From NCBI RefSeq assembly GCF_002151125.1, contig NZ_MDJZ01000016.1:310001-374000 (forward strand): a DNA stretch of 64,000 bases. Reading direction: 5' to 3'. This stretch comes from Clavibacter michiganensis. Its GTDB lineage: Bacteria; Actinomycetota; Actinomycetes; Actinomycetales; Microbacteriaceae. Positions 1 to 64,000 of this stretch are shown piece after piece. The notes below the pieces were generated by a model. That model made no database searches. It saw only the letters and a list, made by a program, of their open reading frames with translations, and was not told the origin of the DNA. A program made the translations under genes and the position numbers. Numbering within the stretch: position 1 is the stretch's first letter; each line of letters starts with the position of its first letter.

Positions 1-659
1 GACGCGGGCTCGACCGCAGCTTCCGCATCGGCCAGATCGGCAGCGCGTCGCTCGTCTCGCTCGCGCACGGCACCAACGACGCGCAGAAGACGATGGGCGT
101 CATCACGCTCGCGCTCATCGCGGCGGGCGGCTGGACCGACACCGAGTCGGTGCCGTTCTGGGTGAAGATCAGCTGCGCGCTCGCCATCTCGCTGGGCACC
201 TACATCGGCGGCTGGCGCATCATCCGCACGGTCGGCAAGGGCCTCGTCGAGATCGACACGCACCAGGGAATGGCGGCGGAGAGCTCGTCGGCCGCGGTCA
301 TCCTCGCGTCCAGCCACCTCGGCTTCGCGCTCTCGACCACGCACGTCGCCACCGGATCCATCCTCGGCTCCGGCGTCGGCCGCCCGGGCGCGCAGGTGCG
401 CTGGCGCGTGGCGCTGCGCATGGTCGTGGCGTGGATCATCACGCTCCCGGCCGCCGCCCTCGTCGGCGCGGTCATGTGGTGGCTCGGCCACCTCGTCGGC
501 GGGGCGGCGGGCGGCATCGCCATGACGCTCGTGCTCGTCGCCGTCGCGATCACCGTGTACGTCCGCTCGCGCAGGGACGATGTGGGCGCGCACAACGTGA
601 ACGACCAGTGGTCCGACGACACGGCCGCCCGCCCCGCCCGCCAGTCCGCCGACGCCTGA
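1..659 (+). CDS. pit: PiT-family inorganic phosphate transporter, 3' part (5' end outside the window)
   Basis: Membrane importer of inorganic phosphate. The reading frame is open from base 3. It contains the PiT signature AHGTNDAQKTMG about 20 residues in, followed by hydrophobic segments. A second repeat half holds SSAAVILASSHLGFALSTTH, the duplicated motif typical of PiT proteins. The tail after the last membrane segment is short, hydrophilic and acidic. An internal ATG at 93 lies inside the signature and is not the true start. Two small genes follow within 11 and 2 bases. The same order (pit, small membrane protein, DUF3349) occurs around mycobacterial pitA (Rv0545c-Rv0543c, from memory), so these are probably companions. 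Family assignment is firm; only the start is missing. Confidence 0.93.
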   Translation, partial: RGLDRSFRIGQIGSASLVSLAHGTNDAQKTMGVITLALIAAGGWTDTESVPFWVKISCALAISLGTYIGGWRIIRTVGKGLVEIDTHQGMAAESSSAAVILASSHLGFALSTTHVATGSILGSGVGRPGAQVRWRVALRMVVAWIITLPAAALVGAVMWWLGHLVGGAAGGIAMTLVLVAVAITVYVRSRRDDVGAHNVNDQWSDDTAARPARQSADA

Positions 660-670
660 AGGATCCCGCC

Positions 671-982
671 ATGCTCCCCCTCTTCCTCTCCGCCGTCGGC
701 CAGGTCGCCGTCGTCGCCCTCGTCCTCGGCGCGGGCCTGCCCGCCCTCTTCGCGCTCGGGGTGCGGTCCTTCGCGCTCGCCAGCCCCGACACGAGCGGCC
801 GCGTCGCCGGATCCGACAGCGTGCGCCGCCTCCCCGCACCCGTCCTCCGGGCGGCCGGCGCGCTCTGCTTCGCGGTCGTGGTGCTCGCGGTGGTCGCGGG
901 CCTCACGCTCATCATCGCGGCGGGCCTCGGCCAGTCGGTGAGCTTCGAGCACGTCATCCCGACCTTCACCTCGAAGGGCTGA
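671..982 (+). CDS. Small two-span membrane protein, pit companion
   Basis: 103 residues. The start is the ATG 11 bases after the pit stop; longer upstream frames merely overlap pit. Hydrophobic spans lie at about residues 4-32 and 62-88, separated by a polar stretch containing SPDTSGRV. No enzymatic motif is visible. It sits between the phosphate transporter and a DUF3349 gene with almost no spacing, so it is probably co-transcribed. The position matches a small membrane protein gene next to mycobacterial pitA. Function unknown; an accessory role in phosphate transport is inference from context only. Confidence 0.75.
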   Translation: MLPLFLSAVGQVAVVALVLGAGLPALFALGVRSFALASPDTSGRVAGSDSVRRLPAPVLRAAGALCFAVVVLAVVAGLTLIIAAGLGQSVSFEHVIPTFTSKG

Positions 983-984
983 CG

Positions 985-1719
985 ATGACCGGCAGCGCAT
1001 CCGCGGGCGGCGAGCCCGGCGACGCCACGTCCCCGGTCGTCCCCGACCACCCCGACCACCCCGACCGCCCCGACCGCCCGGACCGCGGCATCGTCCAGCG
1101 CGTCGTCGGCTGGCTGCGCGCGGGCTACCCGTCCGGAGTCCCGGACCAGGACTACGTGCCGCTGCTCGGGATCCTCCGCCGCAGCCTCACCGCGGAGGAG
1201 CTCGAGCAGGTGGTCGACCAGCTCGTCGACGACGCGATGCGGGCGGACGCGGCGGGCGAGGAGATCGGCCGGAGCCTGCTCCGCGAGCGCGTCGAGCAGC
1301 TGCTCCTCGGCCCCGCGATGCCGGAGGACCTGGTGCGCGTCTCGTCGCGGCTGGCCGCGGCCGGCTGGCCGCTCGGATCCCCCGACGACCTGCACGAGCC
1401 GGACCCCGCCGACGCACGGGAGACCGAGCGCACGGGCCTCGTCTCCCGCATCGTGGCCTGGCTCCGCGCCGGCTATCCCGCCGGGCTCCCCGAGCAGGAC
1501 TTCGTGCCGCTGCTCGCGCTGCTGCGCCGACGCCTCAGCGACGAGGAGGTGCAGGAGGTGAGCGCCCGGCTGGCCTCCGAGGGCGGGCTGCCCGCCAGCC
1601 GGCTCGACGTCGCCGACGCCATCGCGGGCGTCACGTCCGAGATGCCGTCGGACGACGACGTCGAGCGCGTGCGCGCGTACCTCGGGGCGCACGGCTGGCC
1701 CGACGGCTTCCGCATCTAG
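985..1719 (+). CDS. DUF3349 protein with two tandem modules
   Basis: 244 residues. Two copies of the DUF3349 pattern are visible: one starts near residue 37 with RVVGWLRAGYPSGVP and the other near residue 155 with RIVAWLRAGYPAGLP. Each continues into DYVPLL or DFVPLL and LRR, and each closes with a GWPxG-type end (AAAGWPLG and GAHGWPDG). DUF3349 proteins are usually about 100 residues with one module, so this is an internal duplication. The N-terminus is a Pro/Asp-rich repeat (DHPDHPDRPDRPDR). The domain is soluble, helical and of unknown function. It starts two bases after the preceding gene, consistent with one phosphate-transport transcription unit. Confidence 0.8.
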   Translation: MTGSASAGGEPGDATSPVVPDHPDHPDRPDRPDRGIVQRVVGWLRAGYPSGVPDQDYVPLLGILRRSLTAEELEQVVDQLVDDAMRADAAGEEIGRSLLRERVEQLLLGPAMPEDLVRVSSRLAAAGWPLGSPDDLHEPDPADARETERTGLVSRIVAWLRAGYPAGLPEQDFVPLLALLRRRLSDEEVQEVSARLASEGGLPASRLDVADAIAGVTSEMPSDDDVERVRAYLGAHGWPDGFRI

Positions 1720-1771
1720 GGGCGGGGTCGGCCCGCCACGACCCGTCACGGGCGGGGATCCGCCGCCGGGG

Positions 1772-1975
1772 TCATCCGCGCCGTCGGCCGTCCGCGGGTC
1801 GGACGCGGGCCGCCACCACGGCGCTCGCGGCGAACAGGGCGCCGAGCGCGATCGGGATCCACGCCGGGATCGCCGCGTCCGCGCCGAGCGCCCCGGGGAT
1901 GGTCGAGATCAGGCCGGCGCCCGAGGCGACCATGACGACGAGCGCGGCGAGGAACCGTCCCCTCGAGCGCGTCAT
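1772..1975 (-). CDS. Small membrane protein of unknown function
   Basis: 67 residues with two predicted spans (about residues 8-27 and 38-58), a basic N-terminus (TRSRGR) and a basic C-terminus. No family is recognised. The ATG overlaps the stop of a 20-codon upstream reading frame as ATGA, which suggests translational coupling. Convergent with the DUF3349 gene. Confidence 0.5.
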   Translation of the reverse strand: MTRSRGRFLAALVVMVASGAGLISTIPGALGADAAIPAWIPIALGALFAASAVVAARVRPADGRRRG

Positions 1976-2034
1976 CGCGTGACCGCCGTCCCGCGGCCGG
2001 GTGGATCCCGTCGAGCAGGTGCGTCGTGCGTCAT
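1972..2034 (-). CDS. Candidate 20-residue leader peptide coupled to the next gene
   Basis: Reads MTHDAPARRDPPGRGTAVTR and stops with TGA inside the ATGA that starts the small membrane gene. A purine-rich AGGCGAGGA lies just upstream of its ATG. Nothing beyond spacing and overlap supports translation. The same geometry recurs at 16145-16282 and 63597-63665. Confidence 0.3.
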   Translation of the reverse strand: MTHDAPARRDPPGRGTAVTR

Positions 2035-2156
2035 GGTCCTCGCCTTCCCATCGGGGTGACCCGCCCGGATGCCGGGCCGTGCGCCGTCGCCGGGTATGCG
2101 GTCGACCCTCCCCCTGATCGGCGACCGGGTCAACGCCCGCGCCCCCCTACCGCGTG

Positions 2157-4555
<2,399 letters not shown>

Positions 4556-4615
4556 CCCGCGAGCCCCGCCGGCGCGGGATCCGTTGACACGGCGGTCCCC
4601 GGCTGATCGGATCGA

Positions 4616-4655
4616 GGGAGGGCCGCCGTCTCCTCGCGGAGGCGGCGGCCCTCCC
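4616..4655. terminator. Long GC stem-loop after the efflux operon
   Basis: GGGAGGGCCGCCG pairs perfectly with CGGCGGCCCTCCC around an inner CTCC/GGAG stem and a TCGC loop. No T-tract follows. It lies between the MFS stop and the next gene, so it is a candidate terminator. Confidence 0.65.
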
Positions 4656-4709
4656 GCATCCGGCGCCGCCGCCGCGGGTCCCGCCCGTCCCGCATCATCG
4701 GAGGTCGCC

Positions 4710-5153
4710 GTGAGCGAGCCCATCGTCCTCGTCCGCACGTTCGCGGCGTCCCGGGAGCGCGTGTTCGACGCATGGATCACGCCGGCCGACCTCTCCGCCT
4801 GGTTCGGCGGCGCGGAGGTCGAGGTGCCGCTCGACACCCTGCGCATGGACGTGCGCGTCCGCGGCGCGTGGAGCGCCGTGATGCGCCTGCCCGACGGCGG
4901 ATCCATCGACTGGGCGGGGGAGTACGTCGAGCTCGACCGGCCGTCGCGCCTGGCGATGACCATGACCGACCGACCCGACGAGCCCGCGGGCGAGCCGCTC
5001 ACGGTCGACCTCGAGGAGGTCGCCGGCGGCGCGACGCGGATGACCGTGACGCAGACGGCGGGGGAGTTCACCGACGAGCAGCGCGCGATGACGATCCAGG
5101 GCTGGGGCGCGTTCCTCGACGTGATGGAGGGGCTGGTCGCGCCGAGCGCGTGA
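4710..5153 (+). CDS. AHSA1/SRPBCC-type START-like protein
   Basis: 147 residues. The start chosen is GTG 4710, preceded by GGAGGT with 4-base spacing. A longer frame from 4584 would run through the terminator hairpin and encode a low-complexity leader. Family features are the first strand IVLVRTFAASRERVFDAWI, the helix motif PADLSAWFGG, and the C-terminal helix GWGAFLDVMEGL. The fold is a hydrophobic-cavity domain (Aha1 / CalC / SRPBCC group) that binds small hydrophobic ligands. Some members work with ArsR regulators, but none is adjacent. Specific role unknown. Confidence 0.85.
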   Translation: MSEPIVLVRTFAASRERVFDAWITPADLSAWFGGAEVEVPLDTLRMDVRVRGAWSAVMRLPDGGSIDWAGEYVELDRPSRLAMTMTDRPDEPAGEPLTVDLEEVAGGATRMTVTQTAGEFTDEQRAMTIQGWGAFLDVMEGLVAPSA

Positions 5154-5192
5154 CGCGCCCCGGTCGGGCTGCGCGCGTCGGTCCCGCGGGAG

Positions 5193-6845
5193 TCAGTCGC
5201 GCCGCGGGCGCCGGACCACGCCGACCGCGGTGATCCCCGCCGCGCCGAGCGCGAACGCGAGGACCGCGAGGAACGGCAGCTCGTCGGCGGACATGCCGGT
5301 GGCAGCGAGGGTGTCGCCGCGGGCGGACGAGGCGTCGGCCGCGGCGAGCTCCGCGGGCGATCCCGGGACGGTCGAGCCGGCCGCGCTGAAGCCGGGCGCG
5401 CCGGGCGCGGGCGCCCCCGGATCCAGCGCGGCGGATCCCGTGAGGCAGCGGCGCACCTCGGCGACGTCGTAGAAGGGGGATCCCGGCGCGATGGGCGTGC
5501 AGCCCGCGCGGAACGGGATCGCCTGCTCGTCGTAGAGCATGCGCACGATGGCCCGGCCGCCGGTGTCGCGGAAGACGTCCCACTGCACGTTCGCGGCCAT
5601 CGGCGTGACCGTCTCGCCGCGCCACTCGTTCGTCCCGTACGCGTACGGGGCCTCGGGCGTGACCTGCTGCGTCGAGCCGGGCAGGCCGATCAGCGCCGCG
5701 AACGGGATGATCGTCTCCGCGTGCGCGAAGCGGAAGGTCGCGGCGGTGGAGGATCCGGCGAGCCGCGCGTCCATCGAGTCGAGGAAGTCGTCGAGCAGCG
5801 GCCGCGCCATCCGGTAGGTGATGTCGCTGCCCTGGAACGCCGGGCCCTTCGAGTAGAAGTCCTCGGCGTCGAGCAGGTAGGCGAACCACTCGGCGTCAGC
5901 GCCCTCGAGGTACCGGTCGAAGTCGACCCGGACCTCCTCCGTCATGTCGGGGGCGATGATGTACAGGTTGTAGAGCATCATCGCCGCGTCGACCTCGTCG
6001 TCGACCGTGGTCTTCCCGTCACCGCCGTCGACGAAGCGGTACGCCCCCGCGGCGAGGCGGTCCACGAACGCCGGGGAGTAGAGGCGCTCGAGCAGGTGGC
6101 GCGCGGCCTGGTGGCTGCGGGGCTGGTCGGTGATCGCGTCGACCGCGGCCGTCACGGCGGGGCCGTCCTCGTACGCCTGGTAGTCGGCGTTCGCGTCCGA
6201 CTTGTGGAAGTAGAGCGTGCCGGGGTCCTTCGCGATGTCCGCCGGCAGGTGCGAGGCGAGCAGCGGATCCGCCGTCCTCAGCCCCTCGGCGAACGCCTTC
6301 CCCGAGGCGGTGGCGCGCGCCTCGCCGGAGCTCTCGAGCGCGACCCGGTCGGATCCCGCGTCGACGTCGGCGAACAGCGACGGCAGCCGCTCCACGGCGC
6401 GCGCGCCGATGCCGCGGTGCTGGTCGGCGCCCTGCCCGGTGAGGTTGCCGTAGCCGAGCCGCTGGTTCGCGGCGGTGAGCTCCGCCACCTCCGGGCCGAG
6501 CGTCTCGCCGAGCGACGTGAGCGCGCCCTCGGAGCGGGCCTGCTCCCACACCTGCGTGGTGAGGGAGTCGTACTTGAAGCTCGACAGGGCGCGCGATCCG
6601 TGGCGCGCGACCGACTCCGTGTACACGGGCGCGAAGCCGGCGGGCGCGGGCGCGAGATCGGCCGCGGTGCCGCGCGGGGCGTACGGGGTCTTGCTGCTGT
6701 AGTACGGGCGGTCGGCGGCGTCGGTGCCGGTCGCGCTTCCGGTTCCGGTCGCCGCGTGCGCCGGGAGGGCGGATCCCCCGGCGGCGATCCCGAGGGCCAG
6801 CGCGAGCGCGACGGAGGCGGACAGGCGGCGGGTGCGGAGGCGCAT
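5193..6845 (-). CDS. Secreted histidine phosphatase, MINPP/phytase-like, with LAATG sortase signal
   Basis: 550 residues. The signal peptide (residues 1-32) ends at AHA. The catalytic loop RHGSR is at 81-85. The proton-donor motif is HAE at 375-377 instead of the HD of classical acid phosphatases. HAE is characteristic of multiple inositol polyphosphate phosphatases, suggesting phytate or inositol phosphate hydrolysis outside the cell. The C-terminus has LAATG (513-517), a ~17-residue hydrophobic span and RRPRRD, a complete cell-wall sorting signal of the LAxTG (sortase E) type. ATG 6845 is preceded by AGGAA. A long upstream in-frame extension lacks a signal and is rejected. No sortase gene lies in the window. 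Substrate is inference. Confidence 0.88.
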   Translation of the reverse strand: MRLRTRRLSASVALALALGIAAGGSALPAHAATGTGSATGTDAADRPYYSSKTPYAPRGTAADLAPAPAGFAPVYTESVARHGSRALSSFKYDSLTTQVWEQARSEGALTSLGETLGPEVAELTAANQRLGYGNLTGQGADQHRGIGARAVERLPSLFADVDAGSDRVALESSGEARATASGKAFAEGLRTADPLLASHLPADIAKDPGTLYFHKSDANADYQAYEDGPAVTAAVDAITDQPRSHQAARHLLERLYSPAFVDRLAAGAYRFVDGGDGKTTVDDEVDAAMMLYNLYIIAPDMTEEVRVDFDRYLEGADAEWFAYLLDAEDFYSKGPAFQGSDITYRMARPLLDDFLDSMDARLAGSSTAATFRFAHAETIIPFAALIGLPGSTQQVTPEAPYAYGTNEWRGETVTPMAANVQWDVFRDTGGRAIVRMLYDEQAIPFRAGCTPIAPGSPFYDVAEVRRCLTGSAALDPGAPAPGAPGFSAAGSTVPGSPAELAAADASSARGDTLAATGMSADELPFLAVLAFALGAAGITAVGVVRRPRRD

Positions 6846-7071
6846 GGGTTCCTGGCGGAGCGGGCGCGGCGCGGGATGCGCGCGGCGGGTGCGGGTGGGT
6901 CGCGGATGCGACGCGGCCGACGCTAGGCGGATCGCATGACGCAGCGGTGTCCCGGCGTTGAACGGGTGGGGCAGCGGTCGCCCGCCGTCTGCGCGGCGTC
7001 TGCCCGCCGTCCCCGCGTCGGGCGGCTCCCCGCCGCCCGTAGGGTGGGAGGACGCGCGCGAGGGGAGTCGG

Positions 7072-8001
7072 ATGATCGGGGTGCTGACCGGCTTCGCCAT
7101 CATCGGCTTCATCATCGCCGTGGGCTACGGCGTCGGCCGCTCCGGGATCGCCGGGCCGGGCGCCCAGCACTCGCTCAACCGGGTCGCGTTCTTCGTCGCG
7201 ACGCCCGCGCTCCTGTTCACCGTGCTCGCGAAGGCCGACCTGGACGTCGTGTTCTCGGCGTTCCTGCTGGCGTCGGCGTCCGCGGTGGCCGTCGCGGCGA
7301 TCCTCTATCTGATCGTGGCGCGCGTGCTGTTCCGGCGGCCGGTGGCGGAGACGACCATCGGCGCGGCGTCCGCGAGCTACGTGAACGCCAACAACATCGG
7401 CCTGCCCGTCGCGATCTACGTGCTCGGCGACGCGCAGCTCGTCGCGCCCGTGCTGCTGCTCCAGCTGCTCGTGCTGGCGCCGACGACGCTGACGATCCTC
7501 GACATCTCCAGCCGCGGCTCCGCCTCGGTGGTCGGGATCCTCACGCAGCCGCTGCGGAACCCGATGATCATCGCGTCGATGCTCGGCATCCTCATCGCGG
7601 TGACGGGGCTGCAGGTGCCCGACGCCGTCTACGAGCCGTTCCGGCTGATCGGCGGCGCGGCGATCCCCATCGTGCTGATGGCGTTCGGCATGTCGCTCGT
7701 GGGGCGGAAGCCGCTCGCGCCGGGATCCGGCCGCGGCGAGATCATCGTGGCCTCCGTCATCAAGACGGTGATCATGCCGCTCGCCGCGTTCCTGCTCGCG
7801 CGGTTCGCCTTCCACCTGGACGCCGACCAGACCTTCGCCGCGACCGTGATCGCCGGCCTGCCGACCGCGCAGAACATCTTCAACTTCGCGTCGCGCTACG
7901 AACGCGGCGTGGTGCTCGCGCGCGACACGGTGCTGATCACGACGGTCGCGTCGATCCCGGTGCTGCTGGTGATCGCGGCGCTGCTGGCTCCCGGGACCTA
8001 G
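7072..8001 (+). CDS. AEC-family (auxin efflux carrier type) transporter
   Basis: 309 residues, about ten membrane spans. The start is ATG 7072 with AGGGGAG upstream. The family signature NANNIGLPVA lies in the first half (about residue 104). The second half repeats the theme with PTAQNIFNFA. AEC proteins export or import small organic acids such as malate; no substrate can be read here. TAGGGT at 7040-7045 is a probable -10 box, giving a short leader. The stop codon lies in the loop of the terminator hairpin. Confidence 0.88.
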   Translation: MIGVLTGFAIIGFIIAVGYGVGRSGIAGPGAQHSLNRVAFFVATPALLFTVLAKADLDVVFSAFLLASASAVAVAAILYLIVARVLFRRPVAETTIGAASASYVNANNIGLPVAIYVLGDAQLVAPVLLLQLLVLAPTTLTILDISSRGSASVVGILTQPLRNPMIIASMLGILIAVTGLQVPDAVYEPFRLIGGAAIPIVLMAFGMSLVGRKPLAPGSGRGEIIVASVIKTVIMPLAAFLLARFAFHLDADQTFAATVIAGLPTAQNIFNFASRYERGVVLARDTVLITTVASIPVLLVIAALLAPGT

Positions 8002-8017
8002 CGTCCCGGGAGCCAGC
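7983..8017. terminator. Bidirectional 15-bp perfect hairpin
   Basis: GCTGGCTCCCGGGAC and GTCCCGGGAGCCAGC flank a 5-base loop (ctagc) that contains the AEC stop. It serves the convergent AEC and 51-residue genes. No T-tract. It is followed by two direct copies of GCGGCGGGACCTA (8018-8043). Confidence 0.75.
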
Positions 8018-8038
8018 GGCGGGACCTAGCGGCGGGAC

Positions 8039-8194
8039 CTAGCGGCGCCCGGCGGCCCCGCGCTGAGCGGCGCGCTTCTGCGAGCGCTTGGCCATCTGGG
8101 CCTTGCCCTTGGCCATGGCGGCCTTGCCCTGGCGGCTGCGCAGGAAGCGGCGGATGACGGGGACGGCGATGAACAGGAAGCGGATCAGCGGCAT
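8039..8194 (-). CDS. Small basic protein, 51 residues
   Basis: Starts MPLIRFLFIAVPVIRRFLRS. A hydrophobic N-terminal half (residues 1-18) is followed by a strongly basic tail with KAAMAKGKAQMAKR and ending RRAAQ-type residues. GAGGAG lies seven bases before the ATG. Net charge is very high, without acidic residues. It could be a membrane-bound nucleic-acid-binding peptide, but there is no recognised family. The coding character (good RBS, GC-ending codons) makes it likely real. Its stop lies in the direct repeat downstream of the shared terminator. Confidence 0.55.
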   Translation of the reverse strand: MPLIRFLFIAVPVIRRFLRSRQGKAAMAKGKAQMAKRSQKRAAQRGAAGRR

Positions 8195-8335
8195 GGTGGT
8201 GCTCCTCGGGGGATCTGCGCGGATCGGTGGACCCCCGCCCTTCGACCCTGCCAGGTCCGGGCGCGCGCGACCGGGTCCGCGGCGGATGCGGCGGGGAACG
8301 GCCAGGCGCGGCGCGGCGGGAGGGGGCGGACCGGG

Positions 8336-9292
8336 TCAGCCGCCGTCGCGGATCCACGCGACCTCGGCGCGCAGCAGCTCCGCTCCCGGGCCGACGGGGG
8401 CGTAGCCGAGCGCGAGGGACGCGCGGGTGTCCAGCACGATCGGGTGCGCCGCGGCCCACGGGTGCGCGCCGCCCGGGGCGCCGGGCTCGAGCGGCACGAT
8501 GCGTCCGCCCCAGCCGAGCTCGTCGGCGATGACGGCGACGATCTCGTCGGCCGTGAGCGGATCCGGGTCGGCGGCGTTGAGGATCCGCGCGCCCGGCACG
8601 TCGGCCGCGCGGGCGATGAGGGCGGCCGCGTTCGCTGCCGCGGTGAGGTGGTCGACGGAGGCACCGCGGTCGGCGAGCTCGATCGTCTCGGCGCCCGCGA
8701 GCATGCGCTCGACGATCGCGCGCGTGCGGGCGTTCCGCGCCCACGGGCCGTGCACCTTGGAGGGGCGGATCACGGTCACCGGCAGGCCGCCGTCGAGCGC
8801 CGCGCGCTCCACGGCGACCTTCGACGGCGCGTAGCCCTCGCGCGTGAAGGGATCGGTGCCGGGCGCGGCGGGCGCGAGGGTCCGGTTCTGCTCGGGGATC
8901 GGGACGGGGAACCGCGGCGGCTCGTCGCCGTTGACGTGCCGACCCGCCGCGTCGACGTAGACGGCGCGCGAGGAGGCGACGACGACGGATCCGCTCGCCC
9001 GCATCGCGGGGACGAGCGCCTCGACGTCGGCCGCCGTGAACGCGACGAGGTCGACGAGCAGGTCGACGCCGTCGCCGACCAGCCGCTCGATCCCGCGGGC
9101 GTCGGTCCGGTCGAGCGCGTGGAAGCGCACGCCGAGGTCCGTGAGCGCATCCGGCATGGCGGCGGGATCCCGGCCGGTCACGTCGACGGACCACCCGTCG
9201 CGCGCCAGCCGCTCGGCCGTGGCGCCGCCGATCGCGCCGGTGCCGCCGAGGACGAGGGCGCGACGCGGGGAGGGCAGGGAGGAGGAGGGCAT
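8336..9292 (-). CDS. NAD-dependent epimerase/dehydratase-like (extended SDR) protein
   Basis: 318 residues. The nucleotide-binding motif GGTGAIGG is at about 16-23 after LVL. The middle has SSRAVYVD and YAPSKVAVE, a YxxxK-like pair, then an RPSKVHGPW segment typical of extended SDRs. The substrate domain is of the UDP-sugar epimerase / isoflavone-reductase type. TAGGCT on the minus strand (9301-9306), eight bases from the ATG, suggests a leaderless transcript. Divergent from grpB. The reaction is not predictable beyond NAD(P)-linked oxidoreduction or epimerisation. Confidence 0.82.
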   Translation of the reverse strand: MPSSSLPSPRRALVLGGTGAIGGATAERLARDGWSVDVTGRDPAAMPDALTDLGVRFHALDRTDARGIERLVGDGVDLLVDLVAFTAADVEALVPAMRASGSVVVASSRAVYVDAAGRHVNGDEPPRFPVPIPEQNRTLAPAAPGTDPFTREGYAPSKVAVERAALDGGLPVTVIRPSKVHGPWARNARTRAIVERMLAGAETIELADRGASVDHLTAAANAAALIARAADVPGARILNAADPDPLTADEIVAVIADELGWGGRIVPLEPGAPGGAHPWAAAHPIVLDTRASLALGYAPVGPGAELLRAEVAWIRDGG

Positions 9293-9329
9293 GGTCGTCG
9301 AGCCTAGGGGTGCGGCGCGGCCGGCTCGG

Positions 9330-9335
9330 TAGGGT
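9330..9335 (+). promoter_or_regulatory. -10 box TAGGGT, leaderless start
   Basis: Seven bases separate this hexamer from ATG 9343, so transcription should begin at the start codon. Confidence 0.55.
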
Positions 9336-9342
9336 GGCCGCG

Positions 9343-9870
9343 ATGATCCGCCTCGAGGAGCACCGGTCCGAGTGGGCGGATGCGTTCCGCGTCGAGGCCG
9401 GGCGGATCCGCGAGGCCACGGGCGCGTCGATCCTCGCGATCGAGCACATCGGCAGCACCGCGGTGCCGGGCCTCCGCGCGAAGCCGGTCATCGACATCGC
9501 CGCGCGGGCCGCGCCGGGGATCGACCCGCTCGGGCTCGATGCCGTGCTCGCGCCGCTCGACTACGCGCAGCACCGCACGGGTCCGCGCAACCACGGCGTG
9601 CACGTGCGGTCGGACGACGGCGCGCGGACGCACATCCTCCACGTCTTCGCGGCCGGCGACTGGGACACCTGCCCGCAGCGCCTCCTCCGCGACCGGCTCC
9701 TGCGCGACCCCGACGCGCGAGGCCGCTACGACGCTCTCAAGGTGGCGCTCGCCGGGACGGCCGCCGACCGCCGCGCCTACACGGCGGGCAAGACCGCGCT
9801 CGTGGAGGAGCTGGTGAACGCCGAGCGCGCGGAGCGCGGGCTGCCGCCGATCCGCGTGTGGGACAAGTGA
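9343..9870 (+). CDS. GrpB family protein (UPF0157)
   Basis: 175 residues. The family signature IEHIGSTAVPGLRAKPVIDI starts near residue 28, followed by HVRSDDGARTHILHVF, both typical of GrpB-like proteins with a nucleotidyltransferase fold. ATG 9343 is preferred over 9310 because TAGGGT at 9330-9335 places the transcription start on it. The end overlaps the next frame. Biochemical role of the family is unclear; some members are fused to dephospho-CoA kinase. Confidence 0.88.
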   Translation: MIRLEEHRSEWADAFRVEAGRIREATGASILAIEHIGSTAVPGLRAKPVIDIAARAAPGIDPLGLDAVLAPLDYAQHRTGPRNHGVHVRSDDGARTHILHVFAAGDWDTCPQRLLRDRLLRDPDARGRYDALKVALAGTAADRRAYTAGKTALVEELVNAERAERGLPPIRVWDK

Positions 9871-9908
9871 CCGCGAGCGGCCGAGGGCCGGTGCGGCAGG
9901 AGGTGCGC

Positions 9909-10301
9909 GTGCCCCTCCACGACTCCGAGGCCCGGCTCATCGACGCGGCCGAGGCGCTCGCCCGGACGCTCGGCGCGGATCCGGACCACACCATGGCTGC
10001 GGCGGCCCTCGACGCCGGAGGCCGGATCCACGTCGGCGTCGACGTGCTCCACTTCACGGGCGGGCCGTGCGCGGAGCTCGTCGCGCTGGGTGCCGCCGCC
10101 GCGGAGAACGCGGGACCGCTCGTCGCGATGGCGGCGGTGGGCGACGGTGGTCGGGGGATCGTCCCGCCGTGCGGCCGGTGCCGCCAGGTGATGCTCGATC
10201 TCCAGCCGGGCATCCGCGTGGCCGTCTCCGGTGCGGACGGGCCCGAGATGGTCGGGATCGGAGACCTGCTGCCGGTCTCCTACGCCCGACCCGACGAGTA
10301 G
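9909..10301 (+). CDS. cdd: Cytidine deaminase-type enzyme
   Basis: 130 residues from GTG 9909, chosen because AGGAGG (9898-9903) sits five bases upstream. GTG 9867, overlapping the grpB stop, is a longer alternative. The zinc site is CAE (within GGPCAELVALG) plus PPCGRCRQ, the Cys-x-Glu / PCxxC pattern of tetrameric cytidine deaminases and blasticidin-S deaminases. The family hydrolyses cytidine to uridine in pyrimidine salvage. The length fits the tetrameric class. Probably co-transcribed with grpB. Exact substrate is inferred from family only. Confidence 0.87.
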   Translation: MPLHDSEARLIDAAEALARTLGADPDHTMAAAALDAGGRIHVGVDVLHFTGGPCAELVALGAAAAENAGPLVAMAAVGDGGRGIVPPCGRCRQVMLDLQPGIRVAVSGADGPEMVGIGDLLPVSYARPDE

Positions 10302-10348
10302 GCCGAGAGGGCCGGGCCCGGCGACGCGTACGGCGCGGATGCGGCGAG

Positions 10349-10409
10349 TGGTGGAGAGCTCCGGAAATCGAACCAGACGAGGCACCCCGATAGGTGCGCT
10401 CCCCGAACT
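10349..10409 (-). ncRNA. Compact tRNA-like structured RNA ending in CCA (candidate)
   Basis: On the minus strand GGGGAGC (10404-10398) pairs with GCTCTCC (10359-10353) as a 7-bp acceptor-like stem with one G-U pair, followed by A and then CCA. Inside are a 5-bp hairpin GCACC/GGTGC with a 6-base loop and a T-arm-like stem TCTGG/CCGGA whose loop begins TTCGA. The loop has eight bases rather than seven, and there are no D or anticodon arms. TAGGTT (10421-10416) lies so that transcription would start five bases before the stem. It is intergenic between convergent genes. It could be a deleted tRNA relic, a real small RNA or a terminator that mimics one. Confidence 0.45.
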
Positions 10410-10415
10410 GCAGAC

Positions 10416-10421
10416 AACCTA
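10416..10421 (-). promoter_or_regulatory. -10 box TAGGTT of the tRNA-like RNA
   Basis: The hexamer has the same TAGnnT form as the leaderless gene promoters nearby; a start seven bases on would be at 10409. No good -35 is visible. Confidence 0.4.
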
Positions 10422-10499
10422 GCGGATCCGCCTGCGACCGCGCGCCGGGACGGTCGCGCCCGGGACGTCCGCACCCGGACGGGCGCGGGGGAGGGGGCG

Positions 10500-11240
10500 T
10501 CAGCCGGGGACGGTCCGGACCCGCACCGTCTCGCCGTCCGCCTCCAGCTCGAAGGCCAGCGTGGTGCCCAGGGGGAACGCGTCGCGGAGCTCCTGCGGCT
10601 GGTCGGCCGTGACGACGAGCGCGGTGCGCGCGGGGACCGCGCCGGTCGCGCAGCCGGGCACGCCGGCGACCGAGCCGTCCTGCTCGGCCGGACCGGCGAG
10701 CAGGCACGTCCGCTCGACTCCCGTGCCCGCGTCGGGGACCGGCACGCGCGCGACCGAGATCCCGTGGAAGGCGGCGAACAGGGAGCCGGGGGCGATGGAT
10801 CCGGTGTCGACCGAGAGGTAGGTCGCGTTGTCGGGCGTCGGCGGCGGCTCGAGCGCGAGGACGGCGACCGTGCCGCGCTGGTCGTCCAGCCACCAGGCGG
10901 TGCCGGCCACGCAGGCGACCGCGACGATCACGAGCGATGCGGCCCAGGAGGCGGCGAGACGCGGGCGGATGCGGGTCCGGGTCCGGGTCCGCCGTGCCGC
11001 GGGTCGGTCGTCGCGCGGATCACCGGCGGCCGGGGCTCCGCGCTGCGGCACCGTCGCCGCCGACGGGCCGGCCGAGCCGTCGTCCCGGGTGTCCACCGCC
11101 GCGTCGTCGCCGGGCGCACCGCCCCGCCCCTCCAGCTCCTGCAGCCGCGCGAGCGCGTCGACGTCGCGCGGATCGCGGTCCGGTCCGAAGACACGGCGAC
11201 GCAGGTCCGCGATCTCCGCGCGCCGGTCGTCGTCGTCCAT
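10500..11240 (-). CDS. Single-span membrane protein of unknown function
   Basis: 246 residues. The N-terminal 30 residues are charged (MDDDDRRAEIADLRRRVFG). A basic Pro/Arg stretch precedes one membrane span near residues 92-116 (AASLVIVAVACVAGTAWW). An extracytoplasmic domain of about 130 residues follows, with two Cys that could pair. The start resembles the short cytoplasmic motif found in several actinobacterial membrane proteins of unknown role. CACGAT lies six bases before the ATG, a weak -10 match. No function is proposed. Confidence 0.65.
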   Translation of the reverse strand: MDDDDRRAEIADLRRRVFGPDRDPRDVDALARLQELEGRGGAPGDDAAVDTRDDGSAGPSAATVPQRGAPAAGDPRDDRPAARRTRTRTRIRPRLAASWAASLVIVAVACVAGTAWWLDDQRGTVAVLALEPPPTPDNATYLSVDTGSIAPGSLFAAFHGISVARVPVPDAGTGVERTCLLAGPAEQDGSVAGVPGCATGAVPARTALVVTADQPQELRDAFPLGTTLAFELEADGETVRVRTVPG

Positions 11241-11273
11241 CCCCGCATCGTGTCACGGGGTGCGCGATCCCGC

Positions 11274-12149
11274 TCAGCAGGCCGCGTACGCGTATCCGTC
11301 CTCGCCCGCGGGCACCAGGTCGCGGTCGCGCACGATGGCGCGGGGAGCGGGATCCAGCGCCAGGATCCGCGCGCACGCGCCCTCGGCCGTGTCGAGCAGG
11401 TCGTCCGTGTACTCGACGTCGAGCACGTGCGGGCCGTAGACCGCCGTGTAGTCGGCGCACTCCTCCCAGCGGTCGCACTCCTCGGCGATCGCGAAGTCGA
11501 AGCCGGCCTCGTCGCGGCCGCGGGATCCGATGTCGGTGGTGTTCTTCTGCGCGACCGCGAGGCCCCGGCCGTGCGCGTGATCCACGAGCAGGGTCGCGAG
11601 GGCCAGCGCGTCCTCCGCGTCGAGCGCGCCCTCGGACCGCACCCACGAGTCGAGGTTGTCGAACTCGACGGCCTGGAAGCCGGCGTCGGCGCAGCGGTCG
11701 ACGGTCGCGGCCTGGCGCGCGGCGATGGCGTCGCGCTTCGCGGCGGTCGAGGTGTCGAGGAGGAACTCGTCGTCCCAGTTCGGATCGATGAGCGGGCCGT
11801 CGTCACCCTGCACGAGCAGGTCGTCGGGCCAGGGCTCACCCGGCTGGGTCTGGAACCCGTTGACGTAGCAGACGCCGTAGAGGCCCGCGGCAGGCGTGTC
11901 CGTGCTGTCGCGGACCACGATCCCGACCCCGGCCGGGATGGGGGAGGCGCCGCCGAGCTGGTAGTCGAAGCCCGTGCCGACGGGCGGCAGGGTGACGGCC
12001 GCGGTCGTGTCCGACGAGAGCGCGCCCGTCGCCGCGGCGGGTGCCGCGGCTCCCGTCGTCGGGGAGGCCGGGCGCGGATCCGCGGACGCGCACCCGGAGA
12101 GGACGACGACGGCGGCCGTGACGAGGGCGGCGGAGAGGAGGGGGCGCAT
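11274..12149 (-). CDS. Endo-alpha-1,4-polygalactosaminidase-like lipoprotein (GH114 type)
   Basis: 291 residues. The lipoprotein signal has lipobox LSGC with the Cys at about residue 19, then an Ala/Thr-rich linker. The catalytic domain starts with FDYQLGG, runs through VCYVNGFQTQPG, has WDDEFLLD and the acidic pair in GFQAVEFDNLDSW, and later GLAVAQKN and DFAIAEEC. These are hallmarks of the GH114 TIM-barrel family, which cleaves galactosamine-containing exopolysaccharides. It would act at the outer face of the membrane. TAGGGT (minus strand 12156-12161) lies six bases before the ATG. The role on its own or host polysaccharide is inference. Confidence 0.85.
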   Translation of the reverse strand: MRPLLSAALVTAAVVVLSGCASADPRPASPTTGAAAPAAATGALSSDTTAAVTLPPVGTGFDYQLGGASPIPAGVGIVVRDSTDTPAAGLYGVCYVNGFQTQPGEPWPDDLLVQGDDGPLIDPNWDDEFLLDTSTAAKRDAIAARQAATVDRCADAGFQAVEFDNLDSWVRSEGALDAEDALALATLLVDHAHGRGLAVAQKNTTDIGSRGRDEAGFDFAIAEECDRWEECADYTAVYGPHVLDVEYTDDLLDTAEGACARILALDPAPRAIVRDRDLVPAGEDGYAYAAC

Positions 12150-12158
12150 GATCCGACC

Positions 12159-12593
12159 CTAGGCGCGGTCGTCGGCCCCGCCCACCACGCGGAAGCGCTC
12201 CATCACGATCGCGGTGTCGTCGTCGAGGCGGAACCCGGCCGGCAGCTCCGCCACGACCTCGGGCGACGTCCAGAACCCCTCGTGCCCGGCGCGCCACTCG
12301 GCGACCGTCGTGAAGCCCTCGCCCTCGTCGACCGCGTGCGCGAGCGGCACGTCCGCGAGGCGCGCGATCTCCACGGCCGTCGTCTCGACCACGAGCACCG
12401 GCCGCCCGGCGGAGTCGATGACGGCGCCGCGGGATCCGACGACCGGCAGCTCCTCGCCGTCGGCCGCGTACTGGGCGAGCAGCGAGCTGGTGGACGTCTT
12501 CGCGCCCGCGACGATCGCCGCCACGAGCTGGTCGCGCAGCGGCCCCGGGAACGCGAACTCGACGGGCGGGAGCTCGGCGTCGGGCGTCGTCAT
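12159..12593 (-). CDS. ASCH-domain protein
   Basis: 144 residues. ASCH features are the early lysine motif GAKTSTSSLL, then GRPVLVVETTAVEIARLADVP and the aromatic WRAGHEGFW near residue 104. ASCH is a PUA-like beta-barrel thought to bind RNA or modified nucleosides; some members are amidohydrolases acting on N4-acetylcytidine. TACGCT (minus 12600-12605) is six bases from ATG 12593, so a leaderless transcript is likely. It lies ten bases upstream of the GH114 gene, but that gene has its own promoter hexamer. Confidence 0.85.
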   Translation of the reverse strand: MTTPDAELPPVEFAFPGPLRDQLVAAIVAGAKTSTSSLLAQYAADGEELPVVGSRGAVIDSAGRPVLVVETTAVEIARLADVPLAHAVDEGEGFTTVAEWRAGHEGFWTSPEVVAELPAGFRLDDDTAIVMERFRVVGGADDRA

Positions 12594-12705
12594 GCGTCGA
12601 GCGTACGGCGGTGGCGCCCGTCAACCCCCTCTCGGAACCGGACGCCGCGCATCGCCCGGGCCAGGCTGGACAGGACCCCACGACCCCCGAAGGAAGGCGC
12701 ATCGC

Positions 12706-13614
12706 ATGAGCGAGATCCGCAACGGCGGCAACCAGTACGAGATCCAGGACCCGATCGCGCAGTACCCGTCCCCGCCGTTCCCGCAGCAGGAGCAGACCGG
12801 CGCCGGCGACGAGAAGAGGTTCGAGCCGACGCCCGACCACGGCCAGGACAGCTACGTCGGCTTCGGCCGCCTGAAGGGCCGCAAGGTCCTCATCACGGGC
12901 GCCGACTCCGGCATCGGCAAGGCCGTCGCCATCGCGTTCGCGCGCGAGGGCGCCGACATCGCGCTCAACTTCCTCGACGAGGAGCTCGGGGACGCGCGCG
13001 ACACCGCGTCCACGATCGAGGCCGACGGCCGGAAGGCCGCGCTCGTGCCCGGCGACATCTCCGACGAGACCACCTGCCAGGACATCGTGCAGGCCTCGGT
13101 GGACGCGCTCGGCGGCCTCGACTGCCTCGTCATGGTGGCCGGCTACCAGCGCAACGAGGAGGACATCCTCGACCTCGACACCGAGCAGCTCGACCGCACG
13201 CTGAAGACCAACGTGTACTCGCTGTTCTGGCTGAGCAAGGCCGTGCTCCCGCACCTGCCCAAGGGCGGCAGCATCATCACGACGAGCTCCTCGCAGGCGT
13301 ACCAGCCGAGCGCCAACAAGCTCGACTACGCGACCTCGAAGGGCGCGATCCGCAACTTCACCCAGGGGCTCGCGCAGCAGCTCGCGCCGAAGGGGATCCG
13401 CGTCAACTCCGTCGCGCCCGGCCCGTTCTGGACCGTGCTGCAGCCCGTCGGCCAGTCGGCGGAGGACGTCGAGGAGTTCGGATCCCAGTCGGTCTACGGC
13501 CGCCCCGGCCAGCCCGCGGAGATCGCGGCGACGTACGTCTTCCTCGCGAGCCAGGAGTCGAGCTTCACGAGCGGCGAGACGATCGCGGTCACCGGCGGCA
13601 CGCCCGTCCACTGA
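12706..13614 (+). CDS. SDR-family oxidoreductase (YhxC/YhdF-like long form)
   Basis: 302 residues. The N-terminal ~50 residues are a Pro-rich extension (YPSPPFPQQEQ) typical of the stress-linked SDR group found with general-stress genes. The cofactor motif is TGADSGIGKA at about 61-70, with VAGYQRN, Ser in TTSSSQAYQ and the catalytic YATSK. C-terminal SVAPGPFWT is canonical. ATG 12706 has AAGGAAGG upstream. Likely NAD(P)-dependent alcohol or sugar dehydrogenase; substrate unknown. Confidence 0.9.
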   Translation: MSEIRNGGNQYEIQDPIAQYPSPPFPQQEQTGAGDEKRFEPTPDHGQDSYVGFGRLKGRKVLITGADSGIGKAVAIAFAREGADIALNFLDEELGDARDTASTIEADGRKAALVPGDISDETTCQDIVQASVDALGGLDCLVMVAGYQRNEEDILDLDTEQLDRTLKTNVYSLFWLSKAVLPHLPKGGSIITTSSSQAYQPSANKLDYATSKGAIRNFTQGLAQQLAPKGIRVNSVAPGPFWTVLQPVGQSAEDVEEFGSQSVYGRPGQPAEIAATYVFLASQESSFTSGETIAVTGGTPVH

Positions 13615-13656
13615 CCCGCGGGCACGATGAGCGGGGCGACGGCGAGGCGGGGCGCG

Positions 13657-14235
13657 TCAGAACAGGCGCGCCCCGGCCGCCTGGTCGGCGTCGGCGTGGT
13701 CGGCGAGCGGGCGCTCGGTGCGCAGCACGGCCGGGCCGACCGTGAGGATCCCGTCGCCGAGCGGCTCGCAGCGCACCCCGCCCCGGCCGCGGAGCGCGCG
13801 GAAGGCGCCGGGCGCGAGCATCACGTCCATCCACGCGCACGGGTTCGCGGGGCGGTGGCCCTGGAACTCGACGGGCCCGTCGCCCGAGTCGATGCTGAAG
13901 CGCATGCCGCGCAGCCGGTCGGCGTCGACGCCGCGCAGCAGCACGTTGCGGCGGGTGTCCACCGGATCCAGGCCCGCCTGCACGCCGAGCTCCCGCGCCA
14001 CGCGCTCGACGGACTCGACGGCCATCACCGTCACCGCCGCCGTACGGTGCGCCCGCTGGCCGAAGTAGCGGTCGCCGACGATCCCGAGCCCGGCCCGCAC
14101 GCGCACGGATGCGCGCGACGGCGGATCCCCCGGCTCGTCGCGGGGACCGTGCGATGGGCGACCCTCCAGCCGGTGCACGGGCGAGGCGACCAGGAACGCG
14201 ATCTCCACGGGGTGCTCGTGCGGGAGGGCGGTCAT
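13657..14235 (-). CDS. MOSC-domain protein
   Basis: 192 residues. MOSC pattern: GIVGDRYFG near residue 52, TRRNVLLRG near 95, then ANPCAWMD with the conserved Cys, and RCEPLGDGILTVG at the end. MOSC domains carry sulfur or bind molybdenum cofactor in sulfurases and N-hydroxylated-compound reductases. Stand-alone members such as YiiM/YuaD detoxify hydroxylated purines. TACGAT (minus 14242-14247) is six bases from the ATG, suggesting leaderless expression. No partner gene is adjacent. Confidence 0.87.
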   Translation of the reverse strand: MTALPHEHPVEIAFLVASPVHRLEGRPSHGPRDEPGDPPSRASVRVRAGLGIVGDRYFGQRAHRTAAVTVMAVESVERVARELGVQAGLDPVDTRRNVLLRGVDADRLRGMRFSIDSGDGPVEFQGHRPANPCAWMDVMLAPGAFRALRGRGGVRCEPLGDGILTVGPAVLRTERPLADHADADQAAGARLF

Positions 14236-14323
14236 CCCGGAATCGTACGCGTGCCCTTATCACGGGGTACGTCGGCCCGGGGCGGACGCTCCACTCGTGG
14301 CTAGGATCGATGAGCGGCACGGG

Positions 14324-16045
14324 GTGACCGCATCAGGGGGTCACGTGGGCGAGGTCGCTGCCTCCGACGCGCGGCGTGGATCGGCGTCCCGCGCGCAGGC
14401 CGTGCTCCGCAGCATGACGCTCTCGAAGCCGCTGCACGCGCAGCTGCCCTTCATCCTGAGCCTCGCCGTCGTCGGCGTCGTCGCCGGCATGGACGACCTC
14501 GACGCGGTCGCGGATCCCGGGTTCGTGGCGGGCACGCTCGTCGCCGCGCTCGTGACGATCGCCGCGGCCGCCGTCCCGTGGGGCCGCATCGACCGGGACT
14601 GGGTGGCGGTGCTGCCCATGCTCGACTTCGTGGCGCTCGCCCTCTGCCACGACGCGATCGCCGACGAGGTGCCGTCGACCGCGTTGCTCATCGTCTTCCC
14701 CGTGATCTGGCTGGCGTACGCCTTCGCGCTGCACGTCCTGTGGCTCGGCGCCCTCGGCACGGCCTCGGTGCTCGCCCTGCCCTACCTCCGCTCCGGCACC
14801 CTGCCCGACGACACGACCGGCTGGTCGCACCTCGTCGTGCTCCCCGTCGTGATGCTGCTCGTGGCCGTCGCCGTGAACCTGCTCGGGCAGCAGCTGTTCC
14901 GGCAGCACGCTCGCCTGGAGGAGATGCGGCTCGAGCTGACGGGCACGCTCGTCGACCTGCAGGAGCGCAACTCGATCATCGACGGCGTGCTGGACGCGAT
15001 CGACGACACGGTCGTCGTGCTCGACGCCACGGGTCGGGTCATGCAGCGCAACCGCGCCGCGTGGGACCTCATGGCGCTCGCCGACCCCGTCGACCCCGAC
15101 GACCCGGTCGTCGGCCGCCTCGTCTACGAGGAGGACCGCACCACCCTCGTGCCGCCCGAGCGGCAGCCCGTGGCCCGCGTCCGCGCCGGCGAGGTCGTCG
15201 GCCGCGAGGTGTACTGGCTGGGCGAGGGCGGCGCGCAGAAGGCCGTGCTCGCGTCGGTCTCCCCGCTCGTGGACGGCGCCGGGCGGACCTTCGGCACGGT
15301 CGTCGTGAGCACCGACGTCACGGCGCTCGCGCTCGCGGTCACCGAGCGCGAGGACTTCGTGGCGAGCGTCTCCCACGAGCTGAAGACCCCGCTGACCTCG
15401 ATCCTCGGCTACGTCGAGCTCATCGCCGACGACCTCGTGGAGGACGACCTCGACGACCGGATCACCGCCGCCCGCCTCGCGATCGTGGAGCGCAACGCGC
15501 AGCGCCTCCTCGGCCTCATCGGCGACCTCCTCACGGCGGCGCAGCACCGGCTCGCCGTCAACCGCAACCTCGTCGACGTGGGCGAGATCGTCGAGAACGC
15601 GCTCGACGTGATCCGCCCGCACGCGACGGCGAGCGGCGTGACGCTGGTCGAGCCGGACTACGAGGAGCTCGTCGCCGAGGTCGACGCCGTGCGCATCGGC
15701 CAGGTGCTCGACAACCTGCTGAGCAACGCGGTGAAGTACACGCCCGAGGGTGGCACGGTCACCACCGAGGTGCACGTCGACGGCGACCACCTCCGTCTCT
15801 GCGTCAGCGACGACGGCGTGGGCATGTCCGCGGAGGACACGTCGCAGCTCTTCACGCGCTTCTTCCGCACCAGCTCCGCCCGAGCGAGCACGGTCGCGGG
15901 CGTGGGGCTCGGCCTCAGCATCACCCGCTCCATCGTGGACGCCCACGACGGCACCATCGAGGTGGAGAGCGCCCTCGGCGCGGGCACCACCATGCGCGTG
16001 CGCCTGCCGCTGCGCGTCGGGCCCGACGCACCGCCCGCGACTTGA
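14324..16045 (+). CDS. Membrane sensor histidine kinase with PAS domain
   Basis: 573 residues from GTG 14324; TAGGAT (14302-14307) supports a start near here, though GTG 14345 is also possible. Hydrophobic region at ~30-190 with about six spans, then a short coiled coil and a PAS-like domain (~220-335: LDAIDDTVVVLDATGRVMQRN). The H box is SHELKTPLTSILGY, with the phospho-accepting His near 348. N box DNLLSNAVKYTPEGG, G1 DDGVGM, F box FTRFF and G2 GVGLGLSI complete the catalytic domain. No extracellular sensor domain, so the signal is probably in the membrane or cytoplasm. The likely partner is the response regulator on the opposite strand at 17.2-18.0 kb. Confidence 0.92.
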   Translation: MTASGGHVGEVAASDARRGSASRAQAVLRSMTLSKPLHAQLPFILSLAVVGVVAGMDDLDAVADPGFVAGTLVAALVTIAAAAVPWGRIDRDWVAVLPMLDFVALALCHDAIADEVPSTALLIVFPVIWLAYAFALHVLWLGALGTASVLALPYLRSGTLPDDTTGWSHLVVLPVVMLLVAVAVNLLGQQLFRQHARLEEMRLELTGTLVDLQERNSIIDGVLDAIDDTVVVLDATGRVMQRNRAAWDLMALADPVDPDDPVVGRLVYEEDRTTLVPPERQPVARVRAGEVVGREVYWLGEGGAQKAVLASVSPLVDGAGRTFGTVVVSTDVTALALAVTEREDFVASVSHELKTPLTSILGYVELIADDLVEDDLDDRITAARLAIVERNAQRLLGLIGDLLTAAQHRLAVNRNLVDVGEIVENALDVIRPHATASGVTLVEPDYEELVAEVDAVRIGQVLDNLLSNAVKYTPEGGTVTTEVHVDGDHLRLCVSDDGVGMSAEDTSQLFTRFFRTSSARASTVAGVGLGLSITRSIVDAHDGTIEVESALGAGTTMRVRLPLRVGPDAPPAT

Positions 16046-16073
16046 GCTGATCTTGTCCCGACCTTGATCGGAT
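16041..16073 (+). promoter_or_regulatory. Three tandem 11-bp repeats, candidate response-regulator box
   Basis: CTTGAGCTGAT, CTTGTCCCGAC and CTTGATCGGAT follow one another exactly, fitting CTTGnnCnGAY. An 11-bp direct-repeat period is what OmpR/PhoB-type regulators bind. A CAGGCT box at 16091-16096 could be the -10, with the last repeat covering the -35. Confidence 0.5.
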
Positions 16074-16144
16074 CCCGCATGGGGCGGTGCCAGGCTCGAC
16101 GCACGACGGGGCCACCCGTCCGACACGAGCGATCGAAGGACCGG

Positions 16145-16282
16145 ATGACCCCCCACGACCACCCCGCGAGCGGCACCCGAGCCGCACGCACCGGGTGCCG
16201 TACCGGGTCCACGGATGCGCGGCCGGTACCCGACGGCCACCTCCCCGGTCCTTCCGGTCGTCTCGTCGGCGGCCGGGCGTGA
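16145..16282 (+). CDS. Candidate 45-residue leader ORF coupled to the Hpt-like gene
   Basis: Starts MTPHDHPASGTRAARTG after GAAGGA spaced 7 bases from the ATG, and ends in TGA overlapping GTG 16279 (GTGA). Composition is basic and Gly/Arg-rich, without a family. It may serve translational coupling, or the Hpt frame may be read from further upstream (ATG 16087), in which case this frame would be silent. Confidence 0.35.
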   Translation: MTPHDHPASGTRAARTGCRTGSTDARPVPDGHLPGPSGRLVGGRA

Positions 16283-16986
16283 ACGCCCATGCCGCCCGCG
16301 CTCCGCAGCTCCCCCCGCTCCTCGACGTCCGCGTCCTGGAGCAGCTGCTGGGCGAGCTGTCGGACGAGCACGGCCCCGCCCGACCGTCCGTCGTCCCCGC
16401 GACGGACGCCCCCGCTCCGCCCCCCGGTGTTCCCGCGCCGGGCGGCGTGACCCCGCCGCGCGGCCACCCCGAGCCGCGCCGCGGGACCCCGTCGTCCGGA
16501 TCCCCCCGTCCGGACGACCGCCTCGCGACCCGTGGTGCCCCCGCACCCGGTCGCGGGCAGGCGCCGGCCGGATCCCCCCGTCCGGTCGGCGCCCCGACCT
16601 CCGCCCCGAGCGCGTCGACGCCGTCGACGCCGGAGCCCGCGGAGCCCGTCTGCCCCGGAGCGCTCACCGACGGGCAGCACGCGTGCGTCGACTTCCTCCG
16701 CTTCTTCGTCGACCTGTGGCCGACCCGCTGGGAGCGCCTCGACGTCGCCGTGCGCGCCGACGACGGTCCGGCGGCGCTCGACGCGTGCCTCAGCGTGAAG
16801 AGCTCGGCGGCGATGGTCGGCGCGCTCCGGCTCAGCGGCATCGCCGGCGAGCTCGAGCGGGCGATCCGCGCCCACGACGGGCGCGTCGCCGTCGCGATGC
16901 TGCCGGAGCTCGGCGAGGTGGGCGAGCGGAGCATGGACGCGATGCGCTCCTGGATCCGCGCCGAGGCGGGTCACCCGCCCGGCTAG
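16279..16986 (+). CDS. Hpt-like protein lacking the phospho-accepting histidine
   Basis: 235 residues from GTG 16279 (overlap with the preceding short frame); ATG 16087 would add a basic low-complexity leader. The first ~30 residues (PQLPPLLDVRVLEQLLGEL) look like a short helix, then ~100 residues of Pro/Ala-rich linker. The C-terminal ~100 residues are helical and resemble an Hpt domain: ACLSVKSSAAMVGALRLSG aligns with the AHTLKGSAANLGA core, but Leu replaces the His. It could be a pseudo-phosphotransfer or docking protein for the adjacent kinase. The alignment is by eye. Confidence 0.6.
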   Translation: MNAHAARAPQLPPLLDVRVLEQLLGELSDEHGPARPSVVPATDAPAPPPGVPAPGGVTPPRGHPEPRRGTPSSGSPRPDDRLATRGAPAPGRGQAPAGSPRPVGAPTSAPSASTPSTPEPAEPVCPGALTDGQHACVDFLRFFVDLWPTRWERLDVAVRADDGPAALDACLSVKSSAAMVGALRLSGIAGELERAIRAHDGRVAVAMLPELGEVGERSMDAMRSWIRAEAGHPPG

Positions 16987-17091
16987 ACCCGTGCGCCCGG
17001 CCGCCCCGACGGCCGTCGCGCACGCCCGACCGGCCCCCGCGACAGGCCGGACGGAGGAACGGAACGGGATCCCACCCGAAGGGACCCCGAT

Positions 17092-17111
17092 CCACGGCGC
17101 AGCTGCCGTGG
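17092..17111. terminator. Hairpin between convergent genes
   Basis: CCACGGC - 6-base loop - GCCGTGG, embedded in an outer CCGAT/ATCGG pair. It lies between the Hpt-like gene and the response regulator. Confidence 0.45.
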
Positions 17112-17185
17112 GGCCCATCGGTCCCGCGGCAGCCCGCACCGCCGACGAGCGCCCGGCCGGTCGCCCGCGCCCGACGCCGGCGGCG

Positions 17186-18043
17186 TCAGTCGACGGGCGG
17201 CGCGAGCCGGTAGCCGACGCCGCGCACCGTCTGGATCCACCTGGCCTGGCGCGGGTCGTCGTGCAGCTTCCGGCGCAGGTTGCCGAGGTGCACCTCGACG
17301 GCGCGCTCCTCCGGCTCGGTGGAGGACGCGACGGCGTAGGAGCCGCTGCGGATGTCGCGCACCAGGTCGCCCTTGGTGCGCACGCGGCCGCCGCTCGCGA
17401 GGATGGAGGCGAGCAGGTCGAACTCGGTGCGCGTGAGGTCGACGGGCTCGCCGTCGACCGTGACATGGCGGGTGCCCTCGTCGAGCTCCAGGCCGTTGTG
17501 GCGGAGGACGTCGTCGTCCGCGGATCCGGGCTCGGTGGGCAGGGCGGGCGAGACGACGGTCGTGGTCGCGAACGCCGCGGGCTGCACCGGCTCCTCCGCG
17601 GGGACGGGCGCGGCAGGGGCGTCCGCCGCCGCCGGGATGCCGGCCGGGGGCGTCGCGGTCGCGTCCCCGCCGCCGCGCGGTCGTCGCATCATCGCGGAGA
17701 TGCGGGCGCGGAGCTCGCGCGGGCGGAACGGCTTCACGATGTAGTCGTCGGCGCCCGACTCGAGGCCGAGCAGGGTGTCGACCTCCTCGCCCTGCGCCGT
17801 GAGCATCACGATGTAGGCGTCGCTCACGAGGCGGATGCGGCGCGCGGCCTCGAAACCGTCGAAGTCGGGCAGGCCCACGTCGAGCGTGATGACGTCGGGG
17901 GAGACCTCCTCGGCCAGCCGCACGCCGTCGGTCGCGGTGCCGGCGGAGTGCACCTCGAAGCCGCCCTGGCGCAGGACCACCTCGAGCAGCTGGCGGATGT
18001 CGCCGTCGTCCTCGATGACCAGAGCCACTCGTCCGCTGTCCAC
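17186..18043 (-). CDS. OmpR/PhoB-family response regulator with long linker
   Basis: 285 residues, longer than the usual 225-240. Receiver domain 1-122: acidic pair EDD at 11-13, phospho-acceptor Asp 55 (ITLDVGLPDFDG), Thr/Ser in VMLTAQ and Lys in YIVKPF. A Pro/Ala linker of ~60 residues follows, then a winged-helix DNA-binding domain (~190-280) with LTRTEFDLLASI, GRVRTKGDLV and a VRGVGYRL end. The start is GTG 18043 after a GAGGGGG tract. Convergent with the Hpt-like gene; the kinase is 1.1 kb away. Candidate target: the three CTTG repeats at 16041-16073. Confidence 0.92.
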   Translation of the reverse strand: MDSGRVALVIEDDGDIRQLLEVVLRQGGFEVHSAGTATDGVRLAEEVSPDVITLDVGLPDFDGFEAARRIRLVSDAYIVMLTAQGEEVDTLLGLESGADDYIVKPFRPRELRARISAMMRRPRGGGDATATPPAGIPAAADAPAAPVPAEEPVQPAAFATTTVVSPALPTEPGSADDDVLRHNGLELDEGTRHVTVDGEPVDLTRTEFDLLASILASGGRVRTKGDLVRDIRSGSYAVASSTEPEERAVEVHLGNLRRKLHDDPRQARWIQTVRGVGYRLAPPVD

Positions 18044-18174
18044 TACCGCCCCCTCGCATGCCGCGTGCGCGGCAGATCCCCCGGATTCCGCGACAGGCGC
18101 GCCGGACCTCCCACGCTAGCGGACCGCCGCGGCCCCGCCCTCGCCGCGGCGGCCCGCCGGGCGGACGCTCGGGA

Positions 18175-18798
18175 TCAGGTGACGGGGGAGGACCCGGGCA
18201 CGGCGACGAGCACCAGGACGGCGCCGAGGATGTACGCCGCGAGCGACGCGCCCACCCCGATGAGGAGCACCAGCCAGGGCCGGGTGCGTCCCCGGATCAT
18301 GCCGACGAGCGCCACGACTATGGCGATGCCGGTCAGCATCAGCGGGCCCGCGATCGCGAGCACGTAGCCGATGGTGAAGAGGGAGTCGTCGCAGACGTAG
18401 GCGTCCACGTCGCACGCGTCGGTGACGAAGATGAGGCCCAGCCCGAAGGCCGCGACGCTGCCCCCGACGACCGCGGCGACGAGCATCGAGACGAGGGTGG
18501 TGACGAGGACGCGGCGGTCGATCCGGCGGATCCAGCGGGGCACCCAGCCGGGGCCGGCCGGATCCTCCTCGCGGGCGTCGGCGCGGTCGCGGGCGCGGTC
18601 GTCCCGGTCGCGCGCGGCGCGGCCGCCGCGGGGTGCGTCGTCGTCGGAGCCGGCGCGTCCGGCGCGGCGGGGGAACGTCGGCAGCGCGATCCGCGGGACC
18701 TCCGGCGTGCGCCGCCGACGGGCGGGCGGGGCGGCGGAGCGGCGTCCGCGGGAGGCGCGGCGGCCGCGCTCCGGGGTCGCGTCGTCGTCGGGGGTCAC
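18175..18798 (-). CDS. Four-span membrane protein with basic disordered N-terminus
   Basis: 207 residues. Residues 1-95 are Arg/Asp/Pro-rich and disordered. Hydrophobic spans follow at about 97-122, 137-165 and 172-200, with two Cys (TDACDVDAYVC) in an outside loop between the first two. No family recognised. Convergent neither with the regulator nor obviously in an operon; the next gene on the same strand (exonuclease III) has its own promoter. Confidence 0.65.
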   Translation of the reverse strand: MTPDDDATPERGRRASRGRRSAAPPARRRRTPEVPRIALPTFPRRAGRAGSDDDAPRGGRAARDRDDRARDRADAREEDPAGPGWVPRWIRRIDRRVLVTTLVSMLVAAVVGGSVAAFGLGLIFVTDACDVDAYVCDDSLFTIGYVLAIAGPLMLTGIAIVVALVGMIRGRTRPWLVLLIGVGASLAAYILGAVLVLVAVPGSSPVT

Positions 18799-18874
18799 GG
18801 CACGAGACTACGGGGCGCGCCCCGCCCGGCCGGAATCGGCGGGGGAGCGGGACGCGACGCGGATCGGCGGCGGA

Positions 18875-19711
18875 TCAGAAGATCATCGGCCGGTCGTCGT
18901 CGAGCTCGGTCTCCACCTCGAGGTCGACGGCCACGGGCACGTGGTCGCTGGGGCCGTCGCCCTTGCGCTCGTCGCGGTGGATCCGGGGCGCGTCCACGAG
19001 CTCGGCGAACCGGGCGTTGCCGAGGATGAAGTCGATCCGCATGCCCTCGTTCCGCGGGAACCGCAGCTGCTGGTAGTCCCAGTACGTGTAGCCCTCGGGG
19101 ATCGACGGCCGCACGACGTCGGCGAGGCCGGCGTCGAGGAACGCGGCGAAGGCGGCGCGCTCGGGCTCCGAGGTGTGCGTCTTCCCCTCGAACAGCGCGG
19201 GATCCCACACGTCGGTGTCGAGCGGCGCCACGTTCCAGTCGCCCATGAGCGCGAGCGGCGTCTCGGGGTCCGCGGCCAGCCAGGCGCGGGTGTCGGCCGC
19301 GAGCGCCCCGAGCCACTCGAGCTTGTAGGAGTAGTGCGGGTCGTCGAGGCCGCGGCCGTTGGGCACGTAGAGGCTCCAGAGACGGACGCCGGCGACGGTC
19401 GCGCCCATCGCGCGCGCCTCGAGCGGCGGCTGCCCGGACGCGTCGGGCTTGCCGAAGCGGGGCATCCCCTCGAAGGTCGTGACGACGTCCTCGAGCGGCA
19501 GGCGGCTCGCGATCGCGACGCCGTTCCACTGGCTGAGCCCGTGCACGGCGACCTCGTAGCCGGCCTCCTCGAACGCCTGCATCGGGAACTGCTCGGGCTT
19601 GCACTTGATCTCCTGCATCGCCAGCACGTCGACGTCCTCGCGCACGAGCCAGTCGACGACGCGGCCCACGCGGGTGCGGATGGAGTTGACGTTCCAGGTG
19701 GCGACGCGCAT
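18875..19711 (-). CDS. xth: Exodeoxyribonuclease III
   Basis: 278 residues. Base-excision-repair AP endonuclease and 3'-5' exonuclease. The fold signatures are in order: TWNVNSIRTR at 5-14, LAMQEIKC with the metal Glu, LYVPNGR, GDWNVAP with the catalytic Asp/Asn, RIDFIL, and the final SDHVPV carrying the catalytic His. Length matches ExoA/XthA. TACCGT (minus 19718-19723) is six bases from the ATG, implying a leaderless transcript. No operon partner. Confidence 0.95.
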   Translation of the reverse strand: MRVATWNVNSIRTRVGRVVDWLVREDVDVLAMQEIKCKPEQFPMQAFEEAGYEVAVHGLSQWNGVAIASRLPLEDVVTTFEGMPRFGKPDASGQPPLEARAMGATVAGVRLWSLYVPNGRGLDDPHYSYKLEWLGALAADTRAWLAADPETPLALMGDWNVAPLDTDVWDPALFEGKTHTSEPERAAFAAFLDAGLADVVRPSIPEGYTYWDYQQLRFPRNEGMRIDFILGNARFAELVDAPRIHRDERKGDGPSDHVPVAVDLEVETELDDDRPMIF

Positions 19712-19787
19712 GCGACAACGGTACCGGGAGCGGGCGGCGCGGCCGTCCGCGCGCGGGCCGGGACGGGCGGGGCGGAGCGGGGCCGGA

Positions 19788-20198
19788 TCAGCCGATGCTG
19801 CCGACGCGCACCGTGACGGCCGCGAGCGCGGCGGCCTCGGGGCCCACCGACTCCGCGAGGCTCGCGCGGATCGCGTCGACGGCGGCGCGCGCGGTGTCGC
19901 TCGCGCGGCTCGACGCGTCCACCGCGATGGACGCCTCCACGAGCACGGTGCCCTCGCCGGCCTCCACGGCGACGAGCTGCTCGGCGGCGGTCGAGGATCC
20001 GGCCACGACGCCCTCGACCACCTGCTGGGCGGCCAGCAGGATCGGCGAGCGCGGCGCGTAGACGTCGGCCACGCCCGCGACGCCGCGGAGGACCGCGGTC
20101 AGGTCGCGCGACAGGTCGGCGGGCTCGGGGAGCGGCACGGGCACGCGCGCGGGCTCGGGCTCGGGCACGACGGCAGGCGCGTCATCGTCGAGGGTCAT
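19788..20198 (-). CDS. Small protein of the sigma/Asp23 cluster
   Basis: 136 residues. Acidic Pro-rich start (DDDAPAVVPEPEPARVPVPL), then an alpha/beta domain beginning DLTAVLRGVAGVADVYAPRS and ending in ALAAVTVRVGSI. The pattern of a first 'V.GV..VY' strand-helix, a central VEASIAVD strand and a last V.V strand resembles a short Asp23/Gls24 fold, but the match is by eye. Its start overlaps the end of the preceding gene by 17 bases, so it is the last gene of the sigma-factor operon. Role unknown. Confidence 0.6.
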   Translation of the reverse strand: MTLDDDAPAVVPEPEPARVPVPLPEPADLSRDLTAVLRGVAGVADVYAPRSPILLAAQQVVEGVVAGSSTAAEQLVAVEAGEGTVLVEASIAVDASSRASDTARAAVDAIRASLAESVGPEAAALAAVTVRVGSIG

Positions 20199-20838
20199 CT
20201 CCGGCCTCCTCCTGCACGGGACGCGGCTGCACGTCCACCACGGTCACGTCGATCGCCTCGACGTTCAGCTCGGTGTGCCGGAGCAGGGCCGCGTGGACCC
20301 TCTCCCGCACGCGCTGCGCGAGCTCGGGCAGCGGATCCCCCCACACCACGCTCATCGTGAGGGCCACCTGGACGGGCTCGCCCGCGCGCGTCATGTCGCC
20401 GTCGAGCGTGCACCGGCCGATGAGGACGCCCGGCACCTCGTCGCCGGCCTGCCGCACCAGGGTGCGCACGGCGCCCTCGGTGAGCGCGAGGCGGACGGCG
20501 GGATCCGGGTGGGAGAGCGGGATGTCGCGGCCGGCGCGCGACTCGCGGCTGATGTGCGAGAGCACGCCGCGGAAGAAGTCGTCGCCCGGGGCGTCGGCCT
20601 CCTCGGCCTCGACCCGCACGAGCTCGCGGCCGAGGTCGCGCATGCGCTCGAGGGCGCGGAGGGCGTTGCGGGTGTCGGGGTCGTCCTCGTAGGCGGCGAC
20701 GCGCGGGGTGCGTCCGCGGTCGAGGTAGTCGGCCAGCGCGGCCATGTCGAGGGGCGCGCCGTCGGCGTCGAGCGCGGGCGCGGTCGCGGGATCCACGGGC
20801 AGGCGCTCCCCGGGATCGTCCGGTCCGGTGCCGCTCAT
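20182..20838 (-). CDS. Asp23-like protein in sigma-factor operon, candidate sigma partner
   Basis: 218 residues from ATG 20838, which overlaps the sigma-factor stop (ATGA) and has GGAGG seven bases upstream; ATG 20844 is a weaker choice. N-terminal half: helical, with ALADYLDRGRTP and DPDTRNALRALERMRDLGREL, in the place where anti-sigma factors sit. C-terminal half: ALTEGAVRTLVRQAGDEVPGV, then VALTMSVVWGDPLPELAQRVRERVHAAL and IDVTVVDVQP, an Asp23/Gls24-like order. No membrane span. Possible regulation of the sigma factor is inference from position. Confidence 0.65.
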   Translation of the reverse strand: MSGTGPDDPGERLPVDPATAPALDADGAPLDMAALADYLDRGRTPRVAAYEDDPDTRNALRALERMRDLGRELVRVEAEEADAPGDDFFRGVLSHISRESRAGRDIPLSHPDPAVRLALTEGAVRTLVRQAGDEVPGVLIGRCTLDGDMTRAGEPVQVALTMSVVWGDPLPELAQRVRERVHAALLRHTELNVEAIDVTVVDVQPRPVQEEAGDDPRR

Positions 20839-21389
20839 CGCCATGCCTCCATGCTCGTCATCACGGTGGTGCGCGCCCGGGACAGCCGGCCGCGCACGGT
20901 CGAGGGCGTCGCGCCCAGCCTCTCGGCGATCTCCTCGTAGGAGAAGCCTCCCACCTCGCGCAGCATCCACACCTCGCGCTGCTCGCGGGGCAGGGTGTCC
21001 AGCACGCCGGCCAGCGCGCGCATCTGCGAGGACGTCTCGGCGTCGCGCTCCGGGGACGTGAGCCGGTCGGCGATCTCGTGGTCGTCGATGTCGTCGACCG
21101 GGCGGCGGGCGCGGATCCGGTCGATGGACTTCCGGCTGACGATCTGCAGCAGCCAGCTCTTCACGCGGTCGGGCTTCTCGAGCGTGGGCAGCCGGTCCCA
21201 CGCGGTGATGAGGGCCTCCTGCACGGCGTCGTCGGCGTCGGCGCGGGATCCGGTGAGCCGGATCGCGAACGCGCGCATGTAGGGGGCGTGCCGGCGGACC
21301 AGCACCTCGAAGGCCCGAGCGTCCCCGTCGGCCGCGCGCTCGGCGAGGATGCCGTCGCCCGCGTCCTGCAACGAGGAGGAGAGGGCCAT
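20835..21389 (-). CDS. ECF-type RNA polymerase sigma factor
   Basis: 184 residues from ATG 21389, preceded by GGAGG at 6 bases; a start at 21431 would add 14 residues without RBS support. Region 2 at ~20-90 (DADDAVQEALITAWDRL, then KSWLLQIVSRKSIDRIR). Region 4 at ~120-180 (LPREQREVWMLREVGGFSYEEIAERLGATPSTVRGRLSRAR) is a clean sigma-70 r4 helix-turn-helix. It heads an operon with two Asp23-like genes, and a third Asp23 gene diverges from its promoter region, which points to envelope or alkaline stress. The regulon is not known. Confidence 0.92.
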   Translation of the reverse strand: MALSSSLQDAGDGILAERAADGDARAFEVLVRRHAPYMRAFAIRLTGSRADADDAVQEALITAWDRLPTLEKPDRVKSWLLQIVSRKSIDRIRARRPVDDIDDHEIADRLTSPERDAETSSQMRALAGVLDTLPREQREVWMLREVGGFSYEEIAERLGATPSTVRGRLSRARTTVMTSMEAWR

Positions 21390-21522
21390 GCCGTACCTCC
21401 GTGTGCGCTGGGTGACCAGATGGATCCGCATGCGATCCGTGACGAACCGCGGCGTCCGTGCGTCCCCTCAATGAGTACCACAGCATCGCCCGGATCGCCG
21501 GGCATCCACGAGGAGGAACCGC

Positions 21523-21984
21523 ATGAGCGACACCAGCACCCCCACCCCCGCCGACGTCACCCGCGTCGCGCCCGCGAGCGCCGGGATCACGGGGAGCGTC
21601 CTCGCCGAGGGCGACACCACGGTCACCGACGGCGTCATCGCCAAGGTCGCCGGCCTCGCCGTCCGCGACATCCCGGGCGTGCACGCGCTCGGCGGAGGCG
21701 CTGCCCGCGTCATCGGCCAGCTCCGCGACCGCATCGGCCAGACCGACCTCACGCAGGGGATCGCCGTCGAGGCCCAGGAGGCGGGCGTCGCGTTCCAGGT
21801 GACCCTCGTCGCCGAGTACGGCGTGCCGCTGCAGGACGTCGCCGCCGACGTGCGCGCCGCCATCTCCGACGCCGTCACCGAGCTCGTCGGCCGCGCCGTG
21901 ACGCGCGTGGACGTCACGGTCGCCGACATCGTCATGCCCGGCGAGGGATCCGACGACGAGGCCGCCGAGGCGCCCGCCGTCTGA
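21523..21984 (+). CDS. Asp23/Gls24 family envelope-stress protein
   Basis: 153 residues. The family core is complete: GVIAKVAGLAVRDIPGVHALG, then GIAVEAQEAGVAFQVTLVAEYGVPLQDVAADVRAAISDAV and RVDVTVADIV. In Staphylococcus Asp23 is an abundant alkaline-shock protein tethered to the membrane by AmaP; in actinobacteria the role is unclear. GAGGAGGAACC before the ATG is a strong RBS. Divergent from the ECF sigma operon, with 133 bases between; a shared regulatory region is likely. The acidic tail (EGSDDEAAEAPAV) is typical. Confidence 0.9.
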   Translation: MSDTSTPTPADVTRVAPASAGITGSVLAEGDTTVTDGVIAKVAGLAVRDIPGVHALGGGAARVIGQLRDRIGQTDLTQGIAVEAQEAGVAFQVTLVAEYGVPLQDVAADVRAAISDAVTELVGRAVTRVDVTVADIVMPGEGSDDEAAEAPAV

Positions 21985-22002
21985 TCCGCTCCCGCGCGCC
22001 CC

Positions 22003-22036
22003 GACGGGCCGCCCGTCTCGCGACGGGCGGCCCGTC
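22003..22036. terminator. 15-bp perfect hairpin after the Asp23 gene
   Basis: GACGGGCCGCCCGTC - TCGC - GACGGGCGGCCCGTC. No T-tract. Confidence 0.75.
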
Positions 22037-22111
22037 GTCGCGTGGTCGCCGCACGCGGCCCCGTGGCACCGCGTCCGCCGGCCTCCCATCCGGCGGGCGT
22101 ACCGTCGGGGG

Positions 22112-23047
22112 ATGACAGACGCCACCGCCGCCGTGTCCGCATCCGTCCCCGCCTCCGACGGGCCGCCCCGCGTGGCGCTCCTCGGCACCGGCGTCATGGG
22201 TTCCGGCATGAGCCGCTCGATCCTCCGCGCGGGCCTCCCGCTCACCGTCTGGAACCGCAGCGCTGAGAAGGCCGCGCCCCTCGCCGACGACGGCGCGACC
22301 GTCGCCGGCAGCGCCGCCGAGGCCGTGCGCGACGCCGACGTGGTCGTCGTGATGCTGTTCGACCAGGACGCCGTGCTCGAGGTCCTCGCCGAGGTCGCGC
22401 CCGCGCTGGGGCCCGACGTCGTGGTCCTCCAGTCCTCCACCGTCGGCGTCGAGGGCACCCGCCGGATCGCCGCGCTCGCCGCCGAGCACGGCGTCCGCTT
22501 CGTCGACGCGCCCGTCCTCGGCACGCGCGGCCCCGCCGAGCAGGGCCTCCTCGTGCACCTCGTCTCCGGATCCGAGGCCGACCTCGCCGTCGCCCGCCCC
22601 GTCCTCGAGGCGACCGGCTCGCGCACCGTGGTCGCGGGATCCGACGCGGGTCCCGGATCCGCCCTCAAGCTCGCGTGCAACGCGTGGATCGCCTCCATCA
22701 CCGCCGCTACCGGCCAGTCGCTCGGCCTCGCCCGGCTGCTCGGCGTCGAGCCGCGCCTCTTCCTCGACGCCATCGCGGGAGGCGCCGCCGACACCCCGTA
22801 CGCGCACCTCAAGGGCGGCGCGATGCTGGCCGGCGAGCTCGCGCCCTCGTTCGCGCTCGACGGCCTGCTCAAGGACGTGACGCTCATGCTCGCCGCGCTC
22901 GACGGCGCCGACGCGCACGACTTCGACACCGCGATGCTCGAGGCGCTCCGCGAGACGTACGCGGAGGCGTCCGCGGCCGGTCACGGCGGCGACGACGTGG
23001 CCGCCGTCGGCACGGTGTTCGGGCTGCCGACCTCGTCCGACGCCTGA
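22112..23047 (+). CDS. NAD(P)-dependent beta-hydroxyacid dehydrogenase (3-hydroxyisobutyrate dehydrogenase-like)
   Basis: 311 residues. The Rossmann motif LLGTGVMGSGMSRSIL is at ~19-34, followed by LTVWNRSAEKA. The substrate-binding segment DAPVLGTRGPAEQG replaces the classical DAPVSGG. The catalytic Lys region is GSALKLACNAW (the usual G..K..NN with one Asn changed), then LDGLLKDVTLMLAA. The family oxidises 3-hydroxyisobutyrate, tartronate semialdehyde or similar; which one is unclear. TACCGT (22100-22105) is six bases before ATG 22112, a leaderless start. Confidence 0.88.
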   Translation: MTDATAAVSASVPASDGPPRVALLGTGVMGSGMSRSILRAGLPLTVWNRSAEKAAPLADDGATVAGSAAEAVRDADVVVVMLFDQDAVLEVLAEVAPALGPDVVVLQSSTVGVEGTRRIAALAAEHGVRFVDAPVLGTRGPAEQGLLVHLVSGSEADLAVARPVLEATGSRTVVAGSDAGPGSALKLACNAWIASITAATGQSLGLARLLGVEPRLFLDAIAGGAADTPYAHLKGGAMLAGELAPSFALDGLLKDVTLMLAALDGADAHDFDTAMLEALRETYAEASAAGHGGDDVAAVGTVFGLPTSSDA

Positions 23048-23113
23048 TCCGGTCGGCGCCCCGCCCGCCGGTCGCACCGGCCGGCGCGGTCCCCCGCCCG
23101 TAGGATCGGCTGC

Positions 23114-23668
23114 GTGACGACCTCCGACGCGCGGCAGCAGCTCATCGACCACATCAAGCGGGACGCCGTCTTCCACGGCGACTTCACGCTGACGAGCGGC
23201 AAGAAGGCCAGCTACTACGTCGACCTCCGCCGCGTGAGCCTCGACCACCGCGTCGCGCCCCTCATCGGCCAGGTCATGCTCGACCTCATCGTCGACGTGC
23301 CCGACGTGGCCGCGGTCGGCGGGCTCACGATGGGCGCGGATCCCATCGCCGCCGCGATCCTGCACCAGGGCGCCGCGGTCGGCCGCGGCTACGACGCGTT
23401 CGTCGTCCGCAAGGAGCCCAAGGACCACGGCCGCGGCCGCCAGGTCGAGGGCCCGGACCTGCAGGGCAAGCGCGTCATCGTCGTCGAGGACACCTCCACC
23501 ACCGGCGGATCCCCGCTGAAGGCCATCGAGGCGCTCGAGAAGGTGGGCGCGGAGATCGCCGCGGTCGCCGTGGTCGTCGACCGCTCGACCGACGCCCGCG
23601 AGGTGATCGAGGCCGCGGGGCACCGCTACCTGTACGCGATCGGCCTCGAGGACCTGGGGCTCGCGTAG
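23114..23668 (+). CDS. pyrE: Orotate phosphoribosyltransferase
   Basis: 184 residues, GTG start seven bases after TAGGAT (23101-23106). Converts orotate and PRPP to OMP in de novo pyrimidine synthesis. Key features: GDFTLTSGKKASYYVDLRR with the substrate lysines at the N-terminus, GLTMGADPIAAA, RKEPKDHG with the flexible-loop Lys and His, and the PRPP-binding loop VIVVEDTSTTGGS. The stop shares one base with the next GTG. Other pyr genes are not in the window, so it is separate from the pyrimidine cluster, as in other Microbacteriaceae. Confidence 0.96.
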   Translation: MTTSDARQQLIDHIKRDAVFHGDFTLTSGKKASYYVDLRRVSLDHRVAPLIGQVMLDLIVDVPDVAAVGGLTMGADPIAAAILHQGAAVGRGYDAFVVRKEPKDHGRGRQVEGPDLQGKRVIVVEDTSTTGGSPLKAIEALEKVGAEIAAVAVVVDRSTDAREVIEAAGHRYLYAIGLEDLGLA

Positions 23669-25974
23669 TGGGCGGGCAGGCGCCCGGCGGCGGATCCGGA
23701 CCCGGTCGCGACGACGACGACCCGTTCGCGATACGTCCCGCGACCGACGCCGACCGCGAGCGCCCCGCGCAGCCGCTCGCGCCGATCGGCTGGGGTCGCC
23801 CGGCCGGCCGCGAGCCGGTGCCCGCGGACCGCGAGGCACCGGACGCGGTCGAGCCGGCGGATGCCGCGGAGACGACCGACGCCGCGGAGGCGACCGACGC
23901 CGTGGAGCCGGCCGCGGCCGCGGACGAGGGCGTGGATCCCGCGCCCGCCGACCCCGCGCCCTCCGCCGATGACGACATCCTCGCGGGGATCGTCCCGCTG
24001 GACCCGACCGAGGACGACGACCGCGTCGCCCCGCTCGACCAGGTGGATCCCGCCGCCGATGCCCACGACGCCGACGTCGCGGCCGACGCGCCCGCTCCCG
24101 AGCCCGGCATCGCCGCGGCGCCGGTCGACGCGGGCGACGTCGACTTCCCCCGCGAGCCCGACGCCGGCGAGCCCGACCCCGGGTACGCGCCCGCGCCCGC
24201 GCCCGACGCGCCCGGCGAGGTGCTCACCGGCGAGGTGCTCTCGGGCGAGGTCGAGGCGGATCCCGCGCGGGACGACGACGCTCCCGCCGAGCTGGTGCTC
24301 GAGCCCCTCGATGACGGGCAGGACGACGTGGCCGTTCCGCTCGTCGCCTCCGATGCGGCGGTGGTCGACGCCGAGCTCGTCGAGGATCCCGCCGACGAGG
24401 GCGCCTCGGACCGGCCCGACGACGCCGACGACGCCGTGCAGCTGACGCCGCTGCGTGGCGACGACACGGACGAGGACGCCGACGTCGTCGACGATCCCGC
24501 CGGTCCCGCCGACGCGCCGGTCGACGCCGGCCTCGATGCAGATGCCGATGCCGACGACGATCTGGTCGAGGACGCGCCCCCGGCGCCGCTGGCTCCCGCA
24601 GCCGCCGCGGCGCGGGCCGCGGCCATGGCCTGGGCCGCGGGATCCGGGCCCGCCGCCTCGCCGACCGCCGCAGCAGCCCCCGTCGCCGGATCCGTGGAGC
24701 AGGAGCCCGCGCCCGCAGCGGCTCCGACCGCGGAGCCCGTCGCAGAGGCACCTGCACCGGCACCCGGCACGGCGCGCCCGGAGGTCCCCTCGGGGACCGC
24801 GACGGATCCCTCGACCGAGCCCGCTCCCGAGAGCGCGTCGTCGTCGCCGGGGATCGCCGACAGCACGACCGACGCCGACCACGCAGGCGATCACGGGGCC
24901 GAGCCGCAGGACGAGGCCGTGCCAGCGCCCGTCGAGCGCCCCCTCGCGAACCCGGAGCCCGGCGTCCCGGCCTCGGACGCCGCCGATGACGCGGGCGACG
25001 CCGAGCCGGTCGACGCCCTCGCCCTCCTCTTCGGCGATGTCGCGCCCGATGCCGCCGCGGATCACGACGACGACCGGGGCACCCAGGCCGAGGCGGACGA
25101 CGAGGATGAGGACGACCGCACGCGCGTCCTCCCCGCCGCGGGTCCCGCCGCCGGAGCCGCGGCCGCTGCTGCCACCGCCACCGCCGCGCGATCCGATCGC
25201 GACGCGCCGACGGCCGCCGTCCCGGCCGCCGCCCCGCGGCCCGAGCCGACCCCGCGGCCCGAGCCGACCCCGCGTCCCGCGTCGGTCCCGCCGCCGTACG
25301 CCGCTCCGCCGGCGCCGCCCGCTCCGCGCGGGCCCGTCTCCGGGATCGCCCGCACCCCCGCCCCTCCGGCCGCCGCATCTCCGCGCCCGCCGCGCGGCCC
25401 GCGCCGCACCGGCCTCTGGGTCGGCGGCGCGATCCTGCTGGTCCTGCTCCTCGTCGGCCTCTTCTACCTGGGCCAGCGGCTCGGATCCGGTGCCGCACCC
25501 GACGCGGCCCCCGTCGCCACCCCGACCGCCGAGGCGACGCCGACCCCGACGCCGACCCCCACGGATCCCGTGCAGGGCCCGGCCGCCGCAGGCGTCCAGG
25601 CGTGGGACGCGTTGCTCGGCGGCGAGTGCATCGAGCCGTACTCGACCCCGTGGGAGGAGGAGTTCACGGTCGTCGACTGCGGCACCGAGCACCGCGCGCA
25701 GATGGTCGCGCGCGTCGCCCTGCCGCAGACGGGCGACGAGTTCCCCGGCGAGGACGCCCTGCGCGACTCCGCTGACGAGCTCTGCATCGCCGACACCGTG
25801 ATCGACTACGCGGCCGCCCGGGCCTACGACGACGTGCAGTACCAGTCGGCGTACCCGATCAGCCAGGACGAGTGGGCCGCGGGCGACCGCGACGCCTACT
25901 GCTTCGTCTCGCGCGCCGGCGGCGGCACGTTCACGGGCAGCATCGGCGTGCCGCAGCCGCCCGTGGTCCCCTAG
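23668..25974 (+). CDS. Large disordered membrane protein with septum-formation (Septum_form) domain
   Basis: 768 residues, GTG start overlapping the pyrE stop by one base. Residues 1-~570 are low complexity: Asp/Ala/Pro/Glu-rich with repeats such as ADAAETTDAAEATDA and PTPRPEPTPRP. One membrane span at ~581-601 (WVGGAILLVLLLVGLFYLG) places the long N-terminus in the cytoplasm. The outside domain (~635-768) has WDALLGGECIEPY, FTVVDCGTEHRAQMVA, DELC and DAYCFVSR, the four-Cys pattern of Septum_form (PF13845), associated with actinobacterial septation. The acidic disordered region is unusually long. Other frames here are open only because of the codon bias. Role in division is inferred from the domain. 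Confidence 0.75.
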   Translation: MGGQAPGGGSGPGRDDDDPFAIRPATDADRERPAQPLAPIGWGRPAGREPVPADREAPDAVEPADAAETTDAAEATDAVEPAAAADEGVDPAPADPAPSADDDILAGIVPLDPTEDDDRVAPLDQVDPAADAHDADVAADAPAPEPGIAAAPVDAGDVDFPREPDAGEPDPGYAPAPAPDAPGEVLTGEVLSGEVEADPARDDDAPAELVLEPLDDGQDDVAVPLVASDAAVVDAELVEDPADEGASDRPDDADDAVQLTPLRGDDTDEDADVVDDPAGPADAPVDAGLDADADADDDLVEDAPPAPLAPAAAAARAAAMAWAAGSGPAASPTAAAAPVAGSVEQEPAPAAAPTAEPVAEAPAPAPGTARPEVPSGTATDPSTEPAPESASSSPGIADSTTDADHAGDHGAEPQDEAVPAPVERPLANPEPGVPASDAADDAGDAEPVDALALLFGDVAPDAAADHDDDRGTQAEADDEDEDDRTRVLPAAGPAAGAAAAAATATAARSDRDAPTAAVPAAAPRPEPTPRPEPTPRPASVPPPYAAPPAPPAPRGPVSGIARTPAPPAAASPRPPRGPRRTGLWVGGAILLVLLLVGLFYLGQRLGSGAAPDAAPVATPTAEATPTPTPTPTDPVQGPAAAGVQAWDALLGGECIEPYSTPWEEEFTVVDCGTEHRAQMVARVALPQTGDEFPGEDALRDSADELCIADTVIDYAAARAYDDVQYQSAYPISQDEWAAGDRDAYCFVSRAGGGTFTGSIGVPQPPVVP

Positions 25975-25981
25975 CGCGACG

Positions 25982-26020
25982 AGCGGGCGGCCGAGGAGAC
26001 CGCCGACCGGCCCGCCCGCT
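25982..26020. terminator. Hairpin between convergent genes
   Basis: AGCGGGCGG (25982-25990) pairs with CCGCCCGCT (26012-26020) across a 21-base loop. It lies between the Septum_form and HAD genes. Confidence 0.5.
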
Positions 26021-26022
26021 GA

Positions 26023-26820
26023 TCAGAGCTCGGACTCGACCGGCTCCGGGTCCAGCAGCTCGGTGACGCCCGACAGCACCTCGTCCGGGCGGAACGGGTA
26101 GCGCTCGATCTCGGCGCGGTCGCTGATGCCCGTGAGCACGAGCACCGTGTGCAGGCCCGCCTCGATGCCCGCGATGATGTCGGTGTCCATGCGGTCGCCG
26201 ATCATGCCGGTGCTCTCGGAGTGGGCGCCGATCTTGTTGAGGGCCGAGCGGAACATCATCGGGTTCGGCTTGCCGACGATGTACGGCTCCTTGCCCGTGG
26301 CCTTCGAGATGAGCGCGAGCACCGCGCCCGTCGCGGGCAGCACGCCCTCCGCGCTCGGGCCGGTCGCGTCCGGGTTCGTCGCGATGTAGCGCGCGCCGCC
26401 GTTGATGAGGCGGATCGCCCGCGTGATCGCCTCGAACGAGTAGTTGCGCGTCTCGCCGATGACCACGAAGTCGGGCTTCGTGTCGGTCATGATGAAGCCC
26501 GCCTCGTGCAGCGCCGTCGTGAGGCCGGCCTCGCCGATGACGAACGCGGATCCGCCCGGCATCTGCTGCTCGAGGAACGCGGCGGTCGCGAGCGCGGAGG
26601 TCCAGATGGACTCCTCGGGCACGTGCAGGCCGGACGCGCGGAGCCGGGCGGAGAGGTCGCGCGGCGTGAAGATGCTGTTGTTGGTGAGCACGAGGAAGGG
26701 CTTGCCCGTGTCCTGCCACTGCTGGATGAGGGCGGCGGCGCCCGGGAGCGCCTGGTTCTCGTGCACCAGCACGCCGTCCATGTCGGTGAGCCAGCAGTCC
26801 ATCTCGTCGCGCGTCGCCAT
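26023..26820 (-). CDS. HAD-IIA family phosphatase (NagD-like)
   Basis: 265 residues. The nucleophile motif is unusual at its first position but clear, CWLTDMDGVLVHE, followed by the cap-class signature FLVLTNNSIFTPRDL. Motif II/III: KATGKEPYIVGKPNPMMF, and motif IV GDRMDTDIIAGIEAGLHTVLVLTG. NagD-type enzymes dephosphorylate nucleoside monophosphates, p-nitrophenyl phosphate or sugar phosphates. ATG 26820 has GAGGGAACC upstream, with TAGCCT some 25 bases away as a possible -10. Divergent from the metallophosphoesterase. Confidence 0.92.
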   Translation of the reverse strand: MATRDEMDCWLTDMDGVLVHENQALPGAAALIQQWQDTGKPFLVLTNNSIFTPRDLSARLRASGLHVPEESIWTSALATAAFLEQQMPGGSAFVIGEAGLTTALHEAGFIMTDTKPDFVVIGETRNYSFEAITRAIRLINGGARYIATNPDATGPSAEGVLPATGAVLALISKATGKEPYIVGKPNPMMFRSALNKIGAHSESTGMIGDRMDTDIIAGIEAGLHTVLVLTGISDRAEIERYPFRPDEVLSGVTELLDPEPVESEL

Positions 26821-26938
26821 GGGGTTCCCTCTCGTCGTGGGACGAGGCTACCGCCGGGGGATGCGCGGCCGCCGGGCAGCCGAGCCCGGCTTCACCGGAT
26901 GTCCGCCGGCAGGCCGCCGCGGTGTCGGTCCGCCGCCG

Positions 26939-26944
26939 TAGGGT
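26939..26944 (+). promoter_or_regulatory. -10 box TAGGGT, leaderless start
   Basis: Six bases separate it from ATG 26951 of the metallophosphoesterase gene. Confidence 0.55.
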
Positions 26945-26950
26945 CGGCGC

Positions 26951-27856
26951 ATGCACGCACTGCCTCCCGGATCCCTCCGCCTCGTCCACCTCAGCGACAC
27001 CCACCTGCTCCGCGACGGCGGACTCCACCAGGACGTCGTCGACACGGGAGCCGCGCTCGACCGCGTCCTCGTCGAGGCCGACCGCGTCCCGCACGTGCGG
27101 CTCCTCGTCGGCTCGGGCGACCTCTCGGAGGACGGCACCCCCGAGTCGTACGCGCTCCTGCGCGACCAGCTCGTGCCGTGGACGTCGTCGCGGGGCGCCG
27201 CGCTCGTGCTGACGCCCGGCAACCACGACGTGCGCTCCGGCTTCCGGCTCGTGCTCGGCGACGGGCACGGCGGCCCGGGCACGGACGACGGCCGGGATCC
27301 CGCGGCCGTGCCGCCCATCGACGGCGTGACGATCGTGGACGGCTGGCGCATCGTCACCCTCGACAGCTCCGTGCCCGGCAAGGGCTACGGCGCGCTCCGC
27401 GAGCAGCAGCTCGACGGGCTCCGCGAGCTGCTCGCGACCCCGGCCGAGCACGGGACGGTGCTCGTGCTGCACCACCCGCCGGTCCCCGCGCCCACGGCGC
27501 TGCACGAGTCGCTCGCGCTGCAGGGTCCGGAGCGGCTGGCGGAGATCGTCCGCGGCAGCGACGTGCGGGTGATCCTCTCGGGCCACTACCACCACCACAT
27601 CGTCGGGTCGCTCGCGGGCGTGCCCGTGCTGGTGGCGCCCGGCGTCGCGAACGAGACGGACGTGGCGGCCGAGCCCGGCACGGAGCGCATCGTGCGCGGA
27701 TCCGGGTTCCTCGTGGTCGACGTGCGGCCGGACGGCGGCGTCACGTCGGTCGTGGTGCGGGCGCACGCGGACGACGACGGCGACGAGGTCGCGGTGCTCG
27801 ACGCGGAGCTGGTGCAGCGGATCATCCAGGCGTCCGGCGCACCCGACCTGCCGTGA
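26951..27856 (+). CDS. Calcineurin-like metallophosphoesterase (CpdA/GpdQ type)
   Basis: 301 residues. Metal-site motifs in order: LSDTHL (~13-18), GSGDLSEDG in place of GD, LTPGNHD, LHHPP and LSGHYHHH. This is the class III cyclic-nucleotide phosphodiesterase pattern (CpdA, Rv0805), which hydrolyses 2',3'- or 3',5'-cAMP and related diesters. The Asp-to-Gly-Asp spacing is normal. Start supported by TAGGGT six bases upstream. Followed by a 17-bp terminator. Substrate is not certain; glycerophosphodiesters are an alternative. Confidence 0.9.
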   Translation: MHALPPGSLRLVHLSDTHLLRDGGLHQDVVDTGAALDRVLVEADRVPHVRLLVGSGDLSEDGTPESYALLRDQLVPWTSSRGAALVLTPGNHDVRSGFRLVLGDGHGGPGTDDGRDPAAVPPIDGVTIVDGWRIVTLDSSVPGKGYGALREQQLDGLRELLATPAEHGTVLVLHHPPVPAPTALHESLALQGPERLAEIVRGSDVRVILSGHYHHHIVGSLAGVPVLVAPGVANETDVAAEPGTERIVRGSGFLVVDVRPDGGVTSVVVRAHADDDGDEVAVLDAELVQRIIQASGAPDLP

Positions 27857-27884
27857 CGGCCGGGCCCTGACGCGTCCGGACATG

Positions 27885-27920
27885 AGGAGAGGCGGCGACC
27901 CGTGGGTCGCCGCCTCTCCT
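27885..27920. terminator. 17-bp perfect hairpin, bidirectional
   Basis: AGGAGAGGCGGCGACCC and its exact reverse complement around a two-base loop, between the convergent phosphoesterase and csbD genes. Confidence 0.8.
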
Positions 27921-27938
27921 GGCGCTGCTGGTCCGGCT

Positions 27939-28109
27939 CTACTTGAAGACGTCCTTGACGTCCTCGCCGGCCTTCTTGGCGGACGCGGCGGTCTGGTCCT
28001 TCTGGCCCTCGGCCTTGAGGCTCTCGTCGCCCTTGTGGTCGCCGAGCGCCTCCTTGGCCTTGCCCGCGATGTCCTGAGCAGCGTTCTTGATCTTGTCGTC
28101 GAGACCCAT
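27939..28109 (-). CDS. CsbD family stress protein
   Basis: 56 residues from ATG 28109, with AGGAGGAGATC directly upstream. A frame from 28205 exists but lacks an RBS. MGLDDKIKNAAQDIAGKAKEALG is the CsbD signature: a small, charged, disordered/helical protein made under general stress and controlled by alternative sigma factors in Bacillus. Lys/Asp/Ala content is high and it has a KDVFK end. TAAGGT (minus 28153-28158) may be the -10. Function of the family is unknown. Confidence 0.9.
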   Translation of the reverse strand: MGLDDKIKNAAQDIAGKAKEALGDHKGDESLKAEGQKDQTAASAKKAGEDVKDVFK

Positions 28110-28152
28110 GATCTCCTCCTCACTGAGGCCACCGGGTGCGGCCCTCGACTGG

Positions 28153-28158
28153 ACCTTA
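28153..28158 (-). promoter_or_regulatory. Candidate -10 box TAAGGT for csbD
   Basis: Would give a leader of roughly 35 bases that includes the AGGAGG site. The -35 is not clear, which would fit an alternative sigma factor. Confidence 0.35.
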
Positions 28159-28292
28159 GGACGGGCCGCTCCTGAAGACCTGACAGATGCGAGGTGGGTG
28201 TCCACTGAGCGAAGCGGAGGGCCGTCGACCCGCCGCGCGGCCCGTGCAAGTGCCTTCCGCGGGGTCCGGCATCGCCCCTATGCTCCGGGACC

Positions 28293-28712
28293 GTGATCCT
28301 CTTCGGGCTGCTCCCCCTCCTCGTGGCCGTGTGCGCGCTCGTCGACCTCATCACCCGCCCGGACGACCGGGTGAAGCACCTGCCGAAGCTCGTCTGGATC
28401 CTGCTCGTCGTGTTCCTGCCCCTCATCGGCAGCATCGTGTGGTTCTGCGTCGGCCACGACTGGAACGCCCGGCCCGTGCCCGTCGGCCCGCCGGACCGGA
28501 GCGCCGCCTACGAGCGGGCCGCGGTGGCGGTCGACCGGCGCGTGCGCAGCACGGAGCAGCAGCTCGCCGACCTGGAGGAGGAGGAGCGGCACTACGCCCG
28601 GATCGCGCGGATGCGGCAGCTCCAGGCCGAGCGCGCGGTGCAGGCGGCGCGTGCCGCGGGACCGGCGCGTGAGCCCCGGGCCATCGAGCCCGGATCCACC
28701 CCCGAGCGGTAG
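28293..28712 (+). CDS. PLDc_N-domain membrane protein
   Basis: 139 residues, GTG start eight bases after TATGCT (28279-28284). The first 55 residues form two spans with the PLDc_N signature: LLPLLVAVCALVDLI, then LPKLVWILLVVFLPLIGSIVWF. This is the membrane anchor often found in front of phospholipase D or alone. The C-terminal half is a charged coiled coil (STEQQLADLEEEERHYARIA) without a PLD catalytic domain. Function unknown; often associated with envelope stress. Stand-alone members are common in actinobacteria. Confidence 0.85.
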   Translation: MILFGLLPLLVAVCALVDLITRPDDRVKHLPKLVWILLVVFLPLIGSIVWFCVGHDWNARPVPVGPPDRSAAYERAAVAVDRRVRSTEQQLADLEEEERHYARIARMRQLQAERAVQAARAAGPAREPRAIEPGSTPER

Positions 28713-28799
28713 TCCCTCCCCAGGACGCGCGCCGCCGTCCCATCCCTCCGCCGCCTCGCCGTGGGCGCCGGGGTCGGAGGCGGATGGGAGCATGGCCGC

Positions 28800-30974
28800 A
28801 TGCCCGACACCGCGATGCCGCCCTCCTCCGCCGCGACCTCCGACCTCCGGTCCGCCGCCCGGGAGCACCTCTCGCGGCTCGTCGGCGTCGCGGGCGCCGA
28901 CTTCCACGACGGCCAGTTCGAGGCCATCGAGGCGCTCGTGCAGGACCGCTCCCGCGCTCTCGTCGTGCAGCGCACCGGATGGGGCAAGTCGGCCGTCTAC
29001 TTCGTCGCCACCCTGCTCCTCCGCCAGCAGGGCCTCGGCCCCACGCTCCTCGTCTCGCCGCTCCTCGCGCTCATGCGCGACCAGGTCGCCGCGGCCCGCC
29101 GGGCCGGGGTCCGCGCCGTCGCCATGAACTCGAGCAACGCGCACGAGTGGGACGACCTCCTGCGCGCGCTCGACGCCGACGAGGTCGACCTCCTCCTCGT
29201 CTCGCCCGAGCGGCTCAACAACCCGCGCTTCCGCGACGAGCAGCTGCCCGCGCTCCGGGCCCGGCTCGGCCTCCTCGTGGTCGACGAGGCGCACTGCATC
29301 TCCGACTGGGGCCACGACTTCCGGCCCGACTACCGCCGCCTCCGCGACCTCATCTCCTCGGTCGACGAGCGCGTGCCCGTCCTCGCCACCACCGCCACCG
29401 CGAACTCGCGCGTGGTGGCCGACGTCGAGGAGCAGCTGAGCGTCGGATCCGCGGGCGCGGGCGTCGTCGAGACCGAGCGCGTGCCCGTGGTCACCATCCG
29501 CGGGCCGCTCGCGCGGCGCTCGCTCCGGCTCGGCGTGCTGCGGCTCGAGAACAGCCGCGACCGGCTCGGCTGGCTCCTCAGCCACCTCGACGAGCTGCCC
29601 GGCAGCGGCATCATCTACGCGCTCACGGTGTCGGCCGCGCAGGACACGGCGCGGCTGCTGCGCGACGCCGGCCACGCCGTCAAGGCGTACACGGGGCGCG
29701 ACGACCCGGCCGACCGGGAGCAGGCCGAGGGCGAGCTCCAGCGCAACGAGGTCAAGGCGCTCGTCGCCACGAGCGCGCTCGGCATGGGCTTCGACAAGCC
29801 CGACCTCGGGTTCGTCGTGCACCTCGGGGCGCCGTCGTCGCCCGTCTCCTACTACCAGCAGGTCGGGCGCGCGGGGCGCGGATCCGCGGACGCGGACGTG
29901 CTGCTCCTGCCCGGACGGGAGGATCCGGACATCTGGCAGTACTTCGCCACCGCCTCCATGCCGGACGAGCAGCAGGCGGCGTCCGTCATCCAGGCGCTCG
30001 GCGAGAGCGACCGGCCGCTGTCCGTCCCCGCGCTCGAGTCGCGCGTGCAGCTCTCGCGCAGCCGCCTCGACCTCCTCCTCAAGGTGCTCGACGTCGACGG
30101 CGCCGTGCGTCGCGACACCGCGGGGTGGTCCGCCACGGGCGTCCCGTGGGTCTACGACCGCGCCCGCTACGAGCAGGTCGCCGCGGCGCGGGTGCGCGAG
30201 CAGCAGGCGATGCTCGACTACGAGACCACGCTCGGCTGCCGGATGGAGTTCCTCCAGCGCCAGCTCGACGACGACACCGCGGCGCCGTGCGGCCGTTGCG
30301 ACCGGTGCGCGGGTGCGTGGTACCCGACGTCGCTGGATCAGCGGGCGTCGGCCACCGCGTCGCAGGCGCTCGACAAGGTGGGGCTGCCCATCGAGCCGCG
30401 GCTGCGCTGGCCCACGGGCGCGTCGAGCGTCGGAGTCCCGCTCAGCGGCGCCATCGTCGCGGACGAGCAGGTCGACGAGGGCCGCGCGCTCGCCCGCCTC
30501 ACCGACCTCGGCTGGGGCGGGCGCCTCCGCACGGTCTTCGCGGCCGGCGCCGAGGACGCGCCCGTCGACGATGCCCTCGTCGCCGCCTGCGTGCGGGTGC
30601 TCGCTGAGTGGGGCTGGGCGGAGCGTCCGCGCGCGGTCGTGCACGTGCCGTCCGCGGGCCGGCCGCAGCTCGTCGGCAGCCTCGCCCAGCGCATCGCCGA
30701 GGTGGGGCGCCTGCCGTTCCTCGGGTCGCTCGACCTCGTGGATCCCGGTGCCCCCGGTGCTGCGCGCGGCAACAGCGTCTACCGGCTCGGGCGGGTGCAC
30801 CCGCGGTTCCAGGTGCCGACGCACCTCGCGGACGACCTCGCCGCGGATCCGCGCACCGTGCTCCTCGTGGACGACCTGGTCGACACCCGCTGGACCCTCA
30901 CGGTCGCCGGTCGGCTGCTGCGCAAGGCCGGGGCCACCCGCGTGCTGCCGTTCGCGCTCGCGCAGCAGGGGTAG
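28800..30974 (+). CDS. recQ: RecQ-type DNA helicase fused to a phosphoribosyltransferase-like domain
   Basis: 724 residues. ATG 28800 lies six bases after GAGCAT (28788-28793). Helicase motifs: Q-motif FHDGQFEAI, Walker A RTGWGKSA, DEAHCISDWGHDFRP, TATAN and QQVGRAGRG. Zinc ligands CGRCDRC (~500). The RQC/HRDC parts are not obvious. The last ~200 residues look like a type I phosphoribosyltransferase: VLLVDDLVDTRWTLT has the Asp pair of the PRPP loop but RW where TG is usual. Such RecQ-PRTase fusions are frequent in actinobacteria and not understood. 3'-5' unwinding in recombination repair is the likely activity. Confidence 0.9.
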   Translation: MPDTAMPPSSAATSDLRSAAREHLSRLVGVAGADFHDGQFEAIEALVQDRSRALVVQRTGWGKSAVYFVATLLLRQQGLGPTLLVSPLLALMRDQVAAARRAGVRAVAMNSSNAHEWDDLLRALDADEVDLLLVSPERLNNPRFRDEQLPALRARLGLLVVDEAHCISDWGHDFRPDYRRLRDLISSVDERVPVLATTATANSRVVADVEEQLSVGSAGAGVVETERVPVVTIRGPLARRSLRLGVLRLENSRDRLGWLLSHLDELPGSGIIYALTVSAAQDTARLLRDAGHAVKAYTGRDDPADREQAEGELQRNEVKALVATSALGMGFDKPDLGFVVHLGAPSSPVSYYQQVGRAGRGSADADVLLLPGREDPDIWQYFATASMPDEQQAASVIQALGESDRPLSVPALESRVQLSRSRLDLLLKVLDVDGAVRRDTAGWSATGVPWVYDRARYEQVAAARVREQQAMLDYETTLGCRMEFLQRQLDDDTAAPCGRCDRCAGAWYPTSLDQRASATASQALDKVGLPIEPRLRWPTGASSVGVPLSGAIVADEQVDEGRALARLTDLGWGGRLRTVFAAGAEDAPVDDALVAACVRVLAEWGWAERPRAVVHVPSAGRPQLVGSLAQRIAEVGRLPFLGSLDLVDPGAPGAARGNSVYRLGRVHPRFQVPTHLADDLAADPRTVLLVDDLVDTRWTLTVAGRLLRKAGATRVLPFALAQQG

Positions 30975-30992
30975 TCGGGCGGCCGGGGCGGG

Positions 30993-32009
30993 TCAGCCGG
31001 CGGTCGGCGGCACGGGGACGCCCGGCTCGGGATCCGGCGACGCGAACACGGTGCCGCCGCCCGCGAGCCGGGCGCGCATCACCTCCAGGGCCTGCGGGTT
31101 CTCGTCCACCAATACGAAGCGGCGGCCGAGCTCGCGGGCCGCGGCGCCCGTGGTGCCGGATCCGGCGAAGAAGTCGAGCACCCAGTCGCCCGGCCCGCTC
31201 GACGCCTGCACGATGCGACGCAGCACGCCGAGCGGCTTCTGGGTCGCGTAGCCGGTCTTCTCGCGGCCCGTAGGGGAGACGATCGTGTGCCACCAGACGT
31301 CCGTCGGCAGCTTGCCGCGCTCGCGCTTCTCCGGGGTCACGAGGCCGGGCGCCATGTACGGCTCGCGGTCGACGCCCTCCGAGTCGAAGCGGTAGCGGAG
31401 CGGGTCCTTCACGTAGACGAGGATCGTGTCGTGCTTGGCCGGCCAGCGGCGGCGGGACTTCGCGCCGTAGTCGTACGCCCACACGATCTCGTTGAGGAAC
31501 GAGCGGCGGCCGAAGAGCGCGTCGAGCACGACCTTCGCGTAGTGCACCTCGCGGTAGTCGAGGTGCAGGTAGAGGGTCCCGGTCGGGTGGAGGAGACGCC
31601 ACGCCTCGATGAGCCGCGGCTCGAGGAAGTCCCAGTAGTCGGCGAACGAGTCGTCGAAGCCGTAGAGCATGCCCTTCACGGAGTCGTAGCTGCGGCCGTG
31701 GAAGCCGAGGCGCGCACCCGGCGGGCGGACCGGCTCGGGCGTCGCGGTGCTCGCGGGGGCGAGGGCGGGGGCAGCGGTCGCGGGGTCGGCGGCGGCGGTG
31801 TCGTCGGCGGCGCCGGCTTCGGGATCCGGGTCCGGGTCGGCGCTGCGCCTGACCGTGAGGTTCTGCCGCTCCTGCGTGCGGCCGGTGTTGAACGGCGGAT
31901 CCAGGTAGATGAGCTGGAAGGCGCCGTCGGGGAGGGCGCGCACGGCCTCGAGGTTCTCCGCGTGGATCACGAGGTCGGGGCCGTCGGGGGTCCACGCGGG
32001 CAGGGGCAC
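30993..32009 (-). CDS. Orphan beta-class DNA methyltransferase (N6-adenine or N4-cytosine)
   Basis: 338 residues, GTG start six bases after TAACCT (minus 32016-32021). Catalytic motif IV is DPPF at 37-40 (LIYLDPPFNTG); the AdoMet motif DFFAGSGTTG comes near the C-terminus (~279-288), the order of beta-class enzymes such as CcrM and HinfI methylase. The region between has target-recognition features (YGFDDSFADYWDF, YDYGAKSRRRWP, DVWWHTIV), and a ~45-residue Pro/Ala/Asp-rich insert follows motif IV. No restriction endonuclease is nearby, so it may act in regulation or replication timing. Recognition site unknown. Confidence 0.9.
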   Translation of the reverse strand: MPLPAWTPDGPDLVIHAENLEAVRALPDGAFQLIYLDPPFNTGRTQERQNLTVRRSADPDPDPEAGAADDTAAADPATAAPALAPASTATPEPVRPPGARLGFHGRSYDSVKGMLYGFDDSFADYWDFLEPRLIEAWRLLHPTGTLYLHLDYREVHYAKVVLDALFGRRSFLNEIVWAYDYGAKSRRRWPAKHDTILVYVKDPLRYRFDSEGVDREPYMAPGLVTPEKRERGKLPTDVWWHTIVSPTGREKTGYATQKPLGVLRRIVQASSGPGDWVLDFFAGSGTTGAAARELGRRFVLVDENPQALEVMRARLAGGGTVFASPDPEPGVPVPPTAG

Positions 32010-32080
32010 GCCCCGAGGTTAACGGAAGGCCCGAGGGGCGCCGGTCGCGCCCGGCCGCGGTCGTCGCGCGCTCCGGCTCG

Positions 32081-32086
32081 TAGGCT
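32081..32086 (+). promoter_or_regulatory. -10 box TAGGCT, leaderless start of kynU
   Basis: Six bases before GTG 32093. The divergent methyltransferase has TAACCT at 32016-32021 on the other strand, also six bases from its GTG. Confidence 0.55.
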
Positions 32087-32092
32087 GCGGAC

Positions 32093-33325
32093 GTGACACC
32101 CGACGCCCACGCCTCCCACCCGATCCCGTCGGCCGCCGAGCTCGACGCCCGCGACCCGCTGGCGCGCTTCCGCGACCTGTTCGTGCAGTCCGACGACGTG
32201 GTCGCCTACCTCGACGGCAACTCGCTCGGGCTGCCTACCCTCGCGAGCGTCGAGCGCATGGCATCGTTCGTGCGCGATCAGTGGGGCGGCCGCCTCATCC
32301 GCGGCTGGGACGAGGACTGGCTCGAGATGCCGACGCGCATCGGCGACGACCTCGGTCGCGTCGCGTACGGCGCGGCGGCCGGCCAGACGTTCGTCGGCGA
32401 CTCCACCACCGTGATCCTCTACAAGCTCGTGCGCGCCGCCGTCCGCGCGCGGCCCGGCCGCGACGAGCTCGTGATCGACACCGACAACTTCCCGACCGAC
32501 CGCTTCGTGCTCGAGGGCGTCGCCGAGGAGTGCGGCATGACGATCCGCTGGATCGAGGTGTCGCCCGACGCCGGGGTCACGCCGGAGCTCGTCGCGGAGG
32601 CGGTGGGGGAGCGGACCGCGCTCGTGGTGCTCAGCCAGGTCGCGTACCGGTCGGGGTTCCTGGCGGACGTGCCGGGGATCACGCGCATCGTGCACGACGC
32701 CGGCGCGCTCGTGCTGTGGGACACCTGCCACTCGGTCGGCGTGATCCCCACCGAGCTCGACGCGTGGGGTGTCGACCTCGCGGTCGGCTGCAGCTACAAG
32801 TACCTCGACGGCGGGCCGGGCGCGCCCGCGCACGGCTACGTGCGGAGCGACCTGCAGGGTGAGCTGCGGCAGCCGATCCAGGGCTGGATGGGCGCGCAGG
32901 ACGTCTTCGCGATGGGGCCGGAGTACGTGCCGGCCGACGGGATCCGCCGCTTCCTCAGCGGCACTCCGCCCATCGTCGGGATGCTCGCGATGCAGGACAT
33001 GATCGCGCTCATCGAGGAGGCGGGCATGCCCGCGATCCGCGCCAAGTCGCTCGCGCTCACCGGCTTCGCGCTGGATCTCGTCGACCGCGACCTCGTGCCG
33101 CTCGGCGCCCGCGTCGCGAGCCCGCGCGAGGAGGACCGGCGCGGCAGCCACGTGAGCGTCGACCACCCGCGGTTCCGCGACATCGTCGGCGCGCTGTGGG
33201 CGGAGGGCGTGATCCCCGACTTCCGCGCGCCGTCCGGCCTCCGCCTCGGGCTCAGCCCGCTGACCACCTCGTTCCGCGAGGTGGAGGTCGGCGTGGAGGC
33301 GATCCGGCGGCACCTGGCGGGCTGA
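32093..33325 (+). CDS. kynU: Kynureninase
   Basis: 410 residues, GTG start after TAGGCT. PLP enzyme splitting kynurenine to anthranilate and alanine in tryptophan catabolism. Features: YLDGNSLGLP near residue 42, WGGRLIRGWDEDW, DTDNFPTDRFV, the PLP Asp region DTCHSVG, and the lysine motif GCSYKYLDGGPGAP. Full length and no missing residue. No tryptophan dioxygenase or formamidase in the window, so the pathway is either split or the enzyme works on imported kynurenine. Divergent from the methyltransferase. Confidence 0.95.
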   Translation: MTPDAHASHPIPSAAELDARDPLARFRDLFVQSDDVVAYLDGNSLGLPTLASVERMASFVRDQWGGRLIRGWDEDWLEMPTRIGDDLGRVAYGAAAGQTFVGDSTTVILYKLVRAAVRARPGRDELVIDTDNFPTDRFVLEGVAEECGMTIRWIEVSPDAGVTPELVAEAVGERTALVVLSQVAYRSGFLADVPGITRIVHDAGALVLWDTCHSVGVIPTELDAWGVDLAVGCSYKYLDGGPGAPAHGYVRSDLQGELRQPIQGWMGAQDVFAMGPEYVPADGIRRFLSGTPPIVGMLAMQDMIALIEEAGMPAIRAKSLALTGFALDLVDRDLVPLGARVASPREEDRRGSHVSVDHPRFRDIVGALWAEGVIPDFRAPSGLRLGLSPLTTSFREVEVGVEAIRRHLAG

Positions 33326-33364
33326 GGCGCGCGACCGCCCACCCGGCCCGGCGCCCGCCTCGCC

Positions 33365-34159
33365 CTACGGCAGGATGGCGTCCACGTACCCGCCGTCGAC
33401 CCGCAGCGCGCCGCCGGTCGTCGCCGACGCCTGCCGCGACGCCAGGTACACGCACATGTTCGCGATCTCCTCCGGCTCGATCAGCCGCTGGATGAGCGAC
33501 TGCGGCCGGTGCTCCCGCATGAACTCCCGCTGCGCCTCGTCCCACGGCAGGTCGTCGCCCACGAGCTCGCGCGCGAAGGCCTCGACGCCGCCGGTGTGCG
33601 TGGGGCCGGCCATGACGCAGTTGACGGTGACGCCGGATCCGGCCGCCGCCTTGGCGAAGCCGCGCGAGACGCCGAGGAGCGCGGTCTTCGAGACGCCGTA
33701 GTGGATCATCTCGGCCGGCGTCGCGACGGCCGAGTCGCTCGCGATGTACTGCACGCGTCCCCAGCCGCGCGCCATCATGCCGGGCAGGTACGCGCGGGTG
33801 AGGCGCACGCCCGCGAGCACGTTGACCTCGAAGTAGCGGCGCCACTCGTCGTCGGAGATGTCGAAGGGGTCGGCCGAGGCGAAGATCCCGAGGTTGTTGA
33901 CGAGCACGTCGACCTCGGGGAAGAGCTCGACCGCCCGGGCGGCGCCCTCCTCGGTCGCGACGTCGGCGGCGAGCACCTCGACGGGCGCGTCCGGATGCGC
34001 GGCGAGCAGCCGGTCGCGCGCCGCCGCCGTCCGCTCCTCGTCGCGGCCGTTGACGATCACGCGGGCGCCCGCGGCGAGCAGCCCCTCCGCGATCGCGTAC
34101 CCGATGCCCTGCGTGGAGCCCGTGACGAGGGCGGTGGATCCCGTGAGGTCGATGCGCAT
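33365..34159 (-). CDS. SDR-family oxidoreductase (FabG-like)
   Basis: 264 residues from ATG 34159 with GGAAGG six bases upstream; a longer frame to 35125 is the antisense of the neighbour. Cofactor motif TGSTQGIGYA at ~11-20, NNLGIF (NNAG variant), Ser in IASDSA and the catalytic YGVSK. End GGALRVDGGYV. Classical SDR; substrate unknown. Thirty-five bases downstream of the Gfo/Idh gene on the same strand, so probably the second gene of a two-gene unit. Confidence 0.93.
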   Translation of the reverse strand: MRIDLTGSTALVTGSTQGIGYAIAEGLLAAGARVIVNGRDEERTAAARDRLLAAHPDAPVEVLAADVATEEGAARAVELFPEVDVLVNNLGIFASADPFDISDDEWRRYFEVNVLAGVRLTRAYLPGMMARGWGRVQYIASDSAVATPAEMIHYGVSKTALLGVSRGFAKAAAGSGVTVNCVMAGPTHTGGVEAFARELVGDDLPWDEAQREFMREHRPQSLIQRLIEPEEIANMCVYLASRQASATTGGALRVDGGYVDAILP

Positions 34160-34194
34160 GTCGTGCCTTCCGTGAGAGGAGGAGGGAGTGCGGG

Positions 34195-35289
34195 TCAGTC
34201 GGCCCAGGCGCGCCGCGTGCTCCGGACGGGCTCGCCGGTGGTCGCGGCCTCGTGCATGAGGAGCGCGAGGTGGTGGTCCTGCGACGCCTCCGCGAGCGAG
34301 TTGGTGGAGGGTCCGCCGGCCGCGTGCGCGTGCATCTCGACGAGGCACTGGGCGATGGCGATCTCGTCGTCCGCGAGCCGGCCCGGCGCGAACGGGTTCT
34401 CGTAGACCCACTCGGATCCGAGCAGCAGGCCGCGCAGGTGGTGGCCCTCGAGGTTCCCGCCCTGCCCGGTCTCGACGCGCGCGATGTCGGCCCACGTCGG
34501 CGTCGTCGCGTCGAGCAGCCAGCTCACGTGCTCGTCGACGATCTCGCCGCGCTCGCCGCGGACGAGGAGCCGGTTGCGGCGGATCCAGGAGAAGTACTGC
34601 CGGTCGGCGAAGTCGTAGACGCCCAGGCGGTCGCCGAAGTCGAAGCGCGCGGTGGTCTGCACGGCCGTGACGACCTCCTCGCGCACGGGGTCCCCGTCGC
34701 GGTCGGGCCCGGCGACGAGCGGCGAGGAGAAGCGCTGCGCGGTGATGGTCGCGTCCTCGAACCCGATGCCCAGCGCCCGGCGCATCACGCGGACGCCGTG
34801 GTAGTCGTGGCACTGCGCGACCGTGGCCTGGCTGATCCGCCCCAGCCTGCCGTCGGCGGCGATCGCGAGCTGCGCGGCGAGCAGCGGCGAGAGCGGGTAC
34901 TGCTCGGCCACCTCGATCCTGGCGCCCTGCCTCACGAGCGCATCGAGCCGCTCGAGGTCCTCGACGGTCTCGCCGGGCGGGGTCTCGGTGAGCACGGCGA
35001 CGCCGCGGTCGACGAGGTCGGCGATCACGTCGGGCGCGGCCGCCCGCGGCACGGACACGACCACGAACGACGGCGCCTCGGCGGCGAGCAGCTCGGCCGC
35101 GGTGCGGAAGGTGCGGATCCCCCACTCCTCCTCGAGCGCACGGCCCGTCTCGGCGCTGCGCGTCACGAGCCCGGTGACCGCGAAGCGCTCGGGGAGGGCG
35201 CGCGCGATGCGCAGGAAGAAGGCGCTGCGCCAGCCGCTCCCCACGATGCCGAAGCGGATCTGCGGGGCGGGCGTCGCGGGGCGGGGCAT
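34195..35289 (-). CDS. Gfo/Idh/MocA-family oxidoreductase
   Basis: 364 residues from ATG 35289, seven bases from TACGCT (minus 35297-35302); an ATG at 35337 is less likely. Rossmann motif FGIVGSGWRSAFFLRIA at ~13-29, then VTGLVTRSAE, VVSVPRAAAPDVI, and the EKP-like position replaced by TETPPGETVEDL: Thr where Lys is usual. The C-terminal domain has EQYPLSPLLAAQLA and a hydrophobic core. NAD(P)-linked sugar or polyol dehydrogenase group; loss of the EKP Lys may alter chemistry. Next to an SDR gene, suggesting carbohydrate modification. Confidence 0.85.
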   Translation of the reverse strand: MPRPATPAPQIRFGIVGSGWRSAFFLRIARALPERFAVTGLVTRSAETGRALEEEWGIRTFRTAAELLAAEAPSFVVVSVPRAAAPDVIADLVDRGVAVLTETPPGETVEDLERLDALVRQGARIEVAEQYPLSPLLAAQLAIAADGRLGRISQATVAQCHDYHGVRVMRRALGIGFEDATITAQRFSSPLVAGPDRDGDPVREEVVTAVQTTARFDFGDRLGVYDFADRQYFSWIRRNRLLVRGERGEIVDEHVSWLLDATTPTWADIARVETGQGGNLEGHHLRGLLLGSEWVYENPFAPGRLADDEIAIAQCLVEMHAHAAGGPSTNSLAEASQDHHLALLMHEAATTGEPVRSTRRAWAD

Positions 35290-35357
35290 GGTCGCCAGCG
35301 TACGCGCGGGGTCGCGCGCGGCCCGGGCCCGCGTCATCTGGCCCGCGCGGCTGTGTT

Positions 35358-35436
35358 CTCGCAGCCGACTGCGGAATACTCGCGAGGGCTGCGAGGCTGT
35401 CCCGGGAGCGAACGCTCCCGCGTGAGGCGCCTCACG
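35358..35436. promoter_or_regulatory. Three consecutive palindromes upstream of the glycosyltransferase operon
   Basis: CTCGCAGCC / GGCTGCGAG (35358-35395, 20-base loop), then CGGGAGCG-AA-CGCTCCCG (35403-35420), then the 16-base palindrome CGTGAGGCGCCTCACG (35421-35436). The stretch before them is AT-richer than the surroundings. It may be an attenuator or multi-operator leader. Confidence 0.5.
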
Positions 35437-35477
35437 GCTCCGTCGCAGGAGCAGGCGACCCGAAGGGGGGCACGAGC

Positions 35478-37703
35478 ATGGGGATCCAGACGAGCCTGGA
35501 CCAGGTGGCGCAGGCCGCGCGCATCCTCGACGTCATGCAGGAGGCCGACGAGCTCACGGTGGCCGCCAGCCGCGACGGCGGCGGACGCGCGGTGCGCCTC
35601 CTCGCCCGCGCCGCCGCCGACCCGGCCGACCAGCTCACCGCCGTCGCCGCCATCCACGCGCTCGCGCAGGTCTTCGACGAGGCCGCCGACATCGCGCTCG
35701 TCGCGCTCCTCGACCACGACGTCCGGTGGATCCGCGAGCACGCGGCCTGGGCGTTCGGCACGCGCCTCCCGCGCTTCGACGCGGTCTCGGGCCTCGTCGC
35801 CATGGTCGTCGAGGGCGGATTCCCCGGCATGCTCGCGCAGCGCACCCTCCAGCAGTGGGCCGGCTCGACGCCCGACCACGTCGCGCTCGCGCTCGAGAAC
35901 GCGCTGCTCGGCGTGCGGGGCGACGGCGCCCGGTCGCGCCTCGTCGAGACGATCGGCCTCGTGCCCGGGCGGATCCCCGAGCGCGTGCTCCTCCGCATCG
36001 CCCCCGACGGGTCCGAGGGCCCGCTCACCCGCTCCGCCGCCGTGGCCGCGCTCGGCGACCGGCCCGCGGGCGAGGCGATCCTGGCCCTGGTGTCCGACAT
36101 CGCGCGCGGCGACGACGAGGTGGCCGCGGTCGCGCGCCTCGCCGTGCTCGACATCGCCCGCCAGCACGGCGACCACCCCGCCCCGCCCGCGCGCCCGGGC
36201 CTCACGGTGGTCCAGCTCTTCCTGCACGCCGACATCGACGCCGGGCTCACCCACGTGGGCGCGGGCGACAACGGCGGCATCGCGACGCTGCTCGTGCGGC
36301 TGGGCGACGCGCTCGTGGATCCGTCGGTCGCGTCGACCGCGTCCCGAGACGCGGAGGCCGCGACGGTCGTCGACCGTCCCGTCGACCGCGTCCTCACGCT
36401 GTCCCGCGGCACGCCCGACCAGGCGCTCGGCTCGCTCGCGCGCGTCGCCGCGGGCGACGACGGCCACGTCTTCGCGCACATCCCGATGCTCGGCGGCCCG
36501 CGCTCGCTGCCCGAGGCGTGGCCGCACCGCGTCGAGGCCGAGCGGGGGATCCGCCGCGTGCTGCGCGCCGCCGGCCGCGTCGACGCCGTGCACCTCCGCA
36601 TGGCCGACGTGGGCACGCTCGCCGCCTCCACGGTCGCGCGCGAGCTCGGCATCCCCGTCGTCTTCACGGTCGCGCCGGATCCGCACGGCGTGGTCGACGC
36701 GCTCGACCGCTCCGGCGCCCTGACCCGCGACGGCTTCGGCGCCGTGGACGCGCGCGAGCACTACTGGTTCCGCGTGCGCCTCGTGCAGCGCCTGGCCGCC
36801 GACGCCGCGCACACCGTCCTCTTCCCCCGGCCCGAGCTCAAGCGCGACATGCGCCGCCTCGTCGGCATCGACGTGGACGCGCACCCCGAGCGCCACAGCG
36901 TCGTCGCCGAGGGCATCGACGTGGCCGCCATCGAGCGCTCGCGCGACGACGCCATGCTCGGCGCCGACGCGGACGGCGCGCCCGCCCGCGCGTTCGTCGA
37001 GCTCGACGACCTCCTCCGCGGCCTCCCCGAGGAGCGCCGCGACCTCCCGCTCGTGGTCTCCGTCGGCCGCCTCGCCCGCGTCAAGGGCATGGCCCAGCTC
37101 GCGCACGTCTGGGCGGCGGATCCCGCGCTCCGGTCCCGCGCCAACCTCCTCATCGTGGGCGGCGACCTCGACGCGCCCAGCGAGGAGGAGCGCGAGCAGC
37201 TGGCGCGCATCCTGGACGCGGTGCCCGACGCCGACGGATCCGCGGACGCCGCGCGACACGGCCTCCTCCTCGCCGGCCACCGCGGCAACGACACCGTCAC
37301 GCGCTGGCTCGCCGCCGTGCGCTACGGCCGCCCGGGTCTCGCGGCGACCGGCGGCGCGTACGCGTGCGCGAGCATCAAGGAGGAGTTCGGCGTCGCGCTC
37401 CTCGAGGCGATGTCGATGGGGCTCCCCGTCGTCGCTCCCGCGTCCGGCGGCCCCGCGACCTACGTGGAGGACGGCGTGACGGGCCTCCTCGTCGACACCG
37501 CGGATCCCGCGGAGCTCGCCACCGGCATCGCCCGCGCCCTCGACATCGCGGCCGGCCCCGACGCCGACGCCGCCGCCGACCGGGCCCGCGACATGGTCGC
37601 GCGCACCTTCACCATCCAGGCCATGGCGGGCACCCTGTCCCGCGTCTACCGCGACGTCGCCGCAGCCGACGACCGAACCCTCTGGGAGCTCAGCGCCTCA
37701 TGA
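35478..37703 (+). CDS. Glycosyltransferase (GT4 type) with N-terminal HEAT-like repeats
   Basis: 741 residues. Residues ~20-235 are helical repeats of HEAT type: ADPADQLTAVAAIHALAQVF, ADIALVALLDHDVRWIREHAAWAFG, and later TRSAAVAALGDRPAGEAILALV. From ~245 a GT-B enzyme follows, with GDNGGIATLL in the N-lobe and DLPLVVSVGRLARVKGM plus IKEEFGVALLEAMSMGLPVVAP in the C-lobe, the nucleotide-sugar Glu motif of GT4. AAGGGGGG precedes the ATG. The stop overlaps the next gene as ATGA, so both glycosyltransferases are made together. A HEAT-GT4 fusion is rare; it may dock on a partner. Product unknown. Confidence 0.85.
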   Translation: MGIQTSLDQVAQAARILDVMQEADELTVAASRDGGGRAVRLLARAAADPADQLTAVAAIHALAQVFDEAADIALVALLDHDVRWIREHAAWAFGTRLPRFDAVSGLVAMVVEGGFPGMLAQRTLQQWAGSTPDHVALALENALLGVRGDGARSRLVETIGLVPGRIPERVLLRIAPDGSEGPLTRSAAVAALGDRPAGEAILALVSDIARGDDEVAAVARLAVLDIARQHGDHPAPPARPGLTVVQLFLHADIDAGLTHVGAGDNGGIATLLVRLGDALVDPSVASTASRDAEAATVVDRPVDRVLTLSRGTPDQALGSLARVAAGDDGHVFAHIPMLGGPRSLPEAWPHRVEAERGIRRVLRAAGRVDAVHLRMADVGTLAASTVARELGIPVVFTVAPDPHGVVDALDRSGALTRDGFGAVDAREHYWFRVRLVQRLAADAAHTVLFPRPELKRDMRRLVGIDVDAHPERHSVVAEGIDVAAIERSRDDAMLGADADGAPARAFVELDDLLRGLPEERRDLPLVVSVGRLARVKGMAQLAHVWAADPALRSRANLLIVGGDLDAPSEEEREQLARILDAVPDADGSADAARHGLLLAGHRGNDTVTRWLAAVRYGRPGLAATGGAYACASIKEEFGVALLEAMSMGLPVVAPASGGPATYVEDGVTGLLVDTADPAELATGIARALDIAAGPDADAAADRARDMVARTFTIQAMAGTLSRVYRDVAAADDRTLWELSAS

Positions 37704-39025
37704 CCCTGCTCGTCATCAGCCCGGACTACGCGTCCCACCTCTTCCCCCTCATCACGCTCGCGTCGGCCTGGCAGCAGGCCGGCGAGCGCGTGGTCGTGGC
37801 GACCGGATCCGCCACCGCCGGCATCGTCGAGGCCTCCGGCTTCGAGCGCATCGACCTCCGCCTCGGCCGCGGATCCAACCCCGGCACCATCAAGGCCGAG
37901 GACCAGCCGACCGGCGAGGACGACGCCCTCCGCGGCTTCTTCGCCGCCACGCGCCGCGGCATGGTCGAGACGCTCCGCTTCCAGGCGGAGGCCCGGAGCG
38001 ACGACCTGCTGTGGGAGCCGGTGGAGACCGCGCGCGCCGTGCAGCGGATCCTCGACGAGGTGCGTCCCGACCAGGTGATCGTCGACCACCTCGCCTTCAG
38101 CGCCCGCCTCGCGCTCCTCGCCTCGGGCACCCGGCACGCGGACGTCGTGCTCGGCCACCCGAGCGCGCTGCCCGTCGGCGACGAGGTCTACGGCTTCCCG
38201 CCCGCGTGGCCCGCCGCCTTCGAGCCCGAGGAGGAGGACCTCGACGAGCTGCACGCGCTCTGCGTCCGCGTGCGCGACCGCTTCACGGCGCAGTGGAACG
38301 ACGCCCTCGCGATCCTCGCCCCGCACATGCCGCCCAGCCGCGACGCGTTCGCGGAGGCGGGCGACGTGCTCCTCCTCAACTACCCCGAGGAGCTGCACGA
38401 CCTCGACCGCTCCGAGCTGCTGCCCCCGCACGCCTTCATCGGCTCGGCCGTGCGCCGCGAGGCCCCGGAGACGGAGGTGCAGGACTGGATCGACGCCGGC
38501 GGCGACCCGATCGTCTACGTGTCGCTCGGAAGCTTCCTCTCCGTGCGCGGCGACGTGCTGTCCCGCATCGCCGCGGCGCTGCGGGACCTCGACGTGCGCG
38601 TGGCGCTCGCGACCGGATCCACCGACAGGCAGGAGCTCGGCGACATCCCCGCCGACTGGCTCGTGCGCCCGTTCCTGCCGCAGGTGACGCTGCTCGGCCA
38701 CGCCGACCTCGCCGTCACGCACGGCGGCAACAACTCCGTCACCGAGGCGGCGACCGCGGGCGTCCCGATGCTCGTGCTGCCGCTCTCGACCGACCAGTTC
38801 GCGGGCGCCGCGGCCCTGGAGGACGCGGGCCTCGGGATCGCGCTCGCGCCGAACGTCGCGACCGTCACCGAGCTGCGGCAGGCGGCCAAGGCCCTGCTCA
38901 ACCCGTCCGGGATGCAGCGCGCCGGGCTCGACGCCATCGCCGCGTCGCTCAGCCGCTCGCCCGGCCCGCAGCGCGCGTACCAGGCGCTGGCCGGCGGGAT
39001 CCGCCCGGAGCAGGCCGCGCGCTGA
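37700..39025 (+). CDS. Glycosyltransferase of the GT1/MGT type
   Basis: 441 residues, ATG overlapping the upstream stop. GT-B fold: N-lobe LLVISPDYASHLFPLITLASAW with the catalytic-type His, then GERVVVATGSATAGIV. C-lobe VYVSLGSFLS near 275, WLVRPFLPQVTLLGHADLAVTHGGNNSVTEA and DQFAGAAALED, which is the donor-binding signature of UDP-glycosyltransferases (PSPG-like). A role with the HEAT-GT4 protein in building a glycolipid or secondary-metabolite sugar is inferred from the operon. Acceptor not predictable. Confidence 0.88.
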   Translation: MTLLVISPDYASHLFPLITLASAWQQAGERVVVATGSATAGIVEASGFERIDLRLGRGSNPGTIKAEDQPTGEDDALRGFFAATRRGMVETLRFQAEARSDDLLWEPVETARAVQRILDEVRPDQVIVDHLAFSARLALLASGTRHADVVLGHPSALPVGDEVYGFPPAWPAAFEPEEEDLDELHALCVRVRDRFTAQWNDALAILAPHMPPSRDAFAEAGDVLLLNYPEELHDLDRSELLPPHAFIGSAVRREAPETEVQDWIDAGGDPIVYVSLGSFLSVRGDVLSRIAAALRDLDVRVALATGSTDRQELGDIPADWLVRPFLPQVTLLGHADLAVTHGGNNSVTEAATAGVPMLVLPLSTDQFAGAAALEDAGLGIALAPNVATVTELRQAAKALLNPSGMQRAGLDAIAASLSRSPGPQRAYQALAGGIRPEQAAR

Positions 39026-39178
39026 TCCGGGCCGCTCCGACCGGCCGCTCCGACCGGGCCGCCGGTCGAGCCGCCCGGGCGACACCCGCCCCGCGATCTC
39101 GTAGACTCGTGAATGACCGCGTCACGCGCCCCGGCGCGGCGGTCGCCCCCAGTCTCGTCAACGGATCCAGGTGCCCTC

Positions 39179-39352
39179 GTGAACATCGTCGCTTTCATCA
39201 TCGCGTTCGCCCTCTTCATGGCGGGCATGGCGCTGTTCGCGTTCGCGTTCTACATCGAGGGCTTCGAGCTGCTGAGCTTCTTCGCCGGCATCCTGCTCGT
39301 CTCGGCGTCGATCGCCATCCCCGCGCACGTCCTCAAGCGCACCGACGCCTGA
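39179..39352 (+). CDS. Small two-span membrane protein
   Basis: 57 residues from GTG 39179 (NIVAFIIAFALFMAGMALF...). Two hydrophobic spans with FYIEGFELLSFF between them. TAGACT (39102-39107) is a promoter-like box; an in-frame ATG at 39113 could give a 79-residue version with a Pro/Arg leader. Typical of conserved small membrane proteins of Microbacteriaceae without known function. Located between the glycosyltransferases and the ATP-grasp operon. Confidence 0.65.
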   Translation: MNIVAFIIAFALFMAGMALFAFAFYIEGFELLSFFAGILLVSASIAIPAHVLKRTDA

Positions 39353-39409
39353 TCCGGAGCCTCCCCGGCGCCGCCCGGCGCCGGTAACACCCCCGACACA
39401 CGCCCCGGC

Positions 39410-39415
39410 TACGCT
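39410..39415 (+). promoter_or_regulatory. -10 box TACGCT of the ATP-grasp operon
   Basis: Seven bases from ATG 39423, implying a leaderless first gene. Confidence 0.5.
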
Positions 39416-39422
39416 CCGGGAC

Positions 39423-41117
39423 ATGGGTGATCTGTTCGAGGGATACGGCACGCTCGCGGCCGCACGCCGCGCCTCCGGGGGCGCGATGCCGTTCGACGAG
39501 ATGTTCCGGGATCCGCCCGCCGACGGCGAGCCCGCCGTCACCCGGGCGGCCTACCGCGAGATCCACGCGGCCCTGTCGCGCATGACCAAGGACGAGCTGA
39601 AGGACCGCACCGACGCGCTCGCCACCAGCTACCTCGCGCAGGGCGTCACCTTCGACTTCGCGGGCGAGGAGCGGCCGTTCCCGCTCGACGCCGTGCCCCG
39701 CGTCATCGAGCAGGCCGAGTGGAGCCGGCTCGAGAAGGGCGTCGCGCAGCGGGTCCGCGCCCTCGAGGCGTTCCTCGCCGACGTGTACGGGCCGCAGCGC
39801 GCGATCCGCGACGGCGTGATCCCCGCGCGCCTTATCAGCTCGTCCAGCCACTTCCACCGCCAGGCCCAGGGGATCGACCCGGCCAACGGTGTCCGCATCC
39901 AGGTCTCCGGCATCGACCTGGTGCGCGACGAGGCCGGCGAGATGCGCGTGCTCGAGGACAACGTGCGCGTGCCCTCGGGGGTCAGCTACGTGATCTCCAA
40001 CCGCCGCGTCATGGCGCAGACGCTGCCCGAGCTGTTCGTCTCCATGCGCGTGCGCCCGGTGGGGGACTACCCGAACAAGCTCCTGCAGGCCCTCCGCGCG
40101 AGCGCGCCCGACGGCGTCGAGGACCCGAACGTCGTCGTCCTCACGCCCGGCGTCTACAACAGCGCCTACTTCGAGCACACGCTGCTCGCGCGCCTCATGG
40201 GCGTCGAGCTCGTCGAGGGCCGGGACCTGTTCTGCTCCGGCGGCCGGGTCTGGATGCGCACCACGGGCGGCCCGATGCGCGTCGACGTCATCTACCGCCG
40301 CGTCGACGACGAGTTCCTGGATCCGCTGCAGTTCCGCGCCGACTCGATGCTCGGCTCGCCCGGCCTCATGCTCGCGGCCCGCCTCGGCAACGTGACCATC
40401 GCGAACGCGGTCGGCAACGGCGTCGCCGACGACAAGCTCGTCTACACGTACCTGCCCGACCTCATCCGCTACTACCTGGCCGAGGACGCGATCATCCCGA
40501 ACGTCGACACCTGGCGCCTCGAGGAGCCCGACTCGCTCGAGGAGGTGCTCGACCGGCTGCCGGAGCTCGTGGTGAAGCCCGTCGACGGATCCGGCGGCAA
40601 GGGCCTCGTCGTCGGGCCCGCCGCCAGCGCGGGCGAGCTCGCCGAGCTGCGCGCGCGGCTCCTGAAGGACCCGCGCGGCTGGATCGCGCAGCCCGTGGTG
40701 CAGCTGTCCACCATCCCCACGCTCGTGGAGGACGGCATGCGCCCGCGCCACGCCGACCTCCGCCCGTTCGCCGTCAACGACGGCCGCGACATCTGGGTGC
40801 TGCCCGGCGGGCTCACGCGCGTGGCGCTCCCCGAGGGCCAGCTCGTGGTCAATAGCAGCCAGGGCGGCGGATCCAAGGACACCTGGGTCGTCGGCGACTC
40901 CGGCTTCCCCGCGGCCACGCGCGAGCGCAGCGTGCAGACGCTCGTCGCCGACCAGGCCGCGGTGACCACCTCGATCCCGATCGTCGCGAACGGCGAGAAG
41001 GCGCCCGACCAGTCGCCGCACGATCGGCCGCGCAACCGGGACCAGCACGAGCAGCAGCAGCAGGCCGCCGCCGCGCCCGCCGCCGGAGCCCGCACCACCA
41101 CCGAGGGGGACCGCTGA
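39423..41117 (+). CDS. Circularly permuted ATP-grasp protein (CP_ATPgrasp type, DUF404/DUF407)
   Basis: 564 residues. Family features: GAMPFDEMFRDPP near 20, WSRLEKGVAQRVRALEAFLADVYG at ~100, then QGIDPANGVRIQVSGIDLVRDEAGEMRVLEDNVRVPSGVSYV and ELVVKPVDGSGGKGLVVGP. The ATP-binding order is permuted relative to classic ATP-grasp ligases. The C-terminus is a charged, Gln/Ala-rich tail. First gene of a three-gene operon with alpha-E and transglutaminase genes, a widespread set predicted (Iyer and Aravind) to make or modify a small peptide. Chemistry unproven. Confidence 0.93.
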   Translation: MGDLFEGYGTLAAARRASGGAMPFDEMFRDPPADGEPAVTRAAYREIHAALSRMTKDELKDRTDALATSYLAQGVTFDFAGEERPFPLDAVPRVIEQAEWSRLEKGVAQRVRALEAFLADVYGPQRAIRDGVIPARLISSSSHFHRQAQGIDPANGVRIQVSGIDLVRDEAGEMRVLEDNVRVPSGVSYVISNRRVMAQTLPELFVSMRVRPVGDYPNKLLQALRASAPDGVEDPNVVVLTPGVYNSAYFEHTLLARLMGVELVEGRDLFCSGGRVWMRTTGGPMRVDVIYRRVDDEFLDPLQFRADSMLGSPGLMLAARLGNVTIANAVGNGVADDKLVYTYLPDLIRYYLAEDAIIPNVDTWRLEEPDSLEEVLDRLPELVVKPVDGSGGKGLVVGPAASAGELAELRARLLKDPRGWIAQPVVQLSTIPTLVEDGMRPRHADLRPFAVNDGRDIWVLPGGLTRVALPEGQLVVNSSQGGGSKDTWVVGDSGFPAATRERSVQTLVADQAAVTTSIPIVANGEKAPDQSPHDRPRNRDQHEQQQQAAAAPAAGARTTTEGDR

Positions 41118-42052
41118 TGCCCATGCTGTCGCGCATCGCCGAGTCGCTGTTCTGGATCGGCCGCTACATCGAGCGGTCCGACGGCACCGCCCGCATCCTC
41201 GACGTGCACCTGCAGCTCCTGCTGGAGGATCCGTGGATCGACGAGGACACCGCCTGCCGGTCGCTGCTCAGCGTGATGGGCAGCGACGTCCCCTCCGACG
41301 AGGCGCTCGGCCGCGACGACGTGCTCGCGCTCCTCGCGGTGGACCGCACGCAGCCCGCCTCCATCGCGTACTCGCTCGGCGCCGCGCGGGAGAACGCCCG
41401 CCGGGCGCGCGAGATCGTCTCGAGCGAGCTGTGGGAGTGCCTCAACACGACGCGCGCCCGCATGCCGCGCAAGATCGCGAACGACCGCGTGCACGAGTTC
41501 TTCGGCTGGGTGCGCGAGCGCTCGGCCCTCGCGGTCGGGCTCGTCGAGTCGGGCACGAGCCGCGACGAGGCCTGGCAGTTCTTCACGCTCGGCCGGTCCA
41601 TCGAGCGCGCCGACATGACCGCCCGCCTCCTCGCCACGCGCGCCCTCACCGAGGCGAGCGGCCCGTCGTGGACCACGATCCTCCGCTCCTGCGGCGCCTA
41701 CGAGGCCTACCTGCGCACCTACCGCGGCGTGCCGAGCGCGCGCAACGCGGCCGAGTTCCTGCTGCTCGACCGGCTGTTCCCGCGGTCGATCACGCACTCC
41801 ATCCGCCGCGCCGAGCAGTGCCTGCACGACATCGAGCCGCGCACCGACCGCCTCGGGGTGTCCGACCAGGCGCAGCGGCTGCTCGGGCAGATCCGCAGCG
41901 AGCTGGAGTACCGGCCCATAAGCGAGATCCTCGACGACCTCCCGCGCTTCATGGACGCCGTGCAGGAGGCGACCTCCGCCACCAGCGAGGCCGTCCGCCA
42001 GCGCTACTTCCCCACCAACGCGGCACCCAGCTGGGTCGGAGAGAACTCGTGA
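41117..42052 (+). CDS. Alpha-E domain protein (DUF403)
   Basis: 311 residues, all-helical. Starts MPMLSRIAESLFWIGRYIERSDGTAR, the defining alpha-E motif. Other conserved parts: SIAYSLGAARENARRAREIVSSELWE, AWQFFTLGRSIERADMTARLL and DRLFPRSITHSIRRAEQCL. The domain has conserved Glu and Arg residues, and its role is unknown; it always co-occurs with the permuted ATP-grasp gene. The ATG overlaps the upstream stop (TGATG), and its end overlaps the next gene, so the three proteins are translationally coupled. Confidence 0.93.
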   Translation: MPMLSRIAESLFWIGRYIERSDGTARILDVHLQLLLEDPWIDEDTACRSLLSVMGSDVPSDEALGRDDVLALLAVDRTQPASIAYSLGAARENARRAREIVSSELWECLNTTRARMPRKIANDRVHEFFGWVRERSALAVGLVESGTSRDEAWQFFTLGRSIERADMTARLLATRALTEASGPSWTTILRSCGAYEAYLRTYRGVPSARNAAEFLLLDRLFPRSITHSIRRAEQCLHDIEPRTDRLGVSDQAQRLLGQIRSELEYRPISEILDDLPRFMDAVQEATSATSEAVRQRYFPTNAAPSWVGENS

Positions 42053-42894
42053 ACCGCCTGCGCATCACCCACCGGACCGGCTTCCACTACGAGGGCGAGG
42101 TGACCGCGTCCTACAACGAGGCGCGCATGCTGCCCGTGTCGAGCGAGAACCAGTTCGTCCTGTACTCGAACCTCGACATCCAGCCGAAGCCGGGGCACCA
42201 CACGTACGTCGACTACTTCGGCACGCGCGTCTCGTCGTTCGAGATCCTCAGCCCGCACCGCTCGCTGGAGCTCACGGCCACGAGCCTCGTCGAGGTGCGT
42301 CCGCGCACGCACGAGCCGCACCAGCTCGGCTGGGACGACCTCGCGGTCGACGTGCAGCGCGCCACCGAGCACGTGGAGCAGGTCGCGCAGACCGCGCGCA
42401 CCGAGCCGCACGAGGAGGTCCGGGCGCTCGCGGAGGGGATCGCGGGCGGCGCCGGCACGCCGTGCGAGGCGGCCGCGGAGATCGCGCGCGCGATCGGCGA
42501 GAAGGTCGAGTACATGGCCGGCGTCACGAGCGTGCAGTCGACCGCGCGCGAGGCGTGGGAGCAGGGGCGCGGCGTCTGCCAGGACATCACGCACATCGTC
42601 ATCGGGGCGCTGCGGCACGTCGGGATCCCCGCGCGCTACGTCAGCGGCTACCTGCACCCGAAGCCGAACGCCGCCGTCGGCGAGACCGTCACGGGCGAGT
42701 CGCACGCGTGGGTCGAGTGGTTCTGCGGCGAGTGGCGCGGCTGGGATCCGACGAACCTCATCGACATCGGCGACCGGCACGTGCTCGTCGGCCGCGGCCG
42801 CGACTACCGCGACGTGGCGCCGCTGCGCGGCATCTACGCGGGGCCGTTCCGGTCGAAGCTGTTCGTGCGGGTGGAGATCACGCGCGAGTCCTGA
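42049..42894 (+). CDS. Transglutaminase-like protease/amidotransferase
   Basis: 281 residues, GTG start overlapping the alpha-E stop (GTGA). N-terminal beta domain MNRLRITHRTGFHYEGEVTAS typical of bacterial transglutaminases. The catalytic triad is in order: Cys in GRGVCQDITHI, His in GESHAWVEWF, Asp in GWDPTNL. Third member of the ATP-grasp/alpha-E operon. These enzymes are thought to act as peptidases or peptide ligases rather than protein cross-linkers. The system's product is unknown. Confidence 0.94.
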   Translation: MNRLRITHRTGFHYEGEVTASYNEARMLPVSSENQFVLYSNLDIQPKPGHHTYVDYFGTRVSSFEILSPHRSLELTATSLVEVRPRTHEPHQLGWDDLAVDVQRATEHVEQVAQTARTEPHEEVRALAEGIAGGAGTPCEAAAEIARAIGEKVEYMAGVTSVQSTAREAWEQGRGVCQDITHIVIGALRHVGIPARYVSGYLHPKPNAAVGETVTGESHAWVEWFCGEWRGWDPTNLIDIGDRHVLVGRGRDYRDVAPLRGIYAGPFRSKLFVRVEITRES

Positions 42895-42931
42895 TCCGGG
42901 CGGCGGGGCGGGCCCGCCCTAGTCTGGATCC

Positions 42932-43870
42932 ATGCCCGACGACGAGCGCCCCACCGGCGGAGCCGACCACCGCACCCTCGTGGACGCGGAGGGCGTGACC
43001 CTCCACTACTACGTGTGGGAGGCCGAGTCCCCGCGGGCCGTGGTCCACATCGCGCACGGCGTCGGCGAGCACGCGCTCCGCTACGTCCGGCTCGCGCACG
43101 AGCTCAACGCTTTCGGGTTCACGGTCGCCGCCGACGACCACCGCGGGCACGGCGCCACCGGCCTCGGCCACCTCGGCATCGGCGTGCTGGGGCCGCGGCG
43201 GCACCTGGCGGCGCTCGACGGGATCCAGCTGGTGAGCGAGCAGCTGCGCCGGGAGCACCCCGACCTGCCGCTCGTGCTCCTCGGGCACAGCTGGGGCGCG
43301 CTCCTCGCGCAGCGGATCGTGGCGCGCGCGTCGCACCTCTACGCGGGGCTGGTGCTGAGCGGCGCGTCGCTGGCGATGCCCGGCGTGATCAACACGGGCG
43401 ACCTCAACAGGCGCTGGCGGCACCCCGCGGCGTCCGGCTTCGAGTGGCTGTCGCGGGATCCGGAGGCACAGCGCGCGTTCGGCGCCGACGACCGCAACTT
43501 CGACGTCAACGCGCTGAAGCCGTACCGGATGCGCGACTCGGTGCAGATCATGGGCCGCCCGCCGCGGAAGCTCGCGACCGACCTGCCCGTGCTGATCCAG
43601 GGCGGCGAGGAGGACTCGCTCGGCGGTCGGCGCGGGATGCAGCTCCTCGCCCGCGACTACAGCAGGCGCTCGCGCCTGAGCGACGTGCTGCTCATCGTCT
43701 ACCCGGGCGCCCGGCACGAGATCTACAACGAGACGAACCGCGACGAGGTGGTCGCGGATCTGCGGAGCTGGCTGGAGTCGCGCGTGGTCGCGGCGGCCGC
43801 GGCCGACGGAGCCGCGGACGGCGCGGCCGACGGAGCCGCGGACGGCGCCGCGGACGGAGCGGCGGGATGA
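42932..43870 (+). CDS. Alpha/beta hydrolase, monoacylglycerol-lipase-like, with ADGA repeats
   Basis: 312 residues. HIAHGVGEHALRY resembles the HG-G-EH loop of monoacylglycerol lipases. The nucleophile elbow is LLGHSWGALLAQ (G-H-S-W-G), the Asp lies in IQGGEEDSLGG and the His in YPGARHEIYNE. The C-terminal ~20 residues are ADGA units repeated five times (12-base DNA repeat at 43800-43864). TAGTCT (42920-42925) is six bases before the ATG. Overlaps the GNAT gene as ATGA. Acyl-glycerol or lysophospholipid ester hydrolysis is likely. Confidence 0.9.
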   Translation: MPDDERPTGGADHRTLVDAEGVTLHYYVWEAESPRAVVHIAHGVGEHALRYVRLAHELNAFGFTVAADDHRGHGATGLGHLGIGVLGPRRHLAALDGIQLVSEQLRREHPDLPLVLLGHSWGALLAQRIVARASHLYAGLVLSGASLAMPGVINTGDLNRRWRHPAASGFEWLSRDPEAQRAFGADDRNFDVNALKPYRMRDSVQIMGRPPRKLATDLPVLIQGGEEDSLGGRRGMQLLARDYSRRSRLSDVLLIVYPGARHEIYNETNRDEVVADLRSWLESRVVAAAAADGAADGAADGAADGAADGAAG

Positions 43871-44370
43871 CGGGCGCGGGATCCGCCGGCGTGGCGCTCC
43901 GCCCGGCGCGCGCCGACGACCTGCCGTTCCTGGAGGACATGCTGCTGGCGTCGATGGACTGGCGCGACGACGGATCCATGACCCGCGAGCGCATGCTCGC
44001 CACCCCGGAGCTCGCGCACTACGTGTCCGGCTGGCCGCGCGCCGGCGACGTGGGCGTGGTCGCGGAGGCCGACGGGGATCCGGTCGGCGCCGCCTGGGCC
44101 CGCCTCTTCGCGGACGACGACCGCGGCTACGGCTTCGTCGCGTCCGACGTCCCCGAGCTCGGCATGGCGCTCGTCCCGTCGGCGCGCGGCCGGGGCGTCG
44201 GGCGGGCGCTGCTCGTCGCGCTCGTCGACGCGGTCCGGGCGTCGGGCGCCCCGGCCGTCAGCCTCAGCGTGGAGGACGGCAACGACCGGGCCCGCGCGCT
44301 CTACGCGTCGCTCGGGTTCGTGGCCGTGGGACGCGAGGGCGGATCCGACGTGCTGCTGCTCCGCTGGTGA
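43867..44370 (+). CDS. GNAT-family N-acetyltransferase
   Basis: 167 residues. Starts at the ATG overlapping the hydrolase stop. Acetyl-CoA site: LGMALVPSARGRGVGRALLVALVDA (R/Q-x-x-G-x-G/A motif) with the following SVEDGNDRARALYASLGFVAVGREGG. The N-terminal part LRPARADDLPFLEDM is typical. Co-translated with the lipase. Substrate not predictable. Confidence 0.9.
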   Translation: MTGAGSAGVALRPARADDLPFLEDMLLASMDWRDDGSMTRERMLATPELAHYVSGWPRAGDVGVVAEADGDPVGAAWARLFADDDRGYGFVASDVPELGMALVPSARGRGVGRALLVALVDAVRASGAPAVSLSVEDGNDRARALYASLGFVAVGREGGSDVLLLRW

Positions 44371-44373
44371 CGC

Positions 44374-44415
44374 CCGCCGCCCTCCGGGCCGCGGGATGCG
44401 GACGGAGGGCGGCGG
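44374..44415. terminator. 13-bp perfect hairpin
   Basis: CCGCCGCCCTCCG pairs with CGGAGGGCGGCGG across a 16-base loop, after the GNAT gene and before the convergent secreted-protein gene. Confidence 0.65.
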
Positions 44416-44492
44416 TGGTGCGGTGCTGCGACCGGTCAGGCGCGCGTCGGCCCGGCCGCCCGCGCGTGTCCGGCCGCGCGACCGGGGAGGGA

Positions 44493-45143
44493 TCAGTCGG
44501 CGCAGTGCGACTTCCACGTCTTGGGGAAGTCGAAGCAGTAGCCCTCGCCGCACGGCCCGTCCTTGATGTACTCGGCGCACCCCGCGACCAGGATGCCGAG
44601 GGCGACGCAGGACAGCTTCGAGAGGTCGAGCGTGATGCACACCGTGCCGAGGTACACGGCCGCGCCCACGGCGATGAGCGTCTTCATGTACTTGCTCGGG
44701 ATGTAGTACTCGTGGCCGCTCCAGAACGCCTTCGACTCGGCGATGCCGCCGGGGTCGCCCTGCGCGATCACCTCCGCCTTCGTGACCGGCCGGCCGTCGG
44801 GCGAGGCGAGGGTCCGCTGGACCGCCTCGTTCTCCACCGCATGGGCGGTCGACGGGCCGGTGGCCTGGATCTCGGCGCGCACCTCGGCGGCGACCTGCGC
44901 GTGGCTCTCGCCCTTCGCGGCCCAGGCGTCGATGTGCTGGCCGCCGCCGACGACGCCCTCGGCGGCGACCGTGGCGACCTGGTCGGCGGTGATCCTCCCC
45001 GTCTCCAGGTCCTGCTCGAACGTGCCGCGCAGGAGGGAGGAGGCGAGGGCGGACTGCTCGAGGTGGGCGGGTGCCGCCTGGGCGGCGTCGCCGGCACCCA
45101 GGCCGAAGAGCATGACGGCCGAGGCGGTGGCCGTTCCGCGCAC
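44493..45143 (-). CDS. Secreted protein with Cys-rich C-terminus, function unknown
   Basis: 216 residues from GTG 45143, which gives a signal-like N-terminus ending in AQAAP; ATG 45113 (206 residues) is the alternative. The body (~30-140) is helical and charged (FEQDLETGRITADQVATVAAEG). The C-terminal ~75 residues contain a hydrophobic stretch (TLIAVGAAVYLGTV) and six Cys ending GYCFDFPKTWKSHCAD. No family is recognised. A membrane-active peptide or effector is possible, but nothing proves it. The start lies just after the phospholipase terminator hairpin, so its own promoter must be close. Confidence 0.55.
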   Translation of the reverse strand: MRGTATASAVMLFGLGAGDAAQAAPAHLEQSALASSLLRGTFEQDLETGRITADQVATVAAEGVVGGGQHIDAWAAKGESHAQVAAEVRAEIQATGPSTAHAVENEAVQRTLASPDGRPVTKAEVIAQGDPGGIAESKAFWSGHEYYIPSKYMKTLIAVGAAVYLGTVCITLDLSKLSCVALGILVAGCAEYIKDGPCGEGYCFDFPKTWKSHCAD

Positions 45144-45146
45144 GAC

Positions 45147-45181
45147 GACGCCGGCCGGCCCCCGGGGGACCGGCCGGCGTC
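45147..45181 (-). terminator. Hairpin after the phospholipase C gene
   Basis: GACGCCGGCCGG and CCGGCCGGCGTC, with an inner CCCC/GGGG stem. It lies 19 bases from the phospholipase stop and 4 bases before the next gene's GTG. Confidence 0.65.
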
Positions 45182-45199
45182 GCCGCGCGACGTGCCGCG

Positions 45200-47437
45200 C
45201 TACTGCACGCGACCCGCGTACCGGTACCGGAAGCCGTCGGCGGCGGTGACCACCACGTCGTAGTAGCCCCACTCGTCCACCGGCCAGTCCACCGTCGTGC
45301 TGCGGCCGGGCTTCACGGTCTCGTGGCGCTCGCGCGTGATGAAGTCCTCGGCCGTCAGCGTGTAGCGCACCGAGGGCGTCCCGTCGTTCGCGAGCGTGAG
45401 GCGCAGCACGGGCTTGCGGCCCGGGACCGTCTCGGCCGAGACCCGGGGCACGGGGACGTCGTCCGTCCCCGCCGCGATCACGGTGCCGGCGAAGCGGCGC
45501 AGGAACCGGTCGGGCCCGTAGACGCTGAAGTCGTACGCGCCGGCGTGCGCCGAGCTCTCCCACGTGTAGGCCGCCTTCCCGTTGGCCGCCACCGTGAAGG
45601 GCGTCGACGCGAACGGCAGCGCGATGTTCGGGAAGACCTGGTGGGAGACGCCCTGCGCGCCGCGGTTGCGCATCGTCAGCGTGATGCGGCCGGATGCCCG
45701 GTCCACCTCCACGTCGGCGTCCTGCCGGTAGGGGAGCGGGCGGTGGCGCATCCGGCCCTCCTCCTGCGCGGGCATCCGCTGCGCGCCCACCGCGGGCTCC
45801 TGAACGGGCGGCTTCGCCATGTCGGCGTCGGCCGCCGCGACGAGCGCCTGCGTCGCGGTCAGCGGCAGCACCTCGCGGGCGGACGGGATCGAGAAGTCGG
45901 GGTGCGCGAAGTCGAAGCACGACGTGAGGTCGCCGGAGATCGTGCGGCGCCAGTCGGAGATGTTCGGCTCGCGGACGCCCGTCCAGGTCTCGAGGAACCG
46001 GATCACCGAGGTGTGGTCGAACACCTGCGAGTCGACCCAGCCCCCGCGGCTCCACGGCGACACCACCGTGAGCGGGACGCGCGTGCCGTAGCCGATGGGC
46101 AGGCCGTCGACGTACTCGTCGGGCGTGCCCGGCTCGGCCAGCGGCGGCAGCTGGTGGTCGAAGTAGCCGTCGTTCTCGTCGTAGTTGATGAGGAGCACCG
46201 TGCTCGCCCAGGTGTCCGGGTTGCTCATGAGCGCCTGGATCACGGCGTTCGTGTAGTGCGCGCCGTAGTCGGGGCTGGCCTTCGGGTGCTCGCTCCAGCC
46301 GTACGGCGCCACGACGTACGACACCTGCGGCAGCGTGTTCGCCGCGGCGTCCCTCCCGAACTCCTCGAGCAGGTGGGTGACGTCGAGGCCCTTGCCGGAG
46401 TCGGGCTTCCAGCCGTCGTGGAGCCCGCCGTCGAGCGCGAGCTGGCGCGTCGCGGGATCCGACGAGGCGAGCGCCTCGTGGTAGCGGTGGAACAGCCAGA
46501 GCGGGTTGTCGCCGTAGTCGCCGACGTAGGGGTGCGTGCCCTCGTCGCCGACCTCGTCGTTCGCGTAGGTCCTCCAGGTGATGCCCGCCTCGCGCAGCCG
46601 CTCGGGGTAGGTCGTCCAGCCGAAGACGGGCGCGTAGTCGTCGGGGTTGTCGATGGCGGGGCCGCCGGCCTTCCCTCGGGGGTCGATGGTCCCGGTCCAC
46701 TGGTAGAGGCGGTTCGGCGTCGTCGGACCGATGAGCGAGCAGTGGTAGTGGTCCGCGATCGTGAACGCGGAGGCGAGGGCGTGGTGGAAGGGGAGGTCGT
46801 CCTTCGTGAAGTAGCCCATGGTCTGCTCGCTCTTCGCGACCACCCAGTTGTCCCAGGCCCCCTCGTTCCAGGCCTGGTGCCCGCCCTTCCAGGAGTGGTC
46901 GAGGCCGCCGGCGCCCTGCGCGTTGAAGCGCGACGAGTCGAGCGGGAAGGGCAGCATGCGCCCGCCGTCGGGGCGGCTCGCGTCGGGCTGCGCGAAGACG
47001 GTGCCGCCGCCCGGGAGCTCCACGGCCTGCTTGTCGCCGAAGCCGCGGACTCCCGGCAGCGTGCCGAAGTAGTGGTCGAACGAGCGGTTCTCCTGCATGA
47101 GGATCACGACGTGCTCGACGTCCCGGATGGAGCGGGTCAGGTCCCGGCGGGTGGCCGCGGTCGCCGCGCCGGGTGCGCCGGTCGCGGATCCGGCGGCGAC
47201 GCCGGCCATGATCGCGGCGGCGCCGCCGAGCAGGACGGCGCGGCGGCTGACGCCCGGGCGGATCCCGGTGCGGTACGGGCGCGAGGGGTCGAGCGGGGGC
47301 GCGGCGTCGACGCCCGCTGCCGGGTCGATGCCCGCTGCGGGGTCGTTACCCGCCGCGGGGTCGGCGCCCGCTGTCGGGTCGATGCCCGCTCCGAGGTCGA
47401 CGTCGGGGGCGTGCTCTTCGGGCTTGGAGGTGCTCAC
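45200..47437 (-). CDS. plcN: Tat-exported phospholipase C / acid phosphatase (phosphoesterase family)
   Basis: 745 residues from GTG 47437, with AAGGA nine bases upstream. The N-terminus is odd: residues 16-45 are GADPAAG-type repeats before the twin-arginine motif SRRAVLLGG (64-72). Catalytic segment: MQENRSFDHYFGTLPGVRGF near 114-133, then HSWKGGHQAWNEG, TIADHYHCSLIGPTTPNRLY and NYDENDGYFDHQLPP, all hallmarks of non-haemolytic phospholipase C. C-terminal phospholipase-C repeats follow (~500-745), including VSHQVFPNIALPF and RYTLTAED. It would act outside the cell on phospholipids or phosphocholine esters. A 300-base gap precedes the gene. Confidence 0.9.
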   Translation of the reverse strand: MSTSKPEEHAPDVDLGAGIDPTAGADPAAGNDPAAGIDPAAGVDAAPPLDPSRPYRTGIRPGVSRRAVLLGGAAAIMAGVAAGSATGAPGAATAATRRDLTRSIRDVEHVVILMQENRSFDHYFGTLPGVRGFGDKQAVELPGGGTVFAQPDASRPDGGRMLPFPLDSSRFNAQGAGGLDHSWKGGHQAWNEGAWDNWVVAKSEQTMGYFTKDDLPFHHALASAFTIADHYHCSLIGPTTPNRLYQWTGTIDPRGKAGGPAIDNPDDYAPVFGWTTYPERLREAGITWRTYANDEVGDEGTHPYVGDYGDNPLWLFHRYHEALASSDPATRQLALDGGLHDGWKPDSGKGLDVTHLLEEFGRDAAANTLPQVSYVVAPYGWSEHPKASPDYGAHYTNAVIQALMSNPDTWASTVLLINYDENDGYFDHQLPPLAEPGTPDEYVDGLPIGYGTRVPLTVVSPWSRGGWVDSQVFDHTSVIRFLETWTGVREPNISDWRRTISGDLTSCFDFAHPDFSIPSAREVLPLTATQALVAAADADMAKPPVQEPAVGAQRMPAQEEGRMRHRPLPYRQDADVEVDRASGRITLTMRNRGAQGVSHQVFPNIALPFASTPFTVAANGKAAYTWESSAHAGAYDFSVYGPDRFLRRFAGTVIAAGTDDVPVPRVSAETVPGRKPVLRLTLANDGTPSVRYTLTAEDFITRERHETVKPGRSTTVDWPVDEWGYYDVVVTAADGFRYRYAGRVQ

Positions 47438-47737
47438 GGTGACGGTCCTTCTTCCTGGATCGTGCCGCACCCGGCGGGCGGGGGATCCCGCGGGGCGGCG
47501 ACGTGGAGGGCGCGCGCCGTCGCGGGGTCCCGCACCGACGCGTGCTCGGCTCGACGCGGGGGATCCCGGCGGGTCGCGCCCGGGAGCGTCGATGCCAGGC
47601 GCGATCCTCCCCGCCCCAGGGGAACAGCGGGTCGCCCGACGCGACATCCGGCGGAATGCCTCCTGAACAGCGGGATCGTTCCCCATCCCGGCGGGCGTCG
47701 TCGGCGCGCCCCGCGGCGCCGCGTCGGAGGCTGCCCC
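47438..47737. other. Intergenic region upstream of the phospholipase gene
   Basis: No gene seen. It holds two direct copies of GAACAGCGGG at 47622-47631 and 47665-47674, 43 bases apart. They are candidates for a regulator site of the phospholipase gene. Nothing else stands out. Confidence 0.35.
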
Positions 47738-48370
47738 TCAGGCGGGCCAGACCGGCCGGAACTGGATGCTGATCCGCGGCCCGACCGCCTTGGCCGTCTT
47801 GAGGATGGCGTGCTCGTGCGTGCGCTGCGCGCTGCCGCCCATGACGACGAGGTCGCCGTGCCCGAGCGGGAAGCGCCGCACCTCGCCGCCGCCCTTCGGC
47901 CGCAGCGACAGCGTGCGCGCGGCGCCCACAGAGACGATGGCGACCATGGTGTCGCGGTCGATGGCGCGGCCAACCCGGTCGCCGTGCCACGCGACGCTGT
48001 CGTCGCCCGTGCGGTAGAAGCACAGCCCCGCGGTCTCGAGCACCTGCCCGGGGGGCCGGCCGTAGTGGTCGTTCAACGCCGTGCGGGCCTCGTCGAGCAC
48101 GGGTGCGGGCAGGGTCGCGCGGGGCCCGAACCACGACAGGAGCCGCGGCACCTCGACGGTGCGGCCGTGCATGAGCCGCGTGTCCGCCGTCCACTCCACG
48201 TCCTCCACGAGGCGCTCGAACAGCGCGTCGGAGTCGCTGACCCACCCGGGCCGGATGTCGAGCCACGCGCCCTGCCCGAGGTCGAGCCGCTCGACCTCCG
48301 CGCCGAGCGCGCCGAGGGACGGCTCCGCCTGGAGGTCGTCGAAGAGGGAGGCCTGGAACGCGATGCTCAT
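47738..48370 (-). CDS. alkB: AlkB-like Fe(II)/2-oxoglutarate dioxygenase
   Basis: 210 residues. ATG 48370 is six bases after TATGGT (minus 48377-48382). Iron ligands HxD in VAWHGDRVG and the distal His in RTHEH; the 2-oxoglutarate Arg lies in PRISIQFRPVW. GLCFYRTGDDSV and TLSLRPKGGG are family-typical. The family directly reverses alkylation damage (1-meA, 3-meC) in DNA or RNA. No other adaptive-response gene is nearby. Confidence 0.92.
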   Translation of the reverse strand: MSIAFQASLFDDLQAEPSLGALGAEVERLDLGQGAWLDIRPGWVSDSDALFERLVEDVEWTADTRLMHGRTVEVPRLLSWFGPRATLPAPVLDEARTALNDHYGRPPGQVLETAGLCFYRTGDDSVAWHGDRVGRAIDRDTMVAIVSVGAARTLSLRPKGGGEVRRFPLGHGDLVVMGGSAQRTHEHAILKTAKAVGPRISIQFRPVWPA

Positions 48371-48434
48371 GCCGCCACCATAGCCCGGATGTTCGAACGC
48401 ATGTTCGAACGCCCGGGCGCTGGGGAGAGCCCGG

Positions 48435-49115
48435 TCAGGCTGCGGGGCAGCGGGATCCTCGGCGGCCGGCCCACGTGAGCGCGAGCGTCAGCGCGCAGAT
48501 CATCGCCGCGATGACGACGACCCAGACCGCGACCGTGCCGTATCCGCCGCCGCCCGTCGCGGGATCCAGGAACGGGTACGGGTAGTAGGTCGCCGCCCCC
48601 GTGACCTCGTTGCCGGTGAACGGCCCGCGGGCGAGCGTGACCGCGACCCAGACCAGCGGGAAGATCACGACCCGGCCGACCGCGCCGAACCCCAGCGGCC
48701 GGCGGTCGGGCGCGAGCAGCCAGTCGGCGAGCACGAGCAGCGGCACGACCACGTGCAGCACCTCGTTCGACCAGGGGAGGTTGCCGCCGGGGATCGTCGG
48801 CAGGCCGCGCAGCAGCAGGTTGTAGACGATGCCGGTGGTGACCATGTACGTGGTCGCGGCCAGCCGGAGCGTCGTCCAGCCGCGTCCCGGCACGGGCGCC
48901 CGTCGCAGCAGCCGGACGGCGCCGACGCCCATGACCACGGCCGCGAGCAGGTTCGACTCGATCGTGAAGTACATGAGGAAGTCGATCGTCTTGCCCCAGA
49001 TCCCCTCCACGCCGATGCTCCGCCAGTACGAGGAGCTGACGACGTACTGGCTCGTGACGGCGACCAGGACGGTCAGGGTGGTGAGGAGGCGGACGACGGC
49101 CCAGGTGATGCGCAC
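48435..49115 (-). CDS. Pr6Pr-family six-span membrane protein
   Basis: 226 residues from GTG 49115 (RITWAVVRLLTTLTVLVAV); GTG 49130 is an alternative. Six hydrophobic spans. FTIESNLLAAVVMGVGAVRLL, GIVYNLLLRG, WSNEVLHVVVPLLVLADWLL and FLDPATGGGGYG match the Pr6Pr/FAR-17a-like pattern. Conserved His/Asn/Glu in the membrane core suggest an enzyme or transporter. Function of the family in bacteria is not established. Divergent from the lipoate ligase gene. Confidence 0.85.
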   Translation of the reverse strand: MRITWAVVRLLTTLTVLVAVTSQYVVSSSYWRSIGVEGIWGKTIDFLMYFTIESNLLAAVVMGVGAVRLLRRAPVPGRGWTTLRLAATTYMVTTGIVYNLLLRGLPTIPGGNLPWSNEVLHVVVPLLVLADWLLAPDRRPLGFGAVGRVVIFPLVWVAVTLARGPFTGNEVTGAATYYPYPFLDPATGGGGYGTVAVWVVVIAAMICALTLALTWAGRRGSRCPAA

Positions 49116-49193
49116 GTCCCACCGTCGCACACCCGGGTGCCACCGGGGATCCCCCACCCGGGGACGCGTCGCCCCCGGGCCTAGGCTGGCGGG

Positions 49194-50243
49194 ATGCATG
49201 GTGAGTACAAGGTCCCCGGCGGCAAGCTCGTCGTGGTCGACCTCGACGTGACCGACGGCCGCATCTCCGACTTCCGCCTGGCGGGCGACTTCTTCCTGGA
49301 GCCCGACGACGCGCTCGAGGCCATCGACGGGGCCGTCAACGGCCTCGCCGAGGACAGCGACGCCGCCGCGATCGCCGCCGCGATCCGCCGCGCGCTCCCG
49401 CCGCAGGCCGTGCTCCTCGGCTTCTCGCCCGAGGCCGTCGCCGTCGCGATCCGCCGCTCGCTCGCCCGCGCCACGAACTGGGGCGACTACGAGTGGGAGG
49501 TCATCCACGACCGCGCCTACCGGCCCGTCGAGCAGATGGCGCTCGACCAGGTGCTCGCCGAGGAGGTCGGCGCCGGTCGCCGCAACCCCACGCTCCGCAT
49601 CTGGGAGTGGGACCAGCCGGCCGTCGTCATCGGCAGCTTCCAGTCGCTCCGCAACGAGGTCGACGCCGAGCAGGCCGCGGCCCACGGCTTCGACGTCGTG
49701 CGCCGGGTCTCCGGCGGCGGCGCCATGTACATGGAGGCGGGCGCCGTCATCACGTACTCGATCTACGCGCCCGTCGACCTCGTGCAGGGCATGACCTTCG
49801 CGGACTCCTACGCCTACCTCGACGAGTGGGTGATCACCGCCCTCCGGTCGCTCGGGATCGACGCGTCTTACCAGCCGCTCAACGACATCACGAGCCCCAG
49901 CGGCAAGATCGGCGGCGCCGCGCAGAAGCGCCTCGGCGCCGGCGCCGTGCTCCACCACGTCACCATGAGCTACGACATGGACGGCGAGAAGATGGTGCAG
50001 GTGCTCCGCATCGGCCGCGAGAAGATCAGCGACAAGGGCATCACGAGCGCCGCCAAGCGCGTGGATCCGCTCCGCAGCCAGACCGGCATGAGCCGCGCCG
50101 ACATCATCGAGCGCATGAAGGACACGTTCACCGGCCTCTACGGCGGGAAGCCGGGTCAGGTCACGCCCGAGGAGTGGGCCAAGACGCGGCAGCTCGTGGA
50201 GGACAAGTTCCAGACGCCGGAGTGGCTCACGCGCGTCCCCTGA
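49194..50243 (+). CDS. lplA: Lipoate-protein ligase with the accessory domain at the N-terminus
   Basis: 349 residues. ATG 49194 is six bases after TAGGCT (49182-49187). Residues 1-~85 (YKVPGGKLVVVDLDV, FFLEPDDALEAIDGAV) match the small C-terminal domain of E. coli LplA, here placed first. The catalytic domain follows: FQSLRNEVDAEQAAAHGFDVVRRVSGGGAMY, then LNDITSPSGKIGGAAQKR with the catalytic Lys, and LHHVTMSYDMD. Attaches lipoate to E2 or GcvH proteins. The domain permutation is known in other actinobacteria and may change substrate order. Confidence 0.9.
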   Translation: MHGEYKVPGGKLVVVDLDVTDGRISDFRLAGDFFLEPDDALEAIDGAVNGLAEDSDAAAIAAAIRRALPPQAVLLGFSPEAVAVAIRRSLARATNWGDYEWEVIHDRAYRPVEQMALDQVLAEEVGAGRRNPTLRIWEWDQPAVVIGSFQSLRNEVDAEQAAAHGFDVVRRVSGGGAMYMEAGAVITYSIYAPVDLVQGMTFADSYAYLDEWVITALRSLGIDASYQPLNDITSPSGKIGGAAQKRLGAGAVLHHVTMSYDMDGEKMVQVLRIGREKISDKGITSAAKRVDPLRSQTGMSRADIIERMKDTFTGLYGGKPGQVTPEEWAKTRQLVEDKFQTPEWLTRVP

Positions 50244-50250
50244 TCGGAGA

Positions 50251-50298
50251 CTGTCCGCCTGGCGAAGCGCCGCTGTCCGCTCGGCGTCCCGGCTGTCC
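50251..50298 (+). promoter_or_regulatory. Three phased CTGTCC repeats
   Basis: CTGTCC occurs at 50251, 50273 and 50293, about two helical turns apart, followed by TAGTGT at 50339-50344. No start codon at leaderless distance. Weak candidate for a regulator site. Confidence 0.25.
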
Positions 50299-50463
50299 AC
50301 GAGGCGACGCGGCCACCGTGAGCGGGCGTCGGCGCGCATAGTGTCGCCACGTCGTCCTTCCGGCCCCGCGGGGCCGAGCGGCGACGGCGGTCCGATCGAA
50401 CCTCGCGTCGAGGCTCCGTTCGCGACCGCGGGCGACGGGGCGACCCGTCGGGGGGGGAGCGGA

Positions 50464-50493
50464 CTCGCGGGGCGCATGCGTGCGCCTCGCGAG
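50464..50493. terminator. 12-bp hairpin before the small acetyltransferase gene
   Basis: CTCGCGGGGCGC pairs with GCGCCTCGCGAG (one G-T) around a 6-base loop, with an outer GAGCGG / CCGCTC pair (50457-50504). It sits downstream of the minus-strand gene ending at 50503. Confidence 0.6.
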
Positions 50494-50502
50494 CGGACCC
50501 GC

Positions 50503-50787
50503 TCAGCCCCGCTCGAGCAGCTCCCGGTAGTCGGGGTGCTCGTCGATCCACTCCGCGACGAACGGGCACGCGGCCACGACCGTACGGGATCCGCCGCGCA
50601 CGTCATCGAGCGCGGCGCGCACCAGCTCGCCGCCCAGGCCGCCGCGCCGCTTCGCGGGGTCGATCTCGGTGTGCGTGAAGACGATGCGGTCGCCCTGGAT
50701 CAGGTAGTCCGCGAAGCCCGCGCGCTCGCCGTCGAGCCACAGCGTGTAGCGCGAGCCGTCGGGGTCGTGGGTCACGTCGACGCTCAT
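50503..50787 (-). CDS. Small GNAT (YjdJ-like) N-acetyltransferase
   Basis: 94 residues. ATG 50787 is six bases after TAGGGT (minus 50794-50799). The acetyl-CoA site is KRRGGLGGELVRAALDDVR, followed by VVAACPFVAEWIDEHPDYRELL, matching the compact Gcn5-related family (PF14542). Substrate unknown. Confidence 0.9.
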   Translation of the reverse strand: MSVDVTHDPDGSRYTLWLDGERAGFADYLIQGDRIVFTHTEIDPAKRRGGLGGELVRAALDDVRGGSRTVVAACPFVAEWIDEHPDYRELLERG

Positions 50788-50890
50788 CCCGCCACCCTAG
50801 GCGCGGCGTCGCGCGGAGTCGATCCGCAGGGCGTCGGGTTACCCTGGACGAGCCCGGGACCCGGGTCCCCCCTACCTCCCGGAGCAGCAC

Positions 50891-51781
50891 GTGATCGCCG
50901 ACATCCGCCGCCGCAGCATCCTCGCCGCCGCGCTCGCGGTCCCCGTGACCGCGGTCCTCGCCGCCTGCACGCGCCAGGAGCCGGCGCCGCGCGCGACCGC
51001 CGGCGGAGCGGCCGACGGCGAGTCGTCCGCGACCTCGCCCGCCGTCTCCGCGGTCGAGCCCGCGACGCTCTCCGTGTCGGGCGGCCAGACCGTCACGCTC
51101 ACGGGCGCCGGCCTCTCGTCCGCCACCGCCGTCATGTTCGCGGGCGTCGCGGGCACCGACCTCGAGGTGGACGGCGACGGATCCGTCACGGTCACGGCGC
51201 CCCGCTCCGCCGACTACGAGGACCGGTCCGCCGACGTCCAGGTCATGGCCGGGGACGCGCCCCTCACCACCGTGACCGCCGCGTACGCCGCCCAGACGCC
51301 GGTGGACGCGCAGCTCCAGTACGCGCTCGCCCACTGGGACGCCTACAACCTCGAGGAGTACGGGAACTTCAACCCGTCCGGCGGCGACTGCGTCAACTTC
51401 GTGAGCCAGACCCTCATCCAGCGCGGCTGGGAGATGACGACGGAGTGGCACAACCGCGGCGGCGGATCCGACTGGACCTACGCGTGGATCCACGTGCCCA
51501 CGTTCGACAGGTGGCTCGCCGCGAACGCGTCTACGCTCGGCGTGACGCGCCTCGAGCTCGCGGACCGCGACCGGCTCAAGGTCGGCGACATCGTCATCTT
51601 CGACTGGAACCGCAACGCCTCGCCCGACCACACGCAGATCGTCTCCGCCATCGAGCCGAAGGACGGCGGGAACATCGTGAAGATGGTCGGCCACAACCTC
51701 GACAACGACTACCGCGACCTCGACGAGACCATCACCACGGAGCACCCGGGCGCCGAGGTCCACTTCTGGAGCGTCTCCTAG
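50891..51781 (+). CDS. Amidase-domain lipoprotein with IPT/TIG domain
   Basis: 296 residues, GTG start with GGAGCAGC upstream. The lipobox is LAAC at about residues 22-25, followed by CTRQEP. A Ser/Ala linker leads to an IPT/TIG beta domain (~50-140: TLSVSGGQTVTLTGAGLSSATAVMF). The C-terminal Amidase_6 domain (~145-296) has YNLEEYGNFNPSGGDCVNFVSQTLIQRGW with the catalytic Cys, SDWTYAWIHV, then DRLKVGDIVIFDW and SPDHTQIV with the His. Likely surface peptidoglycan or protein hydrolase. The stop codon and that of the opposite gene share CTAG at 51778-51781. Confidence 0.88.
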   Translation: MIADIRRRSILAAALAVPVTAVLAACTRQEPAPRATAGGAADGESSATSPAVSAVEPATLSVSGGQTVTLTGAGLSSATAVMFAGVAGTDLEVDGDGSVTVTAPRSADYEDRSADVQVMAGDAPLTTVTAAYAAQTPVDAQLQYALAHWDAYNLEEYGNFNPSGGDCVNFVSQTLIQRGWEMTTEWHNRGGGSDWTYAWIHVPTFDRWLAANASTLGVTRLELADRDRLKVGDIVIFDWNRNASPDHTQIVSAIEPKDGGNIVKMVGHNLDNDYRDLDETITTEHPGAEVHFWSVS

Positions 51782-52275
51782 CCCACGTCGTCGAGCCCGC
51801 GGCCGACCCGCAGCAGGCGGTCGACGAGGAGCACGAGCAGCACGCCCGCCGCGTAGGCGGCGAGGTCGACGGGGTCGTACCCCGTGCCGAGCAGCAGGCG
51901 GCAGAGCGGCACGTGCAGCGCCCAGATCGCGGGCCACCCGGTGATCTGCAGCAGCTCGATCCCTGTGCACCACACCAGCACGGCCGCGCCGTGCACGACG
52001 GTGTCGACCCGCGGCATCACCGCGATGAGCGCGAGGTGGATCGCGGCGGCGTAGAAGACGTCCGGCCACAGCCCGCGGCCGTCCGAGTGCGTGACGACCA
52101 TGCCGGCGATGACGACCGCGAGCAGCGACGCCAGCGCGACGATCCGCCGACGCGCGTGGCCGTCCGGCAGCCGCACCTGCCTGTCGACGACCGGCGCCGC
52201 CCCGGCGGGACCGTCGGCGGGGTGCATCGACGGCTCGTCCCAGACGAACGCGTCCACATCCCCGGAATGGCGCAT
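51778..52275 (-). CDS. DUF2809-family membrane protein
   Basis: 165 residues. ATG 52275 is six bases from TACGCT (minus 52282-52287). The first 45 residues are hydrophilic. Four spans follow, with the DUF2809 signature LVWCTGIELLQITGWPAIWA, then RLLLGTGYDPVDLAAYAAGVLL. Function unknown. Convergent with the amidase lipoprotein. Confidence 0.8.
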   Translation of the reverse strand: MRHSGDVDAFVWDEPSMHPADGPAGAAPVVDRQVRLPDGHARRRIVALASLLAVVIAGMVVTHSDGRGLWPDVFYAAAIHLALIAVMPRVDTVVHGAAVLVWCTGIELLQITGWPAIWALHVPLCRLLLGTGYDPVDLAAYAAGVLLVLLVDRLLRVGRGLDDVG

Positions 52276-52328
52276 GTCCCCAGCGTAGGCACCGCGGATG
52301 CGAACGCGCCCCGTGCCGCGTCCTCCCG

Positions 52329-53969
<1,641 letters not shown>

Positions 53970-54006
53970 GGATCCATCCTGGCACCGGCCCCCGCCGATT
54001 CCCATC

Positions 54007-54012
54007 TAGGGT
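54007..54012 (+). promoter_or_regulatory. -10 box TAGGGT of pheA
   Basis: Six bases from ATG 54019. Confidence 0.55.
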
Positions 54013-54018
54013 GCAGGC

Positions 54019-54981
54019 ATGCCCGAGACCCCCCGACCCGACGAGACGTACAGCTACCTCGGCCCGTCCGGCACCTTCACGGAGGCCGCGCTCACGCAGG
54101 TCGAGGCCGCTCGCGGGCGCACCTGGCGCGCGGTGAACAACGCGTCCGAGGCGCTCGCCGACGTGGTGTCCGGCACGTCGGTCGCGGCCATGATCGCCAT
54201 CGAGAACTCGGTCGAGGGCGGGGTGACGGCCACGCAGGACGCGCTCGCGAACATCCCCGGCCTCCGGATCCTCAGCGAGCACCTCGTGCCCGTCTCCTTC
54301 GACCTCGTCGTGCGACCCGGCACGGCGCTCGCCGACGTGCGCACGGTCGCCGCGCATCCCGTCGCCTACGGCCAGTGCCGTCGCTTCCTCGAGCGCGAGC
54401 TGCCGACCCACGGGCACGTGCCCGCGACGTCGAACGTCGCCGCGGCCATGTCGCTCCTGGACGGCGGGACCGCGGACGCGGCCATCGCGCCGCCGCGGAT
54501 CACGGAGAGCCAGCCGCTCGAGGCCGTCGCCCGCGGCATCGGCGACAACCCGAACGCCGTCACGCGCTTCGTGCTCGTCGGCCGCGCCACCACGCTGCCC
54601 GCGCGCACCGGCGCGGACAAGACGAGCCTCATCGTCGAGCTGCCCGACGACCGGGCCGGATCCCTGCTCGACATGCTCGAGCAGTTCGCCACCCGCGGGG
54701 TGAACCTCACCCTCATCCAGTCGCGGCCCATCGGCGACGAGCTCGGCCGCTACCGCTTCGTCATCGACGCGGAGGGCCACGTGCACGACGAGCGCGTGGC
54801 CGACGCCCTGCTCGGGATCCGCCGCTTCAGCCCGCGCGTCACCTTCCTCGGCTCGTACCCGCGGGCCGACGGGGCGCGGAGCACCTACCGCGAGCGGTAC
54901 GAGGACGACGTGTTCCTCGAGGCGCGCGACTGGCTGCGCGGCATCGTCTCGGCCGAGCCCGGCGCGGGCGCGGACGCCTGA
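54019..54981 (+). CDS. pheA: Prephenate dehydratase with ACT domain
   Basis: 320 residues. Makes phenylpyruvate in phenylalanine synthesis. Catalytic domain: YSYLGPSGTFTEAAL near 11, IAIENSVEGGVTATQDAL, and AVTRFVLVGR for the Thr-Arg-Phe motif. ACT domain (~200-280) with DDRAGSLLDMLEQFATRGVNLTLIQSRPIGDELGRYRFVIDAEGHV, carrying the ESRP-like motif (QSRP) for Phe feedback. Its stop abuts the stop of the opposite permease gene in TGATCA (54979-54984). Confidence 0.96.
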   Translation: MPETPRPDETYSYLGPSGTFTEAALTQVEAARGRTWRAVNNASEALADVVSGTSVAAMIAIENSVEGGVTATQDALANIPGLRILSEHLVPVSFDLVVRPGTALADVRTVAAHPVAYGQCRRFLERELPTHGHVPATSNVAAAMSLLDGGTADAAIAPPRITESQPLEAVARGIGDNPNAVTRFVLVGRATTLPARTGADKTSLIVELPDDRAGSLLDMLEQFATRGVNLTLIQSRPIGDELGRYRFVIDAEGHVHDERVADALLGIRRFSPRVTFLGSYPRADGARSTYRERYEDDVFLEARDWLRGIVSAEPGAGADA

Positions 54982-56346
54982 TCACGCCCGGTCGCGGTCC
55001 ACGTCCTTCGAGCGCGCGCCGGTGGCCCGGCTGATCAGGTGCAGCACGACGCCGACGGCCACGAGGATCGCGCCGAACAGCCACACCTGACCGCTCTGCT
55101 GGGTGAGCAGCAGCACGCAGGAGAGCGTCCCGAGCACGGGGACCGCGGTCCAGACGCGGAAGTGCGCGTGCTCCACGCGGTCCTTCCGCAGCACCAGCAC
55201 GGCGACGTTCGTGCTGATGAAGACGAACAGCAGCAGGAGCACCACGGTCTCGGCGAGCGTGCCCACGTCGCCGACCGAGGTCAGCGCGACGGCGACCAGG
55301 GTGGTGACGACGATGGCGACCCACGGCGTCCGCCGGTTCGGCAGGACCCTCCCGAGCACGCCGGGCAGGAGGCCCTGGTCGGCCATGCCGAAGGTCACGC
55401 GGCTCGCCATGATCATGGTGAGCAGCGCGCCGTTCGCCACGGCCACGAGCGCGATGAGGCTGAAGACCCACCCCGGGATGCCCACGCCGGTCGCCTGCAC
55501 CACCGCGAGCAGCGGGCCGGTCGACTCCGCGAGCTCGTCGGGGGAGAGGGCGGCGGAGCTCGCGAGCGCCACCAGCACGTAGACGACTCCCGCGGTGGCG
55601 AGCGATCCGAACAGCGCCTTCGGGTAGACGCGGCTCGGATCCCGCACCTCCTCGGCCACGTTCGCGCTCGTCTCGAACCCGACGAACGAGTAGTAGGCGA
55701 CGATCGCGGCCGACAGCGTCGCGAGCGCCGCGTCCGACCCCTCCGGGAACTCGGTCACGCGCGACACGTCGCCGCCCCCGCCGCCGAGCATCACGGCCAC
55801 GACGACGATCACGATCACGAGGCCGCTCAGCTCGATCACGGTCATCACGACGTTGCCGCGCATGCTCTCCGTGATCCCGCGCGCGTTGAGCGCCGCGACC
55901 AGGAGCAGGAAGACGATGGCGGCGGGGATCCGCGGCACGTCCATCACGGGGGCCAGCAGGGTCGAGAGGTACTCGCCGGCGAACGCGAGCGACAGGCCGG
56001 CGGCGCTGACGACCCCGGCCGCGAGCATCGAGAAGCCCACCAGGAACGACACGATCGGGAGCCGGAAGGCGCGCTCGGCGAAGATCGCGGCGCCGCCCGC
56101 CTTCGGGTACTTGGTCACGAGCTCGGCGTAGGAGCCCGCGGTGAGCAGCGCGAGCAGCAGCGCGACCACCAGCGGCACCCAGAGCGCGCCGCCCACGTCC
56201 TCGGCGAGCGTGCCCATGAGCGCGTAGATCCCGGCGCCGAGCACGTCGCCGAGGATGAAGAGGAACAGCAGCGGGCCGGTGATCGCCTGCTTCAGCTTCG
56301 ATCCGCCGGCGGGTGCGCCCGCGTCGGCCTCGGTCGTGGTCGCCAT
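54982..56346 (-). CDS. APC-superfamily amino acid permease
   Basis: 454 residues, twelve spans. GPLLFLFILGDVLGAGIYALMG is the family's first helix, with GAAIFAERAFR and YYSFVGFETSANVAEEVRDPSRVYPKALFGSL. AGGGGAGAGGAA precedes the ATG. Likely amino acid or polyamine uptake; the substrate cannot be chosen. Divergent from serS, with 143 bases between. Confidence 0.92.
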   Translation of the reverse strand: MATTTEADAGAPAGGSKLKQAITGPLLFLFILGDVLGAGIYALMGTLAEDVGGALWVPLVVALLLALLTAGSYAELVTKYPKAGGAAIFAERAFRLPIVSFLVGFSMLAAGVVSAAGLSLAFAGEYLSTLLAPVMDVPRIPAAIVFLLLVAALNARGITESMRGNVVMTVIELSGLVIVIVVVAVMLGGGGGDVSRVTEFPEGSDAALATLSAAIVAYYSFVGFETSANVAEEVRDPSRVYPKALFGSLATAGVVYVLVALASSAALSPDELAESTGPLLAVVQATGVGIPGWVFSLIALVAVANGALLTMIMASRVTFGMADQGLLPGVLGRVLPNRRTPWVAIVVTTLVAVALTSVGDVGTLAETVVLLLLFVFISTNVAVLVLRKDRVEHAHFRVWTAVPVLGTLSCVLLLTQQSGQVWLFGAILVAVGVVLHLISRATGARSKDVDRDRA

Positions 56347-56477
56347 GTCCGTTCCTCTCCCCTCGGTCGCCGGGTCGGGTGCCCGGCGGGCGCGCTCGTG
56401 CGTCCCCTCCCGACCCTGGCCCGGTCGCGCGTCGGCGTCCGGGGGCTTGACGCCCGGCCGCCTCCGACCCGCTTCGT

Positions 56478-56483
56478 TAGAGT
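56478..56483 (+). promoter_or_regulatory. -10 box TAGAGT of serS
   Basis: Six bases before GTG 56490. Confidence 0.55.
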
Positions 56484-56489
56484 GACGGG

Positions 56490-57770
56490 GTGATCGATCC
56501 GCAGACCCTCCGCGACCATCCCGACCTCGTCATCGCCTCGCAGGAGCTGCGGGGTGCGTCCGTGGAGGTGGTCGACCAGGCGGTCGCCGCCGACTCCGAG
56601 CGCCGCCGGGCGATCACCGAGTTCGAGGGCCTGCGCGCCGAGCAGAACGCGCACGGCAAGCTCGTCGCGAAGGCGGACAAGGCCGACAAGCCGCGCCTCA
56701 TCGCCGAGGTGCAGGAGCTGAAGGCCCGCGTCACCGCCGCGCAGGAGCGCGCGCAGGAGGCCGAGGCCGCGCTCGACGAGGCCATGCGCCGGATCCCGAA
56801 CATCGTCGTCGACGGCGTCCCCGCGGGCGGCGAGGACGACTGGGCGCTCATCCGCGAGGTCGGCGAGAAGCCGACGTTCGACTTCGAGCCCCGCGACCAC
56901 CTCGAGATCGGCGAGATCCTCGACGCCATCGACATGGGCCGCGGCGCCAAGGTGTCCGGCGCCCGCTTCCACTTCCTCAAGGGGATCGGCGCGCAGCTCG
57001 AGATCGCGCTCATGAACTTCGGCCTGGCCCGTGCGCTCGAGGCCGGCCTCGTGCCGCTCATCACGCCCACGCTCGTGAAGCCCGAGATCATGGCCGGCAC
57101 CGGCTTCCTCGGGGCCCACGCCGACGAGGTCTACCGCCTCGACGACGACGACCTCTACCTCACGGGCACGAGCGAGGTGGCGCTCGCCGGGTACCACGCC
57201 GACGAGATCCTCGACCTGGCCGACGGCCCCGTCCGCTACGCCGGCTGGTCCACCTGCTATCGCAAGGAGGCGGGCTCCTACGGCAAGGACACCCGCGGCA
57301 TCATCCGCGTGCACCAGTTCCAGAAGCTCGAGATGTTCTCCTACGTCGACCCCGCCGACGCGGAGGCCGAGCACGAGCGCCTCCTCGCCATGCAGGAGCG
57401 CATGATGCAGGACCTCGGCCTCTCCTACCGCGTCATCGACACGGCGGCGGGCGACCTCGGATCCAGCGCCGCCCGCAAGTACGACGTCGAGGCGTGGATC
57501 CCCACCCAGGACGCCTACCGCGAGCTCACCTCCACCTCGAACTGCACGACGTTCCAGGCCCGCCGCCTCGGCACGCGCTTCCGCGGCGAGGACGGCCGCA
57601 CCTCGCCCGTCGCGACGCTCAACGGCACGCTCGCCACCACGCGGTGGATCGTCGCCATCCTCGAGACCCACCAGCAGGAGGACGGCTCGGTGCGCGTGCC
57701 CGAGGCGCTGCGCCCCTACCTCGGCGGCCTCGAGACGCTGACGCCCGCCACGGCGAAGGCCGCCCGATGA
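56490..57770 (+). CDS. serS: Seryl-tRNA synthetase
   Basis: 426 residues, GTG start. N-terminal coiled-coil arm (~25-105) that binds tRNA-Ser. Class II motifs: motif 1 around [16 protein letters not shown], motif 2 [34 protein letters not shown], Ser-binding [11 protein letters not shown], motif 3 [16 protein letters not shown]. Complete. Overlaps the HAD gene as ATGA. Two tRNA-Ser genes lie 2-4 kb downstream. Confidence 0.97.
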
Positions 57771-58588
57771 CCCCGCGCGTGACCGACGCCGACCGCCTCC
57801 TCATCGCCCTCGACATCGACGGCACCCTCCTCGGCGAGGACGGCTCGCTCGACGAGTCCGTCATCCGCGAGGTGCGGCGGATGGAGGAGATCGGCCACCT
57901 GGTCATGCCCTCCACCGGCCGCTCGGTGGCCGACACCCTGCCGATCGTCGACCGCCTGGGCATCCACCCGCGGTACATGGTGTGCTCGAACGGCGCCATC
58001 GTCCTCGAGCGCGACGCGGACGCCCCCACCGGGTACAGCCGCCGCTTCGTCGAGACCTTCGACCCGGCCGACGTGCTGCAGAGGATCCGCCCGCACCTCG
58101 CGAGCGGCCGCTACGCCGTCGAGGACGAGGAGGGCGTGTACCTCTGCTCCGGTGGCGACTTCCCCGCGGGCGTGCTCGAGGCCAACGGCCGCCACGTCGA
58201 GTTCGAGGAGCTCCTGCACGTGCCCGCGACGCGCGTCGTCGTCATCTCGCCCGGCCACGACCTGGAGGACTTCCAGGACGTCGTCGAGCGCATGGGCCTG
58301 CACCGCGTGAGCTACTCCATCGGCTGGACGGCCTGGCTCGACATCGCGCCCGACGGCGTGAACAAGGCCACCGCGATGGAGCGCGTGCGCGAGCTGCACG
58401 GGATCCCCCGCACGCGCGTCATCGCCATGGGCGACGGCCGCAACGACATCGAGATGCTGGAGTGGGCCGGCGAGCACGGCCGCGGCATCGCGATGGGCCA
58501 GGCGCCCGCCGAGGTCATCGCGGTCGCCAGCGAGGTCACGGGTCCCATCACCGAGAACGGCGCGGCCGCGGTCCTCGCCCGCCTCTGA
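57767..58588 (+). CDS. Cof-type HAD-IIB phosphatase
   Basis: 273 residues. ATG overlaps the serS stop. Motif [19 protein letters not shown], motif II PSTGRSV, motif [15 protein letters not shown] and [17 protein letters not shown]. Removes phosphate from sugar phosphates, FMN or similar. Co-translated with seryl-tRNA synthetase; functional link unclear. Confidence 0.93.
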
Positions 58589-58607
58589 CGCGCGCGAGGA
58601 TGGAGGC

Positions 58608-59672
58608 ATGACCCGTACCGGCCCCTCCGCGATCACCGCCCGCTACGCCGTCGTCGACGGCGACCGCTCCCTCGCCTTCCACGAGGAGGAGGTGGGGGAG
58701 CCCGCGCCCGACCAGGTCGTCGTCCGGATCCGCTACACCGGCGTGTGCGCCACCGACACCCACGCGTGGGCCGCGGCCGGCTTCGTCCCCGCCGCCGTGT
58801 TCGGGCACGAGTGGACCGGCACGGTCGTCCGCGCGGGCGCCGACGTGACCTCGGTCGCCGAGGGCGACCGCGTGGTCGCCGGCGTGGGCCCCGCCTGCGG
58901 CACCTGCGCCATGTGCCGCGCCGGCCACGGCGACACCTGCGACACGGCCTTCGCGGAGGCCAACGGGATCTCCGACGGCGCGCCCGCCCACGGCGCCTTC
59001 GCCACGCACGTCAGGGTCTCGGCGCGCCGCGTCGTGCGTGCCCTCGACGGCCTCACGGACGAGCAGCTCGGCCTCGTCGAGCCGACCGCCGTGACCTTCC
59101 ACGCCGTCCGGCGCGCGGGCCAGGGCCTGGGCGACGTCGTCGTCGTGCAGGGCGCCGGGCCGATCGGGCTCCTCACCGCGCAGCACGCGCGCCACGCGGG
59201 CGCGGGCGTCGTCGTGGTCGTCGAGCCGTCCGACGCGCGCCGCCGGGCCGCGACGGAGCTCGGCTTCGCCGAGGTCCACGAGCCCGGGCAGGGGTTCCGC
59301 GACCGGCTCCTCGAGCTGACCGACGGCCTCGGCGCCGACGTGCTCTACGAGTGCACGGGCGCCGCCGCCCTTCTCCAGCCGAGCGCCGAGCTGGTCAGGC
59401 GCGGCGGCACGCTCGCGCTCCTCGGCTACCCGATGGCCGCGTCCGAGGTGTCGTACGGCGACTGGCAGAGCCGCGAGCTCACGGTCGTCGGATCCCTCGC
59501 GTACACGCACGGCGACTTCCTCGGCGCGATGCGCGCCCTCGCCGACGGCTCCGTCGACGTGGTGCCGCTCGTGACGGGGATCCTCTCCCTCGACGAGCTG
59601 CCGGCCCTCCTCGCCGAGCTCGACGGGGGCAGCACGCGGCACGCCAAGGCCCTCATCGAGCCCGGTCGCTGA
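58608..59672 (+). CDS. Zinc-binding MDR alcohol/sugar dehydrogenase
   Basis: 354 residues. ATG six bases after GAGGAT (58596-58601). Catalytic zinc: TGVCATDTHAW with Cys, and GHEWTG with His-Glu. Structural zinc: CGTCAMCRAGHGDTC, three or four Cys. NAD motif VVQGAGPIGLLTAQHA. Similar to threonine/sorbitol dehydrogenases. Substrate unknown. Confidence 0.92.
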   Translation: MTRTGPSAITARYAVVDGDRSLAFHEEEVGEPAPDQVVVRIRYTGVCATDTHAWAAAGFVPAAVFGHEWTGTVVRAGADVTSVAEGDRVVAGVGPACGTCAMCRAGHGDTCDTAFAEANGISDGAPAHGAFATHVRVSARRVVRALDGLTDEQLGLVEPTAVTFHAVRRAGQGLGDVVVVQGAGPIGLLTAQHARHAGAGVVVVVEPSDARRRAATELGFAEVHEPGQGFRDRLLELTDGLGADVLYECTGAAALLQPSAELVRRGGTLALLGYPMAASEVSYGDWQSRELTVVGSLAYTHGDFLGAMRALADGSVDVVPLVTGILSLDELPALLAELDGGSTRHAKALIEPGR

Positions 59673-59868
59673 CACCGCGGGCTGCCCGCCTCTGACGCGC
59701 GGCGGCGACCGATTCCCCACCTGGGGAGAGTTCAGCCCGCTCTGATCCCCCGCGTGCGAGAGTGGCGCCTCCCGCGCGGTCACCCGGCCGCACCACCGCG
59801 GGCCGACCGGCCACCGGTAGGATCCTGATCGATCGCACGTCGCCCGCCACGCGGGAGCGCGCGCATCG

Positions 59869-59953
59869 GGAGGGCTGTCCGAGCGGCCGATGGAGCCAGT
59901 CTTGAAAACTGGTGGGCAGAGATGTCTCGTGGGTTCGAATCCCACGCCCTCCG
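59869..59953 (+). tRNA. tRNA-Ser (UGA)
   Basis: Acceptor GGAGGGC/GCCCTCC, discriminator G. Anticodon stem CCAGT/ACTGG with loop CTTGAAA, anticodon TGA at 59903-59905. Long variable arm typical of Ser, T-loop TTCGAAT. CCA is not encoded. TAGGAT at 59818-59823 may be its -10. Confidence 0.97.
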
Positions 59954-59969
59954 CCCGGAGAGGATCCGC

Positions 59970-61232
59970 ATGAGCGACGCGCCCCTGCGCCCCCGAGGAG
60001 CCGCGAAGGTCCCCGTCATCGCCCGCCACGGTCGGCTGCGCAAGGCGACGGCGACCCGGGCCCTGCTGAAGGGCACCGCGATGGCGCTCGCCGTGCTGGC
60101 GGTCAGCGGCTTCTCCGTCGTCACCATCGCCGCGTGGGACCTCAACAGGTCCGTCCAGGCGAACACCGTCGACATCAGCGACGGCACCGAGCAGACCACG
60201 GTCGGAGTCGGCGCGCTCGACGGCGGCTTCAACGTGCTGCTCGCCGGATCCGACACCCGCCAGGGGCAGGGTGACGGCTACGGCAAGACCGACGGCGCGC
60301 TCAACGACGTGAACATGGTGCTGCACGTCTCGGCCGACCACTCGCAGGCCACCGTCGTCAGCCTGCCGCGCGACATGGTCGTGCCCATCCCCGCCTGCGA
60401 GCGCAGCGACGGATCCGGCACCGCACCGGCCATGTCCGCGGCGCCGCTCAACTCGGCGCTCTCCGACGGCGGCCTGCCGTGCGTCGCGAAGACCGTGGCG
60501 CAGTTCACCGGCCTCGACATCCCGTACGCCGCGCTCATCGAGTTCAACGGCGTCATCGAGATGTCCAACGCCGTGGGCGGCGTGCCCGTGTGCCTCGCGA
60601 GCCCGCTCAAGGACAAGCGCACCGACCTCGACCTCCCGGCCGGCGAGAACACGCTGCAGGGCAAGGAGGCGCTCCAGTTCCTCCGCACGCGCCACGCGGT
60701 CGGCGACGGCAGCGACCTGGCCCGCATCAGCAACCAGCAGGTGTTCCTGTCGGCGCTCGTGCGCACCATGAAGCAGTCGAGCACGCTCTCGGATCCCACG
60801 CGCGTCTACGGCCTCGCGAAGGCCGCGGTCGACAACATGCAGCGCTCCACGTCGCTCGACTACCAGACCATGGCCTCCATGGCGCTGGCGCTGAAGGACA
60901 TCCCGCTCGACCAGGTGCGGTTCCTGCAGTACCCCGGCACGACGGCGGGCACCGGCGTCTACGCCGGCAAGGTCCAGCCGCTGAAGGCCGACGGCGACCA
61001 GCTCATGCAGCTGCTGAAGGCCGACGCCCCGTTCGAGGTCAAGGCGGGCAACACGGGTCTCGGCGCGGTGGCGGAGCAGCCGGCTGCGCCGACCCCGGCC
61101 CCGTCGGCATCGCCCAGCGCCCCCGCGGCGGACGGCGGATCCCAGCCGGCGCCCTCGGCGCCCACGGTGCTTCCCGAGGCGATCACGGGCACGGACGCGG
61201 GCACGGTCACGTGCTCGAAGGCGTTCGGGTGA
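59970..61232 (+). CDS. LytR-CpsA-Psr (LCP) family cell-envelope protein
   Basis: 420 residues from ATG 59970, with GGAGAGG upstream; an in-frame ATG at 59922 lies inside the tRNA. One membrane span near 33-55 (ALLKGTAMALAVLAVSGFSVV). LCP domain ~80-330: NVLLAGSDTR, ADHSQATVVSLPRDMVVPIP, PLNSAL and LQFLRTRHAVGDGSDLARISNQQVF. These Arg/Asp residues bind polyprenyl-phosphate substrates. It attaches teichoic-type polymers, arabinogalactan or capsule to peptidoglycan. The C-terminus is a Pro/Ala/Ser-rich tail. It sits between two tRNA-Ser genes. Confidence 0.93.
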   Translation: MSDAPLRPRGAAKVPVIARHGRLRKATATRALLKGTAMALAVLAVSGFSVVTIAAWDLNRSVQANTVDISDGTEQTTVGVGALDGGFNVLLAGSDTRQGQGDGYGKTDGALNDVNMVLHVSADHSQATVVSLPRDMVVPIPACERSDGSGTAPAMSAAPLNSALSDGGLPCVAKTVAQFTGLDIPYAALIEFNGVIEMSNAVGGVPVCLASPLKDKRTDLDLPAGENTLQGKEALQFLRTRHAVGDGSDLARISNQQVFLSALVRTMKQSSTLSDPTRVYGLAKAAVDNMQRSTSLDYQTMASMALALKDIPLDQVRFLQYPGTTAGTGVYAGKVQPLKADGDQLMQLLKADAPFEVKAGNTGLGAVAEQPAAPTPAPSASPSAPAADGGSQPAPSAPTVLPEAITGTDAGTVTCSKAFG

Positions 61233-61612
61233 TGCGCGGCACCGGATCCCGATGAGGGCGACGGGACCCCGCCGCACACCCTATGCAGCGGGGACCCGTC
61301 TATCTCGTTCAGCTTTCGACCCGAATCCTCCGCCGGACGAGAATCTCGTGTTCTCGCCCACGGGGGGCTCGCGACGTCGTCGCGTGCGTGAGGGTGAGCG
61401 GCGCCGGTTCGGGGGATCCGGGGCCGCGGCCACGTGGGCGAGCGGGACATCTCTGGGCTGACACAGCGACACGCGCGGGGTAAGCCGGTCGGGTCCGGCA
61501 CACGCGTCGACACCGACACTACGTGTCCGTCGAATGGGGGACAACCGCGCCGCACCCCCCGTTCGGGCGCGTACCCCGGTGGGCGGGGATGTGAGCATGC
61601 CGCCGCGTCCGG
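61233..61612. other. Gene-free region between the LCP gene and tRNA-Ser
   Basis: No gene or known RNA recognised. It is AT-richer around 61300-61360. The last part leads into the tRNA promoter. Confidence 0.4.
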
Positions 61613-61618
61613 TACAGT
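61613..61618 (+). promoter_or_regulatory. -10 box TACAGT of the second tRNA-Ser
   Basis: Lies 14 bases before the mature 5' end; no clear -35. Confidence 0.45.
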
Positions 61619-61632
61619 GGACGGGAACGTCT

Positions 61633-61724
61633 GGAGACGTCGCATAGTTCGGCCTAGTGCACCACCCTGCTAAGGTGGAGTACCCGTATGGGTACCGTGG
61701 GTTCAAATCCCACCGTCTCCGCCA
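61633..61724 (+). tRNA. tRNA-Ser (GCU), CCA encoded
   Basis: Acceptor GGAGACG/CGTCTCC, discriminator G, CCA at 61722-61724. Anticodon stem CCACC/GGTGG with loop CTGCTAA, anticodon GCT at 61669-61671. Long variable arm (GAGTACCCGTATGGGTACC region) and T-loop TTCAAAT. Confidence 0.97.
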
Positions 61725-61803
61725 TCTCCTCCCGGTCCGTCACCGGTCCCCGCGCTCGCCGGCCATGGCCCAGGTGGGCGTCCCGGACCGATACGCTCCT
61801 CGG

Positions 61804-62349
61804 ATGGATCGCCAGATGCTCGACCAGCTGTCGACGGGCCGTTCTCGGCGCGACGTGCAGGCCATCCGCGACACGCTCTCCGCGCTGTCGCCCGGGGGCG
61901 TGGTGAGCGTCGTCATCCGCTCGCCGCGCTACGGGCTGTACGCCGTAGACGGCGCGGTGCGGACGGGCGCGAACGGCCAGCTGTCGGTCGCGGACACCTC
62001 GCTCAGCGCCGCGGGCGAGATCCAGGGCCTCGCTCCGAGGGCCGCGGACGAGGGAGCGACCCCGACGGAGCTGCCCTCCTCGGTGGCGGGCCTCGCCCAT
62101 GGCGTCGCGGTGCGCGTGACGTTCGACGAGCCCGCCTACGGCCCGTTCCACGTCACGGGTCCGCTCACCGCGGGCGACGACGCGTTCCTGCTGGTCGGCA
62201 ACTGGATCGTCGTCGACGGCGACCGGTTCGCCCCGCGGGTCGTCGGCGTCGAGGTCGCCGACGATCTCGAGGTCCATCCCGCCAACGTCCCTCCGAAGCG
62301 GCCGTCGGCCGAGGACCCGGGCGCGCCGGTGCCCGGGCTCGCCGCCTAG
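61804..62349 (+). CDS. Hypothetical protein of Microbacteriaceae type
   Basis: 181 residues. ATG 61804 is six bases after TACGCT (61792-61797); a longer frame would start inside the tRNA. N-terminus MDRQMLDQLSTGRSRRDVQAI. Central beta-rich part with VVSVVIRSPRYGLYAVDGAV and PAYGPFHVTGPLTAGDDAFLLVG, ending in a Pro-rich tail. No recognised domain, no signal or span. Function unknown. Confidence 0.65.
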   Translation: MDRQMLDQLSTGRSRRDVQAIRDTLSALSPGGVVSVVIRSPRYGLYAVDGAVRTGANGQLSVADTSLSAAGEIQGLAPRAADEGATPTELPSSVAGLAHGVAVRVTFDEPAYGPFHVTGPLTAGDDAFLLVGNWIVVDGDRFAPRVVGVEVADDLEVHPANVPPKRPSAEDPGAPVPGLAA

Positions 62350-62413
62350 CTCCGCGAGGGCCGCGAGGGCCGGGGCGTCGTCGCCGGGCTCGACCCGGCC
62401 TAGCATCACCCCC

Positions 62414-63490
62414 ATGAGCGACACGTTTCCCGACGCGCCACGGCCGCCGGATCCCGACCACGGCTCGGGCACCACGCTCGGCCTCATCGCGCGCGAGGCG
62501 AACGTGTCGATCGGCACGGTCAGCAAGGTCCTCAACGGCCGCAAGGGCATCTCGCCCGCCACCCGCGCGCGCGTCGAGGAGCTGATGGAGCTCCACGGCT
62601 ACAGCCGTCGCGGGGCCGAGCGGCCGCACGGCGCGCTGCTGGAGATCGTGCTCGAGGTCGTCGACACGGGCTTCTCCGTCGACCTGCTGCGCGGGGTGTC
62701 GGCCGTCGCGCGCGAGCACGCGCTGAGCGTCATCGTCACGGAGCACGGGCGCGACACCGCGCTCGACGGCGACTGGATGGCGGGCGTCATGCAGCGCCGG
62801 CCCATGGGCCTCGTCCTCGTCTTCTCCGACCTCGCGCCCGCGCAGAAGCGGCAGCTGCGCAGCCGCGGCATCCCGTTCGTGGTGGTGGATCCCGCGGGGT
62901 CGCCCGCCGCGGACGTGCCCGCCGTCGGATCCACCAACTGGGAGGGCGGCCACGCCGCGGGGGAGCACCTGCTGGGGCTCGGGCACACCCGCATCGGCGC
63001 GATCAGCGGCCCGCCGCACCGCCTCTACTCGCGCGCCCGCATGTCCGGGTTCCGCAGCGCGCTCGAGGCGGCGGGACCCGCGGTCTCGCTCGTCGAGGTC
63101 GAGGGCGACTTCGGCCGCACCGCCGGGTACCGCGCGGGCGGCGAGCTGCTCGACGCCGCCGAGCGCCCGACCGCGATCTTCGCCGGCAACGACGAGCAGG
63201 CGCTCGGGCTGTACGAGGCGGCGCGCGAGCGGGGGATCCGCATCCCCGACGACCTGTCCGTGCTCGGCTACGACGACCTCCCCTTCGCCCGCATCGTCTC
63301 GCCCGCGCTGAGCACGGTGCGCCAGCCGGTGCGCGAGATGGCGGAGGCGGCGGCGCGCATGGTGCTCAGGATCCGCGAGGGGCGCAGCGACGAGCCCACG
63401 CGCCTCGACCTCGCGACGGCGCTCGTGGTGCGCGCCAGCACCGCGCCGCCCGCCGACGCGGCGACGGGCACCGTGTCGTCGGCCGAGTGA
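62414..63490 (+). CDS. LacI/GalR-family transcriptional regulator
   Basis: 358 residues. ATG seven bases after TAGCAT (62401-62406). HTH with hinge: GLIAREANVSIGTVSKVLNG, then RVEELMELHGYSRRG. Periplasmic-binding-like effector domain ~62-345 (VGSTNWEGGHAAGEHLLGLGHTRIGAISGP, IFAGNDEQALGLYEAA, LSVLGYDDLPFARIVSPALSTVRQP). A perfect GAAACGTTTC operator overlaps its stop, and a 9/10 match lies just after its own start, so it likely controls itself and the downstream ThuA gene. A sugar effector is expected. Confidence 0.94.
   Translation: MSDTFPDAPRPPDPDHGSGTTLGLIAREANVSIGTVSKVLNGRKGISPATRARVEELMELHGYSRRGAERPHGALLEIVLEVVDTGFSVDLLRGVSAVAREHALSVIVTEHGRDTALDGDWMAGVMQRRPMGLVLVFSDLAPAQKRQLRSRGIPFVVVDPAGSPAADVPAVGSTNWEGGHAAGEHLLGLGHTRIGAISGPPHRLYSRARMSGFRSALEAAGPAVSLVEVEGDFGRTAGYRAGGELLDAAERPTAIFAGNDEQALGLYEAARERGIRIPDDLSVLGYDDLPFARIVSPALSTVRQPVREMAEAAARMVLRIREGRSDEPTRLDLATALVVRASTAPPADAATGTVSSAE
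62420..62429 (+). promoter_or_regulatory. LacI autoregulatory half-operator (9/10 match)
   Basis: GACACGTTTC, six bases after the regulator's ATG; one mismatch to the palindrome at 63489. Confidence 0.4.
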
Positions 63491-63498
63491 AACGTTTC
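63489..63498. promoter_or_regulatory. LacI-type operator GAAACGTTTC
   Basis: Perfect 10-base palindrome with the central CG step typical of LacI-family sites. It overlaps the lacI stop and lies 18 bases upstream of the next promoter's -35. Confidence 0.7.
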
Positions 63499-63516
63499 GG
63501 ATCGCGCGCACCCTGC

Positions 63517-63546
63517 TTGCCCCGGCCGACCGGCGGTGCGTAGCGT
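63517..63546 (+). promoter_or_regulatory. Promoter TTGCCC - 18 - TAGCGT for the thuA unit
   Basis: One of the few clear -35/-10 pairs in the window. It gives a leader of about 45 bases to GTG 63597. Confidence 0.55.
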
Positions 63547-63596
63547 TCGACGCGTGCCCGGCGGTCGTCCGGGCGCTCCCGACGAAGGAGTCGCAC

Positions 63597-63665
63597 GTGA
63601 CGCAGATCCCCCGCACGCCCGCCCGCCCGCACCGCGGTCGCCCGACCGGGACGGCGCTCGCGTGA
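63597..63665 (+). CDS. Candidate 22-residue leader peptide before thuA
   Basis: GTG with GAAGGAG six bases upstream, reading MTQIPRTPARPHRGRPTGTA-LA. Its TGA overlaps the GTG of thuA (GTGA). Good ribosome site but no coding evidence beyond that. Confidence 0.4.
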   Translation: MTQIPRTPARPHRGRPTGTALA

Positions 63666-64000
63666 CCGCCGCCCGCCAGGCCCTCGTAGTCCGCGGCGGC
63701 TGGGACGGCCACATGCCCGTCGAGACCACGGGCCTGTTCATCCCGTTCCTCGAGGAGAACGGCTTCGAGGTCCGGGTCGAGGACGGTTCGGCCGTCTACG
63801 CCGACGCCGACGTCATGGCCGCGACCGACCTCATCGTGCAGGCCAACACCATGACGACCATCGAGCCGGAGGAGATGGCAGGCCTCCGCGCGGCCGTCAT
63901 CGCCGGCACCGGCATGGCCGGCTGGCACGGCGGCATCGCCGACTCGTACCGGAACACGGCCGACTACCTGCACATGATCGGCGGCCAGTTCGCCCACCAC
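63662..64000 (+). CDS. ThuA-domain protein, 5' part (cut by the window end)
   Basis: First 113 residues of a glutamine-amidotransferase-like ThuA domain: ALVVRGGWDGHMPVETTGLF, NGFEVRVEDGSAVY, LIVQANTMTTIEPEEMAGL and GTGMAGWHGGIADSYRN. The WHGG motif is the family marker. GTG overlaps a 22-codon frame. ThuA proteins act in trehalose/disaccharide or glycoside conversion (3-keto-sugar metabolism). Control by the adjacent LacI regulator is probable. Confidence 0.85.
   Translation, partial: MTAARQALVVRGGWDGHMPVETTGLFIPFLEENGFEVRVEDGSAVYADADVMAATDLIVQANTMTTIEPEEMAGLRAAVIAGTGMAGWHGGIADSYRNTADYLHMIGGQFAHH

What the first reader, a model, noticed from the sequence alone, without database searches (positions are those of the whole stretch)
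1..64000. GGATCC behaves as a highly iterated palindrome across the window
Counting by eye I find about 28 GGATCC in the first 10 kb. Base composition (~73% G+C) predicts about 3. The word occurs in all reading phases and both gene strands, and it forces codons otherwise avoided: Gly-Ser as GGA TCC, Asp-Pro as GAT CCC/CCG, Arg-Ile as CGG ATC. Sister words with the same composition (GGATCG, CGATCC) look much rarer. This is the pattern of the cyanobacterial HIP1 word (GCGATCGC), so some protein may read, methylate or repair this site. An orphan methyltransferase is in the window (30993-32009), but nothing links them.
Basis: partly seen in the sequence, partly recalled or inferred. Interest (0 to 1): 0.8.

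Follow-up and report, generated by a model that had tools for sequence, protein, structure and literature searches.

The report
Genus-wide GGATCC word in Clavibacter-like bacteria
The six-letter DNA word GGATCC is packed into this bacterial genus about five times more often than its proteins and codon habits require, overriding normal codon choice, through a force that is not yet identified and is probably not the DNA-marking enzyme in this window.

Summary
The window holds 170 GGATCC (28 in the first 10 kb; composition predicts 20 and 3), the whole genome 6129. It is the most over-represented hexamer. With synonymous codons shuffled it is about 5.4 times over-represented, in all three frames, and non-coding DNA is enriched too. 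Where one silent change makes GGATCC, 75-80% of positions in this genome have it; the same codons are used at about 3.5% elsewhere. All 18 genomes of the genus share it. Of 10 other family genomes given the codon test, Frondihabitans sp. Leaf304 is strongly and G126 moderately enriched; the rest are weak, neutral or depleted. Comparison of 16 present-day species shows both faster gain and slower loss of GGATCC. A second copy within 60 bp is disfavoured, modestly. The HIP1 analogy holds as an analogy. The candidate enzyme does not: the methyltransferase at 30993-32009 is family-wide, probably the TTAA enzyme known from Arthrobacter, and has the window's only TTAA just upstream. Vsr, DUF559 and four methyltransferase families gave no other gene shared by all genus genomes searched. 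The actor is unknown; I favour selection for occupancy by a dimeric DNA-binding protein, with biased repair a close rival.

The parts
1..64000 (.). 170 GGATCC sites spread over coding and non-coding DNA of the window
   Evidence: One search counts; searches give nulls, phases, codon contexts and intergenic ratios on a 457 kb sample of the genome that includes the window
30993..32009 (-). Orphan beta-class N6/N4 DNA methyltransferase, most likely the TTAA methyltransferase conserved across the family; judged not to be part of the GGATCC phenomenon
   Evidence: Pfam PF01555, 149 bits; best solved-structure match by sequence RsrI; 18 of 18 genus genomes; 146 of 150 family genomes with a match at E <= 0.001, 135 of them at E <= 1.7e-96
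32019..32022 (.). The only TTAA of the window, within GTTAAC, just upstream of the methyltransferase start
   Evidence: 1 in 64 kb, 0.1 expected; at -13/-14 in 16 of 16 genus loci

Best explanation
GGATCC is a HIP-like word kept at high density by a force that reads the double-stranded hexamer itself. Shown: the excess survives protein- and codon-preserving nulls, holds in all frames and in non-coding DNA, and is common to the whole genus. Shown, within a simple two-state model: at synonymous Asp positions the gain of GGATCC is raised and its loss lowered, which is the signature of selection or of a biased fixation process, not of a one-sided mutation hot spot. Shown, modest in size: the advantage drops when another GGATCC lies within about 60 bp. 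Inferred: an abundant, sequence-specific, probably homodimeric DNA-binding protein uses these sites, each neighbourhood of DNA profits from one site, and weak selection of scaled strength about 4-5 per site fills most positions that one silent change can reach. The protein is not identified and is probably not the methyltransferase of the window.
For: Codon nulls about x5.4 and first-ranked hexamer. Two separate synonymous tests at 80% and 75% against 3.4% and 3.5% elsewhere. Non-coding DNA: GGATCC to (GGACCC+GGGTCC) is 1.69 in G000 and 1.25 in G155, against CGATCG 0.17 and 0.21 and GCATGC 0.18 and 0.37 for the same kind of ratio. 18 of 18 genus genomes carry 3964-6455 copies; 16 of 16 further genus species are x3.8-6.8 by codon null. 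Two-state estimate in Asp codons over 16 species: C-to-T 0.40 (95% bootstrap 0.22-0.81) against 0.018-0.098 in three control context classes; T-to-C 0.14 (0.08-0.21) against 0.84-3.4. Short-range interference: filled 100 of 160 and 51 of 94 near another GGATCC against overall 0.77 and 0.66 (pooled z -5.1); within-gene shuffles z -3.2 and -2.3 at 6-60 bp and no deficit at 61-240 bp; same site across species, odds ratio 0.29, z -3.0, 23 informative sites. The lowest-GC genes are less filled (0.50 against 0.72-0.80), as expected if acquired DNA is slowly brought into line.
Against: No protein is identified. The kinetics fit biased repair or gene conversion equally well. Interference is modest (73 pairs against 84 expected in G000); in the across-species test the rows are not independent, one control word set gave odds ratio 2.95 with z +2.2 in the other direction, so z of about 2 can arise by relatedness, and strict alignment filtering leaves 12 sites with z -2.05. 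It is not seen in the two other enriched genomes (G126 11 pairs against 9.0, opposite direction; Leaf304 3 against 3.6). Filling is about flat from 61 to 800 bp and falls beyond 800 bp, and spacing is close to random (CV 0.99), so no longer-range requirement is visible. Against two of the three control classes both rates are about 2-4 times higher than the simplest one-parameter selection model predicts; the third class fits it. Filling is lower in some genus members (G154 25 of 47 and 22 of 45).
Confidence: 0.42

Rival explanations
1. Biased repair or conversion drive: a sequence-specific endonuclease or mismatch-repair factor corrects near-miss mismatches towards GGATCC (like very-short-patch repair, or Elhai's repair model for HIP1), so the word accumulates without being useful.
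For: Both rates are shifted towards GGATCC; most reachable sites are filled with no visible requirement at larger scale; patchy distribution, with Leaf304 and G126 enriched but G057, of the same genus as G126, depleted, as for a transferable factor; two phages of Clavibacter are at most weakly enriched (15 against 8.8, z 2.5, and 6 against 4.0), as expected for a slow process acting on resident DNA.
Against: The known enzymes of this kind are missing where the enrichment is present: Vsr (PF03852) and C5 methyltransferase (PF00145) are absent from G034, and DUF559 is found in 1 of 17 genus genomes searched. Interference within 60 bp is not predicted by a memoryless point-repair process.
Confidence: 0.33
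2. A GGATCC-specific methyltransferase, as seen with alternate HIP words in cyanobacteria, drives or uses the sites, and it belongs to a class that I did not search (or the window enzyme has that specificity after all).
For: Elhai 2015 reports cognate methyltransferases for HIP1 and for alternate HIPs (abstract and first part of section 3.4).
Against: In the genus, PF02086 occurs in 2 of 18 genomes; PF01555 is universal only as the gene of the window; PF02384 occurs in 11 of 18 and not in G000; PF00145 was searched in 3 genus genomes and is absent from one, G034. The window gene is strong in family members without enrichment and is tied to TTAA.
Confidence: 0.15
3. Ordinary composition, codon or codon-pair bias of a 73-74% G+C genome.
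For: Part of the raw excess is composition: the third-order Markov expectation is 83 rather than 20.
Against: Codon-shuffled and junction-aware nulls; GAT and GGA are strongly avoided except inside GGATCC; non-coding enrichment; other genera of similar G+C lack it, for instance G045 at 0.736 and G026 at 0.716, both x1.0.
Confidence: 0.02
4. DNA uptake word for natural transformation (DUS/USS-like).
For: High copy number and conservation throughout a genus.
Against: Uptake words are longer (9-12 bases) and not palindromic (recalled, no call); competence was not tested.
Confidence: 0.05

Closest known systems
HIP1 (GCGATCGC) and alternate HIPs of cyanobacteria (Elhai 2015, PMC4390886; abstract, outline and part 1 of section 3.4 seen)
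   Same: G+C-rich palindrome in very high copy number, clade-wide with sporadic presence elsewhere; one-off neighbours found mainly at the first and last base.
   Different: Different phylum and word; density one per 493 bp against about one per 1000 in the paper's text; no universal cognate methyltransferase found in four families searched; a short-range interference that I do not know to be described for HIP1.
Dcm/Vsr very-short-patch repair of E. coli (recalled)
   Same: A sequence-specific process can inflate one word at the cost of its one-off neighbours.
   Different: Vsr and C5 methyltransferase are absent from a similarly enriched species.
Conserved orphan TTAA methyltransferase of Arthrobacter (Blow et al. 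2016, PMC4752239; passages seen)
   Same: Probable relative of the window gene 30993-32009; TTAA lies just upstream of the gene.
   Different: Not linked to GGATCC; the specificity of the window enzyme is not measured.

Membership tests
HIP-type iterated palindrome | Genome-wide palindrome far above composition and codon nulls | tested here: met
HIP-type iterated palindrome | Shared across a clade | tested here: met
   18 of 18 genus genomes
HIP-type iterated palindrome | One-off deviants concentrated at the outermost positions | tested here: met
   G000: outer one-offs 1.02-1.68; inner ones 0.23-0.77 except GGATGC 1.32 and GGTTCC 1.11. Weak evidence alone: GGGTCC and GGACCC are also low (0.47, 0.63) in G057, which is not enriched
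HIP-type iterated palindrome | Cognate methyltransferase for the embedded word | tested here: inconclusive
   None universal in PF00145 (15 genomes, 3 of the genus), PF02086, PF01555 or PF02384 except the window gene; other classes not searched, no methylome available
HIP1 proper | Word GCGATCGC over-represented | tested here: not met
   GCGATCGC 8 in the window against 6.7 expected by third-order Markov
Dcm/Vsr very-short-patch repair | Vsr endonuclease with a C5 methyltransferase | tested here: not met
   Both in G000, both absent from G034, which is similarly enriched
TTAA orphan methyltransferase (window gene) | Conserved orphan methyltransferase across the clade | tested here: met
TTAA orphan methyltransferase (window gene) | Methylates TTAA | not testable with these tools
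   Only indirect: a TTAA upstream of the gene in 16 of 16 genus loci and in 23 of 86 loci of other genera
DNA uptake sequence | Long, oriented, non-palindromic word with uptake competence | not tested
   The word itself is a 6-base palindrome; competence genes were not searched

The most novel reading that the evidence does not exclude
A HIP-like genome code in Actinobacteria: a transferable GGATCC-reading protein, without a cognate methyltransferase, has reshaped silent positions across a whole genus and, separately, in Frondihabitans sp. Leaf304 and at least one other lineage, and in the genus tends to keep no more than one site per neighbourhood of about 60 bp.
Probability: 0.3. Interest if true: 0.82.

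Novelty: new variant of a known kind. Interest (0 to 1): 0.66.

Why it matters
The cause of HIP1 is, as far as I know, still open. This case offers a second, very strong example in another phylum, with enriched and less or non-enriched close relatives (G126 and G057; Leaf304 and G087) and no obvious methyltransferase, so that gene content can be compared to find the actor. It also shows that one DNA word can override codon preference about 80- to 115-fold in odds (arithmetic) wherever a silent change reaches it, in a genome with some 6100 copies, which matters for models of codon usage and substitution in this genus.

Tried and rejected
Codon or dicodon bias: rejected by three nulls and by non-coding enrichment. 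Avoidance of the neighbour GGACC as the real cause: rejected, since GAC stays at 80% (101 of 126) in G|GAY|CG, which also makes GGACC. Window methyltransferase as driver: judged unlikely on distribution and on the TTAA link. Vsr, C5, D12, N6_Mtase and DUF559 families as universal drivers: rejected on distribution. Regular spacing: none seen, CV 0.99. Gene-start or gene-end preference: none seen. Requirement for kilobase-scale density: filling is about flat from 61 to 800 bp. Amino-acid drive: Asp-Pro and Gly-Ser pairs are only slightly raised in G000 (1.25 and 1.22; reversed pairs 1.14 and 1.10), too little to claim (the rows of other genomes there use a noisier gene caller, and one search replaces their codon counts). 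Literature: HIP papers, over-represented words and Clavibacter papers with GGATCC or methylome were sought (listings only). One listed paper holds both Clavibacter and GGATCC (PMC6873887, on Bacillus velezensis by its title; not opened); no listed title or abstract start reports this word in Clavibacter, and the main text of the Elhai paper holds neither GGATCC nor Clavibacter. Pontimonas paper: the word methylation does not occur. A dnaA motif search in six loci found nothing. A phage protein search with the methyltransferase gave only matches under 60% identity.

Rows dropped: G163 (9.7 kb only) was left out of the species comparisons, and G152 (fragmented) was not fetched. Star-alignment blocks under 75% local identity to the window, or with too few bases, were masked. 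In one search, L039 is the window's own locus and L040 and L041 repeat genus loci; the count of 23 of 86 leaves out these and the 16 genus loci and was made by hand from the listing; some of the 86 may come from the same genome. Two of three requested G004 stretches did not exist, and the third, 1.2 kb, was not used. In one search, 38 of 200 bootstrap draws gave no finite estimate for the C|GAY|CG control class. Nine of 80 named loci, of 15 kb or shorter, were left out.
Full report
Check of the observation. The window holds 170 GGATCC, 28 of them in the first 10 kb, against 20.1 expected from composition and 82.9 from a third-order Markov model, the largest z-score of all hexamers. The whole genome, 3.02 Mb in 18 contigs, holds 6129. 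In a 457 kb sample of that genome (15%, window included) GGATCC is again first of 1584 ranked hexamer classes, as it is in 60 kb samples of two other species of the genus.

Nulls that respect genes. With synonymous codons shuffled within pools of 15 genes, 773 GGATCC are observed and 141 expected; shuffles that also keep the following base, or the bases on both sides of each codon, expect 207 and 295, and GGATCC stays first. A second gene caller gives 899 against 167. All three frames contribute. The clearest view is codon choice: Asp is GAT in 266 of 331 cases where that spells GGATCC (G|GAY|CC) and in 299 of 8747 other cases; Gly before TCC is GGA in 337 of 449 and elsewhere in 425 of 12,115. 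In a second species, G155, the figures are 149 of 225 and 248 of 376, in G154 only 25 of 47 and 22 of 45. Between called genes the word is as dense (3.08 per kb against 2.23 in genes in G000) and its ratio to its two transition neighbours is 1.69, against 0.17 and 0.18 for two control palindromes; in G155 1.25 against 0.21 and 0.37. The effect therefore acts on DNA, not on translation. CGATCG, AGATCT and TGATCA are not enriched (0.89, 0.86, 0.98).

Who has it. All 18 genomes of the genus carry 3964-6455 copies; the other 147 of 150 family genomes drawn carry 84-3772, and in a draw of 296 genomes of the phylum this genome is the densest at 2027 per Mb, the next about 900 (sizes there are rounded). 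By codon null, 16 of 16 further genus species are x3.8-6.8 (one of them on 8 kb only). Of 71 named loci of 15-21 kb from other Microbacteriaceae, Micrococcaceae and relatives run through the codon null, only Frondihabitans sp. Leaf304 stood out (18 against 7.0). G126 is x2.1, whereas G057 of the same genus is x0.58. G014, G047 and G087 are weakly raised (x1.7-2.6), but there CGATCG is raised as well, so I do not count them; G098 is x1.6, G045 and G026 x1.0, G003 x0.5. Two phages of Clavibacter show 15 against 8.8 (z 2.5) and 6 against 4.0: at most weak enrichment, and no avoidance.

How it evolves. About 39-52 kb of the window aligns in 14 other species of the genus, 31 kb in one more, and 6.6 kb in G163, which was dropped. 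GGATCC is the same in both species of a pair in 76.4% of comparisons, against 64.8% for the average hexamer, but many words with other constraints are higher (rank 104 of 609). A two-state estimate at Asp codons with fixed flanks gives, in units of the mean divergence, C-to-T 0.40 (0.22-0.81) inside GGATCC against 0.018, 0.049 and 0.098 in three control context classes, and T-to-C 0.14 (0.08-0.21) against 0.84, 0.92 and 3.4 (70 positions with the GGATCC context). Gains are up and losses are down. A pure C-to-T hot spot would leave the loss rate alone, and pure protection would leave the gain rate alone. Selection or biased conversion fits; the odds shift of about 50-140 corresponds to a scaled strength of about 4-5 (my arithmetic). 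Against two control classes both rates exceed the simplest selection model about 2- to 4-fold, against the third they fit it. No ancestral states were inferred. On a midpoint-rooted tree G154 stands alone at the root and G161 lies in a clade with G150, G162 and G164; G154 and G161 have the lowest filling (0.54 and 0.62 against 0.69-0.82 in the other 14).

Interference. Filling of synonymous sites is 0.58-0.61 when another GGATCC lies within 60 bp and 0.76-0.79 from 61 to 800 bp (two species pooled). Near unfilled one-off words or other palindromes there is no such drop (G000 0.74-0.83 with overall 0.77; G155 0.60-0.67 with overall 0.66). Shuffling filled states within genes expects 84.2 and 37.3 close pairs in G000 and G155, against 73 and 32 observed (z -3.2 and -2.3), and nothing unusual at 61-240 bp; G126 (11 against 9.0) and Leaf304 (3 against 3.6) do not show it. 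For the same site compared across species, a GGATCC within 60 bp lowers the odds of filling to 0.29 (z -3.0, 23 informative sites), while three control word sets give 1.02, 2.09 and 2.95, the last with z +2.2, a reminder that related rows inflate z. With strict alignment filters 12 sites remain (0.30, z -2.05). Sites more than 800 bp from any other GGATCC are also less filled (39 of 76), and so are the lowest-GC genes (0.50); both fit recently acquired DNA that has not yet been brought into line.

The methyltransferase of the window. The gene at 30993-32009 is an N6_N4 methylase, nearest to RsrI among solved structures by sequence, found in 18 of 18 genus genomes and with strong matches in 135 of 150 family genomes. 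TTAA occurs once in the window, at 32019, just upstream of its start, and at -13/-14 in 16 of 16 genus loci; 23 of 86 loci of other genera have a TTAA within 150 bp upstream, and over all 105 loci 42 have one with 3.6 expected. Blow et al. describe a conserved Arthrobacter orphan methyltransferase with target TTAA (passages seen). I infer that this is the same enzyme family, possibly self-regulated; nothing ties it to GGATCC.

Search for the actor. Vsr and C5 methyltransferase sit close together in G000 but are absent from G034 (3 genus genomes searched). D12 methyltransferases occur in 2 of 18 genus genomes, PF01555 universally only as the window gene, PF02384 in 11 of 18 and not in G000, DUF559 in 1 of 17 (that one lies beside the Vsr match of G000).

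Comparison with what is known. Elhai's HIP paper (abstract, outline and part 1 of section 3.4 seen) describes the nearest phenomenon, links HIP words to methyltransferases and proposes methyl-directed repair as the cause. The present word shares the anatomy but not, as far as searched, the methyltransferase. I file it as a new variant of the HIP kind.

Noticed in passing
window 32019-32022: The only TTAA of the window lies within GTTAAC just upstream of the orphan methyltransferase start and is present at -13/-14 in all 16 other genus loci examined, suggesting self-regulation of a TTAA methyltransferase.
   Followed up: partly
L117, L254-L258 (Frondihabitans sp. Leaf304): Strong GGATCC enrichment (x4 by codon null) in a named strain of another genus, while G087 of the same genus label is only weakly raised.
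   Followed up: partly
loci L049-L128: Several genera show a mild excess of CGATCG, TCGCGA, TGCGCA or GTCGAC by codon null; minor palindrome preferences may be common in this group.
   Followed up: no
L192 (phage CN1A, first 40 kb): CGATCG is absent from called genes against 19.4 expected, an avoidance that may reflect host restriction of that word.
   Followed up: no
G057 and G126 samples (L027-L031, L239-L253): GCATCC and GGATGC are 2.5-3.6 times over-represented by codon null in both members of this genus, a second and different favoured word.
   Followed up: no
G000 contig C3:19600-22844 (Vsr locus L131): A C5 methyltransferase and a Vsr gene lie close together in the window's genome but not in G034; possibly a restriction-modification locus.
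   Followed up: no
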